Under the pieces are notes generated by a model. That model was not told the origin of the DNA. It worked only from the letters and a program-made list of their open reading frames with translations, and ran no database searches. A stretch of 43,018 nucleotides of DNA from a virus, in IMG/VR virus record IMGVR_UViG_3300036398_002478, positions 1 through 43,018 of that record. One strand, written 5' to 3'. Shown here one piece after another: positions 1-43,018 of the stretch; positions within the stretch are counted from its first letter, which is position 1, and every line of letters starts with the position of its first letter. Both the position numbers and the translations under genes were made by a program.

Positions 1-119
1 AGCTTGCCTTGCTTGCAGAGCTTCTCCAGGTTCTGCCTGGTGCAGCTACGGCCGGTTTTGGCGCGGATCAGCTCGGAGCCCTTGCCAGCGCTCAGCAGTT
101 GGTCGGTTGCAACCGTCAT
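1..119 (-). CDS. Truncated HTH-type protein, possibly small terminase (N-terminus only)
   Basis: An ATG at 119 opens a frame that runs off the left edge after 39 codons. The visible peptide starts MTVATDQLLSAGKGSELIRA and continues through a basic segment with Cys (RSCTRQNLEKLCKQGKL). The order hydrophobic helix, turn, Arg-rich helix and a final GKL resembles the winged-helix DNA-binding segment of Nu1-like small terminases and excisionases. A promoter-like TTGCCC/TATATA pair lies just upstream. It is the first gene after the gpZ-like virion gene and reads off the window in the direction where large terminase and portal would be expected. Seen: the frame and basic HTH-like sequence. Inferred: packaging role. 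It could equally be a small regulator. Confidence 0.5.
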   Translation of the reverse strand, partial: MTVATDQLLSAGKGSELIRAKTGRSCTRQNLEKLCKQGK

Positions 120-153
120 GCAACCAGACTATGGCTGCGGTTGCGGTTCTGGA

Positions 154-184
154 TATATAGAGCGGAGCTTCCAGGGCTGGGCAA
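154..184 (-). promoter_or_regulatory. Sigma-70-like promoter for the left-edge gene
   Basis: Reading leftward, TTGCCC (184-179) is followed after 18-19 bases by a TATATA-type -10 (about 160-154), placing a start site about 25 bases before the ATG at 119. The stretch 120-355 otherwise holds no gene I can support. Confidence 0.4.
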
Positions 185-355
185 CCTTATTGCGAAAATG
201 ATATCGCCATATTACCTGCGCGACGGGACGACCCATGCCAAGCCACCCCAGGGAGGACCCGCAGACCCCTTGCGCCGCAGTCGTTCTCACTGTTCGCAAT
301 AACTCAGCTACTCCCGGCCGCCCCACCGCTGGCCTTGTTGATTCTCAATAAGCAA

Positions 356-1015
356 TCAACGAGCAGTCGCGAGCGCTCGCTCCAGCGAGCTGCGCAGGTA
401 CGGGCCAGCCACGCGGCTCACGGTGGTCTGGCCGATGCGTTCCATCGGGAACCGCGGGCGGTAGCGGGGCTCGCGGTTCACCTCAATGAAGTACGGGAAC
501 AGCTGCTCGCGTGAACGGCGATAGACACCAACAGGCCTGCCACCACCCTTGGGCTTGCCGATGAAGAATCCTCCGCGGTTGGTCGTGCTGAGGCCGCGTG
601 CGATCTGCCCGAACAGCGCCTTGCGTGGGTTCCCTCTCCCATCCACCGCCAGTCCCGTGGGGACCAGCTTCCCCTGAATCCTGCCCCCGCTCAGGCCACG
701 CAGGTATCCCTCAAACCCTTTGGGGAATCGCTGGCCACCTCGGATCTGCGGGATGAAGTAGGGCCTGTTCTCCTGCGCCCCCACCAGAACAGTCGGGTCC
801 TGCTTGGTCCCCCGCTGCACAAAGAACGCCCTCTCGGTGAACGAGGTGGGGTTGTCGAAATGCTGCCGGGTTCCTTCCGACAGCGCCTTGCGCACGTCAA
901 AGCCCGTGCGGTTCAGGGCCTGGCTGATGGCGAACGGCATCTGTCCGCGCATCGTGCCCAGCCACAGGAGAGCCTTAGGCAGCTCGGATTGAATGTCGAG
1001 GCGCAGATCAGCCAC
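356..1015 (-). CDS. Virion-associated protein, tail-completion (lambda gpZ-like)
   Basis: About 219 aa from a GTG start at 1015; the frame is open further upstream, but that extension overlaps the preceding small gene and is low-complexity. The protein is very basic, starts with a predicted helix carrying an AISQALNRTGFDVRKAL segment, has a central region rich in Gly, Arg and Phe (FIPQIRGGQRFPKG) and ends in a helix (GPYLRSSLERALATAR). This plan (N-terminal helix with Ala-Asn-Arg, basic middle, C-terminal helix) is that of gpZ-type minor tail or neck proteins. Position next to a terminase-like gene fits a virion role. No catalytic motifs are visible. Family assignment is by pattern only. Confidence 0.55.
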   Translation of the reverse strand: MADLRLDIQSELPKALLWLGTMRGQMPFAISQALNRTGFDVRKALSEGTRQHFDNPTSFTERAFFVQRGTKQDPTVLVGAQENRPYFIPQIRGGQRFPKGFEGYLRGLSGGRIQGKLVPTGLAVDGRGNPRKALFGQIARGLSTTNRGGFFIGKPKGGGRPVGVYRRSREQLFPYFIEVNREPRYRPRFPMERIGQTTVSRVAGPYLRSSLERALATAR

Positions 1016-1053
1016 GTTCAGAACCGGATACCCACCCCCAGTCTGTCGGGGGC

Positions 1054-1272
1054 CTATTGAGATTCCAGCAGCTTCTCCAGCTCCATCCGCTTCAGGTCCA
1101 GGTCGCTGGGCAGGTCCCAGGCCATCCACTCATCAGGGTCTGCGGCGCTGGTGACGGTCAGGCAGCCCACCGTTTCCCATGACGACACCCAGTTGAGGAT
1201 CAGCTCCTGCCACCAGGCCAGCCAGCTCACGTCACGGCTGAGCAGATGGGACGGCGAGGCAGCGCGTTTCAC
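1054..1272 (-). CDS. Hypothetical small protein, 72 aa
   Basis: GTG start at 1272, stop TAG at 1054. The protein is Trp-rich (WLAWWQELILNWVSSWE) in its first half and ends in a charged helix (DLKRMELEKLLESQ). Its stop lies 39 bases before the likely start of the gpZ-like gene, so the two are probably co-transcribed. It lies just downstream of a strong minus-strand terminator, so it needs readthrough, antitermination or an unseen promoter to be expressed. I do not recognise a family; a small head-tail or packaging accessory protein is one possibility given its neighbours. Confidence 0.5.
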   Translation of the reverse strand: MKRAASPSHLLSRDVSWLAWWQELILNWVSSWETVGCLTVTSAADPDEWMAWDLPSDLDLKRMELEKLLESQ

Positions 1273-1309
1273 CGGGGCAGGGCAGCTCCCTCAGTCTGCG
1301 GTGGCCATG

Positions 1310-1334
1310 AAAAACCCCGCCTGCCAAGGCGGGG
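1310..1334 (-). terminator. Rho-independent terminator, minus strand
   Basis: Perfect 8-bp stem CCCCGCCT/AGGCGGGG (1315-1322 with 1327-1334), 4-base loop, followed on the minus strand by five T residues (complement of 1314-1310). It lies after the primase gene in the direction of transcription and would separate the replication transcript from the packaging/virion genes further left. Confidence 0.85.
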
Positions 1335-1388
1335 AACGAAACCACTCGGACGCCACGTCCAAGGGCAGGGTAGGGAGGGCCTGCAGGC

Positions 1389-1651
1389 GTTACGGGTGTT
1401 ACGCCGGTGTAACAGCGACCGTAACACCCGAGATCGACCGGGCCACAGGCAGTCTCGGCCCTCTTGTTACGTTGTTACACCTCTATTAGAAGAGATAGAA
1501 GAAGAAGGGGAAAGGCCAAGGCGTAGCAGGGCGCATACCTGCAGCAAGGTGCTTTTCTCTATAGGGGGGTATCTACCCCCCAAATGACCGTAACGGCGTA
1601 ACACCCGCTCCACGACTGCGATCTGAGCGTTACGCCTGGCGTTACTGTTAC
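1389..1651. repeat. Cluster of GTTAC/GTAAC boxes, candidate origin or partition site
   Basis: Seven GTTAC boxes (starting 1389, 1398, 1466, 1474, 1629, 1641, 1647) and four GTAAC boxes (1409, 1421, 1590, 1598) fall in 263 bases; about 0.5 would be expected by chance at equal base use. Several carry an ACC flank (GTTACACC at 1474 and 1647, GTAACACC at 1421 and 1598, GGTGTTAC at 1395), so the ideal site is the palindrome GGTGTWACACC. Typical spacing is 8-12 bases, about one helical turn. The array fills the gene-free stretch 1335-1647 and runs into the 3' end of the primase gene; a twelfth box lies at 1763. Iteron arrays next to replication genes usually mark origins, partition sites or multi-site operators. 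Confidence 0.65.
1564..1581. repeat. Perfect inverted repeat GGGGGGTA-TC-TACCCCCC
   Basis: Two 8-base arms separated by only 2 bases, in the middle of the GTTAC-box region. The 2-base centre is too tight for an RNA hairpin terminator and there is no T-run, so a protein-binding dyad or a cruciform at an origin is more likely. Confidence 0.6.
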
Positions 1652-4272
1652 ACCTCGGAGCCTGGAATGGCCAATGAAACGGCCCTGCTGACACCAGCCA
1701 TGCCCTTGAACCGCACGACGCCCGCTTTCTTCGCGCCAGGCAGCCTGGTGAGCACGGTGGCGTAACAATCCATCCATGGCGTGCCGTCGAGGATCCGCCT
1801 GAGCGCCTTCGCCGTGTTGCTGATCACCAGCCGCTCGCCCTCGACCTTCACGCCGATCCGGCCCAGGTGCGACTCAGCGGCGGTGGGCCCAATCTCCATC
1901 GATGCAGCGCTGCCTCGGGCGAGCTCAACCAGCTCCCAGATGGTGCGGCTGTAGCCGTTGCCCCGGTCGCCCTCGACCCTGATCTGGTGCTGCAGGATGT
2001 GCTGCAGGCAGCGTTCCTCATCGGCCTCGGACTGCTCCTTGTAGGCGTCCCAGTTGTTGGCATCGATGAGGTAATAGGCGTCTTCGATGGTGGCAGGCCT
2101 GGAGTTCATCAGCGACCAGGCGCCGGCCAGCAGGGTGCCGTACTGATCGCCTTGGCGCTGGGAGTCGAAGCGCTCAGCAGCAGCACGGCGGAACACGGCG
2201 ACAGAATCCCGAATGATCGGGATCTGCTGCACCATGCGGAGCATCATGCGCTGGCCCAGCTCCACGGTGCACACCCTGGTGATGTCCGCGTCGAGCGCTG
2301 ACCAGTGCGCCAGGCGCTCAGGCTTGGGCATGAACGACGGGTTGCGCAGGGTGAGCTGAGCGAAGCGGGACTGATCGGCGCCCTGCTTGAGGGCTGTGGA
2401 AATCGAGCACAGCAGGAACATGGATCGGATGGTGAAGCTCTGCGCGGTGCCATCCGCGCCGCCCTTGCCGATCACGCCGCGGCCTGAACTGGAGCTCACC
2501 CGGGCCAGCGAGAGGATGTTCTGGATCCGCTGGCGGTCGGCCTTCTCGTTGGATTCGGCCTCATCGAACACGACGGGGACGGCATCGGAGCGGAGCTGCT
2601 GGCGGATGAATGCCTCGGTGGTGTTGCCTTCGGGGAACAGCGCCAGCGATTCGATCAGCGGGCCAATGAGGCGATCGAGGATTGCCGACTTGCCCGAGCC
2701 GGCCGATGCGGTCAGCCAGATGTGAGGGCGCCACTGGAGGGCGCCGCAGATCGGGGCCAGGGCGATCCATCCCGCCAGCAGCAGGCCGGAGGCCGGCACC
2801 TCCCAGTGGAAGCGCGAGGCGATGTCGATGATCTCCATGCCCAGCTCATCGTTGAGCGGCTGCAGGTGCTCAGGCAGGTCGATCGATGCCAGGCGCTGGT
2901 AGTGAAACTTTGAGCTGGGCGCCTTGGTGATGGGGTGCTGAGTGCCATCGATCAGCAGGCGGTCCCCCAGGTGCAGGACCGACCTGCCAGCGTCCCACCA
3001 GGCGCCGCGGCCACGGATCCGGTCGGGGCTGAAGATCCCCACCCGGGCCTGCTCGGCGAACAGCGAGGATGCCGCGGCCAGCCAGTTCACGCCGGTCTTC
3101 GACGGGTAGAGCGCCTCCCAGTACCCCAGCTCAGCGAGCTGCACCAGGTTGGTGCCGGTGTGGCTGCCGCGGGCGATGGCCACCACCTGACCGGTGCTGC
3201 GGGGCTGGTAGTAGAACACCCCCTCGTCGAATCCCAAGCAGAGGAACGGGCGGCAGGTCGGGAGGTCGGCCGGGGGCGCGGGTGTTGGTGCCGGGTTCGT
3301 GGGTGCGGGGGGCTCAGGCTCAGGCAGGCCCTCCACAGCCTTGGCGAACTTCCGCAGGGCGTTGACGGCCTGGCGCTGGGTCCAGTCGCTGGCATCGGCC
3401 AGGTCCCAGCCTTCGGACGCAGATTCCGGCGGGGCAACGATGGCCACCGATGCGGCGATGGGCAGCAGCTTGGCGGCGACCTTCGCCATGCAGGCTCGGC
3501 CGGGCTCATCGGCATCGGGCCAGAGCGTCACGTTGCGGCCGGCGAGGGCCTGCCAGTCCACGGTGTTGATGCCGCCCGTGCCGCCGCACCAGGCCAGGCA
3601 GACGTGATCAGGAAACAGCTCAGCAGCAGCGTCGGCGGCCTTCTCGCCCTCGGTGATCAGCACCGGGGCGTCGGGCCTGGTGGTGAGATCCGGCAGGCGA
3701 TAGAGCGGACGGGGTGCAGGCCATTCGGACTTGAACGGGTCGCGCTTGCTGGGGTAGTGCCAGCCACCGTCCAGCCAGGTCCGGTGCACGAACAGCTTGC
3801 CGGTGTCAATGGGGATGCGCTGCACCCAGAACAGCTGCTCACCGGCTGCGTTGCGGTAGCACCACTGCGCGGTGGCCCGGCCCAGTGCGGGGGCGGCGGC
3901 ATCGGTTGGCGGCTGATCGGGGATGCGATGCGGCCGGCCCTTGGCCTTCGGCTTGGCGGCCGGCGGCTGCGGCAGGCCCAGGTGTTCCTCCACCCTGCGG
4001 CAGGCGTCCTTGAACTCCCAGCCCTTGACGCGCATCAGCAGGTCCATGCCATTGCCGCCACCACCCATGCGGTCCTTGCCGCCGCAGTGAGAGCAGAACC
4101 AGCCACCACTGCCGGTGTCGTCGTCCCATCGAAAACGGGTATTGCCGGCGTCACCGGTGAGGACCTGACAGGAGGGGCAGGGCCCTTCGCGGTCGCATAG
4201 ATCGGAGGGCGATAGGCCGCCCAGCTCCATCAGCAGCCGAGGCCAGCTGCCGTCCGCTGCATCAAGGGGCAT
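1648..4272 (-). CDS. Primase-helicase (zinc ribbon, TOPRIM, P-loop ATPase)
   Basis: 874 aa, ATG at 4272. Domains in order: a zinc ribbon with C32/C35 and C60/C63 (the CHC2-type DNA-binding finger of primases); a TOPRIM domain with ITEGEKAADAA (E208) and WPDADEPG (D253, D255), the metal-binding residues for primer synthesis; a Pro/Ala linker around residue 320-340; then a DUF927/D5-like helicase half with Walker A ASAGSGKS near residue 525 and Walker B VVFDEAES near 566. It would prime and unwind phage DNA as one polypeptide, as in P4-type and many siphophage replication modules. It follows the RHH gene by 4 bases (same operon), and its 3' end overlaps the GTTAC-box array. A terminator lies downstream at 1310-1334. 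Confidence 0.9.
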   Translation of the reverse strand: MPLDAADGSWPRLLMELGGLSPSDLCDREGPCPSCQVLTGDAGNTRFRWDDDTGSGGWFCSHCGGKDRMGGGGNGMDLLMRVKGWEFKDACRRVEEHLGLPQPPAAKPKAKGRPHRIPDQPPTDAAAPALGRATAQWCYRNAAGEQLFWVQRIPIDTGKLFVHRTWLDGGWHYPSKRDPFKSEWPAPRPLYRLPDLTTRPDAPVLITEGEKAADAAAELFPDHVCLAWCGGTGGINTVDWQALAGRNVTLWPDADEPGRACMAKVAAKLLPIAASVAIVAPPESASEGWDLADASDWTQRQAVNALRKFAKAVEGLPEPEPPAPTNPAPTPAPPADLPTCRPFLCLGFDEGVFYYQPRSTGQVVAIARGSHTGTNLVQLAELGYWEALYPSKTGVNWLAAASSLFAEQARVGIFSPDRIRGRGAWWDAGRSVLHLGDRLLIDGTQHPITKAPSSKFHYQRLASIDLPEHLQPLNDELGMEIIDIASRFHWEVPASGLLLAGWIALAPICGALQWRPHIWLTASAGSGKSAILDRLIGPLIESLALFPEGNTTEAFIRQQLRSDAVPVVFDEAESNEKADRQRIQNILSLARVSSSSGRGVIGKGGADGTAQSFTIRSMFLLCSISTALKQGADQSRFAQLTLRNPSFMPKPERLAHWSALDADITRVCTVELGQRMMLRMVQQIPIIRDSVAVFRRAAAERFDSQRQGDQYGTLLAGAWSLMNSRPATIEDAYYLIDANNWDAYKEQSEADEERCLQHILQHQIRVEGDRGNGYSRTIWELVELARGSAASMEIGPTAAESHLGRIGVKVEGERLVISNTAKALRRILDGTPWMDCYATVLTRLPGAKKAGVVRFKGMAGVSRAVSLAIPGSEV

Positions 4273-4276
4273 GGGG

Positions 4277-4471
4277 TCAGCCGGCGCGGCGGGCCTTGGA
4301 GGGGGCCTTGCTCTGCGCCAGGCGGCCCATGTCGCGGAGGATCAGCTGCCTGAGGTACGCGACTCTCGTGCAGCCGAGGTAATCGGCCTCGCGGTCCAGG
4401 TGGTCCACCTGCTCGGTGGGCAGCTCAACGGTGATGCACTTGCGACCGGGGGGCGTGGGCCAGGCGGGCAT
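4277..4471 (-). CDS. Ribbon-helix-helix DNA-binding protein, 64 aa
   Basis: ATG at 4471. After a short Pro-rich leader, KCITVELPTEQVDHLD forms the beta-strand plus first helix and TRVAYLRQLILRDMGRL the second helix of an RHH (CopG/Arc-like) fold. Such dimers bind short palindromes and commonly repress their own promoter or act at origins and partition sites. It starts the primase operon and faces the helicase operon across a shared control region containing one of the conserved 30-bp blocks; the GTTAC boxes near the primase 3' end are another possible target. The 64-aa start is preferred because the upstream extension crosses the control region. Confidence 0.75.
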   Translation of the reverse strand: MPAWPTPPGRKCITVELPTEQVDHLDREADYLGCTRVAYLRQLILRDMGRLAQSKAPSKARRAG

Positions 4472-4738
4472 GGAGTCGGTTGTGGGTTCTCCCACTCTAG
4501 GGGGTGCGGATGCGGAACCTAAGGGGTATGCTGTGCAAGCCACCACCCCCACGCCCCACTCCCTGACGATGCCGACCACTGCCCGGGCCAGGCGGTGGGT
4601 GCCTTGCGGAGTAGAAGCCGTCGGGCTTGGCCTCTGGTCTGTACGGGTCCCATCGAGGACTGCCGCTGGTTCCAGCTCCAACGGTTCCTGAGGGCGGCAG
4701 CAAGTGGGGTGGGTGGTGGCAGTTATTCACGCTGAGCT
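4472..4738. promoter_or_regulatory. Divergent control region between primase and helicase operons
   Basis: This stretch holds the rightward 30-bp promoter block (4503-4532) and, leftward, a TTAGGT/TAGAGT pair with a 17-base spacer (about 4522-4494) that overlaps it, so one bound protein could govern both operons. A short plus-strand frame (ATG 4569 to stop 4691, 40 aa) follows the rightward promoter, but its sequence is low-complexity and I do not call it a gene. Confidence 0.5.
4503..4532 (+). promoter_or_regulatory. Conserved 30-bp promoter block, copy 1
   Basis: Begins GGTGCGGATGCGGAACC and ends in TATGCT (4527-4532). It shares 19 of 30 columns with all three other copies (7187, 12531, 19759 minus). 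The -10 box lies about 206 bases before the helicase start at 4739. It is the least conserved copy (ATG instead of AAC in the centre, and TATGCT). Confidence 0.6.
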
Positions 4739-6139
4739 GTGACCATCACCCTCCGCCCCTACCAGCAAACCTTCACCGCCGACATCTCCGCTGCGCTGCG
4801 CATCCATCGCCGCGTGGTGGGCACGATGGCGACCGGGTCGGGCAAGGGCACGGTGGCTGCGCACATGGCGGCCACGGCTGCACAGCGCGGCCACAGGGTG
4901 TACGTGCTGGCGCACAGAAAGGAGCTGATCGAGGATCTCTCGGGCCGGATGAGCAATCACGGCGTGCGCCATGGGTTGATCGCCATGCACCGGAGCATGG
5001 ACCTGAGCCAGCCGGTCCAGGTCTGCAGCGTGGACACCCTGGCCAGGCGGCTGCACAAGGTCCCGGCGCCAACGCTGATCATTCAGGACGAAGCCCACCA
5101 CCTGATCGAAGGGAACAAGTGGGGCAAGGTGATCGCCGCATGGCCCAACGCCTACCTGGTGGGGCTGACGGCCACGCCACAGCGGCTGTCAGGCGAAGGC
5201 CTGGGAGAGGGGCACGGCGGGTATTTCCGTCACCTGGTGCTGGGGCCTACCGCGCAGTGGCTGACCGATCAGGGCTTCCTGGCCAGGGCAAGGGTGCTGG
5301 CGCCGCCAGGCGTGGACCTGTCTGGCATCAGGAACTTCGACACGCCGACCGGCAAAGCGAAGGCCTCGCAGATCCTCGGCGTTCGCGAGGCGATGGGCGA
5401 TCCGGTTGGCCACTACCGCCGGGAGATCGCGCCGATCCACAACGGCACGGTGCTGGGGTTCTGCATCAGCGTCCCCCATGCTGCGGCGATGGCCGAGCTG
5501 TATCGAGAGGCTGGGATTCCGGCGGCATCGCTGGACGGCAAGACCGATCCAATCCTGCGCCGGCAGATGATCGCCGACCTGGGAAGCGGGGTGTTGAAAG
5601 CGCTGTTCAGCTGTGAAATCGTGAGCGAAGGCACCGACATCCCGAGCGTCGCAGGTGTGCAGCTGTGCAGGCCCACAGACAGCCTGTCCCTATATCTCCA
5701 GCAGGTCGGCCGCGGCCTGCGGAAGTGCGAGGGCAAGCCCTATGCCGTGGTGTTGGATCACGTTGGCAACAGCCACCGGCATGGACTGCCGACCGATGAT
5801 CGCGAGTGGACTCTTGAGGGCAAGGTCGGCCGCCAGGGTGGCGAGAAAGCCCCCTCCGTGAAGGTCTGCCCCCAGTGTTTCGCCGCCATGCCCAGCGCCC
5901 GCCAGGCCTGCCCCGACTGCGGCCACCAGTTCACCCCTGAGCGGCGGGAGCTGCAGCACGTGGATGGTGAGCTTGTGGAAGTGCAGCGGCGGGAAGCGAA
6001 ACGTGAGCAGGGCCAGGCCCAGACCGTCGAAGACCTGATCGCCATCGGCAAGCGCCGCGGCATGAAGAACCCCCGCGGCTGGGCCCGGCACGTGATCGCC
6101 GCTCGGCAGGCGAAGGGGCAGTGGAGGAAGGTGGCGTGA
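4739..6139 (+). CDS. SF2 DEAD/DEAH-box helicase with C-terminal zinc ribbon
   Basis: 466 aa from a GTG at 4739 (a weak GAG lies 5-7 bases upstream). Motif I TGSGKG (K36), DEAH at about 117-120, motif III GLTATPQR, and motif VI QVGRGLRK near 322-329 define a complete two-lobe SF2 helicase of the RadD/UvrB-like, phage-replication type. The C-terminus adds a CPQC...CPDCGHQF zinc ribbon (about 376-396) and a basic tail. It would unwind DNA during phage replication or recombination. First gene of the rightward early operon; its stop overlaps the start of the next gene. Confidence 0.88.
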   Translation: MTITLRPYQQTFTADISAALRIHRRVVGTMATGSGKGTVAAHMAATAAQRGHRVYVLAHRKELIEDLSGRMSNHGVRHGLIAMHRSMDLSQPVQVCSVDTLARRLHKVPAPTLIIQDEAHHLIEGNKWGKVIAAWPNAYLVGLTATPQRLSGEGLGEGHGGYFRHLVLGPTAQWLTDQGFLARARVLAPPGVDLSGIRNFDTPTGKAKASQILGVREAMGDPVGHYRREIAPIHNGTVLGFCISVPHAAAMAELYREAGIPAASLDGKTDPILRRQMIADLGSGVLKALFSCEIVSEGTDIPSVAGVQLCRPTDSLSLYLQQVGRGLRKCEGKPYAVVLDHVGNSHRHGLPTDDREWTLEGKVGRQGGEKAPSVKVCPQCFAAMPSARQACPDCGHQFTPERRELQHVDGELVEVQRREAKREQGQAQTVEDLIAIGKRRGMKNPRGWARHVIAARQAKGQWRKVA

Positions 6140-6756
6140 CACCCCCACGCTGGACCCGCCCCGAGTCGGAGTTCCTCGAATCCCTGGCCGAATCCTTCCC
6201 CGTCCGCGAGATCGCCAACCGCTACCGGCGCAAGGCTGGGCAGATGAAATGGCCGGAGCGCTCAGCGAATGCGATCCACCTGAAGCTGGTCCGCATGGGC
6301 CACCACACCAGGGTCCGTGCTGGCGAGTGGGTCACATCGGGAGGCGCGGCCGAGATCCTGGGCTGCCCCAACACCAGAGTCGAGGCCTGGTTTCGCACGC
6401 GACGGAATCAGGAGATTCTCCAGCCGGTCTGGCGCGGCGCGTTCCGCTACGTGTCCCGCCAGAACTGGCGCCGGCTCGCCAGGGAGCGCCCGCAGGCCCT
6501 CGGCGGGTTCGATGCGGATCGCCTGTTCGCCCTGCTGGAGGATCGCGAGCTGGCCGAAGAGGTGGCCAACCGGTACCCCAGGCCCCGTGGTGACTGGCGC
6601 GTGCGCTGCGTGGAGACCGGCCAGATCTGGCCCAGTGCGGTGGCCGCGGCCAGAGAGCTGCACGTATCCCAGGCAGCCATCACCCTGGCGATGCGGCAGG
6701 CCCGCCCAGTGCGGGTGCTGGCCATGACGTTTGAGGCGTTGCGGGAGGTGGCGTAG
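6136..6756 (+). CDS. DNA-binding protein with HTH-like segments, 206 aa
   Basis: I take the GTG at 6136: it overlaps the helicase stop (GTGA) and has a GGAGGAAGG ribosome site 5-13 bases upstream; a GTG at 6121 would add five residues. The N-terminus (RPESEFLESLAESFPVREIA...KWPERSANAIHLKL) resembles a Myb/SANT or HTH fold. A middle segment TSGGAAEILGCPNTRVEAWF is a second, MerR-like HTH, and a third one near the C-terminus (SAVAAARELHVSQAAITLAM) resembles the HNH-associated NUMOD/HTH repeat. Such multi-HTH proteins are frequent in phage early operons. Its DNA target is unknown. Confidence 0.7.
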   Translation: MTPPRWTRPESEFLESLAESFPVREIANRYRRKAGQMKWPERSANAIHLKLVRMGHHTRVRAGEWVTSGGAAEILGCPNTRVEAWFRTRRNQEILQPVWRGAFRYVSRQNWRRLARERPQALGGFDADRLFALLEDRELAEEVANRYPRPRGDWRVRCVETGQIWPSAVAAARELHVSQAAITLAMRQARPVRVLAMTFEALREVA

Positions 6757-6793
6757 GACTGCGTTAACTGCCCTCACCACGCCCGCCTCCGCC

Positions 6794-7213
6794 ATGCCCA
6801 GCGAACAGGAAACTCAGCAACGAATACTCCTGGCCCACGGCTCAGGCCCGGTCCGCCTCTTCAGGAACAACGTCGGCACCGGCTGGGCTGGCGCCGCCAC
6901 CCGCGTCACCGCCGGGAACCTTCCCGCGCTGGCCCACACCCTCCGCCCTGGCGACGTGGTGGTGCGCAACGCCAGGCCGCTGCATGCCGGGCTGTGCGTC
7001 GGATCCTCCGACCTGATCGGGTATCGCCGCATGGGCGACCTGGCTCAGTTCGTGGCGCTTGAGGTGAAATCGGCCACCGGCAGGCCCACCCCCCAGCAGA
7101 CCGCATTCCTCGACCACATCACCGCCGCTGGCGGGTGCGCCGGAATCGTGCGCAGCGTGGAGGATGCGAGAGAAATACTGCGAACGGGTGCGAAACCGGA
7201 ACCCATCCGCTAG
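6794..7213 (+). CDS. VRR-NUC (PD-(D/E)XK) nuclease
   Basis: 139 aa from ATG at 6794. Contains the VRR-NUC hallmarks: RLFRNNVGTGWAG near the N-terminus, GSSDLIG (metal-binding Asp near residue 74), and ALEVKS (the ExK pair near 90-92), followed by PTPQQTAFLDHI, in which the conserved Gln packs near the active site, and GIVRSVEDA at the end. In phages these compact endonucleases act with helicases and annealing proteins in recombination or resolution of DNA branches. Its 3' end overlaps the second conserved promoter block, so recT can be transcribed independently. Confidence 0.85.
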   Translation: MPSEQETQQRILLAHGSGPVRLFRNNVGTGWAGAATRVTAGNLPALAHTLRPGDVVVRNARPLHAGLCVGSSDLIGYRRMGDLAQFVALEVKSATGRPTPQQTAFLDHITAAGGCAGIVRSVEDAREILRTGAKPEPIR

Positions 7214-7216
7214 GAT
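7187..7216 (+). promoter_or_regulatory. Conserved 30-bp promoter block, copy 2 (recT)
   Basis: GGTGCGAAACCGGAACC followed by a TAGGAT -10 at 7211-7216, 25 bases before the recT-like ATG at 7241. The block overlaps the last codons of the nuclease gene, yet keeps the pattern of the other copies, which argues for selection on DNA function. Confidence 0.7.
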
Positions 7217-7240
7217 TCTGGCATCCAACCGCTCGACGCC

Positions 7241-8077
7241 ATGGCCGACTCCACCAGCTCAGCGCTCACAGCGCCGAGTGCCACACCACCCCTGAGCCTG
7301 CAGGTCTCATCCGTTGACGACCTAGCCCGGCTGGCCCGGGTGTTCGCCGCGTCTGGCCTGTTCGGCCGCGCCGGCAATCAGGAAACACAGGTCGCCGAGT
7401 GCGCCATCCGGCTCATGGCCGGCATGGAGGCAGGGTTCTCCCCGTTCGCCTCCGCCACCGGCGTCCACATCATCAACGGCCGGCCGGCGTTCAGCTCCAA
7501 CCTGCTGGCCCAGGCCGTGCGCCGGCATCCGGTGTACGACTACCGGGTGCTGGATAAATCGGCCAAGGTCTGCCGGATCCGGTTTCTCGCCAACGGCGAA
7601 GAGATGGGCGTGGAGACCTTCACCATCGAGATGGCTGAGCGTGCCGGCCTCCTGAAGAACCCCACGTGGAAGGCCTACCCCGAGGCCATGCTGTTCAGCC
7701 GGGCGCTCACCGCCGGGATGCGCACGCACTGCCCCGACGCCCTCGGCGGCCACACGGCCTACACCCCCGACGAGATCGGCGGGGAGGTGGCGCCGGTGAC
7801 TGTGACTGAGAGCGTCTCTGATCCCGCCGCCGCCCTGCCGCATGCCCAGCAGGTCTGCGATGCCGCCGGCCTGACCTCAGACGGCGTGATGGCGTTCTGC
7901 CTGATGGTCAGCAGCGGGAAGATCGCCGCGCTGGCGGATCTGCCGGCGAAGGTGCTGGAGAGGATCATCCAACAGGGCATCAGCGCCGAGACCGTCGCCA
8001 AGTGCAACGGCCCGGCCGAACCCGACCCCGACCCAACCGAAGACCCCGACGATCTGCCCGCCGCCTGGTCTGCGTGA
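7241..8077 (+). CDS. RecT-like single-strand annealing protein
   Basis: 278 aa, ATG at 7241. Family signatures are in the usual order: MAGMEAGFSPFASATGVHII, NGRPAFSSNLLAQAV, FTIEMAERAGLLKNPTWKAY, and PEAMLFSRALTAGMR followed by CPDALGG. RecT/Bet-family proteins form rings on single-stranded DNA and anneal complementary strands, usually with a partner exonuclease; here the VRR-NUC enzyme upstream and SSB downstream are the likely partners. The last 60 residues are acidic and Pro-rich. Standard length for the family. Confidence 0.85.
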   Translation: MADSTSSALTAPSATPPLSLQVSSVDDLARLARVFAASGLFGRAGNQETQVAECAIRLMAGMEAGFSPFASATGVHIINGRPAFSSNLLAQAVRRHPVYDYRVLDKSAKVCRIRFLANGEEMGVETFTIEMAERAGLLKNPTWKAYPEAMLFSRALTAGMRTHCPDALGGHTAYTPDEIGGEVAPVTVTESVSDPAAALPHAQQVCDAAGLTSDGVMAFCLMVSSGKIAALADLPAKVLERIIQQGISAETVAKCNGPAEPDPDPTEDPDDLPAAWSA

Positions 8078-8114
8078 CTTGGTGGGCTGCACAACCGGTT
8101 CCTAACCCCACACC

Positions 8115-8585
8115 ATGAACTGCATCACACTCACAGGCCGCGCCGGCCGCGATCCCGAGGTCCGTTACTTCGAGAGCGGCACGATGGTGGCCAACCTCAC
8201 CCTGGCGGTGAACCGGATGAAGCGGGATGAAGATCCCGACTGGTTCAACCTTGAAATCTGGGGCAAGCAGGCCCAGGTGGCCGCCGACTACGTGCGCAAG
8301 GGCTCGCTGATCGGCGTGATCGGCTCAGTTCGCAATGAGAGCTGGACCGATCGCACCAGCGGCGAGAAGCGCTCGAAGGTCGTGATTCGCGTTGATCGGC
8401 TGGAGCTGATGGGCTCCAAGAAGGACAGCGAGCAGCAATCAGGCGGGTGGACTGCCGCCGAGTCGGCTGCATCCACCCCGGCCCCGGCCCAGCAGCAGGC
8501 CCCAGCCCGTCAGGCCGCGCCGGCTCAGGCGTGGAACTCCGCGCCGCTGGGCGGCGACATCGACGAAGACGACGTGCCCTTCTGA
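8115..8585 (+). CDS. ssb: Single-stranded DNA-binding protein
   Basis: 156 aa, ATG at 8115. OB-fold start NCITLTGRAGRDPEVRYFES, central WFNLEIWGKQAQVAADYVRKG, and RVDRLELMG closing the fold; then a Gln/Ala/Pro linker and the classic acidic tip DEDDVPF, which recruits helicases and recombination proteins. It coats single strands for replication and for the RecT-like protein. The 37 bases upstream contain an AACCGGTT palindrome (8093-8100). Confidence 0.95.
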   Translation: MNCITLTGRAGRDPEVRYFESGTMVANLTLAVNRMKRDEDPDWFNLEIWGKQAQVAADYVRKGSLIGVIGSVRNESWTDRTSGEKRSKVVIRVDRLELMGSKKDSEQQSGGWTAAESAASTPAPAQQQAPARQAAPAQAWNSAPLGGDIDEDDVPF

Positions 8586-8588
8586 CCC

Positions 8589-8864
8589 ATGCAGATCACC
8601 GACATCCGCCAGCAGCTCGACACCCTGCTAGCCCAAATCGAAACCGACCAACAGGCCCTCGCCGCCGAGAGCGCGGCCGTCGCCCGTGCCACCGAGGCCC
8701 TGCACGAATCCCCGGCGCTGCAGGCTGCCCTATCCCAGGGCCAGGAGCTGATGCGCGGCCGGGTGGTTGCGCTGATCGACCACCAGCTGGGGATGCTCAG
8801 GGAATCGCCCACGGCGGTGCTGCTGCGGGCGCTGCGGCAGCAGGTGCGGGAGGTGGAGCCATGA
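8589..8864 (+). CDS. Hypothetical coiled-coil protein, 91 aa
   Basis: ATG at 8589, 3 bases after ssb. Almost entirely helical: a heptad-like N-terminus (ITDIRQQLDTLLAQIETDQQ), then Ala-rich helices, and a hydrophobic segment GRVVALIDHQLGMLRESPTA. It overlaps the next gene by 4 bases (ATGA). No family recognised. Its place next to ssb suggests a replication accessory role. Confidence 0.65.
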   Translation: MQITDIRQQLDTLLAQIETDQQALAAESAAVARATEALHESPALQAALSQGQELMRGRVVALIDHQLGMLRESPTAVLLRALRQQVREVEP

Positions 8865-8986
8865 CCCTCGCCATCCTCGCCGGCATGGTCGAGATCATCG
8901 CCGTGTTGGCCATCGTCGGCACCGCCACCCTCGCCACATCGCTCTGGTGGGCGTTGTGTGAGCGGTTGGTGCGGGAGGCCGCCTGA
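8861..8986 (+). CDS. Small single-pass membrane protein, 41 aa
   Basis: ATG at 8861 overlapping the previous stop; stop at 8986 overlapping the next ATG. One hydrophobic segment (AGMVEIIAVLAIVGTATLA) followed by WW and basic residues suggests a single membrane span with an inside-facing C-terminus. Overlapping junctions on both sides support real translation. Confidence 0.55.
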   Translation: MTLAILAGMVEIIAVLAIVGTATLATSLWWALCERLVREAA

Positions 8987-10353
8987 TGACCACCTACGCC
9001 GAGTTCCTAGACCGCAAGATCCACACCGGCGCTGACCACGGCTTCGATCCAGTGTTCATGCCGCCGCAGCTGTTTGACTTCCAGCAAGCCCTAGTTGAGT
9101 GGGCTGTCCGCAAGGGCCGCGCCGCAATCTTTGCTGACTGTGGTCTGGGCAAAACCGCCATGCAGCTCACATGGGCTGAAAACGTGGCGCGTCACACCGA
9201 CCGCCCGGTGCTAATCCTGACCCCGCTGGCCGTCGCCGCGCAGACCATCCGCGAGGGTGAAAAGTTCGGCATTGAGGCTCACCGCTCCAGCGATGGCAGC
9301 GTGATGGGGCGGATCGTGATCACGAACTATGAACGGCTGTCAGCATTCAACCCCGCCGACTTCGGCGGTGTTGTTTGCGATGAATCCAGCATCCTCAAGT
9401 CGTTTGACGGGGCACGCCGTAACGAGATCACCGACTTCATGCGCAAGGTGCCCTACCGGCTGCTGGCCACCGCCACCGCCGCGCCCAATGACTTCATTGA
9501 GCTGGGCACCAGCTCCGAGGCCCTCGGCTACATGGGTCACATGGACATGCTGGCGCGGTTCTTCAAGAACGACCAGAACAACCTGACTAGCCGGCGGATG
9601 TACGGAGAGGCTCCTAAATGGCGCTTTAAGGGGCACGCTGAGCAGCCGTTCTGGAGATGGGTCACCAGCTGGGCCAGGGCCTGCCGCAAGCCCTCGGACC
9701 TTGGCTTTGACGATGGCCGCTTCATCCTGCCGCCACTGAATGAGATCGATCACCTGATCGAAACCAGCACGGTGCCGGAGGGGATGCTGTTTGCTATGCC
9801 CGCCACCGACCTACGGGAGCAGCGGGCAGAGAAGAAGCGCACCGTTCAGGATCGCTGCGAACAGGTCGCGGCCATGGTCGCCACTACGGGCAAACCCGCT
9901 CTTGTGTGGTGCCACCTGAACGAGGAGGGGAACCTGTTGCAGCAGCTAGTCCCCGACTCAATTCAGGTCTCTGGATCTGATCGGGATGATGTGAAGGAGT
10001 CAAGGCTGGTGGACTTTGCGGAAGGTCGCGCCAGGGTGCTGATCACTAAGCCCAAGATCGGCGCATGGGGCCTCAACTTCCAGCACTGCAACCACATCAC
10101 GTATTTCCCATCTCACAGCTTTGAGCAGTACTACCAGTCGGTCCGCCGATGCTGGCGGTTCGGCCAAAAGCATGCCGTCAAGGTTGACATCATCCTGACG
10201 GAAGGGGAGCGGCGAATCATGGAAAACCTCAGCCGCAAACGGCAACAGGCTGAGCAGATGTTTTCCAATCTGGTGACAGAGATGAACCACTCCATCGCCA
10301 TCAGTAAGCCCACCTACAACACCACCACCATCACCCTGCCGCCATGGCTGTAA
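8986..10353 (+). CDS. SNF2-like SF2 helicase/ATPase
   Basis: 455 aa. Walker A DCGLGKT (K56), a DESS motif II (about 132-135) in place of DEAH, LLATATAAPND as motif III (about 159-169), and QSVRRCWRFGQ as motif VI (about 383-393). No dedicated target-recognition domain is visible. Such compact SNF2-like ATPases often sit directly upstream of a phage DNA methyltransferase, as here, with a 10-base overlap. Base composition is noticeably less GC-rich than the flanking genes, suggesting that helicase and methyltransferase arrived together. Likely role: DNA translocation in replication or in service of the methylase. Confidence 0.85.
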   Translation: MTTYAEFLDRKIHTGADHGFDPVFMPPQLFDFQQALVEWAVRKGRAAIFADCGLGKTAMQLTWAENVARHTDRPVLILTPLAVAAQTIREGEKFGIEAHRSSDGSVMGRIVITNYERLSAFNPADFGGVVCDESSILKSFDGARRNEITDFMRKVPYRLLATATAAPNDFIELGTSSEALGYMGHMDMLARFFKNDQNNLTSRRMYGEAPKWRFKGHAEQPFWRWVTSWARACRKPSDLGFDDGRFILPPLNEIDHLIETSTVPEGMLFAMPATDLREQRAEKKRTVQDRCEQVAAMVATTGKPALVWCHLNEEGNLLQQLVPDSIQVSGSDRDDVKESRLVDFAEGRARVLITKPKIGAWGLNFQHCNHITYFPSHSFEQYYQSVRRCWRFGQKHAVKVDIILTEGERRIMENLSRKRQQAEQMFSNLVTEMNHSIAISKPTYNTTTITLPPWL

Positions 10354-11315
10354 TCACTGACCGTTACGCGATCTATCACGGCGACTGCATTGAAGTGATG
10401 CAGGGACTGCCGAGCGAGTCCGTTCACTTTTCGATCTATTCCCCACCGTTCGCCGGCCTGTACGTCTACAGCTCAAACGAGCGGGACATCAGCAACAACA
10501 ACGACTATGATCAGTTCTTGCTTCACTACGGCTATGTGGTGTCGCAACTGCACCGCCTAACACTGCCTGGCAGGTTGACCGCTGTTCACTGCACGGACAT
10601 TCCAACCGGCAACAGCGGGCAGGATGCGCTGTTTGATCTGCCTGGCGCAATTGTGCGGTTGCATGAGCAACACGGCTGGCATTACGTAGCACGACACACC
10701 ATCTGGAAAGAGCCGCTATGGGTGCGCAATCGCACGATGGTGAAGAACCTGGCGCATAAAACGATTGTGGATGATGCAGCTTTTGCTGGTGTTGCATCCG
10801 CTGATTATCTGTTGATCTTCCGCCGCAGCGGAGAGAACAAGATCCCCATCGCCAATCCGACCGGGCTTGACCATTACGCTGGAGAGTGTCCCATTCCCCA
10901 AGAGCTGCACCGCTACAAGGGCTGGAAAGGCAAGCAAACAGAAAACCGTTTTAGCCACTGGATCTGGCGTCGGTATGCCTCATCTATCTGGGATGACATC
11001 AACATGGGCCGGGTTCTGCCGTTCCGTGATGGCAAGGATCCTGACGATGAAAAGCACGTTCACCCGCTGCAACTGGATGTGATCGATCGTGCCATCTGCC
11101 TGCGGTCAAACCCCGGCGAGACCGTGCTGACCCCCTTCATGGGCGTCGGCAGCGAGGTCTACGGGGCGGTGTCGCTAGGCCGCCGTGGCATCGGTATCGA
11201 ATTGAAAGAGTCGTATTTCAATCAAGCAATCAAGAACATGGAGATCGCCGTGGAGGACACCCGCGACCCTGACCAGGGCAGTCTGATCAACCTCGATGAG
11301 ATGGAGACCGCCTAA
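10344..11315 (+). CDS. DNA methyltransferase, N4-cytosine/N6-adenine type
   Basis: 323 aa, ATG at 10344. Catalytic motif IV is SPPF (S33-P34-P35-F36), the S-P-P-aromatic form usual in N4-cytosine enzymes, and lies before the SAM-binding motif TPFMGVGSEVYGAV (about 262-275), the beta-class order. GIGIELKESYFNQAI completes the SAM pocket. No restriction endonuclease is adjacent, so it is an orphan phage methylase, likely protecting phage DNA from host restriction or marking it. It is coupled to the upstream SNF2-like gene. Confidence 0.88.
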   Translation: MAVITDRYAIYHGDCIEVMQGLPSESVHFSIYSPPFAGLYVYSSNERDISNNNDYDQFLLHYGYVVSQLHRLTLPGRLTAVHCTDIPTGNSGQDALFDLPGAIVRLHEQHGWHYVARHTIWKEPLWVRNRTMVKNLAHKTIVDDAAFAGVASADYLLIFRRSGENKIPIANPTGLDHYAGECPIPQELHRYKGWKGKQTENRFSHWIWRRYASSIWDDINMGRVLPFRDGKDPDDEKHVHPLQLDVIDRAICLRSNPGETVLTPFMGVGSEVYGAVSLGRRGIGIELKESYFNQAIKNMEIAVEDTRDPDQGSLINLDEMETA

Positions 11316-11458
11316 TGGAAACCCGCCGCCTAACCATCTGCCTCACCCTCCCCGAGGTCGAGTCCCTCCGCCGCCAGCTCCGCCCTGGCGAGGGGATGAA
11401 CGATCTGCTGCGGCGGATCGTGAACGACCGCATCCACAACCCCACCCCATCACGATGA
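11315..11458 (+). CDS. Small helical protein, RHH-like, 47 aa
   Basis: ATG at 11315 overlaps the methylase stop (TAATG). Begins METRRLTICLTLPEVESLRR, then RPGEGMNDLLRRIVNDRIH: a beta-strand followed by two helices, the outline of a ribbon-helix-helix repressor. Stop TGA at 11456-11458 overlaps the next ATG. Tight coupling on both sides supports it. Target unknown. Confidence 0.55.
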   Translation: METRRLTICLTLPEVESLRRQLRPGEGMNDLLRRIVNDRIHNPTPSR

Positions 11459-11733
11459 TCACCTACACCACCCCCACCCTGCAGGCCATGGCCCGCATCG
11501 CCACTGCGCCTGTCACCAGCGATCAGGCCCGGCTCACGCCAACACCCTCCACCCGGTTATCCCTGGCCGCCTGCCCCATGCCGGCGCGGTGCTCTAAGCC
11601 GTGCGAGACCTGCACCGCCGTCGCCCGCAGCGTGACTGCTGAGCTGGGGCAGGTGCTCAGGGAGCGGCACGGCGGGTCCAGTTCGGTGGCGGACTGGTTG
11701 GATGGATTCACACACACTGGAGATGAACGATGA
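11455..11733 (+). CDS. Cys-rich small protein, 92 aa
   Basis: ATG at 11455 overlapping the previous stop. A cluster of four cysteines (ACPMPARCSKPCETC) forms a likely metal site in the centre, followed by a helix (AVARSVTAELGQVLRERH) and WLDGFTHTGDER at the end. The next gene starts within its stop codon (ATGA). No family recognised; a nucleic-acid-binding zinc protein is plausible. Confidence 0.55.
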   Translation: MITYTTPTLQAMARIATAPVTSDQARLTPTPSTRLSLAACPMPARCSKPCETCTAVARSVTAELGQVLRERHGGSSSVADWLDGFTHTGDER

Positions 11734-12530
11734 GCACTGACTACCGCGCCGAACTGCAACGCCTGGTGAAGGCGTATGACGAGCATGGTGGGAGGTGGCC
11801 TGACCACCACGAACAGGCTCTGTTTCAAGCCGTTAAAGCCGCCCGCACCGCCCTGGCCCAGCCCGAGCCGGAGGGGCCGACGGAAAAGCAGGTGATGGAT
11901 CTAGCCGATGACTGCGCCTTTGATAGACAGGAGATTTCCGGCTTTGATGGCGGCAGAACGTTTCATGATCACGGCTGGGAATGCACAGACGCGCAGCTCG
12001 TGACGTTTGCCACTGCACTTATCACCCGCTACGCCCACCCCACCATCGAGCCGGTGCCCGCACCCATGAGCGCGGACACGTTGGCCGCCATCATCCGCGA
12101 GGTAGACGGCACACACCGGCTAGGCGCTGCTGCACTAGCTGAGGCGATCCTGGCTCACCCTGCCGCCATCAACGCCCGGCCGGCGCCCGTGCCCGTGGCG
12201 GAGCCGGAGGGGCCGACGGATGAGGATCTGATGGGCCTTGACGATCTGCGCGATGCCTGGAACGCCCAGGCCGATGCCGTCAACTCATGGGACGAGCTGG
12301 GCATTGATGAGATCATCTGGTTCGCTCAGCAGCAGGCCCTCGCCCGCTGGGGCACACCCGCCATCCAGCCGGTGCCCGTCGCTGAGCGGCTGCCGGGGCC
12401 GGAGGATTGCGATGAAGACGGATTCTGCTGGTTCTGGAATCTGCAATGGGAGCGATGGAGGGCTGGATGGCAAGACGATGAATGCACCCACTGGCTCCCC
12501 CACCACGCCATGCCAATCCCCACCCCCTAG
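11730..12530 (+). CDS. Modular hypothetical protein with DUF551-like end, 266 aa
   Basis: ATG at 11730. The protein is a mosaic: an N-terminal helical block (EHGGRWPDHHEQALFQAVKA), two modules each opening with the same PEGPT peptide (near residues 48 and 161), linked by Pro/Val/Ala spacers, and a C-terminal Trp-rich block ending WLPHHAMPIPTP, which resembles the DUF551 pattern. The next modular gene carries the related HALPIPAS linker. The spacer-plus-module plan is typical of rapidly reshuffled phage accessory genes. No catalytic motif is visible. Confidence 0.6.
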   Translation: MSTDYRAELQRLVKAYDEHGGRWPDHHEQALFQAVKAARTALAQPEPEGPTEKQVMDLADDCAFDRQEISGFDGGRTFHDHGWECTDAQLVTFATALITRYAHPTIEPVPAPMSADTLAAIIREVDGTHRLGAAALAEAILAHPAAINARPAPVPVAEPEGPTDEDLMGLDDLRDAWNAQADAVNSWDELGIDEIIWFAQQQALARWGTPAIQPVPVAERLPGPEDCDEDGFCWFWNLQWERWRAGWQDDECTHWLPHHAMPIPTP

Positions 12531-12560
12531 GGTGCAGAACCGGAACCCACCCGGTATGAT
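12531..12560 (+). promoter_or_regulatory. Conserved 30-bp promoter block, copy 3
   Basis: GGTGCAGAACCGGAACC followed by a GGTATGAT extended -10 (TATGAT at 12555-12560). It starts immediately after the preceding stop codon, 54 bases before the ATG at 12614. This is the copy closest to consensus. Confidence 0.75.
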
Positions 12561-12613
12561 TCCCAAGTCAGCAGCCCGAGCGCGGCGCTGGCCATCCACT
12601 CGCCATTCGATCC

Positions 12614-12796
12614 ATGACCACGATCACCTGCACCATCCTGGCCCTGCTGCTGCTGCCCATCCTGTTCCTGCTCTGGGCCACGGAATCCCGCCAGCAACGC
12701 GCCCGCAGGTGGCGCCGCGACGGCTGGACACAGCAGCGCATCGCTGATCGACTGGGGTGCTCGCGCACCACGGTTCGGCGGCTGTTGGCTGCTTGA
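12614..12796 (+). CDS. Membrane-anchored helix-turn-helix protein, 60 aa
   Basis: ATG at 12614. Residues 5-22 are a hydrophobic span (TCTILALLLLPILFLLWA), followed by a basic stretch (RQQRARRWRRDG) and a resolvase-type HTH (WTQQRIADRLGCSRTTVRRL). The topology would put the HTH in the cytoplasm, tethered to the membrane. Membrane-bound HTH proteins such as ToxR-type regulators exist but are rarely this small. It is the first gene after promoter copy 3. Function unknown; the HTH and membrane span are directly visible. Confidence 0.65.
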   Translation: MTTITCTILALLLLPILFLLWATESRQQRARRWRRDGWTQQRIADRLGCSRTTVRRLLAA

Positions 12797-12823
12797 TCGC
12801 TCACCCCACCACGGAGACACGCC

Positions 12824-13720
12824 ATGACCGACCAACACCGCGCCACGCCTGAGCAGTGGAAAACAATAAAGCATTACGTGATCGCCATTCCTAATCCATC
12901 AATCGCCTCCTGCCTCCTCGAACTCCGCGCCCGCGTCGAAGCACTGGAGACCGCCCTGGCGGTGCTGGCGGAGAGCCATCGGTTCTGCACTGATGCCATC
13001 GTTCGGCGGGTGGAGGCGCTGGAGCTGGCCCACCGCATCCAATCCGGCACCCTCACCTCTGCCGAGCGGGCTGAGCTGGGCGTTGTCACCCGCGTCCAGC
13101 TTGAGGCTGCCATGCTTCGCTCGGCATCAGATGCACGCCAGGCCGCCATGACCGAACCCCACCCCGCCAGTTCTACACATGCCATGACTGACGAGCAACT
13201 AAAGATCGCACGCGAGCTTACGCTTGCAAGTTGCAATACCTTAACAACAATTCCAAAAATAACCACGAATTATGAAACTTTTGTACTTCTCGAATGCTGG
13301 TACGAAGGCGACTCAAACCTTGTAAGCGACTCGTTTGTTGCTTGCGGAGACATTGAAAACTTAAAACTTCTTGTGCCTCCCGAAGCAGAATTGTTTATGC
13401 CATGGGAAAATGTCCCTGATGATGGGCATTATGGAGACAAAAGAAAAAGATTTCGCATAGCACTCACTCCGTTTTTGCAAGAGTTTAATCCACCCCACGC
13501 CCTACCCATCCCCGCCAGCGCTGAGGCGAGGCCTGCTGGGGGGTTGGTGGAGAGGGTGGCGGCCCGGATTGAGTACGGCATTGATGCCGAGCTGGACCCG
13601 GAAGGCATCGCCCACGCCGCGATCCGTGAGGTGGCGGCGGCAGCGTCGCAGATGCACCCCGACAAGAACCTGACGTGGGAACGTGTTGCCCAATGGCTTG
13701 AGCAGGAGGCCAGCCAATGA
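12824..13720 (+). CDS. Mosaic hypothetical protein with AT-rich insert, 298 aa
   Basis: ATG at 12824, preceded by GGAGA. N-terminal coiled coil (ELRARVEALETALAVLAESH), a central block from about 13190 to 13490 (residues about 123-222) encoded by clearly AT-richer DNA with different codon use (KIARELTLASCNTLTTIPKI onwards), then the linker HALPIPAS and a GC-rich C-terminal helical block (LVERVAARIEYGIDAELDPE). The C-terminal block looks like one met repeatedly in phage modular proteins. The frame is intact through the insert. Coupled to the next gene by ATGA. No known function. Confidence 0.6.
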   Translation: MTDQHRATPEQWKTIKHYVIAIPNPSIASCLLELRARVEALETALAVLAESHRFCTDAIVRRVEALELAHRIQSGTLTSAERAELGVVTRVQLEAAMLRSASDARQAAMTEPHPASSTHAMTDEQLKIARELTLASCNTLTTIPKITTNYETFVLLECWYEGDSNLVSDSFVACGDIENLKLLVPPEAELFMPWENVPDDGHYGDKRKRFRIALTPFLQEFNPPHALPIPASAEARPAGGLVERVAARIEYGIDAELDPEGIAHAAIREVAAAASQMHPDKNLTWERVAQWLEQEASQ

Positions 13721-14034
13721 GCCTTGACCTACACAATCTGCCTGCTTGGCCTCAAAGCCAAGAGTCAGTGACAGACCAACTGGCCAGCCTTGTGCTTATA
13801 GCTAATCGGCTGGGCTTGTATGACGCCGCTGATGCTGTTAAGCAAATGAGCGGAAATATACCGCAGCTAAAGTATGGCTGCTATGTAGACCTAGAGCCAC
13901 ATCAAGAGCCAGACGGGTGCGTAATTGACGATGGCAATTTTCATAACTGTGTCTACGCAAAACCAGGCATGAGAAAAGAGCAATGCAAGTATTGGAGGAT
14001 CGTTTCGCCATCTCAACAGGAGGCCAACCAATGA
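13717..14034 (+). CDS. Hypothetical protein, 105 aa
   Basis: ATG at 13717 in the preceding stop. Less GC-rich than its neighbours, like the insert in the previous gene. Contains a helical segment (LASLVLIANRLGLYDAADAV) and a C-terminal half with three cysteines (YGCYVDLEPH, GCVIDDGNFHNCV, KEQCKYWRI). No family recognised. Its stop overlaps the next ATG, and a CAGGAGG ribosome site for the next gene lies in its last codons. Confidence 0.55.
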   Translation: MSLDLHNLPAWPQSQESVTDQLASLVLIANRLGLYDAADAVKQMSGNIPQLKYGCYVDLEPHQEPDGCVIDDGNFHNCVYAKPGMRKEQCKYWRIVSPSQQEANQ

Positions 14035-14222
14035 CCACACCACCATCCCCAGCACAAGCCATCGTGGCCGCGTTTGACGATCGCTACGAGCTGCTGGGTC
14101 CCCTGGAGGACAACTGGCAGGAAGTCTGCATCGCCTCCGCTCTTCATGCCGCTGCGCATCATCTGACACACGATCGCCGCGAACTCCTCGCCCTCGCCAC
14201 TGAACTGGACCCCACACCATGA
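14031..14222 (+). CDS. Hypothetical small helical protein, 63 aa
   Basis: ATG at 14031, 7 bases after a CAGGAGG ribosome site. Helical and rich in Ala and His (IASALHAAAHHLTHDRRELL). Overlaps its neighbours by 4 bases at each end. No family recognised. Confidence 0.55.
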   Translation: MTTPPSPAQAIVAAFDDRYELLGPLEDNWQEVCIASALHAAAHHLTHDRRELLALATELDPTP

Positions 14223-14428
14223 CACGCACCATCAATGGAGAACGTCGCTACGGCTGCTGGGGTGGCTGCCCAAGCGGAACTGCAGAAGATGCAACTAAGT
14301 GCATCGAAGAAGTCTGGCCAACGTCGAGCACATGGATCCCTCATCAATGCTGCCGCAAGCGAGGGCACGGGCCTGATGGCTTGTATTGCAAGCAACATGC
14401 CAAGAAACATAACGAGGTAGTCCCATGA
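14219..14428 (+). CDS. Cys/His-rich putative zinc-binding protein, 69 aa
   Basis: ATG at 14219 in the previous stop. Contains GCWGGCPSG, a CC pair and GLYCKQHAKKH, enough Cys and His for one or two zinc sites. The CRKRGHGPDGLYCKQHAKK segment resembles small zinc fingers met in several phage proteins. Overlaps the next ATG. Confidence 0.55.
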   Translation: MTRTINGERRYGCWGGCPSGTAEDATKCIEEVWPTSSTWIPHQCCRKRGHGPDGLYCKQHAKKHNEVVP

Positions 14429-14586
14429 CCACCCCCCTATTCACCGCCCTAGCCCGTAACGCCACCGCCAGGGCCCAGCTCATCGGCGCCACCGGCCACT
14501 GCCCCCAATACTGGCGCGAGCTGTTCACGGTCACCGCCCTGCTGGGCACCCCCTGGCGTGAGGCTGAGCGCTTGGGGGGTCGGTGA
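14425..14586 (+). CDS. Hypothetical protein, 53 aa
   Basis: ATG at 14425 (overlapping stop), TGA at 14584-14586 overlapping the next ATG. Sequence begins MTTPLFTALARNATARAQLI and carries YWRELFTVTALLGTPWREAE. No family recognised; coupling on both sides argues that it is translated. Confidence 0.5.
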   Translation: MTTPLFTALARNATARAQLIGATGHCPQYWRELFTVTALLGTPWREAERLGGR

Positions 14587-14729
14587 TGCCCCGCCTCTAC
14601 CACGTCCAGCTCACCACCGGCCCGATCGAGCTCTACGCCATCACCCAGCTCCAGGCCATTGCATCTGCCCTGGAGCTGGCTGGGCCTGGCGCCCGGGTGC
14701 TGCGCGTTGCCCGCCAAGGCGACTGGTAA
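14586..14729 (+). CDS. Hypothetical protein, 47 aa, last of the rightward string
   Basis: ATG at 14586 in TGATG. A compact alpha/beta peptide: beta-strand PRLYHVQLTTGPIELYAI, helix QLQAIASALELAGPGARVLR, ending GDW. The regular alternation looks like a folded domain rather than chance. Stop at 14729 abuts the stop of a convergent minus-strand gene at 14730. Confidence 0.5.
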   Translation: MPRLYHVQLTTGPIELYAITQLQAIASALELAGPGARVLRVARQGDW

Positions 14730-14939
14730 TCACACCCCCGGCTCATCACACTCCGAAGGCCCCCGCCGCGGCTGCTCACTCCCACCAGGGAGCTGCAGTC
14801 CGCGGCGTTGGCATTTCCAGCGAAACGACCGCAGCGCCGCGTGACGGCTGCAGCTGACCGCCTCGACTCCCTGCCACTGCACCAGCCAGGTCGGCTGCCC
14901 GTCGCGGATCACCAGTTCGGTGGTGGGGAGGTGGTCCAT
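14730..14939 (-). CDS. Hypothetical small protein facing the recombinase, 69 aa
   Basis: ATG at 14939; stop at 14730. Begins MDHLPTTELVIRDGQPTWLV, then a basic stretch with two Cys (CSRHAALRSFRWKCQRRGLQ). It lies divergent to the recombinase across a 99-base control region, the usual position of an excisionase or repressor. Sequence alone does not show an HTH, so the role is only a suggestion from context. Confidence 0.5.
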   Translation of the reverse strand: MDHLPTTELVIRDGQPTWLVQWQGVEAVSCSRHAALRSFRWKCQRRGLQLPGGSEQPRRGPSECDEPGV

Positions 14940-15038
14940 GGTTCAGGGTACCGATTCCGTGTGCGCTCTGCTGCCGGTGTCCAAGGAAAAGGTGTCCATA
15001 GCGCAGGGTAGTGTGAGCGGCCGTTCTGGGCCGATCCT
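14940..15038. promoter_or_regulatory. Divergent control region of the recombinase
   Basis: Between the two divergent starts. It contains an exact direct repeat GGTGTCCA at 14976-14983 and 14991-14998 (period 15 bases), a likely operator or recombination-directionality site. Leftward, CGGAATCGGTACCCT (14963-14949) recalls the -10 part of the 30-bp promoter family but with a poor match. An attachment site may be here; no second half is in the window to confirm it. Confidence 0.4.
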
Positions 15039-16358
15039 ATGCACGCCATCGGCTACGCCCGCGTCAGCAAGGACGACCAGGCGGACAGCCTCCCAGCCCA
15101 GGTCAGCCGCCTCGAAGCCGCCGGCTGCGCCTGGGTAATCACCGACATCGAGACCGGCCGCAGCACCGATCGGGATGGCCTGCTGGAGGTCATGGCGATG
15201 GTGCAGGCCGGCGACGTGGCCGAGCTGCTGGTGACCCGCGTGGACCGGCTGGGCCGTGACGCGGCCTACACCGATGCCCTGCTGGCCCAGTGCGAACAGC
15301 AGGGCGTCTCCGTCAGGGCCCTGGACGGCGGCGCGATCGAGACGGCCACGCCCCAGGGGTTCCTGATGGCCAGGCTGCAGACGGGCCTGGCGGAGATGGA
15401 ATCGAGGATGCTGAGCCTCAGGCTGCGGCGACAGTTCGCCGTCTACCGCGCCGAGGGCCGCCACCTGCGCCGGCGCAAACCGTTCGGCTACCAGGCCGGG
15501 CCGGGCCATCGGCTGCAGCCGCACCCTGAGCAGTGGCCCCAGGCGCTGCGTGTGCTGCGGGATCTGAAACGGCTCGGGAGCTTTGCGGCGGTGAGCCGAT
15601 CGATGCCGGAGTGGTGCGACTGGACGCCGGCCGCCACCAACCTGCAGGCGTGGTTCGTCAACCCGGTCATCCGCGGGCACATCGGCCACCAGCTGGACCG
15701 TAAATCAGGCAAGGGATGGGGCCAACGGTGGGGGGAGATTCTCTACGACCAGCACCCTGCGCTGATCAGCGAACAGGACTGGCGGGAGCTTGCCGATCTG
15801 CTGCGGCGGCCGACCAACCGATTCAGGAACACTACCAGCCCCGAGGTGGCCCATGCACTCACGGGCCTGCTCCGCTGCAGATCCTGCGGCCATTTGCTGC
15901 GGCGGAACACCTCGAATGGCGTGGCCTGGTGGCGGTGCAGGCACCGGCTCTGCGCAGCCCGGGGTGGCGCCAGGGAGGATCGGATTCTGCCAGTGGTGAT
16001 CGATGCCTGCGTCGCTGAGGCCGGCCGCCTGGCGCAGCTGCTGGCTGAGCCCAAGGCCCAGGATCCGGCAGTGGCGGCAATGGCCGACGAGCTGGAACTG
16101 ATGGAGCGAATGGCCGCACGCAACCCCGAGAACCGGGCAATGGCGGCAGCGGTGGCAGAGCAGCGCCAGCGGATCGAGGCGCTGCGGAGGGTGGAGCGGT
16201 CGGCGGTGGATCCGGCGGCCTATCGGGCGATGCAGGATCCGCGATTCTTCACCTCAGGTTCGCCACAGGACCAGCGAACTGTGATGCAGGCCGTTCTTCG
16301 ATCGGTAACGGTGGGGGAACGTGGCGGCCCGATCGAACCTCTTCCTCGTAGCTGCTGA
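15039..16358 (+). CDS. Large serine recombinase (phage integrase, XisF-like)
   Basis: 439 aa, ATG at 15039. Resolvase domain with the catalytic serine in YARVS (S10, R8) and the TRVDRLGRD motif (D69, R70, R73). Then the Recombinase domain (RRKPFGYQAG onward), a zinc ribbon (LRCRSCGHLL near 281-287, WRCRHRLC near 299-306), and a C-terminal coiled coil (ADELELMERMAARN...). The architecture is that of large serine integrases and of cyanobacterial element excision recombinases. It would insert and excise the phage genome at short attachment sites; excision would need a directionality factor, for which the divergent small gene is a candidate. Confidence 0.92.
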   Translation: MHAIGYARVSKDDQADSLPAQVSRLEAAGCAWVITDIETGRSTDRDGLLEVMAMVQAGDVAELLVTRVDRLGRDAAYTDALLAQCEQQGVSVRALDGGAIETATPQGFLMARLQTGLAEMESRMLSLRLRRQFAVYRAEGRHLRRRKPFGYQAGPGHRLQPHPEQWPQALRVLRDLKRLGSFAAVSRSMPEWCDWTPAATNLQAWFVNPVIRGHIGHQLDRKSGKGWGQRWGEILYDQHPALISEQDWRELADLLRRPTNRFRNTTSPEVAHALTGLLRCRSCGHLLRRNTSNGVAWWRCRHRLCAARGGAREDRILPVVIDACVAEAGRLAQLLAEPKAQDPAVAAMADELELMERMAARNPENRAMAAAVAEQRQRIEALRRVERSAVDPAAYRAMQDPRFFTSGSPQDQRTVMQAVLRSVTVGERGGPIEPLPRSC

Positions 16359-16412
16359 GCATCGAGAGCAGAGCCTCGCGCACTGTCTTAGGGGGGCTGC
16401 ACTTCCGCATCC

Positions 16413-16901
16413 TCACCCCTCCACCACGTACAGATTGCAGTCCCGAGCGAACCCGGGGCCCTCAATGGCGGGATCAGGAAAGCCCATGCGGCATGGGTGC
16501 TCAGCGTCTGGGCCCCGCCACTCCCGGCAGCGTTCGCAGGATGGATCACCAGGCCCTGGGGCTGGCCGGTAGTTCTCGGGCAGCAGGTCGCGGTAGAGCA
16601 TGCCGGCGAAGATCTGCCGCACCGTTTCACCGCTGCAGCCGAACTGCTGGGCGATCGCCCGCAGGCTCATCGTGCCTTTGAGTGCGACTATTTCGGCGAT
16701 CTGCTGAGCGTTAAACCGCCTGAACCCGCGGCGGGTGTTGGATGCGCGGCGCCCGGGGATCGGTTCGCCGTCAATGTCGGACGCCCGGTGCTGGCAAGAG
16801 CCGCACTTCTTGCGGCGGTAGCGCTTGCCGTCGATCATGCGGCTGGCGATGACTGAGAACGCCATCGCCCCGCACTTTGGGCACTGCTGGCCTTTCTTCA
16901 C
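16413..16901 (-). CDS. Zinc ribbon plus HTH DNA-binding protein, about 162 aa
   Basis: I choose the GTG at 16901, which overlaps the previous stop (GTGA); the frame is open upstream to 16985. Zinc ribbon C7-x2-C10 and C33-x2-C36 (CPKCG..., KKCGSCQ), basic linker, then an HTH (AQQIAEIVALKGTMSLRAIA, FGCSGETVRQI) and a C-terminal Cys-rich tail (SCERCREWRG). The plan resembles InsA/transposase-type or regulator proteins. Last of the leftward small-gene group, convergent with the recombinase. Confidence 0.7.
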   Translation of the reverse strand: MKKGQQCPKCGAMAFSVIASRMIDGKRYRRKKCGSCQHRASDIDGEPIPGRRASNTRRGFRRFNAQQIAEIVALKGTMSLRAIAQQFGCSGETVRQIFAGMLYRDLLPENYRPAPGPGDPSCERCREWRGPDAEHPCRMGFPDPAIEGPGFARDCNLYVVEG

Positions 16902-17110
16902 GGCAGGATCGGCGATCGGGACAGGACTTGCTGCGGCACGGTCCATTCGAGGCCCTCGTAATCCACTACCACGTAGTGAGGCCACCCTGAGCGGCCATGG
17001 CCGAATGCGGCGGTGATCCTGGCGGCGAACTGTGGATGGCCAGCGATGAACACTTCGTCACCTGTGGCGAATCGCCAGGGGTTGGCGGTGAGGGTTGCGG
17101 TTAGAGCCAT
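16898..17110 (-). CDS. Small SH3/KOW-like protein, 70 aa
   Basis: ATG at 17110 overlaps the stop of the gene before it. Contains RFATGDEVFIAGHPQFAARI and HYVVVDYEGLEWTVPQQVL, short beta-strands with the GDxV start typical of SH3-barrel/KOW domains. No catalytic residues. Overlaps the zinc-ribbon gene by 4 bases. Confidence 0.6.
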   Translation of the reverse strand: MALTATLTANPWRFATGDEVFIAGHPQFAARITAAFGHGRSGWPHYVVVDYEGLEWTVPQQVLSRSPILP

Positions 17111-17334
17111 GCGCAGGATCTCCGAGAGAGGATGGTGATGGAGCTGGCGTCGGGATGCCGGCGCTCGGCGAACTGGTATGCCTGCTGGCGGGACACAGCC
17201 CGGATGGTGCAGCGCATCGGCTGACGGCAGGCGAAGGTGATCTCCACAGGCCAGTGAACGGCCTCCGGTGCAGCGGTGCGGGTGATGCCCTCGCCAGCGG
17301 ACTGGCAGGCGTCGTCGTCTGGGGTGAAGGTCAT
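17101..17334 (-). CDS. Hypothetical protein, 77 aa
   Basis: ATG at 17334 in the stop of the DnaJ-zinc-like gene (ATGA); stop TAA at 17103-17101. Sequence MTFTPDDDACQSAGEG... then beta-rich VHWPVEITFACRQPMRCTIR and SRQQAYQFAERRHPDASSIT. No family recognised. Coupling on both sides supports it. Confidence 0.55.
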   Translation of the reverse strand: MTFTPDDDACQSAGEGITRTAAPEAVHWPVEITFACRQPMRCTIRAVSRQQAYQFAERRHPDASSITILSRRSCAWL

Positions 17335-17693
17335 TGCTGGGCCTCCCCAGTGCCTTTGCACCGCTGGCACTCCCGGTAGCGGGTGCCCTCGGCCTTGCTC
17401 CAGCCCGCCCATGTCTGGCCAGTGCCTTTGCAGTCCCAGCATTTGCCGGTTTCGGCCTCGTAGGCAGTGGCGATAACCTGCAGTTCCGACCTGGTGATGA
17501 CCACCCGCCGACCCGAGCCTTTGAATCGTGGGCGACCTTTGCGGGGCCCTGAGCGATAAACGCCATCAGGAATGTCACCTGTGACAATTGAATCGCCGTC
17601 GCAGTTTTCCCATTTGTAGGCCTCCCATCCGTCGACGCCGACCTTGGCTTCGGCGGCCTTCATAATGTCGTCAATGCTGTAGTTGTATTTCAT
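17331..17693 (-). CDS. Protein with DnaJ-type zinc repeats, 120 aa
   Basis: ATG at 17693. N-terminal region MKYNYSIDDIMKAAEAKVGV, middle SGRRVVITRSELQVIATAY, and two C-terminal CxxCxGxG repeats (CWDCKGTGQ and CQRCKGTGE) spaced as in a DnaJ zinc finger. It probably binds one zinc and a protein or nucleic-acid partner. Starts in the stop of the upstream gene; both end with the same EAQQ peptide because each stop is formed by CAGCAATGA. Confidence 0.65.
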   Translation of the reverse strand: MKYNYSIDDIMKAAEAKVGVDGWEAYKWENCDGDSIVTGDIPDGVYRSGPRKGRPRFKGSGRRVVITRSELQVIATAYEAETGKCWDCKGTGQTWAGWSKAEGTRYRECQRCKGTGEAQQ

Positions 17694-18073
17694 TGCTGGG
17701 CCTCCAGTTCGGCGAGACGGTTGAGGGCGGCGGTGAGGTTTTGAATGTGGAAGCCGTCCACGGATGCACCGGGGAATCCGAGCCGGAGCACGTCAACCAC
17801 TGCGCTCAGCGCCTCCATCCCCTGCTCCGCCAGCGTCGGCGGTTCGGGGCGGCGGGCGGAGCGGAGATAGTCAACATCAACGCGGGAGAATCCTCTGGCC
17901 TCTAACCACTCACAGCACGCCTCCAGCTCCTGATCTGCGCCCCACTGAGCAGCCCTGTCGGCCATCACTGCGGCGACCGTCCCAGGCTTGGCATTGAGCG
18001 ATGTCTTTTCCATCGCTTCGTTGAGCCATTCTGTGAACAACTCCGGCGGCACCCTCACGGGATGATCAGCCAC
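17690..18073 (-). CDS. Hypothetical protein, 127 aa
   Basis: GTG at 18073, overlapping the previous stop by 8 bases; a longer upstream frame is Trp-rich and antisense-like and is not used. Mostly helical: ELFTEWLNEAMEKTSLNA, LEACCEWLEARGFSRVDVDY, ALSAVVDVLRLGF and a final IQNLTAALNRLAELEAQQ coiled coil. No family recognised. Confidence 0.55.
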   Translation of the reverse strand: MADHPVRVPPELFTEWLNEAMEKTSLNAKPGTVAAVMADRAAQWGADQELEACCEWLEARGFSRVDVDYLRSARRPEPPTLAEQGMEALSAVVDVLRLGFPGASVDGFHIQNLTAALNRLAELEAQQ

Positions 18074-18359
18074 GGCGCACCTCCACCTGCTGAATCCCCA
18101 CCTCCTGAACCAGCACCACGGCGCCAGCCACCATGCCCAGCAGGGCCAGCGCGGCGGCAATCACGGCTCGGCGACCGGCAGCGGCCTGGGCAGCAGCCGC
18201 AGCGCGACGGGCCTGGGCCTGACGAAGTGACAGAGCCAGCTGATCATTTCGCTTTGATGAAGAGAACTTCGGCAGTTGAATGACGTTGCTCGAAACATTC
18301 GCGGATCGTGTCCTGTGACCACCCCTTCGGAGCGATCCATTCGATGCTGTGCTGTTCAT
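18066..18359 (-). CDS. Small membrane protein with Ala-rich helix; start uncertain
   Basis: The C-terminal half is convincing: an Arg/Ala/Gln helix (SLRQAQARRAAAAAQAAA) followed by a membrane span (AVIAAALALLGMVAGAVVLV) and a short tail ending VEVRRG. The ATG at 18359 makes 97 aa but overlaps, in another frame, 116 bases of the 50-aa gene at 18244-18396. The only later start in frame is a GTG at the membrane span. Either a true overlap or a shorter protein from a non-standard start is possible. Confidence 0.4.
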   Translation of the reverse strand: MNSTASNGSLRRGGHRTRSANVSSNVIQLPKFSSSKRNDQLALSLRQAQARRAAAAAQAAAGRRAVIAAALALLGMVAGAVVLVQEVGIQQVEVRRG

Positions 18360-18396
18360 TGGTTTGGGTGTCGCGATAGATGATTTCGTAGGTCAT
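18244..18396 (-). CDS. Hypothetical protein, 50 aa
   Basis: ATG at 18396, TGA at 18246-18244. Sequence MTYEIIYRDTQTNEQHSIEW followed by IAPKGWSQDTIRECFEQRH and EVLFIKAK: a beta-beta-alpha-beta pattern of a small folded domain. It lies 3 bases after the stop of the gene at 18400-18708 in the direction of transcription, in the same leftward group. Confidence 0.55.
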   Translation of the reverse strand: MTYEIIYRDTQTNEQHSIEWIAPKGWSQDTIRECFEQRHSTAEVLFIKAK

Positions 18397-18399
18397 GGG

Positions 18400-18708
18400 C
18401 TAGAAGGCCTCCGTCGATTGCCCGACGAACTTCATGCACTCCCGCAGGTCCGCCAGCAGGTCGGCGGCGAGCTCCTTTGGCACGGCCTGGCCCGAGTCCC
18501 AGGCGTTGTCCGCCACAGCGCTGGCCGTGACCTTCACCGCATCGATCAGCCCCACCAGCAGGGGCATGAGGGGGCGGTTGCGCTCGCCGCAGTCGGGCAG
18601 TTCAATCAGGGAGTCCACGTGTGCCGGCAGCGCTTGGCGGGCGGCCTGAAGGATCAGGTCTGACAGTGCACCGTCGCACTCCAGGGGGGTGGGGTTGAGG
18701 GTCTGCAT
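18400..18708 (-). CDS. Hypothetical protein, 102 aa
   Basis: ATG at 18708, 5 bases after the coiled-coil gene. Helical throughout: ALSDLILQAARQALPAHVDS, a hydrophobic PLMPLLVGLIDAVKVTASAV stretch and LAADLLADLRECMKFVGQS. No family recognised; soluble helical bundle likely. Confidence 0.55.
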   Translation of the reverse strand: MQTLNPTPLECDGALSDLILQAARQALPAHVDSLIELPDCGERNRPLMPLLVGLIDAVKVTASAVADNAWDSGQAVPKELAADLLADLRECMKFVGQSTEAF

Positions 18709-18713
18709 GGCAG

Positions 18714-19706
18714 TCAGGCGCGTGTCCAGTCAACGCATACCGCCGGGTGCAGAGTGCCGGCGACAATCGCCGCGGCCACCTGCTCTCGGGTCATGCGGCC
18801 CAGTGCCGCCAAGATCGACAGCTCCAGGTCGGCAGCGCGCTTTTCGCGGGCCTCTTCGGCTTGCTGTTGGCGGCGGGCATCTTCGGCTTGGCGCTGAGCA
18901 TCGGCCTGCTCAGCAGCATTGGCTGCGGCAATCGCCATGCGCTCGCGTTCCTCGGCTTGCGCTTGCGCACGGCGTGCAGCTTCAGCAGCTGCAATGGCCT
19001 CTTGCTGGCGGCGTTCGGCTTCCGCTTCGGCCAGCATTGCGGCCTGGGCAGCCTGCCGCCGCTCAGCCTCAATCGCTTCCCGCCGGATGCGCTCAATCCG
19101 CTCAGCCTCCTCCCGTGCTGCCTTTTCCGCCCGGAGCTTTTCCAGTTCGGCACGCTCAGCCTCTTGAACCCGCAGGGAATCCCACAGGGACTGAAGTTTT
19201 TCGGTTGCTTCCAGCTTGCGGTTGGCGCCAGCGGTGGCGAACTCCTCCAAGGCGCTGGGGTCAATCGCGGCAAGCTGCGTCAGCCGGACCTGGGCTTCGT
19301 CGGCGGTGGTGACACCTTCCTGCAGCGCGGCGATGCGCTCCAGCACTGCCTTGTGCGCGTCGATGCGCGACTGTTCCTCGGCTTCCAGAACCTTGAGCTC
19401 TCGCTCATGGGGCTCGATCAGCCCTTGGACCGTTGCTTCCAGCAACTTGGCTGTTTCGTCCACTGCGCGGCCGCGCTCTAGGTGAACCGCCTTGGCGTCC
19501 TTGCGTACGCGCTCAATTTTGCCCTTGAGCTTTCGCAGTTGAGCGACCCAGCTGCGAGCTTGCTTGTTATCCCATTTGTCGCGGTAGTCGAACTCATTTC
19601 CTTCTGCCTGTTCGGTGGCAAAGGCGATGTCGGCCGCCAGGGCGTCCCAGCGGCTTAGGGCCGAAGTCTCGGCGACATCCGGGAGGGTGGCTAGTTCGGC
19701 GGTCAT
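18714..19706 (-). CDS. Long coiled-coil protein, 330 aa
   Basis: ATG at 19706, 24 bases after the -10 box of promoter copy 4; a TTG at 19730 would overlap that box and is rejected. N-terminal domain with WDALAADIAFATEQAEGNEF and DYRDKWDNKQARSWVAQL, then an unbroken Glu/Arg/Ala coiled coil (about residues 70-300) and a short C-terminal helix (RMTREQVAAAIVAGTLHPAV). Resembles the phage DUF1351-type coiled-coil proteins often found next to recombination genes. First gene of the leftward small-gene group, divergent from the sigma factor. Confidence 0.7.
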   Translation of the reverse strand: MTAELATLPDVAETSALSRWDALAADIAFATEQAEGNEFDYRDKWDNKQARSWVAQLRKLKGKIERVRKDAKAVHLERGRAVDETAKLLEATVQGLIEPHERELKVLEAEEQSRIDAHKAVLERIAALQEGVTTADEAQVRLTQLAAIDPSALEEFATAGANRKLEATEKLQSLWDSLRVQEAERAELEKLRAEKAAREEAERIERIRREAIEAERRQAAQAAMLAEAEAERRQQEAIAAAEAARRAQAQAEERERMAIAAANAAEQADAQRQAEDARRQQQAEEAREKRAADLELSILAALGRMTREQVAAAIVAGTLHPAVCVDWTRA

Positions 19707-19729
19707 AGGCGAGTGGTGCAGACCTGCCA

Positions 19730-19759
19730 ATCGTACCGCTTAGGTTCCGGTTCTGCACC
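19730..19759 (-). promoter_or_regulatory. Conserved 30-bp promoter block, copy 4 (divergent with sigma gene)
   Basis: Read leftward: GGTGCAGAACCGGAACC then GGTACGAT, with TACGAT at 19735-19730, 24 bases before the ATG at 19706. The first 17 bases are identical to copy 3. A rightward TATGAT -10 for the sigma gene (19760-19765) abuts the block, so both genes probably share its regulator. Confidence 0.75.
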
Positions 19760-19765
19760 TATGAT
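19760..19765 (+). promoter_or_regulatory. -10 box of the sigma-factor gene
   Basis: TATGAT 27-32 bases before the GTG start, abutting the conserved block. No good -35 at standard spacing, which suggests activation or an unusual sigma. Confidence 0.5.
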
Positions 19766-19791
19766 GGAGCAGATCCGTCAAAATTCGTCCG

Positions 19792-20862
19792 GTGCCGGCC
19801 AGCTCCAACCAGTCCTGGTGGCTTGACAGCATCGGGCGCATCCCCCTGCTCACCCCAGCCGAGGAGATCGAACTCGGCACAGCGATCCAGCGGTGGCAGC
19901 AGCACCCCGACCCGTGCCCACCAGGGATCCGGCGCCGCGGCCAGCGGGCCCGTGATCGGTTCGTGAAGGCGAATCTGCGGCTGGTGGTGGCCTACATCAG
20001 CAAGCGTTGCCACAGGCTCACCCGGTCCTTCGACCGCGAGGATCTGACCCAGGCGGGGAACATGGGCCTGATCACCGCGGCCGAGCGGTTCGATCCGGCG
20101 AAGGGGTACCGGTTCTCCACCTACGCCTATTGGTGGATTCGGCAGGCCATCAACCGCCACTGCGACACCACCGGCCGCGCCATCGCCATCCCCGGCAGCC
20201 ACTGCCAGCACCTGGCGAAGCTCGGCCCGATCACCCGGCGGCTGGAGCGGGAGCTGAACCGCACGCCAACGCAGGCGGAAATCGCCGCAGAGCTGGGCGT
20301 CTCGCTGCGGGTGCTGGAGCAGGTGATCGAAAACGGCCGGCCGGTGGCCTCGCTGGATCAGGTCGTGACCGATGACGGGCTAGAGCTGGGCAGCCTGTGC
20401 GCCACCTACGACCGCTCACCAGAAGATGAAGAGGAACAGCGTGAACGCTGGCGGCAGGCGGAGCAGCTGCGTGGCCTGATCGCCAGGTTGGCGCCGCAGG
20501 ATCGCAGGTTGTTGTCCCTGGCCTGGGGCCTCGACGGGGTGGAGGTACCGCGGCCTGAGCTGGCCCAGCAGGAGGGGCTTTCGACACGGGCGCTGGAGGT
20601 GCGGCTGGAGCGGCTGCAGGCGTCGCTGGCGTCGCAGTCGGTGCAGTTGGTACTGGTGGCTGTGGAACGGGGGACGGTGGAGCCGAGGGATCGGAGCAGG
20701 CGGCGCCGCGAGCGGCCTGATCAGCTGGTGCTGGTGCCGGTTGAAAGGGTGAAGCCCGCGTCACCGGCGCTGCGCAGAGCTGGGGGATTCCCTCGGAACT
20801 GGGTCTGCCTCGGCGATCGGCTGCGGGTCGCTGCTGCTGGGGGGGAGTTGGTGAATGAGTGA
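19792..20862 (+). CDS. Sigma-70 family RNA polymerase sigma factor
   Basis: 356 aa from a GTG at 19792; nearby ATGs are out of frame. Region 1.2 (IPLLTPAEEIELGTAIQRW), region 2.1-2.4 (ARDRFVKANLRLVVAYIS, FDREDLTQAGNMGLITAAER, FSTYAYWWIRQAI, with intact -10 recognition and melting residues), region 3 (RTPTQAEIAAELGVSLRVLE), region 4 (LIARLAPQDRRLLSLAWGLD...LSTRALEVRLERLQASL). An extra C-terminal tail of about 70 residues rich in Arg and Val follows region 4. The LLTPAEEIELG and YAYWWIRQAI forms are those of cyanobacterial group 1/2 sigma factors. It would redirect host RNA polymerase to phage promoters; the four conserved blocks are candidate targets. Confidence 0.9.
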   Translation: MPASSNQSWWLDSIGRIPLLTPAEEIELGTAIQRWQQHPDPCPPGIRRRGQRARDRFVKANLRLVVAYISKRCHRLTRSFDREDLTQAGNMGLITAAERFDPAKGYRFSTYAYWWIRQAINRHCDTTGRAIAIPGSHCQHLAKLGPITRRLERELNRTPTQAEIAAELGVSLRVLEQVIENGRPVASLDQVVTDDGLELGSLCATYDRSPEDEEEQRERWRQAEQLRGLIARLAPQDRRLLSLAWGLDGVEVPRPELAQQEGLSTRALEVRLERLQASLASQSVQLVLVAVERGTVEPRDRSRRRRERPDQLVLVPVERVKPASPALRRAGGFPRNWVCLGDRLRVAAAGGELVNE

Positions 20863-20899
20863 CCCGCCTGTTTGGGCATCGCTGAGAGGCCTGGCGGGT
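20862..20899. terminator. Possible bidirectional terminator after the sigma gene
   Basis: ACCCGCC (20862-20868) pairs with GGCGGGT (20893-20899) across a 24-base loop, between convergent genes. There is no clear T-run on either strand, so it is weak. Confidence 0.3.
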
Positions 20900-20914
20900 G
20901 TTGCTGGGGTCAGG

Positions 20915-21253
20915 CTACAGCAACCGCTCGATGCGCTGCAGCTCGTCGCGGGCCTCTTCCTGGCTCAGGCCGCAGTCGAAGCAGTCGGATTCGTCGATGG
21001 CCGCCGGAGGCTCACCCTTCCTCGCTTGCAGCCGCTTGAACGCCGCCTCGCTGATCACCACCGGCGGCGGGCTGGTGAAAAGAGCCGCCGCCAGCCGCTT
21101 CTTCAGCGCCTGGCGATCTTCCAGCAGCCTGTGTATCAACTCGGCTTCCGTCATGCCGGCATACAGGGCGTGACGGGCGAGCCCGTCTCTGTGCGCCCAG
21201 TCGCCCAGCGATTCGCGACTGACTCCGCGTGACGTTGGCTTGTAGCTCCTCAT
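20915..21253 (-). CDS. Hypothetical protein, 112 aa
   Basis: ATG at 21253 in the previous stop (ATGA). Begins MRSYKPTSRGVSRESLGDWA; a helical core TEAELIHRLLEDRQALKKRL, then VVISEAAFKRLQARKG and an acidic Cys pair (DCFDCGLSQEEARDELQRIE). No family recognised. Convergent with the sigma gene. Confidence 0.55.
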   Translation of the reverse strand: MRSYKPTSRGVSRESLGDWAHRDGLARHALYAGMTEAELIHRLLEDRQALKKRLAAALFTSPPPVVISEAAFKRLQARKGEPPAAIDESDCFDCGLSQEEARDELQRIERLL

Positions 21254-21483
21254 TCCTGATCTCCTGATGATGGTGTGCGTGATTTCTGGCGCTGCCTCGC
21301 CACCCTCTCCCGGTTCCACTCCCTGGCAGCTGGCGATCGTTTCCAGCACCGGGAGCACAGGGGCGCCGTGCGGTTGCTGATCACGGTGCGGCCGCACTGG
21401 GGGCAAGTGGGTAGGGCGGGGAGATCACCAGCCAGGCGGAGGCGATGGCGGGCGGTTTTGTCGCGGCTGGGTTGGCGGGGCAC
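21250..21483 (-). CDS. Small zinc-ribbon protein, 77 aa
   Basis: GTG at 21483 sharing one base with the previous stop (TAG). Basic N-terminus, a zinc ribbon CPQCG...CSRCW (about residues 27-46), and a basic tail (REWNRERVARQRQKS). Likely nucleic-acid binding. Coupled to its neighbour by ATGA. Confidence 0.6.
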   Translation of the reverse strand: MPRQPSRDKTARHRLRLAGDLPALPTCPQCGRTVISNRTAPLCSRCWKRSPAAREWNRERVARQRQKSRTPSSGDQE

Positions 21484-21674
21484 TAGGAAGGACCGAGCAG
21501 TGCCGTGAGCTTGTCCCGCAGCTCGATTGCCTTCTCCCGAGAGAAATAAGCGTCTGCCAAGAACTGCCCTTTGCGGACTCGACCTAGTACAACTTCATCG
21601 TCATCCGCGAGGCGAACTTCTAGAGGTTCGTCAAACCCTCTGATGCGAGCTTGCAGGTTGATTAGATCGTCCAT
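21483..21674 (-). CDS. Hypothetical protein, 63 aa
   Basis: ATG at 21674; upstream extension is antisense-like and not used. Sequence MDDLINLQARIRGFDEPLEV, LADDDEVVLGRVRKGQFLAD, then a helix KAIELRDKLTALLG: a small beta-barrel plus helix. No family recognised. Confidence 0.55.
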   Translation of the reverse strand: MDDLINLQARIRGFDEPLEVRLADDDEVVLGRVRKGQFLADAYFSREKAIELRDKLTALLGPS

Positions 21675-21729
21675 GGCTGTCGTTGCGGCGGGTAAGTGCC
21701 GGATAGGCTCCGGCGGGCCGTGGGGTGGG

Positions 21730-21924
21730 TCAGATGATCTGAACGAAATCGCCGTCCTCGAACATCCGAACGACCCAGCCGCGGCCGTTGTGGAAGAGGT
21801 CAAAGGTCTCACCGGGGCAGGCGGTTTCGATCGCGACGGCGAGAGTCTCTTCGGCGCGGGCTTTGCCGGCTTCGTTGTCGCGGTAGATGGTGGAGGAGTA
21901 GCCGATTTTTTCGAGGCTGAGCAT
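21730..21924 (-). CDS. Hypothetical protein, 64 aa
   Basis: ATG at 21924. Alpha/beta pattern: MLSLEKIGYSSTIYRDNEAG, helix ARAEETLAVAIETA, strands TFDLFHNGRGWVVRMFEDGD. No family recognised. It has its own well-formed promoter and a palindromic operator upstream. Confidence 0.55.
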   Translation of the reverse strand: MLSLEKIGYSSTIYRDNEAGKARAEETLAVAIETACPGETFDLFHNGRGWVVRMFEDGDFVQII

Positions 21925-21941
21925 GGCTGGCGAGTGGTGGT

Positions 21942-21995
21942 GAACCGTTCCCGGTTCGGTCCCCTCACTGTAACCCGTGGGGCACACCCTGGCAA
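21942..21995 (-). promoter_or_regulatory. Promoter with palindromic operator upstream of the 64-aa gene
   Basis: Leftward TTGCCA (21995-21990), exact 17-base spacer, TACAGT (21972-21967), then a perfect inverted repeat GAACCG-4 bases-CGGTTC at 21957-21942 lying just after the predicted start site. A repressor bound there would block elongation. The GAACCGGGAAC half recalls the GAACCGGAAC core of the 30-bp blocks. Confidence 0.6.
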
Positions 21996-22022
21996 CCCAT
22001 CACCGGGTCAGTTCACACATCG

Positions 22023-22295
22023 TCACGCCGACCGCTTCCCCAGCTCCCGCGCCCACCGGTGATGCTCACCCGTCGGCTCGCCCAGTGGCGGCGCACCCTT
22101 TAACGCAAGTTCCACCTGCAGGTTGGCCGCCTTGCGCTGCAGCTCAATGATCAGGTGCTGCTGCTGGTACCAGGCCTGGATCAGCTCATCGCAGCGCTCC
22201 GCCAGCTGGTCCCGGCTCATGTGTGCAGCGGCGCGGCGGTCGCGTTCCATCTCGAAACAGCTCGACAGGCTGAGGGTGAGATCGAGGCCGAGCAT
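22023..22295 (-). CDS. nblA: NblA-like phycobilisome degradation protein
   Basis: 90 aa, ATG at 22295. Residues 4-18 carry LDLTLSLSSCFEMER and, exactly 12 residues after the Phe, HMSRDQLAERCDELIQ, followed by a long helix (AWYQQQHLIIELQRKAANLQ). Canonical NblA has LSLEQQF and, with the same spacing, MSxDQ then a long helix. NblA adaptors bind phycobiliproteins and deliver them to the Clp protease; some cyanophages carry the gene and use it to dismantle the host antenna. Its start shares CATG with a divergent small gene. Assignment rests on pattern match by eye. Confidence 0.72.
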   Translation of the reverse strand: MLGLDLTLSLSSCFEMERDRRAAAHMSRDQLAERCDELIQAWYQQQHLIIELQRKAANLQVELALKGAPPLGEPTGEHHRWARELGKRSA

Positions 22296-22485
22296 GTCCG
22301 CGCAGCAGTTGGCTCAGTCTGAGCAGTGCGAACCCCCGCCCTACATCACCGTGGAGCGTGACGCCCGTGGTGGTGCCTGCTGGGTGGTGGTGGGCCTGGG
22401 CACTGAGGTCCGCTGCTACTGCGGCCATCGGGCGGTGGCGATGCTGGAGATGATGTGCGCCAGCCGGGGGATCCCGACGCCCTAG
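22294..22485 (+). CDS. Hypothetical small protein, 63 aa
   Basis: ATG at 22294 inside the CATG shared with the nblA start. Sequence includes PPPYITVERDARGGACWVVV, GTEVRCYCGHRAVAML and ends in a short helix with MMCASRG. The strand pattern and conserved-looking Cys suggest a small folded domain. The only rightward gene between the sigma factor and the end of the window; stop 4 bases before the convergent phosphoesterase stop. Confidence 0.5.
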   Translation: MSAQQLAQSEQCEPPPYITVERDARGGACWVVVGLGTEVRCYCGHRAVAMLEMMCASRGIPTP

Positions 22486-22489
22486 GCGG

Positions 22490-23641
22490 TCACTCGGTGA
22501 AGATCGGGAACGATCCGGCAAAGCCCTTGTCGCTGTGCAGGAATCGCATCCCCTGCTGCGGGCGCTCGATCCGGTAGCCGCTTTGCAGGCCGTAGGGTGC
22601 GCATCCTGGCAGGCTGCCGTTGCTGGTGGCCCTGGACCCAAACCCCAGCGTGTGGAAGTGGCCGTGGAAGGTGTGATCGGCCGGCACCGACTGATCCAGG
22701 TTCTTGGCGTGTTTGTCCACGTTCCACAATGGCCCCGCCGCACCGCCGTTGTAGCGGACCGAATCGCCATGGAAGAATCGCAACCGCTTGCCGTACACGT
22801 CCAGGTAGAGGCAGTCAGCATCAGCGATGAACCACTCCAGCCGCGGCTCATCCCGGTAGTGCCGGCGCATTGAGCAATACGCCAGATGCTCGTAGCTGTT
22901 CTCGGTGGCGTTGCTCTGCTGCTTCTTCGTGTTCCGGCCGTGGTTGCCCACGTTGCAGGGGATCAGGATCCTCTCCAGGTCGGAATGCTGCAGCAGGTAG
23001 TCCAGTCCCCGCACGATCGCCCGCTCGCACCTGACGATCTGCTGCGTGGTGGTGAGCGTCTGATTCTGCACCGCATCACCGTGTAGCTCCCCTTCGATCA
23101 GATCGCCGCCCAGCCAGATCACCGCCTCGCGGATCGTTGCTGTGCTCCGCTGCCCGTTGATCACCTTCAGCGCATTGCGGAACACGGCATCTAACCGGTC
23201 GTCGAATATCTCGGGGTTGAACTCATTGAGCCCGTTGACGGATGACGGTTTGACGATCTGCCCGCAGTGCAGATCAGACAGCAGCAGGATTGGCACCGCC
23301 TCATCTTTCTGCGGATCCTCTGGCGGGGTGATGACGCCCTGATCGAAAATGTCCTTGATCTCAAGCGCCACCGTCAGCGCATCCTGCACCGCCTCCAATT
23401 TGGCCAGGGCGCGCTCTGCGCTGGCCTTGGCATCCCGTGTCTCTGCCCGCAGCCGGCGCGCCTCCAGCTGCAGCGCCAGCACATCATCAGCTGTATCGCT
23501 GCGCTTGCCGTTGGGGCAGCACCCCGGCTTGCATAAAGGCCGCCGCTGGCCCGACTGTTCAACCCACTCAACAGACGATTCAGGAATCCAAGCCCTGCAA
23601 ACTTTCGACCGGCGACACTGATACGGGCGTTCGGTCGTCAT
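22490..23641 (-). CDS. Calcineurin-like metallophosphoesterase
   Basis: 383 aa, ATG at 23641. N-terminal Cys-rich segment (CRRSKVCRAWI...CKPGCCPNG) and coiled coil, then the phosphoesterase core: LLLSDLHCG (about 119-127), WLGGDLIEGE (about 176-185), CNVGNHGRN (about 230-238), FFHGDS and FHGHFHTLG (about 324-332). These are the five metal-binding blocks of the superfamily. Phage members are found near nucleic-acid genes, with unclear substrates (nucleic acid ends, nucleotides). Follows the HNH gene by 15 bases at the end of the leftward late operon. Confidence 0.85.
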   Translation of the reverse strand: MTTERPYQCRRSKVCRAWIPESSVEWVEQSGQRRPLCKPGCCPNGKRSDTADDVLALQLEARRLRAETRDAKASAERALAKLEAVQDALTVALEIKDIFDQGVITPPEDPQKDEAVPILLLSDLHCGQIVKPSSVNGLNEFNPEIFDDRLDAVFRNALKVINGQRSTATIREAVIWLGGDLIEGELHGDAVQNQTLTTTQQIVRCERAIVRGLDYLLQHSDLERILIPCNVGNHGRNTKKQQSNATENSYEHLAYCSMRRHYRDEPRLEWFIADADCLYLDVYGKRLRFFHGDSVRYNGGAAGPLWNVDKHAKNLDQSVPADHTFHGHFHTLGFGSRATSNGSLPGCAPYGLQSGYRIERPQQGMRFLHSDKGFAGSFPIFTE

Positions 23642-23656
23642 CGCTTTAGGGGGTAA

Positions 23657-24001
23657 TCACGACGGGGACACTTGAGGCTTACCCTCAGTGTGCGGACTAC
23701 TACCAATCCACCCATCAATTCGCGCTGCACGATGTACGCAGTGCCAGGCTTGGGCCTCAAACCACTCCCGCCAGTCCGTCGAGGATTTCGCCCCGTTGCA
23801 GCGGCGGCATGCCGGCACCAGGTTTTCGGCCACCGTCAGCCCGCCACGGGAGCGCGGCAGCACGTGGTCGAGGGTGTCCGCCGGGTCGGTGCAGTACGCG
23901 CACTGGTGGTTCCACTCGGCGAAGATCCGCCGGCGGAAGCGGGCCTTGGTGATTTTCTTGGGCTGGAGTTGGGTTTCGTCGATCAGGTGATCGAAGGGCA
24001 T
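23657..24001 (-). CDS. HNH endonuclease
   Basis: 114 aa, ATG at 24001 sharing one base with the previous stop (TGATG). Core: NHQCAYCTDPADTLDHVLPR and LVPACRRCNGAKSS with the H-N-H residues (DH, N of AENLVPAC, N of RRCN) and two CxxC zinc knuckles. Phage HNH enzymes often sit near terminase; here it lies between lysis and phosphoesterase genes, so packaging nicking or a homing-type role are both open. Confidence 0.85.
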   Translation of the reverse strand: MPFDHLIDETQLQPKKITKARFRRRIFAEWNHQCAYCTDPADTLDHVLPRSRGGLTVAENLVPACRRCNGAKSSTDWREWFEAQAWHCVHRAARIDGWIGSSPHTEGKPQVSPS

Positions 24002-25275
24002 CAGCCCGCCGCCTCTTGCATCACTGACACCCAGATGCGGCCCAGGCCCAGCAGAGGCAACACGCGATCCCTGAGATCCACATTGTGCAGGCGAATGCAG
24101 CCCAAGGTGGAATGCAGCGCTTGCCGTGGTGCCCATGCCCCTGGCCAGCCGCAGGCCGTGCCGCCGCCGTGAATCATGATTCCGTCCCTGCCATAGCGGC
24201 TGCCGGGCCCCTCCTGCCCTTCCTGGCCCAGCAGGTCGAATGAATACCAGCCATAGGCGCGGCGATCAGCGCTAAACGTTGCGGATGGGTCCTGCTCATA
24301 GTCGCGGTAGACCTGGCCCACCAGGTACAGCCCTGGAGGTGTATCGCTGTTGGTTACCGTCCATTCCGATTCGCCCCGCTGGCCCCGGCACAGACACGGC
24401 ACAGACCAGAGGCGCCTGCCGTCATGCGTGTAAGCCGTGAGTGTTTCAGCTCGATCATCGGCAACGAAATGGTGATCGCCAGGCTTAAGCGGCGGCGCCT
24501 TCTTCGGCCCGACCATGCCAGCGGGAATCGTGATGCCCTGCTGCGGCTCTGCTGCCGGCGCCGTGGCGGCGGACAACTGCTTCGACTGCACCAGCCCCCA
24601 CACGCGCTGCGCCTCGGCCTGGCGGCGGTTCAGGTGCGGCACGCCAGGGCGGAAATAGTGCTCGCTGAAGTAGGCCGCCGCACGGCTTGGATCCATCCCC
24701 GCAGGTCGATCCTCGAACACCCGCGTCCACCCGATCAGCGAGCCCTGCGATGGATCGTGCAGGCCGGCGTACTCCTCCGCGAAATACTGCTGCTGCCAGC
24801 TGTTGCTGTTCGGATCGAGACCCTTAGCGACGGCCGCAGGCCGCGCCTTGTCGTAGGCGGTTCGCCGCACTCCGGTGTACTGCATGGCCCCCCGGCCGGC
24901 GCCGCTGCCTGCTTCCACCACGTCGAGCTTGTCGAGCAGGGGGCGGCCAGTCTCAACGATGATGCAGCCGATGAAACCGCACGCCTCAGCTACGGTCAGC
25001 GGGCTGATCTTGTTTCGGCTGAGGCGCGAAACCTCAGGCCCCGTCAGGAATGCCAGCCATGACTGAAGATTGGCCAGCTCGCTTGAGGCCCCCGGAGCCG
25101 GAGCCGCTGCCGGTGCTGCGGGGCTGCCCTGTGCCCGCCAGAGGTCGGTGAACTCCTGCCGCTGCTCAGTGGTGGCCCGTTCCCACGCGGCTTCCCACGC
25201 GGCCAGCTGGTGCGGAGTCATCGTGCCGGCACGGGCGACGTGTTCGGCGGCGGCGCGGAAGGTGGCGAAGGTCAT
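24001..25275 (-). CDS. Cell-wall enzyme with lysozyme-like and L,D-transpeptidase (YkuD) domains
   Basis: 424 aa, ATG at 25275. A helical N-terminus and Ala/Pro linker (to about residue 65), a lysozyme/glycosyl-hydrolase-like domain (about 70-230: SPLTVAEACGFIGCIIVETG, GAGRGAMQYTGVRRTAYDKA), a Pro/Ala linker, and a C-terminal YkuD domain with HGGG (near 366) and HSTLGCIRLHN (near 384-394), the Ser-x-Gly-Cys-Ile-Arg active-site signature. Position directly after two holin-like genes makes it the endolysin. The YkuD half normally forms rather than cuts cross-links, or may have been recruited for binding or cleaving peptide stems. Confidence 0.75.
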   Translation of the reverse strand: MTFATFRAAAEHVARAGTMTPHQLAAWEAAWERATTEQRQEFTDLWRAQGSPAAPAAAPAPGASSELANLQSWLAFLTGPEVSRLSRNKISPLTVAEACGFIGCIIVETGRPLLDKLDVVEAGSGAGRGAMQYTGVRRTAYDKARPAAVAKGLDPNSNSWQQQYFAEEYAGLHDPSQGSLIGWTRVFEDRPAGMDPSRAAAYFSEHYFRPGVPHLNRRQAEAQRVWGLVQSKQLSAATAPAAEPQQGITIPAGMVGPKKAPPLKPGDHHFVADDRAETLTAYTHDGRRLWSVPCLCRGQRGESEWTVTNSDTPPGLYLVGQVYRDYEQDPSATFSADRRAYGWYSFDLLGQEGQEGPGSRYGRDGIMIHGGGTACGWPGAWAPRQALHSTLGCIRLHNVDLRDRVLPLLGLGRIWVSVMQEAAG

Positions 25276-25424
25276 CGGAGATCGGGCAGGCGGTCGCCAG
25301 TGGCGTGATCAGCGCGGCGGTAGAGCCGGCGCCAGGTGGGCTTGACGACCAGCTCTGCAAAGCCGGTGGTGAGGGTCCACACCACCAGTCCCAGCAGCAG
25401 GTCAGCGTTCGGGTGCAGCGTCAT
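25272..25424 (-). CDS. Small membrane protein, holin-like, 50 aa
   Basis: ATG at 25424, stop overlapping the lysin ATG (ATGA). One hydrophobic span (ADLLLGLVVWTLTTGFAELV) then a basic tail (KPTWRRLYRR). Size, topology and position directly upstream of the lysin fit a holin or antiholin. Confidence 0.55.
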   Translation of the reverse strand: MTLHPNADLLLGLVVWTLTTGFAELVVKPTWRRLYRRADHATGDRLPDLR

Positions 25425-25687
25425 GCGTCGGGGTCGGTGGGTCGGCTGGATTCGCGGCGGTGGAGAGCCGGGTTCTTGGTCCAGTACCCGACCACCCCGC
25501 CCGCAGCCGCGCCCAGGGCCAGGTCAGAGGCGCGGGTGATCATGCTGTGGCCGGTCATCCAGCAGCTGTCCAGATCCTTGCCAGCCACACGGCAATCGAT
25601 GATGTAGCCGACGCCGCCGACGATCGCCAGGCCGGCTGTCACGGCTCCCAGCCACGCGGGTGCTTGGCGGGTCATGTCGGGTTTCAT
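25421..25687 (-). CDS. Putative holin, two membrane spans, 88 aa
   Basis: ATG at 25687 (ATGA with previous gene). Two hydrophobic segments: AWLGAVTAGLAIVGGVGYII and SDLALGAAAGGVVGYW, joined by a loop with two Cys, and a charged C-terminus. A typical class II holin outline, coupled to the next small membrane gene. Confidence 0.6.
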   Translation of the reverse strand: MKPDMTRQAPAWLGAVTAGLAIVGGVGYIIDCRVAGKDLDSCWMTGHSMITRASDLALGAAAGGVVGYWTKNPALHRRESSRPTDPDA

Positions 25688-25950
25688 CGGTTCAGCTCCA
25701 GCCGGATCGTGCGCCGGTCTAGATCGGTGACCTGCTTCTCCAGCTCCTGGAACCTCAGCCCGAACTGGTTCTGATTGCTCAGGATCTGCGTGATCTGCGT
25801 CTCCAGCTGCTGCAGCCGGTTTGGCAGGCTCACCACCAGCCAGCCCATACCCCCGGCGGTGGCCAGGATTGCCGCGGCCATCAGCGACGCCGCGGTCGCT
25901 TCGAGCACTTGGATCTTCGAGAACCTGCGGCGGTCAGGTGGCGGCGTCAC
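25684..25950 (-). CDS. Membrane protein with coiled coil, lysis accessory, 88 aa
   Basis: GTG at 25950 chosen as the first start after the tail gene stop at 25989. Basic N-terminus, one span (ATAASLMAAAILATAGGMGW), then a coiled coil (LPNRLQQLETQITQILSNQN...LEKQVTDLDRRTIRLEL). This single-span plus periplasmic coil layout is that of i-spanin-like or holin-regulator proteins. Exact role not provable here. Confidence 0.55.
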   Translation of the reverse strand: MTPPPDRRRFSKIQVLEATAASLMAAAILATAGGMGWLVVSLPNRLQQLETQITQILSNQNQFGLRFQELEKQVTDLDRRTIRLELNR

Positions 25951-25988
25951 GGCCTTGGCGCTGTATCCCTCAGTCTGCGGACCTCGCC

Positions 25989-26360
25989 CTAGATCACCTG
26001 CAGTAGCTGCACCGATCCGTTGAACAGCAGGCCGCTCAGGTGTTCCTCTTCCGTCTGCGCCGCATAGACCCAAGTGGTGCCCAGTGGCACGATGTTGGCG
26101 GGGTTGCTGTGGCCGTTCCAGATCGCGTTCGGCAGCATGAACGACCGGGCGCCGCCGTCCTGGTCCCGGTAGTGGTCGCGCAGGGTCTGCGCTTCGGCCT
26201 CGCTGAGATACTCGTAGCCCAACTCCAGCTGGATGCCGTAGCGGGTGGTGCCATGGCAGAACCGCACCGACCCACCACCAAACCCGCGCTCGGTGGTGAT
26301 AGGGAACAGCCCGAACCCGTACCGGCGAGTGGAGGGAATGATCGCCGGGAAAGCAGCCAT
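25989..26360 (-). CDS. Tail protein, 123 aa
   Basis: ATG at 26360 (TGATG). Begins MAAFPAIIPSTRRYGFGLFP and contains YEYLSEAEAQTLRDHYRDQD and TTWVYAAQTEEEH. The same order (FPAxIPSxR, a YxxLSExxxxxLxxHY motif, W-x-Y) appears at the start of the 521-aa protein at 26796-28361, so the two are paralogues. Such modules are found in distal tail proteins of siphophages. Confidence 0.6.
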   Translation of the reverse strand: MAAFPAIIPSTRRYGFGLFPITTERGFGGGSVRFCHGTTRYGIQLELGYEYLSEAEAQTLRDHYRDQDGGARSFMLPNAIWNGHSNPANIVPLGTTWVYAAQTEEEHLSGLLFNGSVQLLQVI

Positions 26361-26776
26361 CAGTTCTGCAGGGTGATCACGCTGCTGCCGACGCTGAAGG
26401 TGGTGTTGCTGGTGGTGACGTTCCCGCCGAAGTCGTTGTAGAACACCAGCAGGTCATTGGCCGCGGTCCCGGTGGACTTGTAGACCACGGCGCCGGCAGC
26501 GGTGATCGTGGAGCTGGTCCAGGATTCGGCGGCGAACGTCAGCGTGGTGCGGTCGTTCGCGTTGTCGCGGGCCACGGTGCAGGTCACGGTCTTGCCGCCT
26601 GCGGTGTATCCGCCCGATGCCGCCACCTCGTTGGTCACGTCGGCCCGGTCGGCGTGCGTGTCCTTGTTCGGGGTGTAGCTGCTGGTCACCAGCAGCATCT
26701 TGAACGTGTCGGTGTCCAGGTCGATATTGGCCCTGGCCAGATCCTCGTGGAAGGAGTTGTAGATCAGGCTGGCCAT
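26360..26776 (-). CDS. Virion protein, beta-rich, 138 aa
   Basis: ATG at 26776. Begins MASLIYNSFHEDLARANIDL with DTDTFKMLLVTSSYTPNKDT following, then Thr/Ser-rich strands (TAGGKTVTCTVARDNANDRT) and LLVFYNDFGGNVTTSNTTFS. The opening motif is common in phage structural proteins of unknown exact role. Adhesion or baseplate accessory is likely from its neighbours. Confidence 0.6.
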   Translation of the reverse strand: MASLIYNSFHEDLARANIDLDTDTFKMLLVTSSYTPNKDTHADRADVTNEVAASGGYTAGGKTVTCTVARDNANDRTTLTFAAESWTSSTITAAGAVVYKSTGTAANDLLVFYNDFGGNVTTSNTTFSVGSSVITLQN

Positions 26777-26795
26777 GGTGGTCTGGGGTTTGGGG

Positions 26796-28361
26796 TCAGG
26801 CTATCCAGCGGACAATGACTAGGCCGGAGCCGCCGGAGCCGCCTTGGTTATTTGAGCTGGCTCCGCCCCCAGCGCCGCCGCCGCCGCCGCCGGTGTTTGC
26901 AGCTCCATTGGAGGCGTTGCCGGTTCTGTTTCCGTTGCCGCCGCCGCCAGTGCCACCTGACCCGCTGGTGCCTGAATTGCTAGAGCCGCCACCTCCTCCG
27001 CCAACGCTTGACGGGGCTCCAAGTGCTACTGCAGCGTCAAATCCAAGGCTGGCCAGTGTTGCGCCATTTCCGCCATTTCCGCCCGCGGAGGATGATGCGT
27101 TTTGGCCTGCGGCGCTCTTGCCACCGCCGCCACCGCCCGCTCTTACGGTAGCGGTAGTGCTATCAAAGGAATCTCCGCCGGCATTGCCTTCGCCGCTAAC
27201 GCCAGTGCCTGGCGCCTGAGAACTGGCAGTAGTAGCACCACCAGCGCCGCCGCCGCTGCCGCCATTTCCGCCTCCGTTATTGGAGTTTGCGCCAAGTCCT
27301 CCAAATCCACCTCCGCTTACTTGCTCTGATCCGAAGCTCGAAGATCCGCCTTGTTGAGCTGCGGTAGGCAGTCCCCCGGCCGTGTTTCCGGCGCCACCAG
27401 CTCCGACCGTGACTGTCACATTTGCAGAGACAGATACGTTTTCAACAACTTTCACCCCACCAGCGCCGCCGCCGCCGCCGCGCCATGCGCCGCCGCCGCC
27501 GCCGCCGCCGACCAACAACACATCAACCGTGCTGGGGCTGCCTGCGGCAGTCCAGTCCCATGTGCCACTGGAGAGGAAGACTTCGTATTGGGCGGTCGGC
27601 TCTGCTTCGGCCTCCGCTGCTCCCGCCACCAGCCCAAGCGTGATCGTCTCATCAATCCCCAGCGCGCTGGCCACCGAGCCGACGCCGCCCACCAGGGAGA
27701 GGGTGATGGATTCGGTGATCCCGCTCAGGTCAACATCGCCGATCGCCGCTCCGGCCTCCAGCCCCAGCGTGATCGTCTCGCTAATCCCCTGAATGCCTCC
27801 TGAGGCGCCACCAGCTGCCAGCGACAGGGTGATGCTCTCACTGATCCCCGCAATGGTAGTGGCCGTGCTGGCGCCGCCTGCCACTAGTCCCAGCGTGATC
27901 GTCTCATCAACGCCTGCCGCAAACACCGCCGCCCCGCCAGCCACCAGCCCCAGCTCAATCCGCAGCCGGGCACCCGCCACGCTGGTCGATGCCGGCGGGA
28001 CGGTTTCGATCGTCAGGGTGACGTTGTGGCCACCACAGGGGAGATCCTCAACCTGGCCAGGGCCGCTGTAGATCCATCGGTAGCCGGCCGGCACGTAGTC
28101 GGTGATGTCGCTGCCGCTGAAAGCCTCCACCGGCAAGGTGAAGGCCTCGTAGCTGCCCTGGCGGCTGGCGTAGTGGTTCCAGATCTGCAGCATCTGGGAT
28201 TCGCTCAGCCCGATGTATGACAGCCGCAGCTGGGCCGCAATGAACACGTTGGAATGTCGCACCCGGCCCTGAGCGCCTGAGTACCCCGAGAACGCCGTGG
28301 CGGGATACTCGCCAGGGGTGAAGACGCGGGAGCTGGGGATCAGGGCGGGGAAGGTGGTCAC
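26796..28361 (-). CDS. Tail adhesin with internal repeats and glycine-rich domain, 521 aa
   Basis: ATG at 28361 in the stop of the tail-tip gene. Residues 1-120: tail-attachment module paralogous to the 123-aa protein. About 125-275: six degenerate repeats built on (E/D)xITLxLxAGxA (DETITLGLVAGGA, SESITLSLAAGGA, SETITLGLEAGAA and so on). Then a short beta segment (FLSSGTWDWTAAG) and about 220 residues of glycine-rich sequence with Gly runs. Gly-rich tail ends form polyglycine-helix bundles in phage adhesins (T4 gp38 type) and carry receptor specificity. Likely the host-recognition protein. Confidence 0.7.
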   Translation of the reverse strand: MTTFPALIPSSRVFTPGEYPATAFSGYSGAQGRVRHSNVFIAAQLRLSYIGLSESQMLQIWNHYASRQGSYEAFTLPVEAFSGSDITDYVPAGYRWIYSGPGQVEDLPCGGHNVTLTIETVPPASTSVAGARLRIELGLVAGGAAVFAAGVDETITLGLVAGGASTATTIAGISESITLSLAAGGASGGIQGISETITLGLEAGAAIGDVDLSGITESITLSLVGGVGSVASALGIDETITLGLVAGAAEAEAEPTAQYEVFLSSGTWDWTAAGSPSTVDVLLVGGGGGGGAWRGGGGGAGGVKVVENVSVSANVTVTVGAGGAGNTAGGLPTAAQQGGSSSFGSEQVSGGGFGGLGANSNNGGGNGGSGGGAGGATTASSQAPGTGVSGEGNAGGDSFDSTTATVRAGGGGGGKSAAGQNASSSAGGNGGNGATLASLGFDAAVALGAPSSVGGGGGGSSNSGTSGSGGTGGGGNGNRTGNASNGAANTGGGGGGAGGGASSNNQGGSGGSGLVIVRWIA

Positions 28362-31300
28362 GGCGGCGGCACGTAGAACGCCTCGGTGGGCGGGGTGAAA
28401 CTGCCGGTGCCGTAGAGGGCGGAGTTGCTGATGCGGATTTGGCTTAGGCGGGGTTGCTGGATGTGATACTCACTAGAAAGACTGGCGTCTATTTGAGTAT
28501 CAGCGTTGAAGTCAAGGGTTGGCGCAGTGACCGTTTCGATTAACTGCCCTCCAATGTGCAGCGTCCACGTATCCAGCCCGTCATCGTCTACGGCAGTGCG
28601 CTGCCAGCAGACGTGCAGCATGTTGGCGCTTTGCGAACTTGTTAGGGTGTAAACTTGCTGATCCAATAGGTAGTCACAGCTACCGCCTGCACAGTATTGG
28701 GCAATGCCGTCAATGCCGGCAGTGTAGGGCGGCGACTCGTCTCCATCTTCATAGTGATAAGCATAAGCCTCAAGCCGTAAATAATATTCGCTTTCGTCCT
28801 CTGGCTTAGTTGAATACAGCAGCACCTCAAAGGTTACCCCTCCAAAGGCAAAGGAATCACTGAAAGCTCCTAAGCTGCAGAACCATTCAATCGTAACCAG
28901 GCCGTTCCCCAGCTTAAACAGGTCATTCTGCGACTCAAACTCGTTAAACGAATCTTCTCCTTCTGGCTCAGGCGTGATTGTTAGAGCGTTCTGCCCTTGG
29001 AACGTGGTCACGCCCCAGTTATCCTCGCTGGGGAACGGATCAGCCGTGATGGTGTATCCCGCAATCGTCGCCTGCGGCGGTGCCTCATCGGGATACCAAA
29101 TCACCAGCTCATCTAGGCAGAACGGGTAAGACAGCGGCTCAATGGTCTCAGCATCGCCGTACACGGCGCGATCTTGAATTCTGATTGGGCTGATAGCCAC
29201 CTCGGTGGTTGCGTTTCTTAAAAGCCTGAAACGCAGTATGTCGGGAGAGTTGGCCGACGTAGATTCATCGTATATTTTCTGGCCGTTGCGGTGAACGGTA
29301 ATCTTGTTGCCGCCAATTTTTTGTATTGCATAATGAACATAACTTGAGCTGTTATTAGCAATGTCCAAAGAGTCGTAACTGACCCCGTCCTGGGATGCTA
29401 AAATGAAAGTTGAATAGGTAGTGATTTCAAAGCGGGTATTTGCTGGCAAAGTTGAGCCCTTAAATAACTGCATTCTGACCGTGCCCGTAGACCCTTCCTG
29501 CTTGACCAGATATTGAACCGTAAACTCGTTGGCGCTTGTGTCGATCTCGGTTTCGCCAAAATCAACGTTCCAGGCTTCGTCAATCGTACTCACGATCTCT
29601 TCCGCGTCAATCGTGTAAGCAGTAAACCCATCGCCCGCCACTGTCGAGTAGGGCTCGATGGCGCTGGATTCGCGAGTGATAACAGCCCCTTCATCGCTTG
29701 CCAGTGGCGGAGCCGTTGAAGGAAAATAAATCAATACGCCGTCGCAATCCAATCCATCTGGCAGCTCCGGCGCCTCAGTCGGCACAAAATCCACGCTCAG
29801 TGTGTTCAAGAACGACACATCCGTGAACCCACCTGTCCACGAGCTGAACGCCACGGTGGCACGGTAGGTGAGCTGCTGCGCCGGATCCTCCGCCGCCGGC
29901 GGGAATGCACCCTCGTAAAACGTCAACACAAACTGCCCCTCAAACACCCGATCGGCTGGCGGGAACGGTGCGCCCTCATCCTCGGCGTCCCACGGCTCAG
30001 CAATCAGACCCGAGAACGACACGCTGGGCAGGCTGCCCGGCTGCGGCGATACCGGCCGGCCGCTGGGCAGCAGGGCTACGACGGAGGTGCTGGCGATCGT
30101 GGCATTGAGGTTGCCCAGGTCTGCACGCGGCGCCTTGCCAGTCGGCGCCAGGCGCATCCGCACCGTAAGCACGTTGTCGGCCCAGGTGGCGGTGTGGAAG
30201 TAGATCCCGGCTTCATACTCAGCTAGCGGATCTTCCTGTTCTGCAGCCTGCTCTTTTTCCAGCGCTTCCTTCACCTTCTCAATTAGCTCTTCCACCAGCT
30301 CAGGATCAAAGTCAAGGTCTAGATCCTCTTTGATCACCTCCTTAACGGGATCTTCGAGCAGCTCAATCAGTTCTTCATCGGTCAGGTCTCGAATCTCATC
30401 GGCAGTCAGCTCGTCATCAGCCAACTCCTCCAGCTCTTCATCCGTCAGCTCCCTCAGCTCATCGGCCACGTCATCAACAAGATCGTCAATGATGGCGATC
30501 AGTTCCTCTGGAGTGAGCTCATCGATGAAATCGTCAAACTCTGCATCTTCAATCAGCTCGTCATCGCCAGGGTCGTCAATCAGAAAATCGCCCTGGTCAA
30601 TCTTAATCCCGCCGCCACCCTCGATCGCTGAATCTCCGGGGCCAGGGATGATCGTATCTTCCTCGTCATCATCGGGAACGGTCGTATCCTCGTCAGAGTT
30701 CAGGTCACAGCCCTCGCCCGTCAGCCCAGATGGGAATAGCACTCCGAATGCGGTAACGGCCATCACGTCAAGCGCAATCAGGCTTCGGAGTTGACCGTCC
30801 ACGGGCAAATAGTTCGCCTCGTACAGCACCTCACCGGCGATTGCCCGCTGGATCCGCTCCACCTCATACAACCGGTCATGGAAAGACTCGGCATCACCCT
30901 GCGCCGCCCTGCGCAGCCGAACCCTGACGATGCTGCCCTGCTGCAGGGTGGAGCTGTGCAGGCCTGGCTTGGCGCGGAACTTGATTGAGTGGTCGCTCCT
31001 GACCCGCTTGGCCAGGATGTAGGCGCCCACCCTGATAGAGTGAATCTCCCGCGTGCAGAACTGACTCAGGTCATGCGATTCATACGGGCCGTCAGGCGCC
31101 GTGCCGTCGTAGCGCACCTCAGACGTGCGTACCACGCCGATATCGGCTTCGTTCTGCTGCCGCCAGATCACCTGGCAGACAAACGGCTGCCGACTAGCCC
31201 AGTCCACATACTGCAGATCAACTGAGCCGGGGATGACTGAATCATCATCGAACACATACTCAATTGAAACCGCAGAGGTCTTGATTGTGTAGTCTTCGTT

Positions 31301-32161
31301 AATTGGCAGCAGCGGCCTGAGCCCCACCTTGCCTTTGTTGGTCACTGGTTGCAGTAGGTGATACCTGCCCCATGCAGTGACGAACTCGCCGTAGTTGACG
31401 GGCTGCGTGATCCAGCAGTTGGTCGTGATGCTGTTGGCATTCAGGAATCGACTGGCTTGCTGAATCGAAGCGGTGTCAATCAGCGCCGCCGGGATCCTTG
31501 CGCTGTTCACCATCAGCCAGTAGGCCAGGTCGGCAAAGCTGTCGCTCGACACATCGGCCTGCTCATCAGCCCATCTGTAGACCTCGATGCCGTTGCGGAT
31601 GAATGCGTGAACCTGGCGATTCCAAACGTCGAGCCCATTAGGGATCGTCACCTGGAATGACATCGTGCTGATGCCTTCGTAAGTGCCCGGCGATCCGCAG
31701 AAGTTGGAAGCCTCAGGCTTAGTGAATCCCGACCGGGCGACGATTGCGTTTTCAGGAATCCAACTGCCGGCGCGGCGGCTGTAGGTCTGATGGAAGCTGC
31801 CGACCCGGCACTGACGCTGGAACACGTCGCGCACCTCAATATCGCCGATCTGCCCTTCGCTCAGGACCAGGTGGTAAAACGCTGTGACCTCATTGGTCAG
31901 GCTGTTCTCAAACCGGCATTCAGTGGCACGCGGGCTGATCAGAATCCCGCCAGCATCGTTGCGCCTGCGGGCGAACACGATGGGCACAGGATCGCCGATC
32001 GCATGCGCCCGCTGCGGGACGTTCAGGGGGCTGCTGCTGTCAGCGCCGGCGCTATAGGTGCGGCGAGCCGTAAACAAGGCCTGCGCCCTGCGGTTGGCGT
32101 CCCAGATGGCGTCGTAATTGAAGCGCGGGACGCCCCCTCTTGCAGGCACGCTTCCGCTCAT
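28358..32161 (-). CDS. Tail-tip / host-specificity protein (gpJ-like), 1267 aa
   Basis: ATG at 32161. N-terminal 480 residues resemble the tail-tip hub of siphophages (APTCGGVPRF-like start, RAHAIGDPVPIVFARRRNDA, FYHLVLSEGQIGDIEVRDV, VRLRRAAQGDAESFHDRLYE). About residues 485-650 form an extremely acidic helical stretch (repeats of ELTDEELEEL type). The rest is two or more beta-sandwich, LamG-like domains (VLIYFPSTAPP, LVIWYPDEAPP) probably binding carbohydrate. The 3' half is visibly less GC-rich. It sits between the tape measure region and the adhesin. Confidence 0.8.
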   Translation of the reverse strand: MSGSVPARGGVPRFNYDAIWDANRRAQALFTARRTYSAGADSSSPLNVPQRAHAIGDPVPIVFARRRNDAGGILISPRATECRFENSLTNEVTAFYHLVLSEGQIGDIEVRDVFQRQCRVGSFHQTYSRRAGSWIPENAIVARSGFTKPEASNFCGSPGTYEGISTMSFQVTIPNGLDVWNRQVHAFIRNGIEVYRWADEQADVSSDSFADLAYWLMVNSARIPAALIDTASIQQASRFLNANSITTNCWITQPVNYGEFVTAWGRYHLLQPVTNKGKVGLRPLLPINEDYTIKTSAVSIEYVFDDDSVIPGSVDLQYVDWASRQPFVCQVIWRQQNEADIGVVRTSEVRYDGTAPDGPYESHDLSQFCTREIHSIRVGAYILAKRVRSDHSIKFRAKPGLHSSTLQQGSIVRVRLRRAAQGDAESFHDRLYEVERIQRAIAGEVLYEANYLPVDGQLRSLIALDVMAVTAFGVLFPSGLTGEGCDLNSDEDTTVPDDDEEDTIIPGPGDSAIEGGGGIKIDQGDFLIDDPGDDELIEDAEFDDFIDELTPEELIAIIDDLVDDVADELRELTDEELEELADDELTADEIRDLTDEELIELLEDPVKEVIKEDLDLDFDPELVEELIEKVKEALEKEQAAEQEDPLAEYEAGIYFHTATWADNVLTVRMRLAPTGKAPRADLGNLNATIASTSVVALLPSGRPVSPQPGSLPSVSFSGLIAEPWDAEDEGAPFPPADRVFEGQFVLTFYEGAFPPAAEDPAQQLTYRATVAFSSWTGGFTDVSFLNTLSVDFVPTEAPELPDGLDCDGVLIYFPSTAPPLASDEGAVITRESSAIEPYSTVAGDGFTAYTIDAEEIVSTIDEAWNVDFGETEIDTSANEFTVQYLVKQEGSTGTVRMQLFKGSTLPANTRFEITTYSTFILASQDGVSYDSLDIANNSSSYVHYAIQKIGGNKITVHRNGQKIYDESTSANSPDILRFRLLRNATTEVAISPIRIQDRAVYGDAETIEPLSYPFCLDELVIWYPDEAPPQATIAGYTITADPFPSEDNWGVTTFQGQNALTITPEPEGEDSFNEFESQNDLFKLGNGLVTIEWFCSLGAFSDSFAFGGVTFEVLLYSTKPEDESEYYLRLEAYAYHYEDGDESPPYTAGIDGIAQYCAGGSCDYLLDQQVYTLTSSQSANMLHVCWQRTAVDDDGLDTWTLHIGGQLIETVTAPTLDFNADTQIDASLSSEYHIQQPRLSQIRISNSALYGTGSFTPPTEAFYVPPP

Positions 32162-32619
32162 AGCCTTGCCCCCACCCCCATAAGCCTAGTGGTCAGCACC
32201 CGCGGGGGAGCTGTTGCGCTGATCGGCGCTAGGGCTGTGCCGAGGTCCAATGAGATCGAAGTCATCCCCCCGCGCGCACTCACCGCCTGCCCGTCAAACC
32301 GCGCAATCAGCGTCATGCCGCCGGCGGGCGGGCCACTGCTGCCGGCGGCAGAATCAAACTCATACATCCGCAGCTGAGCCAGCCAACCGGCGGCCAATGC
32401 CTGATGCACAGCCCCCGTGATTCGGGTGGTGGCAGGCATCACGATGCTGATGTTCCGCTCTGCGCCCAGATCGCCGTCGCTCATCTGGGGCGAGTCAAAC
32501 TGCATGTATTGCCATAGCTGGCTCTCAAAGACCACCGCATCTGACCAGTACATCTGCCACCTCTCGCGAACGGATCCGTTCACCTCAGAGAAGCTCAGTA
32601 GCTGCGCTTGCGCTCTCAT
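32158..32619 (-). CDS. Tail protein, 153 aa
   Basis: ATG at 32619 in the tape-measure stop. Beta-rich with WQMYWSDAVVFESQLWQYMQ and LIARFDGQAVSARGG; ends LTTRLMGVGARL. Position directly after the tape measure and before the tail tip is that of distal tail / lambda gpM-L type components. No motif allows a firmer name. Confidence 0.65.
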   Translation of the reverse strand: MRAQAQLLSFSEVNGSVRERWQMYWSDAVVFESQLWQYMQFDSPQMSDGDLGAERNISIVMPATTRITGAVHQALAAGWLAQLRMYEFDSAAGSSGPPAGGMTLIARFDGQAVSARGGMTSISLDLGTALAPISATAPPRVLTTRLMGVGARL

Positions 32620-35393
32620 AGGGTCCCCAGCAGCAGCCGAGCCTCGGGCCGGCGGAGATCGTCAACTACTAGCTCAGCCATCTGCTGCAGGCCTCGCTGG
32701 AAGTCCTCCACGCTGACCCAGCGGCTGCCGTCCTGCTGCTGCATCACCGGGCCGGTGCGGATGTTGATCTGCGGGGTGATGGCGCGGGTGGGAGTGCTGG
32801 TGGAACCGCTGGAGGGAATCACGCTGCCGCCCCTGGCGCCGCCCAGGAACCGGCTGGAGGCGGCCTGCATCTTGGATTCGGGAATGATGTACTCCCGTTC
32901 GCCACCCTCGCCCACCATCGCCAGAGTGGGGCGGTCAACGGTGCCACCGGTGGCGAACTGGGGGACTGTGAGGGTGGGGATGAGTGGGATGTCGGCGCCG
33001 GGCAGGGCGTTGAAGGCGCCGATCAGCCGGTTGATCAGGCCGGCCGCCGTGTTGATTGCGCCAGCGACATACCGCAGCATCCCTCGCACGGCGTTCTGGA
33101 TGCTGTCGATCATCCCGGTCCAGATTCCCTGCACGAAGTCGGCGACGCTGCGCATTGCGCGGGGCATGAACTCAACCACCGATCGCCAGGCGTTGCTGAT
33201 GGGCTCAGCGACGTACTGCCGGAACCCTTGACCGAGGCTGTTCCACGCCCCGACGATCGCGCTTACGGCGGCGCTCATCAGCTCGCCAATGGATGACATC
33301 AGCCCTGACCAGGTTTGCCGGACTGGGGTCACGACGTACTCAGTGAAGGCTCGGCCGAGCGCGCTCCAGGTGTTGCGCACCATCCCAACGACGCGGCCCA
33401 TTGCGGTGGAGAGTATCTGTGTCAGCGCTGCCCATGCGTTCTGAATGGGGGTCACCACCACGTCGCGGAAGGCCTGCGCCAGCGGCTGAAACACATTGCC
33501 CCTGAGCCAGCCCATTGCGGCCAAAGCAGGCCCACGAATCAGGTTCTCCCAGATGTTGATCCACGGCCGAATCAGCAGGGTGTCAACAATCGCCCAGGCG
33601 GCCTTGAGCCCCCACTCAAACACCCCGCGCAGGAAGTCGAAGTAGCCGGTCACGAATGGCTTTACCCCGTCCCACACCTCAGCCCAGAACTGCCTGATCG
33701 GTTCGCCAATCGCCCACAGCGCCTTGATGCCATCGACCACGGCGCCAGCGAACCAAGTGAAGAACGAACGGATCGCATCACGGGCGGCAGTCCACGCCTG
33801 CACCATGAACTTCGGCACCTCCATCGCCCATGCGCCGATGGTCTTGAGCCCATCGGCCAATGCGCCACCCAGCCAGCCGAAGAACTTCATGATCGGCTCG
33901 CGGAACGCAATCGCCATGGCCACCACGGCGGCGATGGCCAGCACGGTCCAGCCAACGGGGCCCAAGAAGGCCAGCAAGCCAGGAATGAACACGCTGCCGA
34001 CCCAGCCGATGAATCCCAGCAGGGCGCCTTTCATCGCGGCCACCGCAACGATCACCACGGTCTGCAGGCCGGCCCAGCCCACCGCTAGGGATGAGATCGC
34101 GAGCACCGCCTTGAGGCTGCCCAGCAGGGTGATAAACGACACGATCGCTGGCGCCAGGATGACCAGTCCAGCCAGCGCAGCGGTGAGGCTCACCACTACG
34201 GCAGTCAGCAGCGGGAACCGCCCGGCGAGATCCGCCACGACGGACAGCACTGGCGCCAAGGTGCCGAGCATCAGATTCAGAGCAGGCAGAAGGCCCTCGC
34301 CAATGGCGATCTGGAGCGCCTTGATGTTGTTCTGCAGCAGCTGGAAATTGTTGGCCGACGTGCCCGCCCTGGCCTGGAACTCAGCGAGCATTGAGCCGGC
34401 GTATTGACTCCTATCAGCAACCAGCCCGATCGCCTGATCAAACAGCTGCATGTTGGTGATCAGGGGGGTTAGCGCCCGGGCCTCATCGCCAAACACCTCG
34501 CTGATCGTGGACACCCGCATTTCAGCGGGCATTTGCGAGATGCGCTGGAACACATCGCGGATCGTTCCGACTGCATCGGTCTGCATGTCTTTGGCCACTT
34601 GGTTCACATCCAGGCCCAGCGCCTTGAACGCTGCCGCCTGTTTCGCCGTGGCGGATTCGCCCTTGGTGAGCGCCCTGATCAGGTTGCGGAAGCTGGTGGC
34701 CGCTACTTCAGGTTCAGCACCGGCCGCGATCATTGCGGAGCCCAGTGCGGCGGTCTGCTCGGTGGTCATCGCCACTTGCTTGCCCACCGCGCCAGCCCGC
34801 AGCATGAAGTTGTTCACCTCAGCGGCCGAGCTGGCCATGCTGTTGCTGAGGAAGTTCATGGCGTCGGCCAGGTCCACCACCTCCGGCTGACTCAGGCCCA
34901 GGCTGGTGCGGAGCTTGGCCATCGCCGTGCCGGCCTCATCGGCGGTGATGTCGAAGGCGATCCCCATCTGAGCGGCTTGACGGGTGAAGTCGGCCAGCTC
35001 CTCGCGCGGAATGCCTGACTGGCCGGCGGCGGCCATGATTGCGGCCAGGCCCTCGGCGCTCACCGGCAGCTCTTTGCTGAGGCCGATGATCTCCTGCTTC
35101 ATTTCCTTCAGGCCTTCGGCCGATTCCAGGCCCGGCACCACCTTGCGCACGTCGGCCATTGCGCTCTCAAAGTCGATCGCAGCCCGAGCGCTGGTGCCCA
35201 GGGCCACGCCAATGCCCGCCGCCCCAGCAGCAGCAACCTGCCAGGTGGCCGAGTTCACCACGGCAGCAAACGAGGTCTTGGCATCCTTCGCCGTCTTCTC
35301 AGCGCCAGCGATGCCCCGCTCCAGCTTCGTGACTTCCTCAAGGCCTACAACCTTCGCCGCGATCCGCAGCACCGCCTCCAGATTCATCGCCAT
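32616..35393 (-). CDS. Tail tape measure protein, 925 aa
   Basis: ATG at 35393. N-terminal TP901-type core: RIAAKVVGLEEVTKLERGIA, then DFESAMADVRKVVPGLESAE and SAEGLAAIMAAAGQSGIPRE, and MTTEQTAALGSAMIAAGAEP, followed by several membrane-like hydrophobic stretches (residues about 370-500, e.g. LLTAVVVSLTAALAGLVILA) and a set of Trp-rich repeats (WGNLGQGF-like: FREYVVTPVRQTWSGL, GFRQYVAEPISNAWRS). It sets the tail length and is ejected with DNA. By the usual rule of about 1.5 angstrom per residue, the tail would be roughly 140 nm. Confidence 0.93.
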   Translation of the reverse strand: MAMNLEAVLRIAAKVVGLEEVTKLERGIAGAEKTAKDAKTSFAAVVNSATWQVAAAGAAGIGVALGTSARAAIDFESAMADVRKVVPGLESAEGLKEMKQEIIGLSKELPVSAEGLAAIMAAAGQSGIPREELADFTRQAAQMGIAFDITADEAGTAMAKLRTSLGLSQPEVVDLADAMNFLSNSMASSAAEVNNFMLRAGAVGKQVAMTTEQTAALGSAMIAAGAEPEVAATSFRNLIRALTKGESATAKQAAAFKALGLDVNQVAKDMQTDAVGTIRDVFQRISQMPAEMRVSTISEVFGDEARALTPLITNMQLFDQAIGLVADRSQYAGSMLAEFQARAGTSANNFQLLQNNIKALQIAIGEGLLPALNLMLGTLAPVLSVVADLAGRFPLLTAVVVSLTAALAGLVILAPAIVSFITLLGSLKAVLAISSLAVGWAGLQTVVIVAVAAMKGALLGFIGWVGSVFIPGLLAFLGPVGWTVLAIAAVVAMAIAFREPIMKFFGWLGGALADGLKTIGAWAMEVPKFMVQAWTAARDAIRSFFTWFAGAVVDGIKALWAIGEPIRQFWAEVWDGVKPFVTGYFDFLRGVFEWGLKAAWAIVDTLLIRPWINIWENLIRGPALAAMGWLRGNVFQPLAQAFRDVVVTPIQNAWAALTQILSTAMGRVVGMVRNTWSALGRAFTEYVVTPVRQTWSGLMSSIGELMSAAVSAIVGAWNSLGQGFRQYVAEPISNAWRSVVEFMPRAMRSVADFVQGIWTGMIDSIQNAVRGMLRYVAGAINTAAGLINRLIGAFNALPGADIPLIPTLTVPQFATGGTVDRPTLAMVGEGGEREYIIPESKMQAASSRFLGGARGGSVIPSSGSTSTPTRAITPQINIRTGPVMQQQDGSRWVSVEDFQRGLQQMAELVVDDLRRPEARLLLGTL

Positions 35394-35761
35394 CAGCGGC
35401 GCCCTCCTTTCGCCTGCTTCGGCTCGGCCGCCCGGTTGATCAGTTCCTTAGCGCGGCTCTCCATGATCTGCAGATCCTCTAGTGCCTGGCGCCGGTTACC
35501 CACAGCGTAAAGATCCATCAGAAACGCGACCGCGCCATAGTCGAGGCCCACCACGCCGGAGCCGCCAACACGCCACTGGGTCTGGCACTGCAGGAACAGC
35601 ATCACGGCGTCTTCGTGCTCGGGCCACACCTCAAAGCGCTTCGGGTTCTGCACCACCTCCGGCAGGCAGCTGGGGTCCGCTCCGTAGGCCTTCAGGTCCG
35701 CCAGCAGATCATCATTGGCGCCGCCGTCACCGTGCCACCAGTGATCGACGGCGCCGGTCAG
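35393..35761 (-). CDS. Tail assembly chaperone, frameshift-only part (DUF1799-like)
   Basis: This frame has no strong start of its own (a GTG at 35656 gives 87 aa) but is open back through the stop of the upstream gene to the slippery site at 35767-35761. In the -1 frame it begins LTGAVDHWWHGDGG, continues LLADLKAYGADPSC and ends with the DUF1799-type core RFEVWPEHEDAVMLFLQCQT, WRVGGSGVVGLDYGAVAFLM. It corresponds to the T part of lambda gpGT: the fusion recruits the tape measure for tail tube assembly. Confidence 0.75.
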   Translation of the reverse strand: MTGAVDHWWHGDGGANDDLLADLKAYGADPSCLPEVVQNPKRFEVWPEHEDAVMLFLQCQTQWRVGGSGVVGLDYGAVAFLMDLYAVGNRRQALEDLQIMESRAKELINRAAEPKQAKGGRR

Positions 35762-35767
35762 TTTCCC
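35717..35767 (-). other. Programmed -1 ribosomal frameshift site with hairpin
   Basis: Heptamer G-GGA-AAC at 35767-35761, in the correct zero-frame phase (AAG GGA AAC TGA), followed by the zero-frame stop. Five bases later a hairpin is possible: GGCGCC at 35755-35750 with GGCGCC at 35722-35717 (extendable by GTC/GAC with a bulge). A -1 slip joins the 123-aa upstream protein to the 122-residue downstream frame, giving 245 residues. Confidence 0.85.
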
Positions 35768-36129
35768 TTCTTGGCCACCTCCATCGAGCCATACCAGGCC
35801 TTGATGATCTGCCCGGCGATGGTGGGGATCTCCAGCAGCTGATCCAGCGCAGCCTCAGAGAACGGCACGTCCTTGCCGCTGTCATCGGTGATGCCGCTCC
35901 ATCCGATCAGGATCTCCCGTGCGGCGGTCTTGTCGTCCAGGAGCTCATCATCACTGGCGCGGCCCAGTTCGGTGGCCCGGGCCAGCTTGGCGATCTCGTT
36001 GATTCGGCTCTGGGGGAGCCGCTTGAACTCAGCATCGAACGAGTGTTTCTCCCGCCGGCCGCCGCTGACCGGGATCAGCAGAGGGACCGGCCAGGTGTAC
36101 GAAGCCGACTGCTTCAGAACGAAGGACAT
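35758..36129 (-). CDS. Tail assembly chaperone, gpG-like, 123 aa
   Basis: ATG at 36129. Begins MSFVLKQSASYTWPVPLLIP, a beta-strand pair, then KHSFDAEFKRLPQSRINEIA and a helical acidic C-terminus (ARATELGRASDDELLDDKTA...FSEAALDQLLEIPTIAGQII) ending VAKKGN. The strand pair plus helical body is typical of siphophage chaperones encoded between tail tube and tape measure. The last codons carry the frameshift signal. Confidence 0.82.
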   Translation of the reverse strand: MSFVLKQSASYTWPVPLLIPVSGGRREKHSFDAEFKRLPQSRINEIAKLARATELGRASDDELLDDKTAAREILIGWSGITDDSGKDVPFSEAALDQLLEIPTIAGQIIKAWYGSMEVAKKGN

Positions 36130-36155
36130 GGGTGTTCAGTGAGTGGTGGAGGCAA

Positions 36156-37100
36156 TCAGGTGAGCACCAGGCTCATCTCGTTGTTGGCTGCAGTCGCCTG
36201 CGCCATGTAGGGCACGTTCAGCATCTGAATCCCGTCGCTGTCGCCGTAGGTCGGGGAATCGATGTTGCACTGGCCCATGCTCAGGGTCACGATGTTCCCT
36301 GCGGTCTGGCCGTGCTGCCAGGCGATGGTGCCGGTGGCCTGGCTGATCACCTGGGCGAAGTAGTCCTTCTCACCAGAACCGGAGCCGATCACCGGGGCCT
36401 CAATCACCGCTTCGCCAGAGGGCAGGCGGTTGGTGATCGGGTACTGCTGCGTGCAGCCCGCCAGCTGACGGAGGGGGATCTCGTTGCCCAGGTTCAGGGT
36501 GAAGGATTCCATGCAGGCCGTGGTCAGGCCCAGGATGTTTACGCCGGTGGTGTTGGCGCTGTTGACGATCACCGGCGTTGCCTGATTGGCGAAGGTCGGG
36601 GTCAGCTGGGCCTCGGTGGCGGCAGCCACGTACTCACCGAAGAACTCGAAGCTGATCCTGGGAATCTCGCCGGCCGCCAGGTTGAAGGTGGCGTTGCCAC
36701 GGCAGCCCTTCAGGCGGTGGCGGTTGCCGTCGTTGTTGAAGTCGAAGCTGACGCCAACGATCCCGGTCATTGCGGGGGCGTAGGTCACTGAGGTGGTGGC
36801 CACCACCGTCTCACCGAACCCGCAGGCCCGCAGCAGCCGGCCCCAGCGGGGGGCGGTGCCGGCCGTACCGCTGCCCGCCAGCTCCACGTCAAAGGTGACC
36901 GTGCCCACCCGTTGGCCGACGATCTTGGGCCGGTTGCCGAAATACGGCAGCACCAGCTCGCGATCGATCAGGCCTGCGTCGAGGGGCTGGCAGTCCAGGT
37001 TCTGCACCAACAAGGCATCGGTGCCGGCGACCGTCTCGAAGGTGCCGTAGCTCGCCTCCACTGCCGCCAGCAGAAGGCGCCTATGCGTCGATTTCGTCAT
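36156..37100 (-). CDS. Major tail tube protein, 314 aa
   Basis: ATG at 37100, overlapping the previous gene by 20 bases. Begins MTKSTHRRLLLAAVEASYGT; contains LDAGLIDRELVLPYFGNRPK, VGTVTFDVELAGSGTAGTAP, and alternating beta-strands (VSFDFNNDGNRHRLKGCRGN, ISFEFFGEY). This is the pattern of lambda gpV/phi-type tube subunits in single-tube siphophages. Its position just before the chaperone pair is diagnostic. No Ig-like add-on is obvious. Confidence 0.85.
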   Translation of the reverse strand: MTKSTHRRLLLAAVEASYGTFETVAGTDALLVQNLDCQPLDAGLIDRELVLPYFGNRPKIVGQRVGTVTFDVELAGSGTAGTAPRWGRLLRACGFGETVVATTSVTYAPAMTGIVGVSFDFNNDGNRHRLKGCRGNATFNLAAGEIPRISFEFFGEYVAAATEAQLTPTFANQATPVIVNSANTTGVNILGLTTACMESFTLNLGNEIPLRQLAGCTQQYPITNRLPSGEAVIEAPVIGSGSGEKDYFAQVISQATGTIAWQHGQTAGNIVTLSMGQCNIDSPTYGDSDGIQMLNVPYMAQATAANNEMSLVLT

Positions 37101-37242
37101 TGCTCGGAGCGGGGGCGGGGGTGGGCATCACGCACTTGGCGGGCTTGTGGTCCTGATCGATCCACTTGCCGGTGGCCTCGTCCAGCAGATAGCTGCCGCC
37201 ATCGGTGGGCCGGGGATCTGGCTCAGGTTTGGATCGGGGCAT
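37081..37242 (-). CDS. Hypothetical protein, 53 aa
   Basis: ATG at 37242; an upstream extension to 37332 would overlap the tail terminator gene and is not used. Pro-rich and charged: MPRSKPEPDPRPTDGGSYLL, DEATGKWIDQDHKPAKCV, ending SNDEIDA. Overlaps the tail tube gene start. It may be an unstructured adapter; no family recognised. Confidence 0.5.
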   Translation of the reverse strand: MPRSKPEPDPRPTDGGSYLLDEATGKWIDQDHKPAKCVMPTPAPAPSNDEIDA

Positions 37243-37271
37243 GCGGAGGGGTGAGGTTCCGTACTTGCAGC

Positions 37272-37703
37272 CTATGCACCCAGATCCGTCACGCTGGTGC
37301 GGTAGCGGATCCGGTACGTGAGCACCTCCCACACGGCGGCCAGGTCGGCCTCGGAGAACTGCGGATCGCGGTCCAGGGGCCAGATGTCCATCGCCAGGCC
37401 GCCGATGGTGCGGTCTGCCATCAGCAGGCTGTGCACGGACTTCACAACCGGATCGGCCACCTGGTCAGGGATCGCGCCGCGGGCGTACACGGCCACCACC
37501 AGCGTGAACGCGTGATCGATCTTGCAGGTGCTCACCGGCTCGGCGGATTTTGGCTCTGGCCCTGGCTGGATCACCACGGCCGGCGACTCGTTGCGGCTGA
37601 GGGGCTCTTGCCTAGAGCGGTACACCCTGCCCGTCGCCCCACTGGTGGCCGCCAGGGTGGTGGCGACTTGGGCGAGGATTTGTTCGCGTTTGGTGGTGGT
37701 CAT
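37272..37703 (-). CDS. Tail terminator / completion protein, 143 aa
   Basis: ATG at 37703. Begins MTTTKREQILAQVATTLAAT; contains RVYRSRQEPLSRNESPAVVI, HAFTLVVAVYARG and WEVLTYRIRYRTS. The order helix, RVYRSR-type strand, PAVVIQPG strand and VVAVYARG strand is that of lambda gpU-like terminators, which cap the tail tube. Its place between head-tail genes and the tube gene fits. Confidence 0.72.
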   Translation of the reverse strand: MTTTKREQILAQVATTLAATSGATGRVYRSRQEPLSRNESPAVVIQPGPEPKSAEPVSTCKIDHAFTLVVAVYARGAIPDQVADPVVKSVHSLLMADRTIGGLAMDIWPLDRDPQFSEADLAAVWEVLTYRIRYRTSVTDLGA

Positions 37704-38182
37704 GGGTCAGGGTGGGGGTTCTGCGGCTGCAGTCCGTCAATGAATCGCTGCGGCAGGTCGTAGCCGCTGGCCATGCTGATCAGGTATTGCCGCAGGTCGG
37801 CGGGGATCATCTCGGCAGCCAGGCCCAGTTCCCACGCCTCTAGAAATGTGCGCACGTCACCTTGTGCGGCTTGACCGAGACCCACTCCGATCATCAGGTG
37901 CAGCACGGGGGCGGCCTGAGCGATGGCGGCGACGAACTGGTTGATCGCTGGATCAGCAGCAAGCGCAGCGCCAAACTCCAGCCACCTGGCGGCCGTGGTG
38001 CCATTGATGCCGAAATACGATTCGGCCTCTGATTGGCTGTTGAACCAGAACCAGCCGTTGATAGGGAATGCGATTGTTACGTGATTCTCGGCCAGCAGGG
38101 TGTAACTAGGCGCATACACGCTGGTCGCCGCGTAGCTGAGCAGCTCGTTATCGAACTTATAAAAGCCAGGATTTATGGTCAT
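37700..38182 (-). CDS. Hypothetical protein, 160 aa
   Basis: ATG at 38182 in the previous stop (ATGA). N-terminal strands MTINPGFYKFDNELLSYAAT and HVTIAFPINGWFWFNSQSEA, then helices (EFGAALAADPAINQFVAAIA, AWELGLAAEMIPADLRQYLI). Similar N-terminal strand layouts occur in virion side-chain or fibre accessory proteins. Less GC-rich at its start, like the upstream leucine-rich-repeat gene, suggesting acquisition together. Confidence 0.55.
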   Translation of the reverse strand: MTINPGFYKFDNELLSYAATSVYAPSYTLLAENHVTIAFPINGWFWFNSQSEAESYFGINGTTAARWLEFGAALAADPAINQFVAAIAQAAPVLHLMIGVGLGQAAQGDVRTFLEAWELGLAAEMIPADLRQYLISMASGYDLPQRFIDGLQPQNPHPDP

Positions 38183-39660
38183 GCTGTCACCGTCCATCCT
38201 TTGGCCGTGGCAATGGTTGGGTTGTATCCCACCTCATTGATGCCATAATTACCCGTAACCGTAATGGTCTGGCCGGTGACAGTAGGCAGCCCGGTGAAGA
38301 TCTCGTTGAGTGCGACAGCGGATAAGCGTTGGTTGGCGACGGAGAATGTAAATCGCTGCCCGGTGGCTTGAATACGGGTGAGCGAGCCTGCAGCGTAGGC
38401 GCTGGCAAAGTTGGCAGACGAGGATACGCCAGATGCGTCCATTGGCGGGATTGTTTGCAGGTTGATGCAACTACTAAACATGCTGGCTATGCTCGTTACT
38501 GCTGCAACACTGCTTGGAAATGACGGTATTGTTTGTAGGTTGATGCAACTACCAAACATATTACTTGTGGTCGTTACCGCAGCAACGCTGCCTGGGAATG
38601 GCGGGATCGTTTGCAAACTAGAGCAACCACTGAACATGCTGGCCATAGTCGTTACCGCAGCAACGCTGCCTGGGAATGGCGGGATCGTTTGCAAACTAGA
38701 GCAACCACTGAACATGCTGGCCATAGTCGTTACCGCAGCAACGCTGCCTGGGAATGGCGGGATCGTTTGCAAACTAGAGCAACCACTGAACATGCTGGCC
38801 ATGCTCGTTACTGCCGTAGCGCTCGGAAGGCTTGGCAGTGATTGCAAACTGCGGCAACTACTGAAGAGGCTAGCCATTGAAGTCAACGCTCCAACCGCCA
38901 CAATGTTGATGCGTTCAACTAGCCCGTGCACAACAGTCGTTGCGCCTCCAATGGTTAAGTTGGCGCCGCTGACTTGCGGGACGGCCATCGCCAGGTCCAA
39001 CCAACCTGTCGTGTATCCATTGGGTAATCCAGTAGTACCATTCTTCTGAAAAAAGTTGATCACCGTCAGGTTCTGTCCTGCCTGCGGCGTAATCGTCACT
39101 ACGGCCACTTTGTATGGCAACAGCGTGGCTGAGCCATCCGTGCCGGTCAGATCAACAGCGCTACCGCCAATGGTTTCGGCAACCTGAAAACCGTTGGCCG
39201 CTGCGTTGATGACGTAGTACAGCCGACCGGCAACGATGCCGGTTGTATTCACCAGGTTGTAGAACCTAATGCCAGCACCATTGCTCAGTCCGTGCGCAGT
39301 GCGATTGACGGCATTTGTAGCAACGGTGAACGTTACTGGCGCATCAGTGCCAGCAAGTTGCGGGTCGTTGAAGTCAAACTGATAATCTGCGCGGGCATTG
39401 CTCGCATAATTTGTAACCGTACCATCGCCATAATCAATCGTATAGGCACCCTGCGCAAGAAAGGCAACGAAGTTGCCGCCAGGGCCGGTGCCATCACCAG
39501 GCCACACCGCATGTAGCCCTACAATCCTTTGCTCTGCTGCACTAGGCGCCGTCAGCGGCGGCCACGCTGGATTGCGCACCCACTCAGCAGAAACAGCACC
39601 ACCATCACCGCCAGCAACCAGCGTGCTGCCTAAATAGATTTTTCCCGTTGCAGTTGGCAT
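38179..39660 (-). CDS. BspA/DUF285-type leucine-rich repeat protein, 493 aa
   Basis: ATG at 39660 in the stop of the previous gene. First about 240 residues: a beta-rich domain (IYLGSTLVAGGDGGAVSAEW, GAYTIDYGDGTVTNYASNAR). Then LRR units of the form MASMFSGCSSLQTIPPFPGS repeated about six times; three central units are identical at DNA level (78-base period). C-terminal part includes RIQATGQRFTFSVANQRLSA and ends TAKGWTVTA. Such repeats form curved surfaces binding proteins or carbohydrate, and are common in cyanobacterial surface proteins. Inside a virion operon it is probably an external adhesin or decoration. Confidence 0.75.
   Translation of the reverse strand: MPTATGKIYLGSTLVAGGDGGAVSAEWVRNPAWPPLTAPSAAEQRIVGLHAVWPGDGTGPGGNFVAFLAQGAYTIDYGDGTVTNYASNARADYQFDFNDPQLAGTDAPVTFTVATNAVNRTAHGLSNGAGIRFYNLVNTTGIVAGRLYYVINAAANGFQVAETIGGSAVDLTGTDGSATLLPYKVAVVTITPQAGQNLTVINFFQKNGTTGLPNGYTTGWLDLAMAVPQVSGANLTIGGATTVVHGLVERINIVAVGALTSMASLFSSCRSLQSLPSLPSATAVTSMASMFSGCSSLQTIPPFPGSVAAVTTMASMFSGCSSLQTIPPFPGSVAAVTTMASMFSGCSSLQTIPPFPGSVAAVTTTSNMFGSCINLQTIPSFPSSVAAVTSIASMFSSCINLQTIPPMDASGVSSSANFASAYAAGSLTRIQATGQRFTFSVANQRLSAVALNEIFTGLPTVTGQTITVTGNYGINEVGYNPTIATAKGWTVTA
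38593..38826 (-). repeat. Tandem 78-bp repeat (three copies) in the LRR gene
   Basis: Three near-exact head-to-tail copies, for example GGGATCGTTTGCAAAC near 38603, 38681 and 38759, each encoding 26 residues. Flanking units are diverged copies. Exact DNA identity implies recent duplication or ongoing recombination. Confidence 0.85.
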
Positions 39661-40745
39661 CAGCTTGTGATCACGTAAAGAGTGGTAGCGCTAGGCGTTG
39701 CGATGGCGTCGTACTCAGCCTGCGTCAGGCTGACGATGTTGGTCACGGCGTCGGCTCCGGTGATGCCGGTCGGGTCGGATAGCACAACGGGGGGCCGGCC
39801 TGAGAGATCGCCATAGGCCCCAGTGAATCCCACCCGGGCCATCGCCGCGCCGATGCCTACCAGAATCGTGCCGGTGTTTACGTTTACCCGCGCTACGCTG
39901 CCGACCCATTGCACAAGCCCGCTGGCCGGTGCAGTAGCTACCGGTACGCCGCCAGGCCCGACGTAAAGTTGATCGCCTTGGCTGTAGCCGCTGGTATTGA
40001 ACGGCCTTAGTTCGCCATCCCTCACGGCGTCGCCATCGCCGTTGTTGGCAAGGGTGGTCTCAAGCAACCCGATCGCCGGCATTTTGAGCGGATCGGTCGG
40101 GTCGCAGGCCGCCACTGTGATCCGGTCGGTGGCGCCCACGCTGCCGGTCGCATAGACCGCCGTGCCTGCTGTTAACTGACCGCCGCTGGCGTTCCTGACG
40201 TGAACGTAAAAGTTCCCGGCGATGCTGCCGTGGATGTGCGGGATGACGACCGGCGCGGTGCCGGTGATCGTGAGGCCGGTGAATGATGGGCTGTCAGCCG
40301 TGCCCAGGCTCAGCAGCGTGCGCTGTGCGGCCGCGTCGAGGGCCTCCACCATGGCGCGGCCTGCCGCGGTGCTGGCGCTGGTCCACCATGCCGCGATGGC
40401 CTGCCGCACCCGTTGCGCCGTAAACGCCCGCCGGGTGGTCGCGGTGCCAGCTTCTGCTTCAGCCTGAGGGATGGTGGTGGCAGTCCATTCGCGGGCGTCG
40501 CTTAGCCGGGCATCGCTCAGCCCCACATAGGCCGCGTCACCCTCGGCGGCGGTCAGGTAGCCAGGATGCGGGTCTGCAGCTGCTACGTGGGCAGCCACAG
40601 CACTGCTGATCGCGCCAGCCGCCAGATTCGCGATTGCCTGAGTGCTGGCGTCCACCGTGGCGCCGTTCTGATCCATCGGCACCCGCTCGGTTCCGTCGAG
40701 CGGGGTCGTGGCGTTCGGCAGGCCTGTGATCGTGGTTTCAGCCAT
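39660..40745 (-). CDS. Tail-fibre or head-fibre-like protein, 361 aa
   Basis: ATG at 40745. N-terminus MAETTITGLPNATTPLDGTE...VPMDQNGATVDAST is a phage fibre attachment motif; then ADPHPGYLTAAEGDAAYVGL typical of phage fibres, a RVRQAIAAWW helix, and beta-rich blocks (GNFYVHVRNASGGQLTAGTA, GDQLYVGPGGVPVATAPASG). Long, beta-helical and low in Cys, as in fibres. Encoded between head-tail joining and LRR genes, so a head or neck fibre is possible as well as a side tail fibre. Confidence 0.65.
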   Translation of the reverse strand: MAETTITGLPNATTPLDGTERVPMDQNGATVDASTQAIANLAAGAISSAVAAHVAAADPHPGYLTAAEGDAAYVGLSDARLSDAREWTATTIPQAEAEAGTATTRRAFTAQRVRQAIAAWWTSASTAAGRAMVEALDAAAQRTLLSLGTADSPSFTGLTITGTAPVVIPHIHGSIAGNFYVHVRNASGGQLTAGTAVYATGSVGATDRITVAACDPTDPLKMPAIGLLETTLANNGDGDAVRDGELRPFNTSGYSQGDQLYVGPGGVPVATAPASGLVQWVGSVARVNVNTGTILVGIGAAMARVGFTGAYGDLSGRPPVVLSDPTGITGADAVTNIVSLTQAEYDAIATPSATTLYVITS

Positions 40746-40747
40746 GC

Positions 40748-41128
40748 CTACAGAATGCGGAGTTGCTTGTTATTCAGAGTTGTGATCCGCAGGCCGCTCA
40801 GCGTCACCAGGTACGTCGCCACCTCGGCGACCTGCTCCAGCAGCACAATCGACAGCAGCCCGTCAGCCATCCGCATCGGCTCGTGCCGCACCTTGTACAG
40901 CCCGCCGTCCACGGTCACCTGGTCGCCGTAGGCCAGGCTGCCCAGCTCGGAGGTTTTGATGGTTAGGGCGTTCTCCAGGCTCAGCACCTGTTCATCCAGC
41001 GTGATCTCCGTCTTCCGGTCGAACATGCCGAAGGTGCTTACCGCGCCGAACTGAACCACCACTCGGCCCAGCCGCCTGGATGTGGCCTCCCACATCCGCA
41101 GATGCAACCTGTCCCAGGGGTTGGCCAT
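40748..41128 (-). CDS. Head-tail joining protein, 126 aa
   Basis: ATG at 41128. Begins MANPWDRLHLRMWEATSRRL; middle strands VVVQFGAVSTFGMFDRKTEI and SLAYGDQVTVDGGLYKVRHE; ends LSGLRITTLNNKQLRIL. The N-terminal PWDxLH motif and beta-barrel middle resemble lambda gpFII-type connector or head-closure proteins. Two bases separate it from the fibre-like gene. Confidence 0.7.
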   Translation of the reverse strand: MANPWDRLHLRMWEATSRRLGRVVVQFGAVSTFGMFDRKTEITLDEQVLSLENALTIKTSELGSLAYGDQVTVDGGLYKVRHEPMRMADGLLSIVLLEQVAEVATYLVTLSGLRITTLNNKQLRIL

Positions 41129-41142
41129 GTCAGAAAGTCAGA

Positions 41143-41162
41143 GGCCCCGCCTGAGCGGGGCC
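41143..41162 (-). terminator. Hairpin between decoration and joining genes
   Basis: Perfect 8-bp stem GGCCCCGC/GCGGGGCC with loop TCAG (minus strand), 15 bases before the ATG at 41128. Only a broken T-run follows (TCTGACTTTCTGA). It may act as a partial terminator that raises capsid and decoration levels over downstream genes. Confidence 0.6.
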
Positions 41163-41171
41163 AGGGTTGGA

Positions 41172-41504
41172 TCAGTTGTCAAGCAACACCCGCACTGTCG
41201 TCGCCGCCTGAGCAGCGACAGCCAGCGCATAGCCCACCTTCTTGCGGCTGCCGGAGCTGTCAGTACCGGACACGCTGCCGGAGCTGAAATACACCGGGCC
41301 GCCGGCGGTGGTGGCATCGCCAGACGCGGCGGTGAGCTTGGGCAGGGTGAACACACCCTCCAGGGCCAGGACGCCGGTGGCGCCATTGGCCACGTCGGTC
41401 ACGGCCACGCCGTGGAGATCACCCACCTGCACCAGCTGGCCGCTGGTGATGGTGGCGCCGGCGGTGAACTCGATGTACTTGCCGTCTTGGACGTAGTTCT
41501 TCAT
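41172..41504 (-). CDS. Capsid decoration protein, DUF2190 family, 110 aa
   Basis: ATG at 41504. Begins MKNYVQDGKYIEFTAGATIT and contains SGQLVQVGDLHGVAVTDVAN, EGVFTLPKLTAASGDATTAG and KKVGYALAVAAQAATTVRVL. This is the DUF2190 pattern of a small beta-barrel that stabilises mature capsids. It lies directly downstream of the capsid gene, the usual place. Gap of 30 bases holds the ribosome site. Confidence 0.88.
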   Translation of the reverse strand: MKNYVQDGKYIEFTAGATITSGQLVQVGDLHGVAVTDVANGATGVLALEGVFTLPKLTAASGDATTAGGPVYFSSGSVSGTDSSGSRKKVGYALAVAAQAATTVRVLLDN

Positions 41505-41534
41505 GGGATCAATGCGATGGGGTTACAGATGGGA

Positions 41535-42977
41535 TCAGACGTTCTTGGAGCGATAGAACCCGCGGAAGTCCTTCACCGCCGCGCCGAAGTCGAACCGGGC
41601 CAGCAGCTCAACGCCATCGGGATCGCGCTTCTCGGTGGTCGTCACCGTGGGGCCTTCCTCGCCGGCGAGGTAGCCGTACACGATGCCCTCCACGGCGCCG
41701 GGGCTCACGGCCAGATACCACACATCGGCATTACCGTCGAGGCGAGGCTCAACGATCAGCTCCATGTTGGCGGTCTGGGCATTCACCACAGGGCCGTTGT
41801 CGCCGGTGCGGGCGGAAGGTGCGAAACCGGACGGGAACAGGAACTGCAGAGCGGTGCTCTCCAGATCCGTGGGCACCATCAGATAGGAAGGCGTGAGGTT
41901 GATGGTGTTGCCAGCCAGGTCGGTCTGCTTGCGCATGGCCTTCTTCGCGGTGTTGAACCCGCTGGTGGTAATCGCCAGGCCGGTGGAGCCGCCCATGTTG
42001 TTATGGGCTGCATTGAACAGCGCCACGCTGTCCACGCTGGTCACGGCATTGCCGGTGATCAGGCCCCAGATGATGTTGCTCTCAAGGCGGCGGAATCCGC
42101 GGCCGAGCATCTCAGGAACACGCTCCAGAGCGCTCAGATCATCGTTGATGATGGCCTGGCGGGTAACGGTCACCTTGCGGGCGTAGGTGGCCAGCTTCCA
42201 GGTGTGCTGGGCCTCAACCAGAGTGCCGGCCTTGTACTCGCCGCCTTCGAGCAATGCCTCAGGGGTGAGTGCGCCAGCCACGATCAGATCGTTGGCGTTC
42301 TTGAAGTCGGGCAGGTTGCGCTGACGAGCGATCGGCCGCCAGGTGTGGGGCTCCTCCTGATAGGCAGCGTCGAGAGTCTTGCCGGCCAAGTTGGAGAACA
42401 GCAGCGGGAAGTCGCTGGTGCTGTGGAAGCCACGGCTGACCAGTTCGGTCTTGCTCATGCCCCGGGTGTTGGTGCCGCGGGACTCCAGATACTGGCGGGT
42501 CAGCTCCAGCAGGGTGTAGGAGCGGAACTCGCGGCCCAGGTCGGCGTCGTCACCCTTGAGGGCGCCGGGGCGCACGCGGGCCTCCAGGCCCAGGCTGATG
42601 CCGCGCATCAGGGTGTCGCCGCTGTCACGGGTGACGGCGATCTGGGCGGGATGACCCAGAGGGGCGGGGCCGTCAGCGGCGCGGGTGTCGCCGCCCTCAA
42701 GGCGCAGGCGCATCAGGCGCACGGCCTCACGGCTGCACTCGGTCACGGTCTTGCCGGAGCGCACCAGCTCATCGGTCTGGGCGTCGGTCAGGCCAGCATC
42801 GCGGCCGAGACGCAGGATCTCGTTTTCGCGGCGGAGTTCGGAGGCGGTGCGCTGCAGCTCGGTGTCTGCGGCGGCCACGGGGGCGGGGGAGGGGGAAGGA
42901 TCGGCAGCGCGGGCCTGGGTTGCAGGCTGCTGCTCAGCCGGATCACCTCCGGCCTGGCTGTTCAGGTTGTCGGGCAT
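41535..42977 (-). CDS. Major capsid protein with N-terminal scaffold-like region, 480 aa (frame open to right edge)
   Basis: ATG at 42977; the same frame continues without a stop for 13 codons to the window edge. Residues 1-45 are a Gln/Ala/Pro linker, about 45-110 a helical scaffold/delta-like segment (TELQRTASELRRENEILRLG...LTDAQTDELVRSGK), and about 130-480 an HK97-fold capsid body (AHNNMGG, TPSYLMVPTDLESTALQFLF, WYLAVSPGAVEGIVYGYLAG) ending GVELLARFDFGAAVKDFRGF. In many phages this domain order is the C-terminal part of a fused prohead protease-scaffold-capsid polypeptide, so a protease domain may lie beyond the edge. Confidence 0.85.
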   Translation of the reverse strand: MPDNLNSQAGGDPAEQQPATQARAADPSPSPAPVAAADTELQRTASELRRENEILRLGRDAGLTDAQTDELVRSGKTVTECSREAVRLMRLRLEGGDTRAADGPAPLGHPAQIAVTRDSGDTLMRGISLGLEARVRPGALKGDDADLGREFRSYTLLELTRQYLESRGTNTRGMSKTELVSRGFHSTSDFPLLFSNLAGKTLDAAYQEEPHTWRPIARQRNLPDFKNANDLIVAGALTPEALLEGGEYKAGTLVEAQHTWKLATYARKVTVTRQAIINDDLSALERVPEMLGRGFRRLESNIIWGLITGNAVTSVDSVALFNAAHNNMGGSTGLAITTSGFNTAKKAMRKQTDLAGNTINLTPSYLMVPTDLESTALQFLFPSGFAPSARTGDNGPVVNAQTANMELIVEPRLDGNADVWYLAVSPGAVEGIVYGYLAGEEGPTVTTTEKRDPDGVELLARFDFGAAVKDFRGFYRSKNV

Positions 42978-43018
42978 GGAAGTGTCCGGTGCGGATGATT
43001 GATTGCGGGTTTGCGCTT

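Follow-up and report, generated by a model that had tools for sequence, protein, structure and literature searches.

The 43,018-nt viral sequence analysed here (IMG/VR record IMGVR_UViG_3300036398_002478; hereafter the window) carries four similar 30-bp blocks ahead of its genes and encodes a sigma factor of its own. What reads these blocks? The initial annotation proposed a promoter family, possibly served by the phage sigma, and left an operator as the alternative. We found the four 30-mers exactly at the claimed coordinates, and they align without gaps with 19 invariant columns (consensus GGTGC..A..CGGAACC.A...G.TA.G.T). The first (4503-4532, plus strand) precedes the helicase replication operon, whose first gene is 4739; about 207 nt separate it from the helicase start codon, and it is divergent to an operon encoding a ribbon-helix-helix (RHH) protein and a primase. 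Leaders at the remaining sites are short. The second (7187-7216, plus strand) lies before recT, whose ATG at 7241 is 24 nt past the -10 box. The third (12531-12560, plus strand) lies before a gene (12614-12796, plus strand) for a 60-aa protein with a hydrophobic N-terminal segment and an HTH_23 domain. The fourth (19730-19759, minus strand) is divergent to the sigma gene and precedes a coiled-coil gene on its 3' side (18714-19706, minus strand), whose position matches that of the Gp157-like A34 of Synechococcus phage S-LBS1.

All four blocks were supported by sequence, shuffles and a profile scan. With up to three mismatches, 0.00 chance matches to the 30-mer are expected (100 shuffles). The 17-mer that opens the block does not discriminate when taken alone at this threshold (40 matches observed versus 22 expected). 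A gapped profile built from 62 distinct sites of relatives recovered exactly the four sites in the window, at 37.9-42.9 bits; the runner-up in the rest of the window scored 12.4 bits and the maximum over 30 shuffles was 15.7.

We checked whether the block is missing upstream of the same genes in related phages. It is present there, in ~50 viral contigs and in the isolate S-LBS1, ahead of the helicase, recT, the 60-aa TM-HTH gene and the Gp157-like gene facing sigma (site and locus counts throughout take in related phages). The block before 12614 homologs is kept (22 sites), and the counterpart of site 19759 adjoins sigma in dozens of contigs. S-LBS1 has exactly three of these sites, at the orthologous genes A34, A44 and A50 and with the spacing altered by ±1 bp; the ortholog of site 4503 precedes its helicase A50. 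An exact match to the motif is absent from 84,980 prokaryote genomes (hosts, prophages), and the motif is absent from S-CBS1 and KBS-S-2A, both of which have a canonical sigma region 4.2. The idea of a dedicated phage regulon is supported by the orthologous positions, the constant start-codon spacing and the lack of an exact prokaryote match, and further by a different version of the block before homologous genes in phages without this sigma.

The promoter register first assigned to the blocks proved correct: columns 25-30 form the -10 box, with GTGC at -35 to -32 and CGGAACC at -26 to -20. Across the 62 sites, columns 25, 26 and 30 of the -10 hexamer TANNNT are near invariant. We refer to the predicted promoters of the replication module (helicase, recT, the 12614 cluster and the Gp157-like gene) as class I: their -10 box is TANGNT, the G at -14 is invariant and spacers are 17±1 bp (17 bp, with 16 and 18 in S-LBS1). 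Set against TTGACA, the -35 hexamer is GTGCRR in clade A and TTGCNN in clade C; GTGC is a poor match, and the G at -9, found in 56 of the 62 sites, is unusual. At 12 recT sites, the start codon lies 21-25 nt downstream of the -10 box.

Divergent sites carry a second, opposing -10-like box. TAGAGT (4494-4499, minus strand) stands beside the 17-mer in the RHH-primase direction, and TATGAT (19760-19765, plus strand) abuts the 17-mer in the direction of the sigma gene; inspection by eye found no conserved -35 for this sigma-direction box. In relatives, an opposing box occurs in 11/11 helicase sites and 29/30 sigma/Gp157 sites, making 40 of 41 divergent sites versus 1 of 34 co-directional ones (p = 6e-19, for related sites that are not independent). 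Judged from these sequence features, the four blocks are very probably real promoters of phage DNA-replication genes.

The middle of the block differs between clades. It is a near-palindrome, GGTGC-N6/7-GGAACC, over -36 to -20, and its dyad symmetry overlaps the promoter core (arm pairs 4/5 in A, 3.6 in B and 4.45 in C; null 1.35). Clade C has no copy of this sigma; its class I reads GTTGC-N6-GCAACCGCAACG-TATGAT, and the genes behind the altered block are still homologous (helicase 92-94%, or 12614 100% over 40 aa). Clade B and G046 have middle blocks that differ again. A clade-specific near-palindrome that takes another form in clade C suggests that class I blocks have a phage-encoded reader.

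Is the phage sigma that reader? This sigma-70-family factor (19792-20862, plus strand) matches Pfam regions 1.2, 2 and 3; region 4 is predicted with good confidence to keep its helices and HTH fold, with a non-canonical recognition helix. Its diverged region 4.2 would then sit on GTGC and regions 2/3 on the extended -10, class I would be a middle regulon and the spacer a secondary operator. Several observations agree with this. The sigma is the sole window gene that is found in all nine A records, B and G046 and is missing from the three C records, where the promoters are different. An A-type sigma (A, B, G046) goes with a GTGC -35 core and C has TTGC; the region 4 HTH is conserved within clade A, with non-canonical recognition residues. 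The A-type class I motif accompanies 37 of 39 loci whose sigma is at least 69% identical and 0 of 7 at 60-68%; the S-LBS1 sigma stands at 74-77%. What varies in this comparison, however, is the spacer, where sigma factors have no known base contacts, and the -10 and G-14 parts are retained in clade C despite the lack of this sigma. The proposal that the phage's own sigma serves the family is weakened. Moreover, later genes are the usual targets of a sigma made early.

A second motif, CAGACTGA, is tracked by the sigma and lies ~26 nt before late-gene starts in 67 of 110 contexts. Of all 8-mers in the interval 26-31 nt ahead of ORF starts, it ranked first (17/25, z = 11; runner-up 5.5), and it is strongly enriched at late starts with no upstream (-35) conservation. 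By sequence and enrichment, it was placed in the window on the minus strand before the first late gene, 1230 (1291-1298), gene 22295 (22314-22321) and gene 25950 (25970-25977); S-LBS1 carries it at two late genes, A15 and A32. Starts in A, B and G046 carry it; of its 7 occurrences in C genomes, S-CBS1 and KBS2A, 0 are at a start. It persists with sigmas that are 50-68% identical, a range in which A-type class I has changed or disappeared, and starts lack it in 19 loci with a sigma at most 40% identical. De novo 8-mer searches gave CCGGAAACCT ahead of some starts in clade C, weakly, and no clear signal in B and G046 alone, sets that are too small. The C-terminal tail of the sigma (residues 284-356) has QLVLVA and QLVLVP, which are sliding-clamp-type motifs by sequence; clamp-like QLxL tails occur in 40 of 50 non-canonical sigmas versus 1 of 9 canonical ones (shuffled tails, 13%). 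Because the sigma co-occurs more consistently with CAGACTGA, which follows it more broadly than class I does, we do not favour it as the class I reader: it probably does not read these blocks, and the scheme in which it does is somewhat unlikely.

A second candidate is the RHH DNA-binding protein (64 aa; Foldseek: Arc, MazE6, CopG), the first gene of the primase operon (4277-4471, minus strand). Encoded directly behind divergent site 4503, it is a candidate regulator of that site. It could also be an Arc-like repressor that covers -36 to -20 at all four sites, acting in both directions at the divergent ones. Its fold would suit this role, homologs occur in most A records, B, C and G046 (as a tandem double-RHH in C), and the helicase-site hexamer shifts with the DNA-contacting strand: GCATCC/GCATTC with TTE, GAAACC with ATE, GGCGCC with HTD and GCAACC with SFE. 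This covariation is limited to its own promoter, however, and within clade A the strand varies (first contact C/T/Q/A/H, 45-66% identity) while recT, 12614 and sigma sites are mostly GGWWCC. A reading of all sites by the RHH protein is unsupported, and we consider it unlikely. The near-palindromic arms speak for the operator alternative of the initial annotation, but neither the RHH protein nor the 12614 HTH protein covaries with the block throughout. Two further proteins were rejected: the 12614 HTH protein, since a C phage whose block differs encodes a homolog identical over 40 aa, and a Zn-ribbon/HTH protein (16413-16865) as a common reader, since it is present in A and C and missing from B. 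Most of the module's small ORFs had no match in family libraries. Finally, a conserved non-promoter repeat (a recombination, packaging or replication site) that stands ahead of genes by chance would fit intergenic blocks with few copies per genome, but it is highly improbable given blocks oriented with the downstream genes, promoter spacing, a -10 signature and opposing -10 boxes limited to divergent genes.

We favour a host-read class I under a phage operator protein, with the phage sigma acting later on CAGACTGA, a reading that we hold with about even confidence. Host RNA polymerase carrying a host sigma would probably read the sigma-70-type core (GTGC near -35, 17 bp, G-14, TANGNT) early in infection, a role deduced from the -10 element only. 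A phage-encoded protein bound to GGTGC-N6/7-GGAACC would act as an on/off switch for the entire set. Where the opposing -10 boxes flank the 17-mer, at the sigma and RHH-primase loci, one bound complex would affect both directions, and we propose that sigma and primase expression is in this way coupled to the regulon. The sigma would then serve the CAGACTGA class before late genes, probably helped there by the sliding clamp. Rather more tentatively, we suggest for a widespread group of freshwater-type cyanosiphoviruses a two-stage programme: clade-specific, operator-overlapped bidirectional replication promoters, then a clamp-tailed sigma on a -10-only CAGACTGA. Gene timing in small cyanobacterial siphoviruses is little known. 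The analysis provides exact coordinates for two predicted classes of promoter, a comparison across phage clades that amounts to a natural promoter swap, and a testable role for a sigma previously annotated merely as "cyanobacterial RpoD-like".

The named isolate S-LBS1 (MG271909) shares the sigma, three orthologous class I sites and CAGACTGA with the window but has a degenerate middle element (GGTATG) and spacing that is off by 1 bp. The S-LBS1 paper used PePPER, and its matched passages report no such promoter family (PMC6157547). T4 middle promoters, which combine a MotA box with AsiA-modified sigma-70, likewise join a host -10 to a phage-specific element that replaces a good -35, and serve replication genes (PMC5780444); the class I near-palindrome differs in spanning -36 to -20 with a 17-bp -35/-10 register. 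As in lambda CI and P22 Arc operators, the near-palindromic 17-mer overlaps the -35 and spacer, two of the four sites lie between divergent promoters and an RHH protein is encoded at one. Unlike those operators, there is a single site per class I promoter, the RHH protein covaries with just one of the four sites, and no CI-like gene was found among the genes examined. T4 late transcription (gp55, gp33, gp45) uses a -10-type late element without -35 conservation, as the CAGACTGA class may, and gp55 has a C-terminal clamp-type motif (PMC7892883, PMC2988020), a putative counterpart of which is seen by sequence in the tail of the phage sigma. The element itself differs, the phage sigma keeps regions 1.2 and 3 and, unlike gp55, a predicted folded region 4, and we identified no counterpart of gp33 or of the phage clamp. 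If the clamp-coupled late class is real, the best-known case of replication-coupled transcription would extend beyond T4-like phages, and a gp55-like late system would have derived, outside the T4 family, from a sigma of cyanobacterial type.

We aligned the four 30-bp blocks of the window, at 4503-4532 (+), 7187-7216 (+), 12531-12560 (+) and 19759-19730 (-), and confirmed the positions and the 19 invariant columns reported in the initial annotation. The pattern of invariant bases matched the window only at these four places (expected by chance with up to three mismatches: 0.00, 100 dinucleotide shuffles). On a gapped profile made from 62 distinct 30-mers of relatives, the blocks scored 37.9–42.9 bits; the next window score was 12.4 and the top of 30 shuffles 15.7. 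Relatives were collected through their sigma, recT and helicase proteins and through the exact pattern. Exact copies turned up in 57 viral contig stretches; a scan of 84,980 genomes of bacteria and archaea gave none. When sites were sorted by the gene downstream, the same four operons carried the block in the phage and its relatives: helicase, recT, 12614 (encoding a 60-aa TM-HTH protein) and the coiled-coil Gp157-like/18400 operon beside the sigma gene. In the isolate Synechococcus phage S-LBS1, three sites and no more score above chance, upstream of its Gp157-like A34, recT A44 and helicase A50 genes. The family is real and conserved, and very probably constitutes a regulon that the phage dedicates to its replication genes. 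Operon conservation supports the regulon that had been proposed; its possible service by the phage's own sigma fared less well, in part because another motif, CAGACTGA, tracks the sigma better.

With column 25 set as -12, GTGC falls at -35 to -32 with a 17-bp spacer, altered by 1 bp in S-LBS1 (16 and 18 bp). These class I sites have an invariant G at -14 and TANGNT as -10, which lies 21–25 nt upstream of the recT start at 12 recT sites. The sigma/Gp157 and helicase/ribbon-helix-helix (RHH)-primase loci are divergent, and the recT and 12614 sites co-directional. An opposing TANNNT stands 0–4 nt off the conserved 17-mer (-36 to -20) at 29/30 sigma/Gp157 and 11/11 helicase/RHH-primase sites, versus 1/12 recT and 0/22 12614 sites (Fisher 6e-19, the sites being related to one another). 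This bidirectional layout at divergent loci goes beyond the initial annotation. A second promoter-like family, TTGCCA-GGGTGTGCCCCACGGGT-TACAGT, occurs at 21940-22000 (-), recurs before variable single genes and is common to clade A (the window type) and clade C.

Some phages without this sigma (clade C) keep near-identical or homologous genes (helicase, 92–94%; 12614, 100% over 40 aa) and encode another sigma of about 269–299 aa. In their promoters the -10 and G-14 are retained, and the remainder is GTTGC-N6-GCAACCGCAACG. The promoter is GGTGC...GCATCCGCATTGCTA in clade B, whose phages have two sigmas, and CGTGCGG..YTGGAAGTGAACTGCTA in the related phage G046. The varying part, mainly -27 to -15, goes with the phage rather than with the gene, suggesting that its reader is a DNA-binding protein encoded by the phage; near-palindromic arms (pairs of 5: A 4, B 3.6, C 4.45; null 1.35) form a pattern as for a dimeric protein. 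The best-fitting reading of these sequences, to which we give an even chance, would be a core for host-type holoenzyme on which an operator particular to each clade is superimposed, spanning -36 to -20.

Which protein might read the 17-mer? Of the window's genes, the sigma gene alone (19792-20862, +) occurs in every one of the nine A records as well as in B and G046, yet is absent from the three C records, so it stays a candidate. That the phage sigma reads class I blocks directly is a less likely reading in our estimate, kept in play chiefly by a -35 core that varies with sigma type as well. The second candidate is the RHH protein encoded by the gene that opens the primase operon (4277-4471; AlphaFold2 pLDDT 86; Foldseek matches to Arc, MazE6 and CopG). 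Its DNA-contacting strand varies in step with the middle hexamer of the helicase site, while GGWWCC is largely kept at the recT, 12614 and sigma sites although the RHH varies; it therefore likely acts at its own (helicase/primase) promoter and is a less likely reader of the other three sites. Clade C phages (L302-L305, L300, L211) encode a tandem double RHH protein in place of the single RHH protein of clade A. As common readers, the HTH protein 12614 was excluded by its 100% identity over 40 aa in a clade C phage despite the different motif, and the Zn-ribbon/HTH protein at 16413-16865 (-), last in the coiled-coil/Gp157-like operon, by its occurrence in A and C but not in B.

Alignment upstream of the first late gene revealed a short motif, CAGACTGA, conserved some 26 nt 5' of the start codon, and nothing -35-like conserved across clades upstream of it. 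Among all 8-mers 26–31 nt before ORF starts in A-type genomes, CAGACTGA ranked top (17/25 occurrences, z 11; next 5.5). When all loci were pooled, a start lay 24–33 nt downstream in 67 of the 110 distinct contexts, in 33 of them at exactly 26; letter-shuffled controls gave about 1 (maximum 7) versus 18 in A genomes. The motif lies about 26–29 nt before start codons at 1298, 22321 and 25977 on the late strand (-) of the window and at 11470 and 21697 (+) of S-LBS1; dozens of related phages share it, and phages lacking this sigma do not have it at starts. Clades A and B and G046 have it at starts, whereas 0/7 occurrences in C genomes, S-CBS1 and KBS-S-2A are so placed. It is kept at starts with sigmas just 50–68% identical and in 3/12 loci at 41–49%, and none of the 19 loci whose sigma is at or below 40% has it at a start. 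The phage sigma more likely serves these putative late CAGACTGA promoters. In clade C (L300-L305), CCGGAAACCT lies upstream of several starts and might be a late motif read by the different sigma of these phages. In the stretch that separates primase from the first late gene, at 1230-1648, are clustered GTAACA repeats and a terminator-like hairpin; S-LBS1 has clustered GCCTAACCT repeats at 34236-34641. Either cluster is a possible origin or packaging site.

The phage sigma has Pfam matches to regions 1.2, 2 and 3. Region 4 is predicted to keep its helices and reads STRALEVRLERL where KBS-S-2A and S-CBS1, with canonical region 4.2, have SRERVRQ and SRERIRQ. The disordered tail behind it (residues 284–356) bears QLVLVA and a second QLxL motif, and QLxL(F/P/L/V) motifs also occur in the tails of L295, L059, L060 and L294. 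Relatives' tails end in QLSLFAA (as in clade B), QLALF or QLxLPL; L059 ends in QLVLPLT. These motifs resemble the consensus for clamp binding in bacteria, QL(S/D)LF (PMC9690074), and QLxL-type motifs are found in 40/50 non-canonical versus 1/9 canonical phage sigmas; among shuffled tails 13% have one. In clade B phages two sigma genes lie side by side (L284/L295 in G028, L285/L296 in G026), the one coding for a canonical sigma, the other for a non-canonical sigma of the clamp-motif type.

T4 late promoters have a -10 element, show no conservation at -35 and are served by gp55, the C-terminus of which binds the clamp (PMC7892883, PMC2988020). The putative CAGACTGA promoters would likewise be -10-only, and the window sigma may bind the clamp through its tail as gp55 does, a prediction from the protein sequence. 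Unlike gp55, however, the window sigma has region 4, so that it would resemble gp55 in its working, a likeness to the T4 late system and not membership in it.

What the first reader, a model, noticed from the sequence alone, without database searches (positions are those of the whole stretch)
22023..22295. NblA-like antenna-degradation gene carried by the phage
LTLSLSSCF and, at the canonical 12-residue distance, MSRDQ followed by a long helix match the NblA pattern. NblA directs phycobilisomes to Clp proteolysis. The protein is longer than usual (90 aa) and has an extra C-terminal Pro/Gly segment. It would release amino acids and lower light harvesting during infection.
Basis: partly seen in the sequence, partly recalled or inferred. 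Interest (0 to 1): 0.7.

Follow-up and report, generated by a model that had tools for sequence, protein, structure and literature searches.

The report
NblA-like gene in Synechococcus siphophages
A small gene in a virus of light-harvesting cyanobacteria encodes a distant relative of NblA, the protein that cyanobacteria use to have their own antennae chewed up; it turns out to be a standard but unrecognised gene, next to the sigma-factor gene, in a whole group of siphophages of picocyanobacteria.

Summary
The 90-aa ORF (22023-22295, minus) is real: purifying selection acts in this frame and 37 environmental viral contigs plus phage S-LBS1 encode relatives. Deeper comparison rescues it. A profile built only from this viral family and its sigma-linked relatives ranks the four distinct NblA sequences of the Protein Data Bank as its top four of 177,635, aligned without gaps. 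Profile-profile comparison with cyanobacterial NblA gives 92-95% probability, with at least twice the score of any shuffled control. NblA-like proteins of picocyanobacterial genomes form a bridge. AlphaFold gives the NblA helix pattern at the same positions, plus a longer second helix and an extra third helix. The gene lies convergent to a sigma-factor gene in 62 of 73 sigma-bearing viral contigs and in isolates S-LBS1, S-CBS1 and KBS-S-2A, all infecting Synechococcus; there it is annotated as hypothetical. Best reading: a divergent, extended NblA-family Clp adaptor, a near-core gene of these cyanosiphoviruses. Phycobilisome degradation itself is inferred, not shown. New variant of a known kind.

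The parts
22023..22295 (-). NblA-like gene, 90 aa (22023-22025 is the stop codon)
   Evidence: ORF; purifying selection; relatives; homology to NblA
22224..22268 (-). predicted helix 1 (residues 10-24), following the LSL motif (residues 8-10), which aligns with NblA LSLEQxF
   Evidence: AlphaFold2 model, pLDDT above 90 here; NblA control model has H9-22
22098..22214 (-). predicted long helix 2 (residues 28-66), starting after the MSRDQ loop; longer than NblA helix 2
   Evidence: AlphaFold2 against NblA control H27-55
22026..22097 (-). C-terminal extension, residues 67-90: Pro/Gly linker and third helix (76-89), with conserved P69, H78, A82, R83 in the close family; absent from ordinary NblA
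   Evidence: alignments; AlphaFold2
22294..22485 (+). 63-aa ORF of unknown function whose ATG overlaps the NblA-like ATG head to head (CATG)
   Evidence: conserved beside the NblA-like gene in nearly all close relatives; small opposite-strand genes in the same place in S-LBS1, S-CBS1 and KBS-S-2A
19792..20862 (+). RNA polymerase sigma factor (cyanobacterial RpoD-like), convergent with the NblA-like gene
   Evidence: Pfam and PHROGs; 77% identical to the S-LBS1 sigma factor; linkage in 62 of 73 contigs
24001..25275 (-). lysozyme with phage tail lysozyme and YkuD domains, upstream of the NblA-like gene on the same strand as the structural genes
   Evidence: Pfam; same order lysozyme, small opposite-strand gene, NblA-like, sigma in S-LBS1 and S-CBS1

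Best explanation
The gene encodes a divergent, extended member of the NblA family. Shown by computation: it is a conserved gene, homologous over residues about 5-55 to NblA, with the same helix-loop-helix plan, in phages whose isolated relatives infect Synechococcus. Inferred: like NblA it dimerises, the N-terminal LSL region engages the ClpC chaperone, the long helix engages a phycobiliprotein, and the pair brings antenna proteins to Clp proteolysis during infection, releasing amino acids and lowering light absorption. The longer helix 2 and the third helix are special to the phage family and probably tune dimerisation or target choice. Because the gene lies downstream of the lysozyme and structural genes on the same strand, I infer late expression.
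For: A profile from 24 diverse viral members, with no NblA in it, ranks 1ojh, 2q8v, 3cs5 and 2qdo (all NblA) 1st to 4th of 177,635 PDB sequences, E 0.003-0.005, gapless, in the expected register; narrower profiles already gave 3cs5 at E 0.04. hhalign with canonical NblA: probability 92.4%, 51 columns without gap, score 38.1 against a maximum of 17.3 in 200 column shuffles and 9.6 reversed; with the wider family 94.8%, 38.5 against 16.5. The wider-family HMM finds canonical NblA at E about 2e-7 to 7e-7 (Z=1000). Bridge family in picocyanobacterial genomes: Pfam NblA up to 23.4 bits, E 8e-5; it hits the window protein at 22 bits. Helix boundaries H10-24 and H28-66 against H9-22 and H27-55 in an NblA control model. 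Hosts: S-LBS1 on phycoerythrin-rich Synechococcus TCC793 (PMC6157547), S-CBS1 on CB0201, KBS-S-2A on WH7803. The window protein scores better with canonical NblA (12.3 bits) than the S-SCSM1 protein already annotated as NblA (3.0 bits). Phage NblA proteins have been shown to cause phycobilin loss in laboratory strains (reported in PMC9602691).
Against: No direct hit to Pfam NblA or NCBIfam NblA at any useful threshold. Of LSLEQxF only LSL is invariant in the close family. The most divergent members conserve an N-terminal W-[LM] and a helix-2 end (RIAELE) that NblA lacks, which may mean a different partner. The single protein does not beat its own shuffles with the canonical NblA HMM. Foldseek found nothing, but it also failed for a true NblA model, so this carries no weight. 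No expression or binding data.
Confidence: 0.6

Rival explanations
1. It is of NblA descent and still a ClpC adaptor or ClpC-binding protein, but not for phycobilisomes: the altered helix 2 and extra helix redirect Clp to another host or phage protein (for example a host sigma factor or regulator), or occupy ClpC as an inhibitor.
For: N-terminal LSL region kept best, while the end of helix 2 and the C-terminus changed and are conserved in new ways; always convergent linkage to the sigma-factor gene; host picocyanobacteria carry several NblA-like paralogues (up to four matches per genome), in the loci read here not next to phycobilisome genes.
Against: No evidence of any other substrate; the host of S-LBS1 has phycobilisomes; helix 2 still aligns with NblA without gaps through residue 55.
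Confidence: 0.25
2. It is an unrelated small helical-hairpin phage protein (for example a structural, chaperone or DNA-binding accessory protein) that resembles NblA by convergence of an LSL N-cap and amphipathic helices.
For: No curated model hits it; short helical proteins give weak spurious matches (GCN4 and others); position near lysis and structural genes.
Against: With the diverse profile all four distinct NblA sequences rise above every coiled coil in the PDB; shuffled and reversed NblA profiles score less than half; independent bridge through picocyanobacterial proteins; isolated hosts are cyanobacteria.
Confidence: 0.12
3. The ORF is not a gene; the coding frame is on the other strand.
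For: A 120-aa plus-strand frame overlaps it and a conserved plus-strand ORF starts at the same CATG.
Against: Purifying selection in this frame, dN/dS 0.04-0.09 against near relatives; protein conserved in dozens of phages and annotated as a CDS in S-LBS1, S-CBS1 and KBS-S-2A.
Confidence: 0.02

Closest known systems
NblA of cyanobacteria (Pfam PF04485; PDB 1ojh, 2q8v, 3cs5, 2qdo)
   Same: helix-loop-helix in the same positions up to residue 55, LSL before helix 1, M-S-[RH]-[DE]-Q before helix 2 at the same spacing, gapless profile alignment
   Different: EQxF of the LSLEQxF motif not kept; helix 2 longer; extra Pro/Gly linker and third helix; no hit to the Pfam model
Phage NblA of cyanomyoviruses and cyanopodoviruses (Ma-LMM01, PaV-LD, S-SCSM1 ORF237; PMC9602691, PMC4103541)
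   Same: small NblA-type protein in a cyanophage; S-SCSM1 NblA matches the picocyanobacterial bridge family
   Different: phages of other kinds; the S-SCSM1 type has a picocyanobacterial REIDxxED signature instead of MSRDQ; 54 aa, no third helix
Picocyanobacterial NblA-like proteins (for example MSEPLALSLGQQFELERMSRAIDATAD...LLQAWHSQ)
   Same: LSLxxxFExER and L[LI]QAW[HY] shared with the window protein; 22 bits
   Different: one residue longer between the helices, different C-terminus; I found no functional test of them in the papers held
SLBS1_A32, S-CBS1 gp26, CPKG_00010 (cyanosiphovirus hypothetical proteins)
   Same: same gene in the same place: after the lysozyme or late genes, convergent to the sigma factor
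   Different: 56% identical to the window protein in S-LBS1; S-CBS1 and KBS-S-2A versions are much more divergent, 70-81 aa, and largely lack the C-terminal extension

Membership tests
NblA (PF04485) | hit to the curated profile above its cut-off (25 bits) | tested here: not met
   no PF04485 hit for the window protein; one of 24 relatives at E 0.036
NblA (PF04485) | homology over the whole domain by profile-profile or profile-sequence comparison | tested here: met
   hhalign 92-95%, 50-51 gapless columns, controls far lower; PDB top four are NblA
NblA (PF04485) | short helix, loop, long helix at the same positions | tested here: met
   H10-24, H28-66 against NblA control H9-22, H27-55
NblA (PF04485) | N-terminal LSLEQxF motif (region reported to bind ClpC; PMC4103541) | tested here: inconclusive
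   LSL invariant in the close family, EQxF replaced by SSCF, SRQAM or PTQLE
NblA (PF04485) | length near 60 aa | tested here: not met
   90 aa with a third helix; divergent relatives in isolates 70-81 aa
NblA (PF04485) | four-helix-bundle dimer | not tested
   no multimer prediction was run
NblA (PF04485) | binds phycobiliproteins and ClpC and causes bleaching | not testable with these tools
   needs expression and binding assays
phage-carried nblA | lies in a phage of a phycobilisome-bearing host | tested here: inconclusive
   G000 is a virus record with phage structural genes; nearest isolate S-LBS1 infects phycoerythrin-rich Synechococcus TCC793. The window's own host is inferred from that and was not tested directly

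The most novel reading that the evidence does not exclude
Siphophages of picocyanobacteria share an NblA-derived protein, near-core and fixed beside the sigma-factor gene, that has gained a new C-terminal element and now steers the host ClpC protease to a target other than, or in addition to, the phycobilisome.
Probability: 0.22. Interest if true: 0.75.

Novelty: new variant of a known kind. Interest (0 to 1): 0.5.

Why it matters
Phage nblA was reported from myoviruses and podoviruses, and the S-LBS1 paper names none. Finding it as a near-universal gene of the sigma-bearing cyanosiphoviruses would make antenna dismantling, or another use of the Clp adaptor, a general strategy of a phage group reported to lack psbA and psbD. 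S-LBS1, S-CBS1 and KBS-S-2A were isolated on cultured Synechococcus, so the idea is directly testable.

Tried and rejected
Direct Pfam, PHROGs and NCBIfam scans gave only noise; phrog_2553 (12 bits) is no support, since true NblA and picocyanobacterial NblA-like sequences hit phrog_23930 and phrog_27081 instead. tblastn of canonical NblA in phages found nothing useful. A scan of bacterial genomes with the viral alignment found no relative, so no prophage or host copy of this exact family was seen. Foldseek against PDB and BFVD found nothing, and the positive control with a true NblA model also failed to find NblA, so the method is blind to this fold. A non-coding or wrong-strand origin was rejected by codon substitution. 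A holin or lysis role was considered because of the lysozyme neighbour and set aside: by inspection the sequence has no transmembrane stretch. Checking the published phycobiliprotein-binding residues of NblA was not possible, because the primary structure papers are not held.

Full report
Observation. The minus-strand ORF 22023-22295 exists as described, 90 codons from an ATG. Its record is a 43-kb virus sequence with primase, helicases, a serine-type integrase, tape measure, tail and head genes. The frame is under purifying selection: against near relatives, which differ mostly at third positions, dN/dS is 0.04-0.09; against distant ones about 0.3-0.65.

Relatives. Pattern scans found 23 and then 37 viral contigs that encode the protein and one isolate, Synechococcus phage S-LBS1, protein SLBS1_A32, 56% identical. 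S-LBS1 infects the phycoerythrin-rich Synechococcus TCC793; its paper does not mention nblA. Scanning with the neighbouring sigma factor gave 79 contigs; of the 73 with at least 1.5 kb beyond the sigma gene, 62 carry a member of the family, always on the opposite strand so that the two genes converge, and 11 lack it. Among isolates, S-CBS1 gp26 (host CB0201) and KBS-S-2A CPKG_00010 (host WH7803) are members in the same place; S-CBS3, which has a related sigma factor, shows no such gene there. So this is a near-core gene of one group of cyanosiphoviruses and not a stray acquisition. The hosts of the environmental contigs are not known.

Is it NblA? Curated models do not hit it. Three lines nevertheless agree. 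First, profiles built without any NblA sequence find NblA: the close family finds 3cs5 at E 0.04, and the diverse family ranks 1ojh, 2q8v, 3cs5 and 2qdo first to fourth in the PDB, E 0.003-0.005, gapless and in register. Each E-value alone is modest; that all four distinct NblA sequences lead 177,635 sequences, ahead of every coiled coil, is not. Second, hhalign against an NblA alignment of 50 sequences gives 92.4% over 51 gapless columns, score 38.1, where 200 column shuffles reach 17.3 at most and the reversed profile 9.6; the wider family gives 94.8%. Third, a bridge: a search of cyanobacterial genomes with PF04485 turned up a borderline member in a small genome, whose relatives form an often multi-copy family in that picocyanobacterial group. 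These score up to 23.4 bits with Pfam NblA, just under the 25-bit cut-off, and their HMM hits the window protein at 22 bits, first among 827 window frames and above 20,000 shuffles. They also match S-SCSM1 ORF237, annotated as phycobilisome degradation protein. A caution: the single window protein with the canonical NblA HMM (12 bits) does not exceed the best shuffle (13.1), so the case rests on profiles.

Structure. AlphaFold2 with 22 family members gives helices 10-24, 28-66 and 76-89, mean pLDDT 84. A control run on Nostoc-type NblA gives helices 9-22 and 27-55. The first two helices thus correspond; helix 2 is about ten residues longer and the third helix is new. Foldseek is uninformative here, since the NblA control did not find the NblA crystal structures either.

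Mechanism. Established knowledge: NblA is a helix-loop-helix adaptor of about 60 aa, crystallising as four-helix dimers, that brings phycobilisome proteins to ClpC (PMC7966870); a motif near the N terminus binds ClpC and one near the C terminus binds phycobiliproteins (PMC4103541). Phage versions are expressed in infection and cause phycobilin loss when expressed in laboratory strains (PMC9602691). In the window protein LSL of LSLEQxF is kept and EQxF is not; the region after NblA's end is continued into a longer helix, a Pro/Gly linker and a helix with conserved P69, H78, A82 and R83. I therefore infer an NblA-type Clp adaptor, most likely still for the phycobilisome, with a real chance that the target has changed. 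Homology to NblA I put near 0.88, the full reading with phycobilisome degradation near 0.6. Position after the lysozyme and structural genes on the same strand suggests late expression; this is inference, and no promoter-like site was found directly upstream of the gene.

Novelty. Phage nblA is known from myo- and podoviruses. I found no report of it in picocyanobacterial siphoviruses in the papers held; the subscription literature, including the Nadel 2019 survey, could not be read. I rate it a new variant of a known kind.

Noticed in passing
22294-22485 (+): 63-aa ORF starting head to head with the NblA-like gene, the two ATGs sharing CATG; conserved in nearly all close relatives, and small opposite-strand genes occupy the place in S-LBS1 (A31), S-CBS1 (gp25) and KBS-S-2A (CPKG_00009). 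Function unknown; neither gene then has a leader outside the other's coding sequence.
   Followed up: partly
24001-25275 (-): Lysozyme gene joins a phage tail lysozyme domain to a YkuD L,D-transpeptidase domain, which looks unusual for a phage endolysin.
   Followed up: no
L198-L224 (picocyanobacterial genomes): Picocyanobacteria carry one to four NblA-like small proteins per genome that fall under the Pfam cut-off; the commonest copy sits near what look like an HtrA/Deg-type protease and an ABC-F ATPase in the loci read, not beside phycobilisome genes.
   Followed up: partly
L225:2483-2710 (Cyanophage PSS2 ACT65611) and L227:295-555 (S-CRM01 g108): Unannotated members of the picocyanobacterial NblA-like family in two isolated cyanophages; PSS2 infects Prochlorococcus MIT9313, which has no phycobilisomes (own knowledge), so NblA-like proteins may have other uses.
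   Followed up: partly
L251-L255, L257-L260, L271, L289: Sigma-bearing contigs with ample flanking DNA that lack the NblA-like gene; what replaces it was not examined beyond HMM scans.
   Followed up: partly
15039-16358 (+): Large serine recombinase or integrase, suggesting a temperate phage, in line with the integrase reported for S-LBS1.
   Followed up: no
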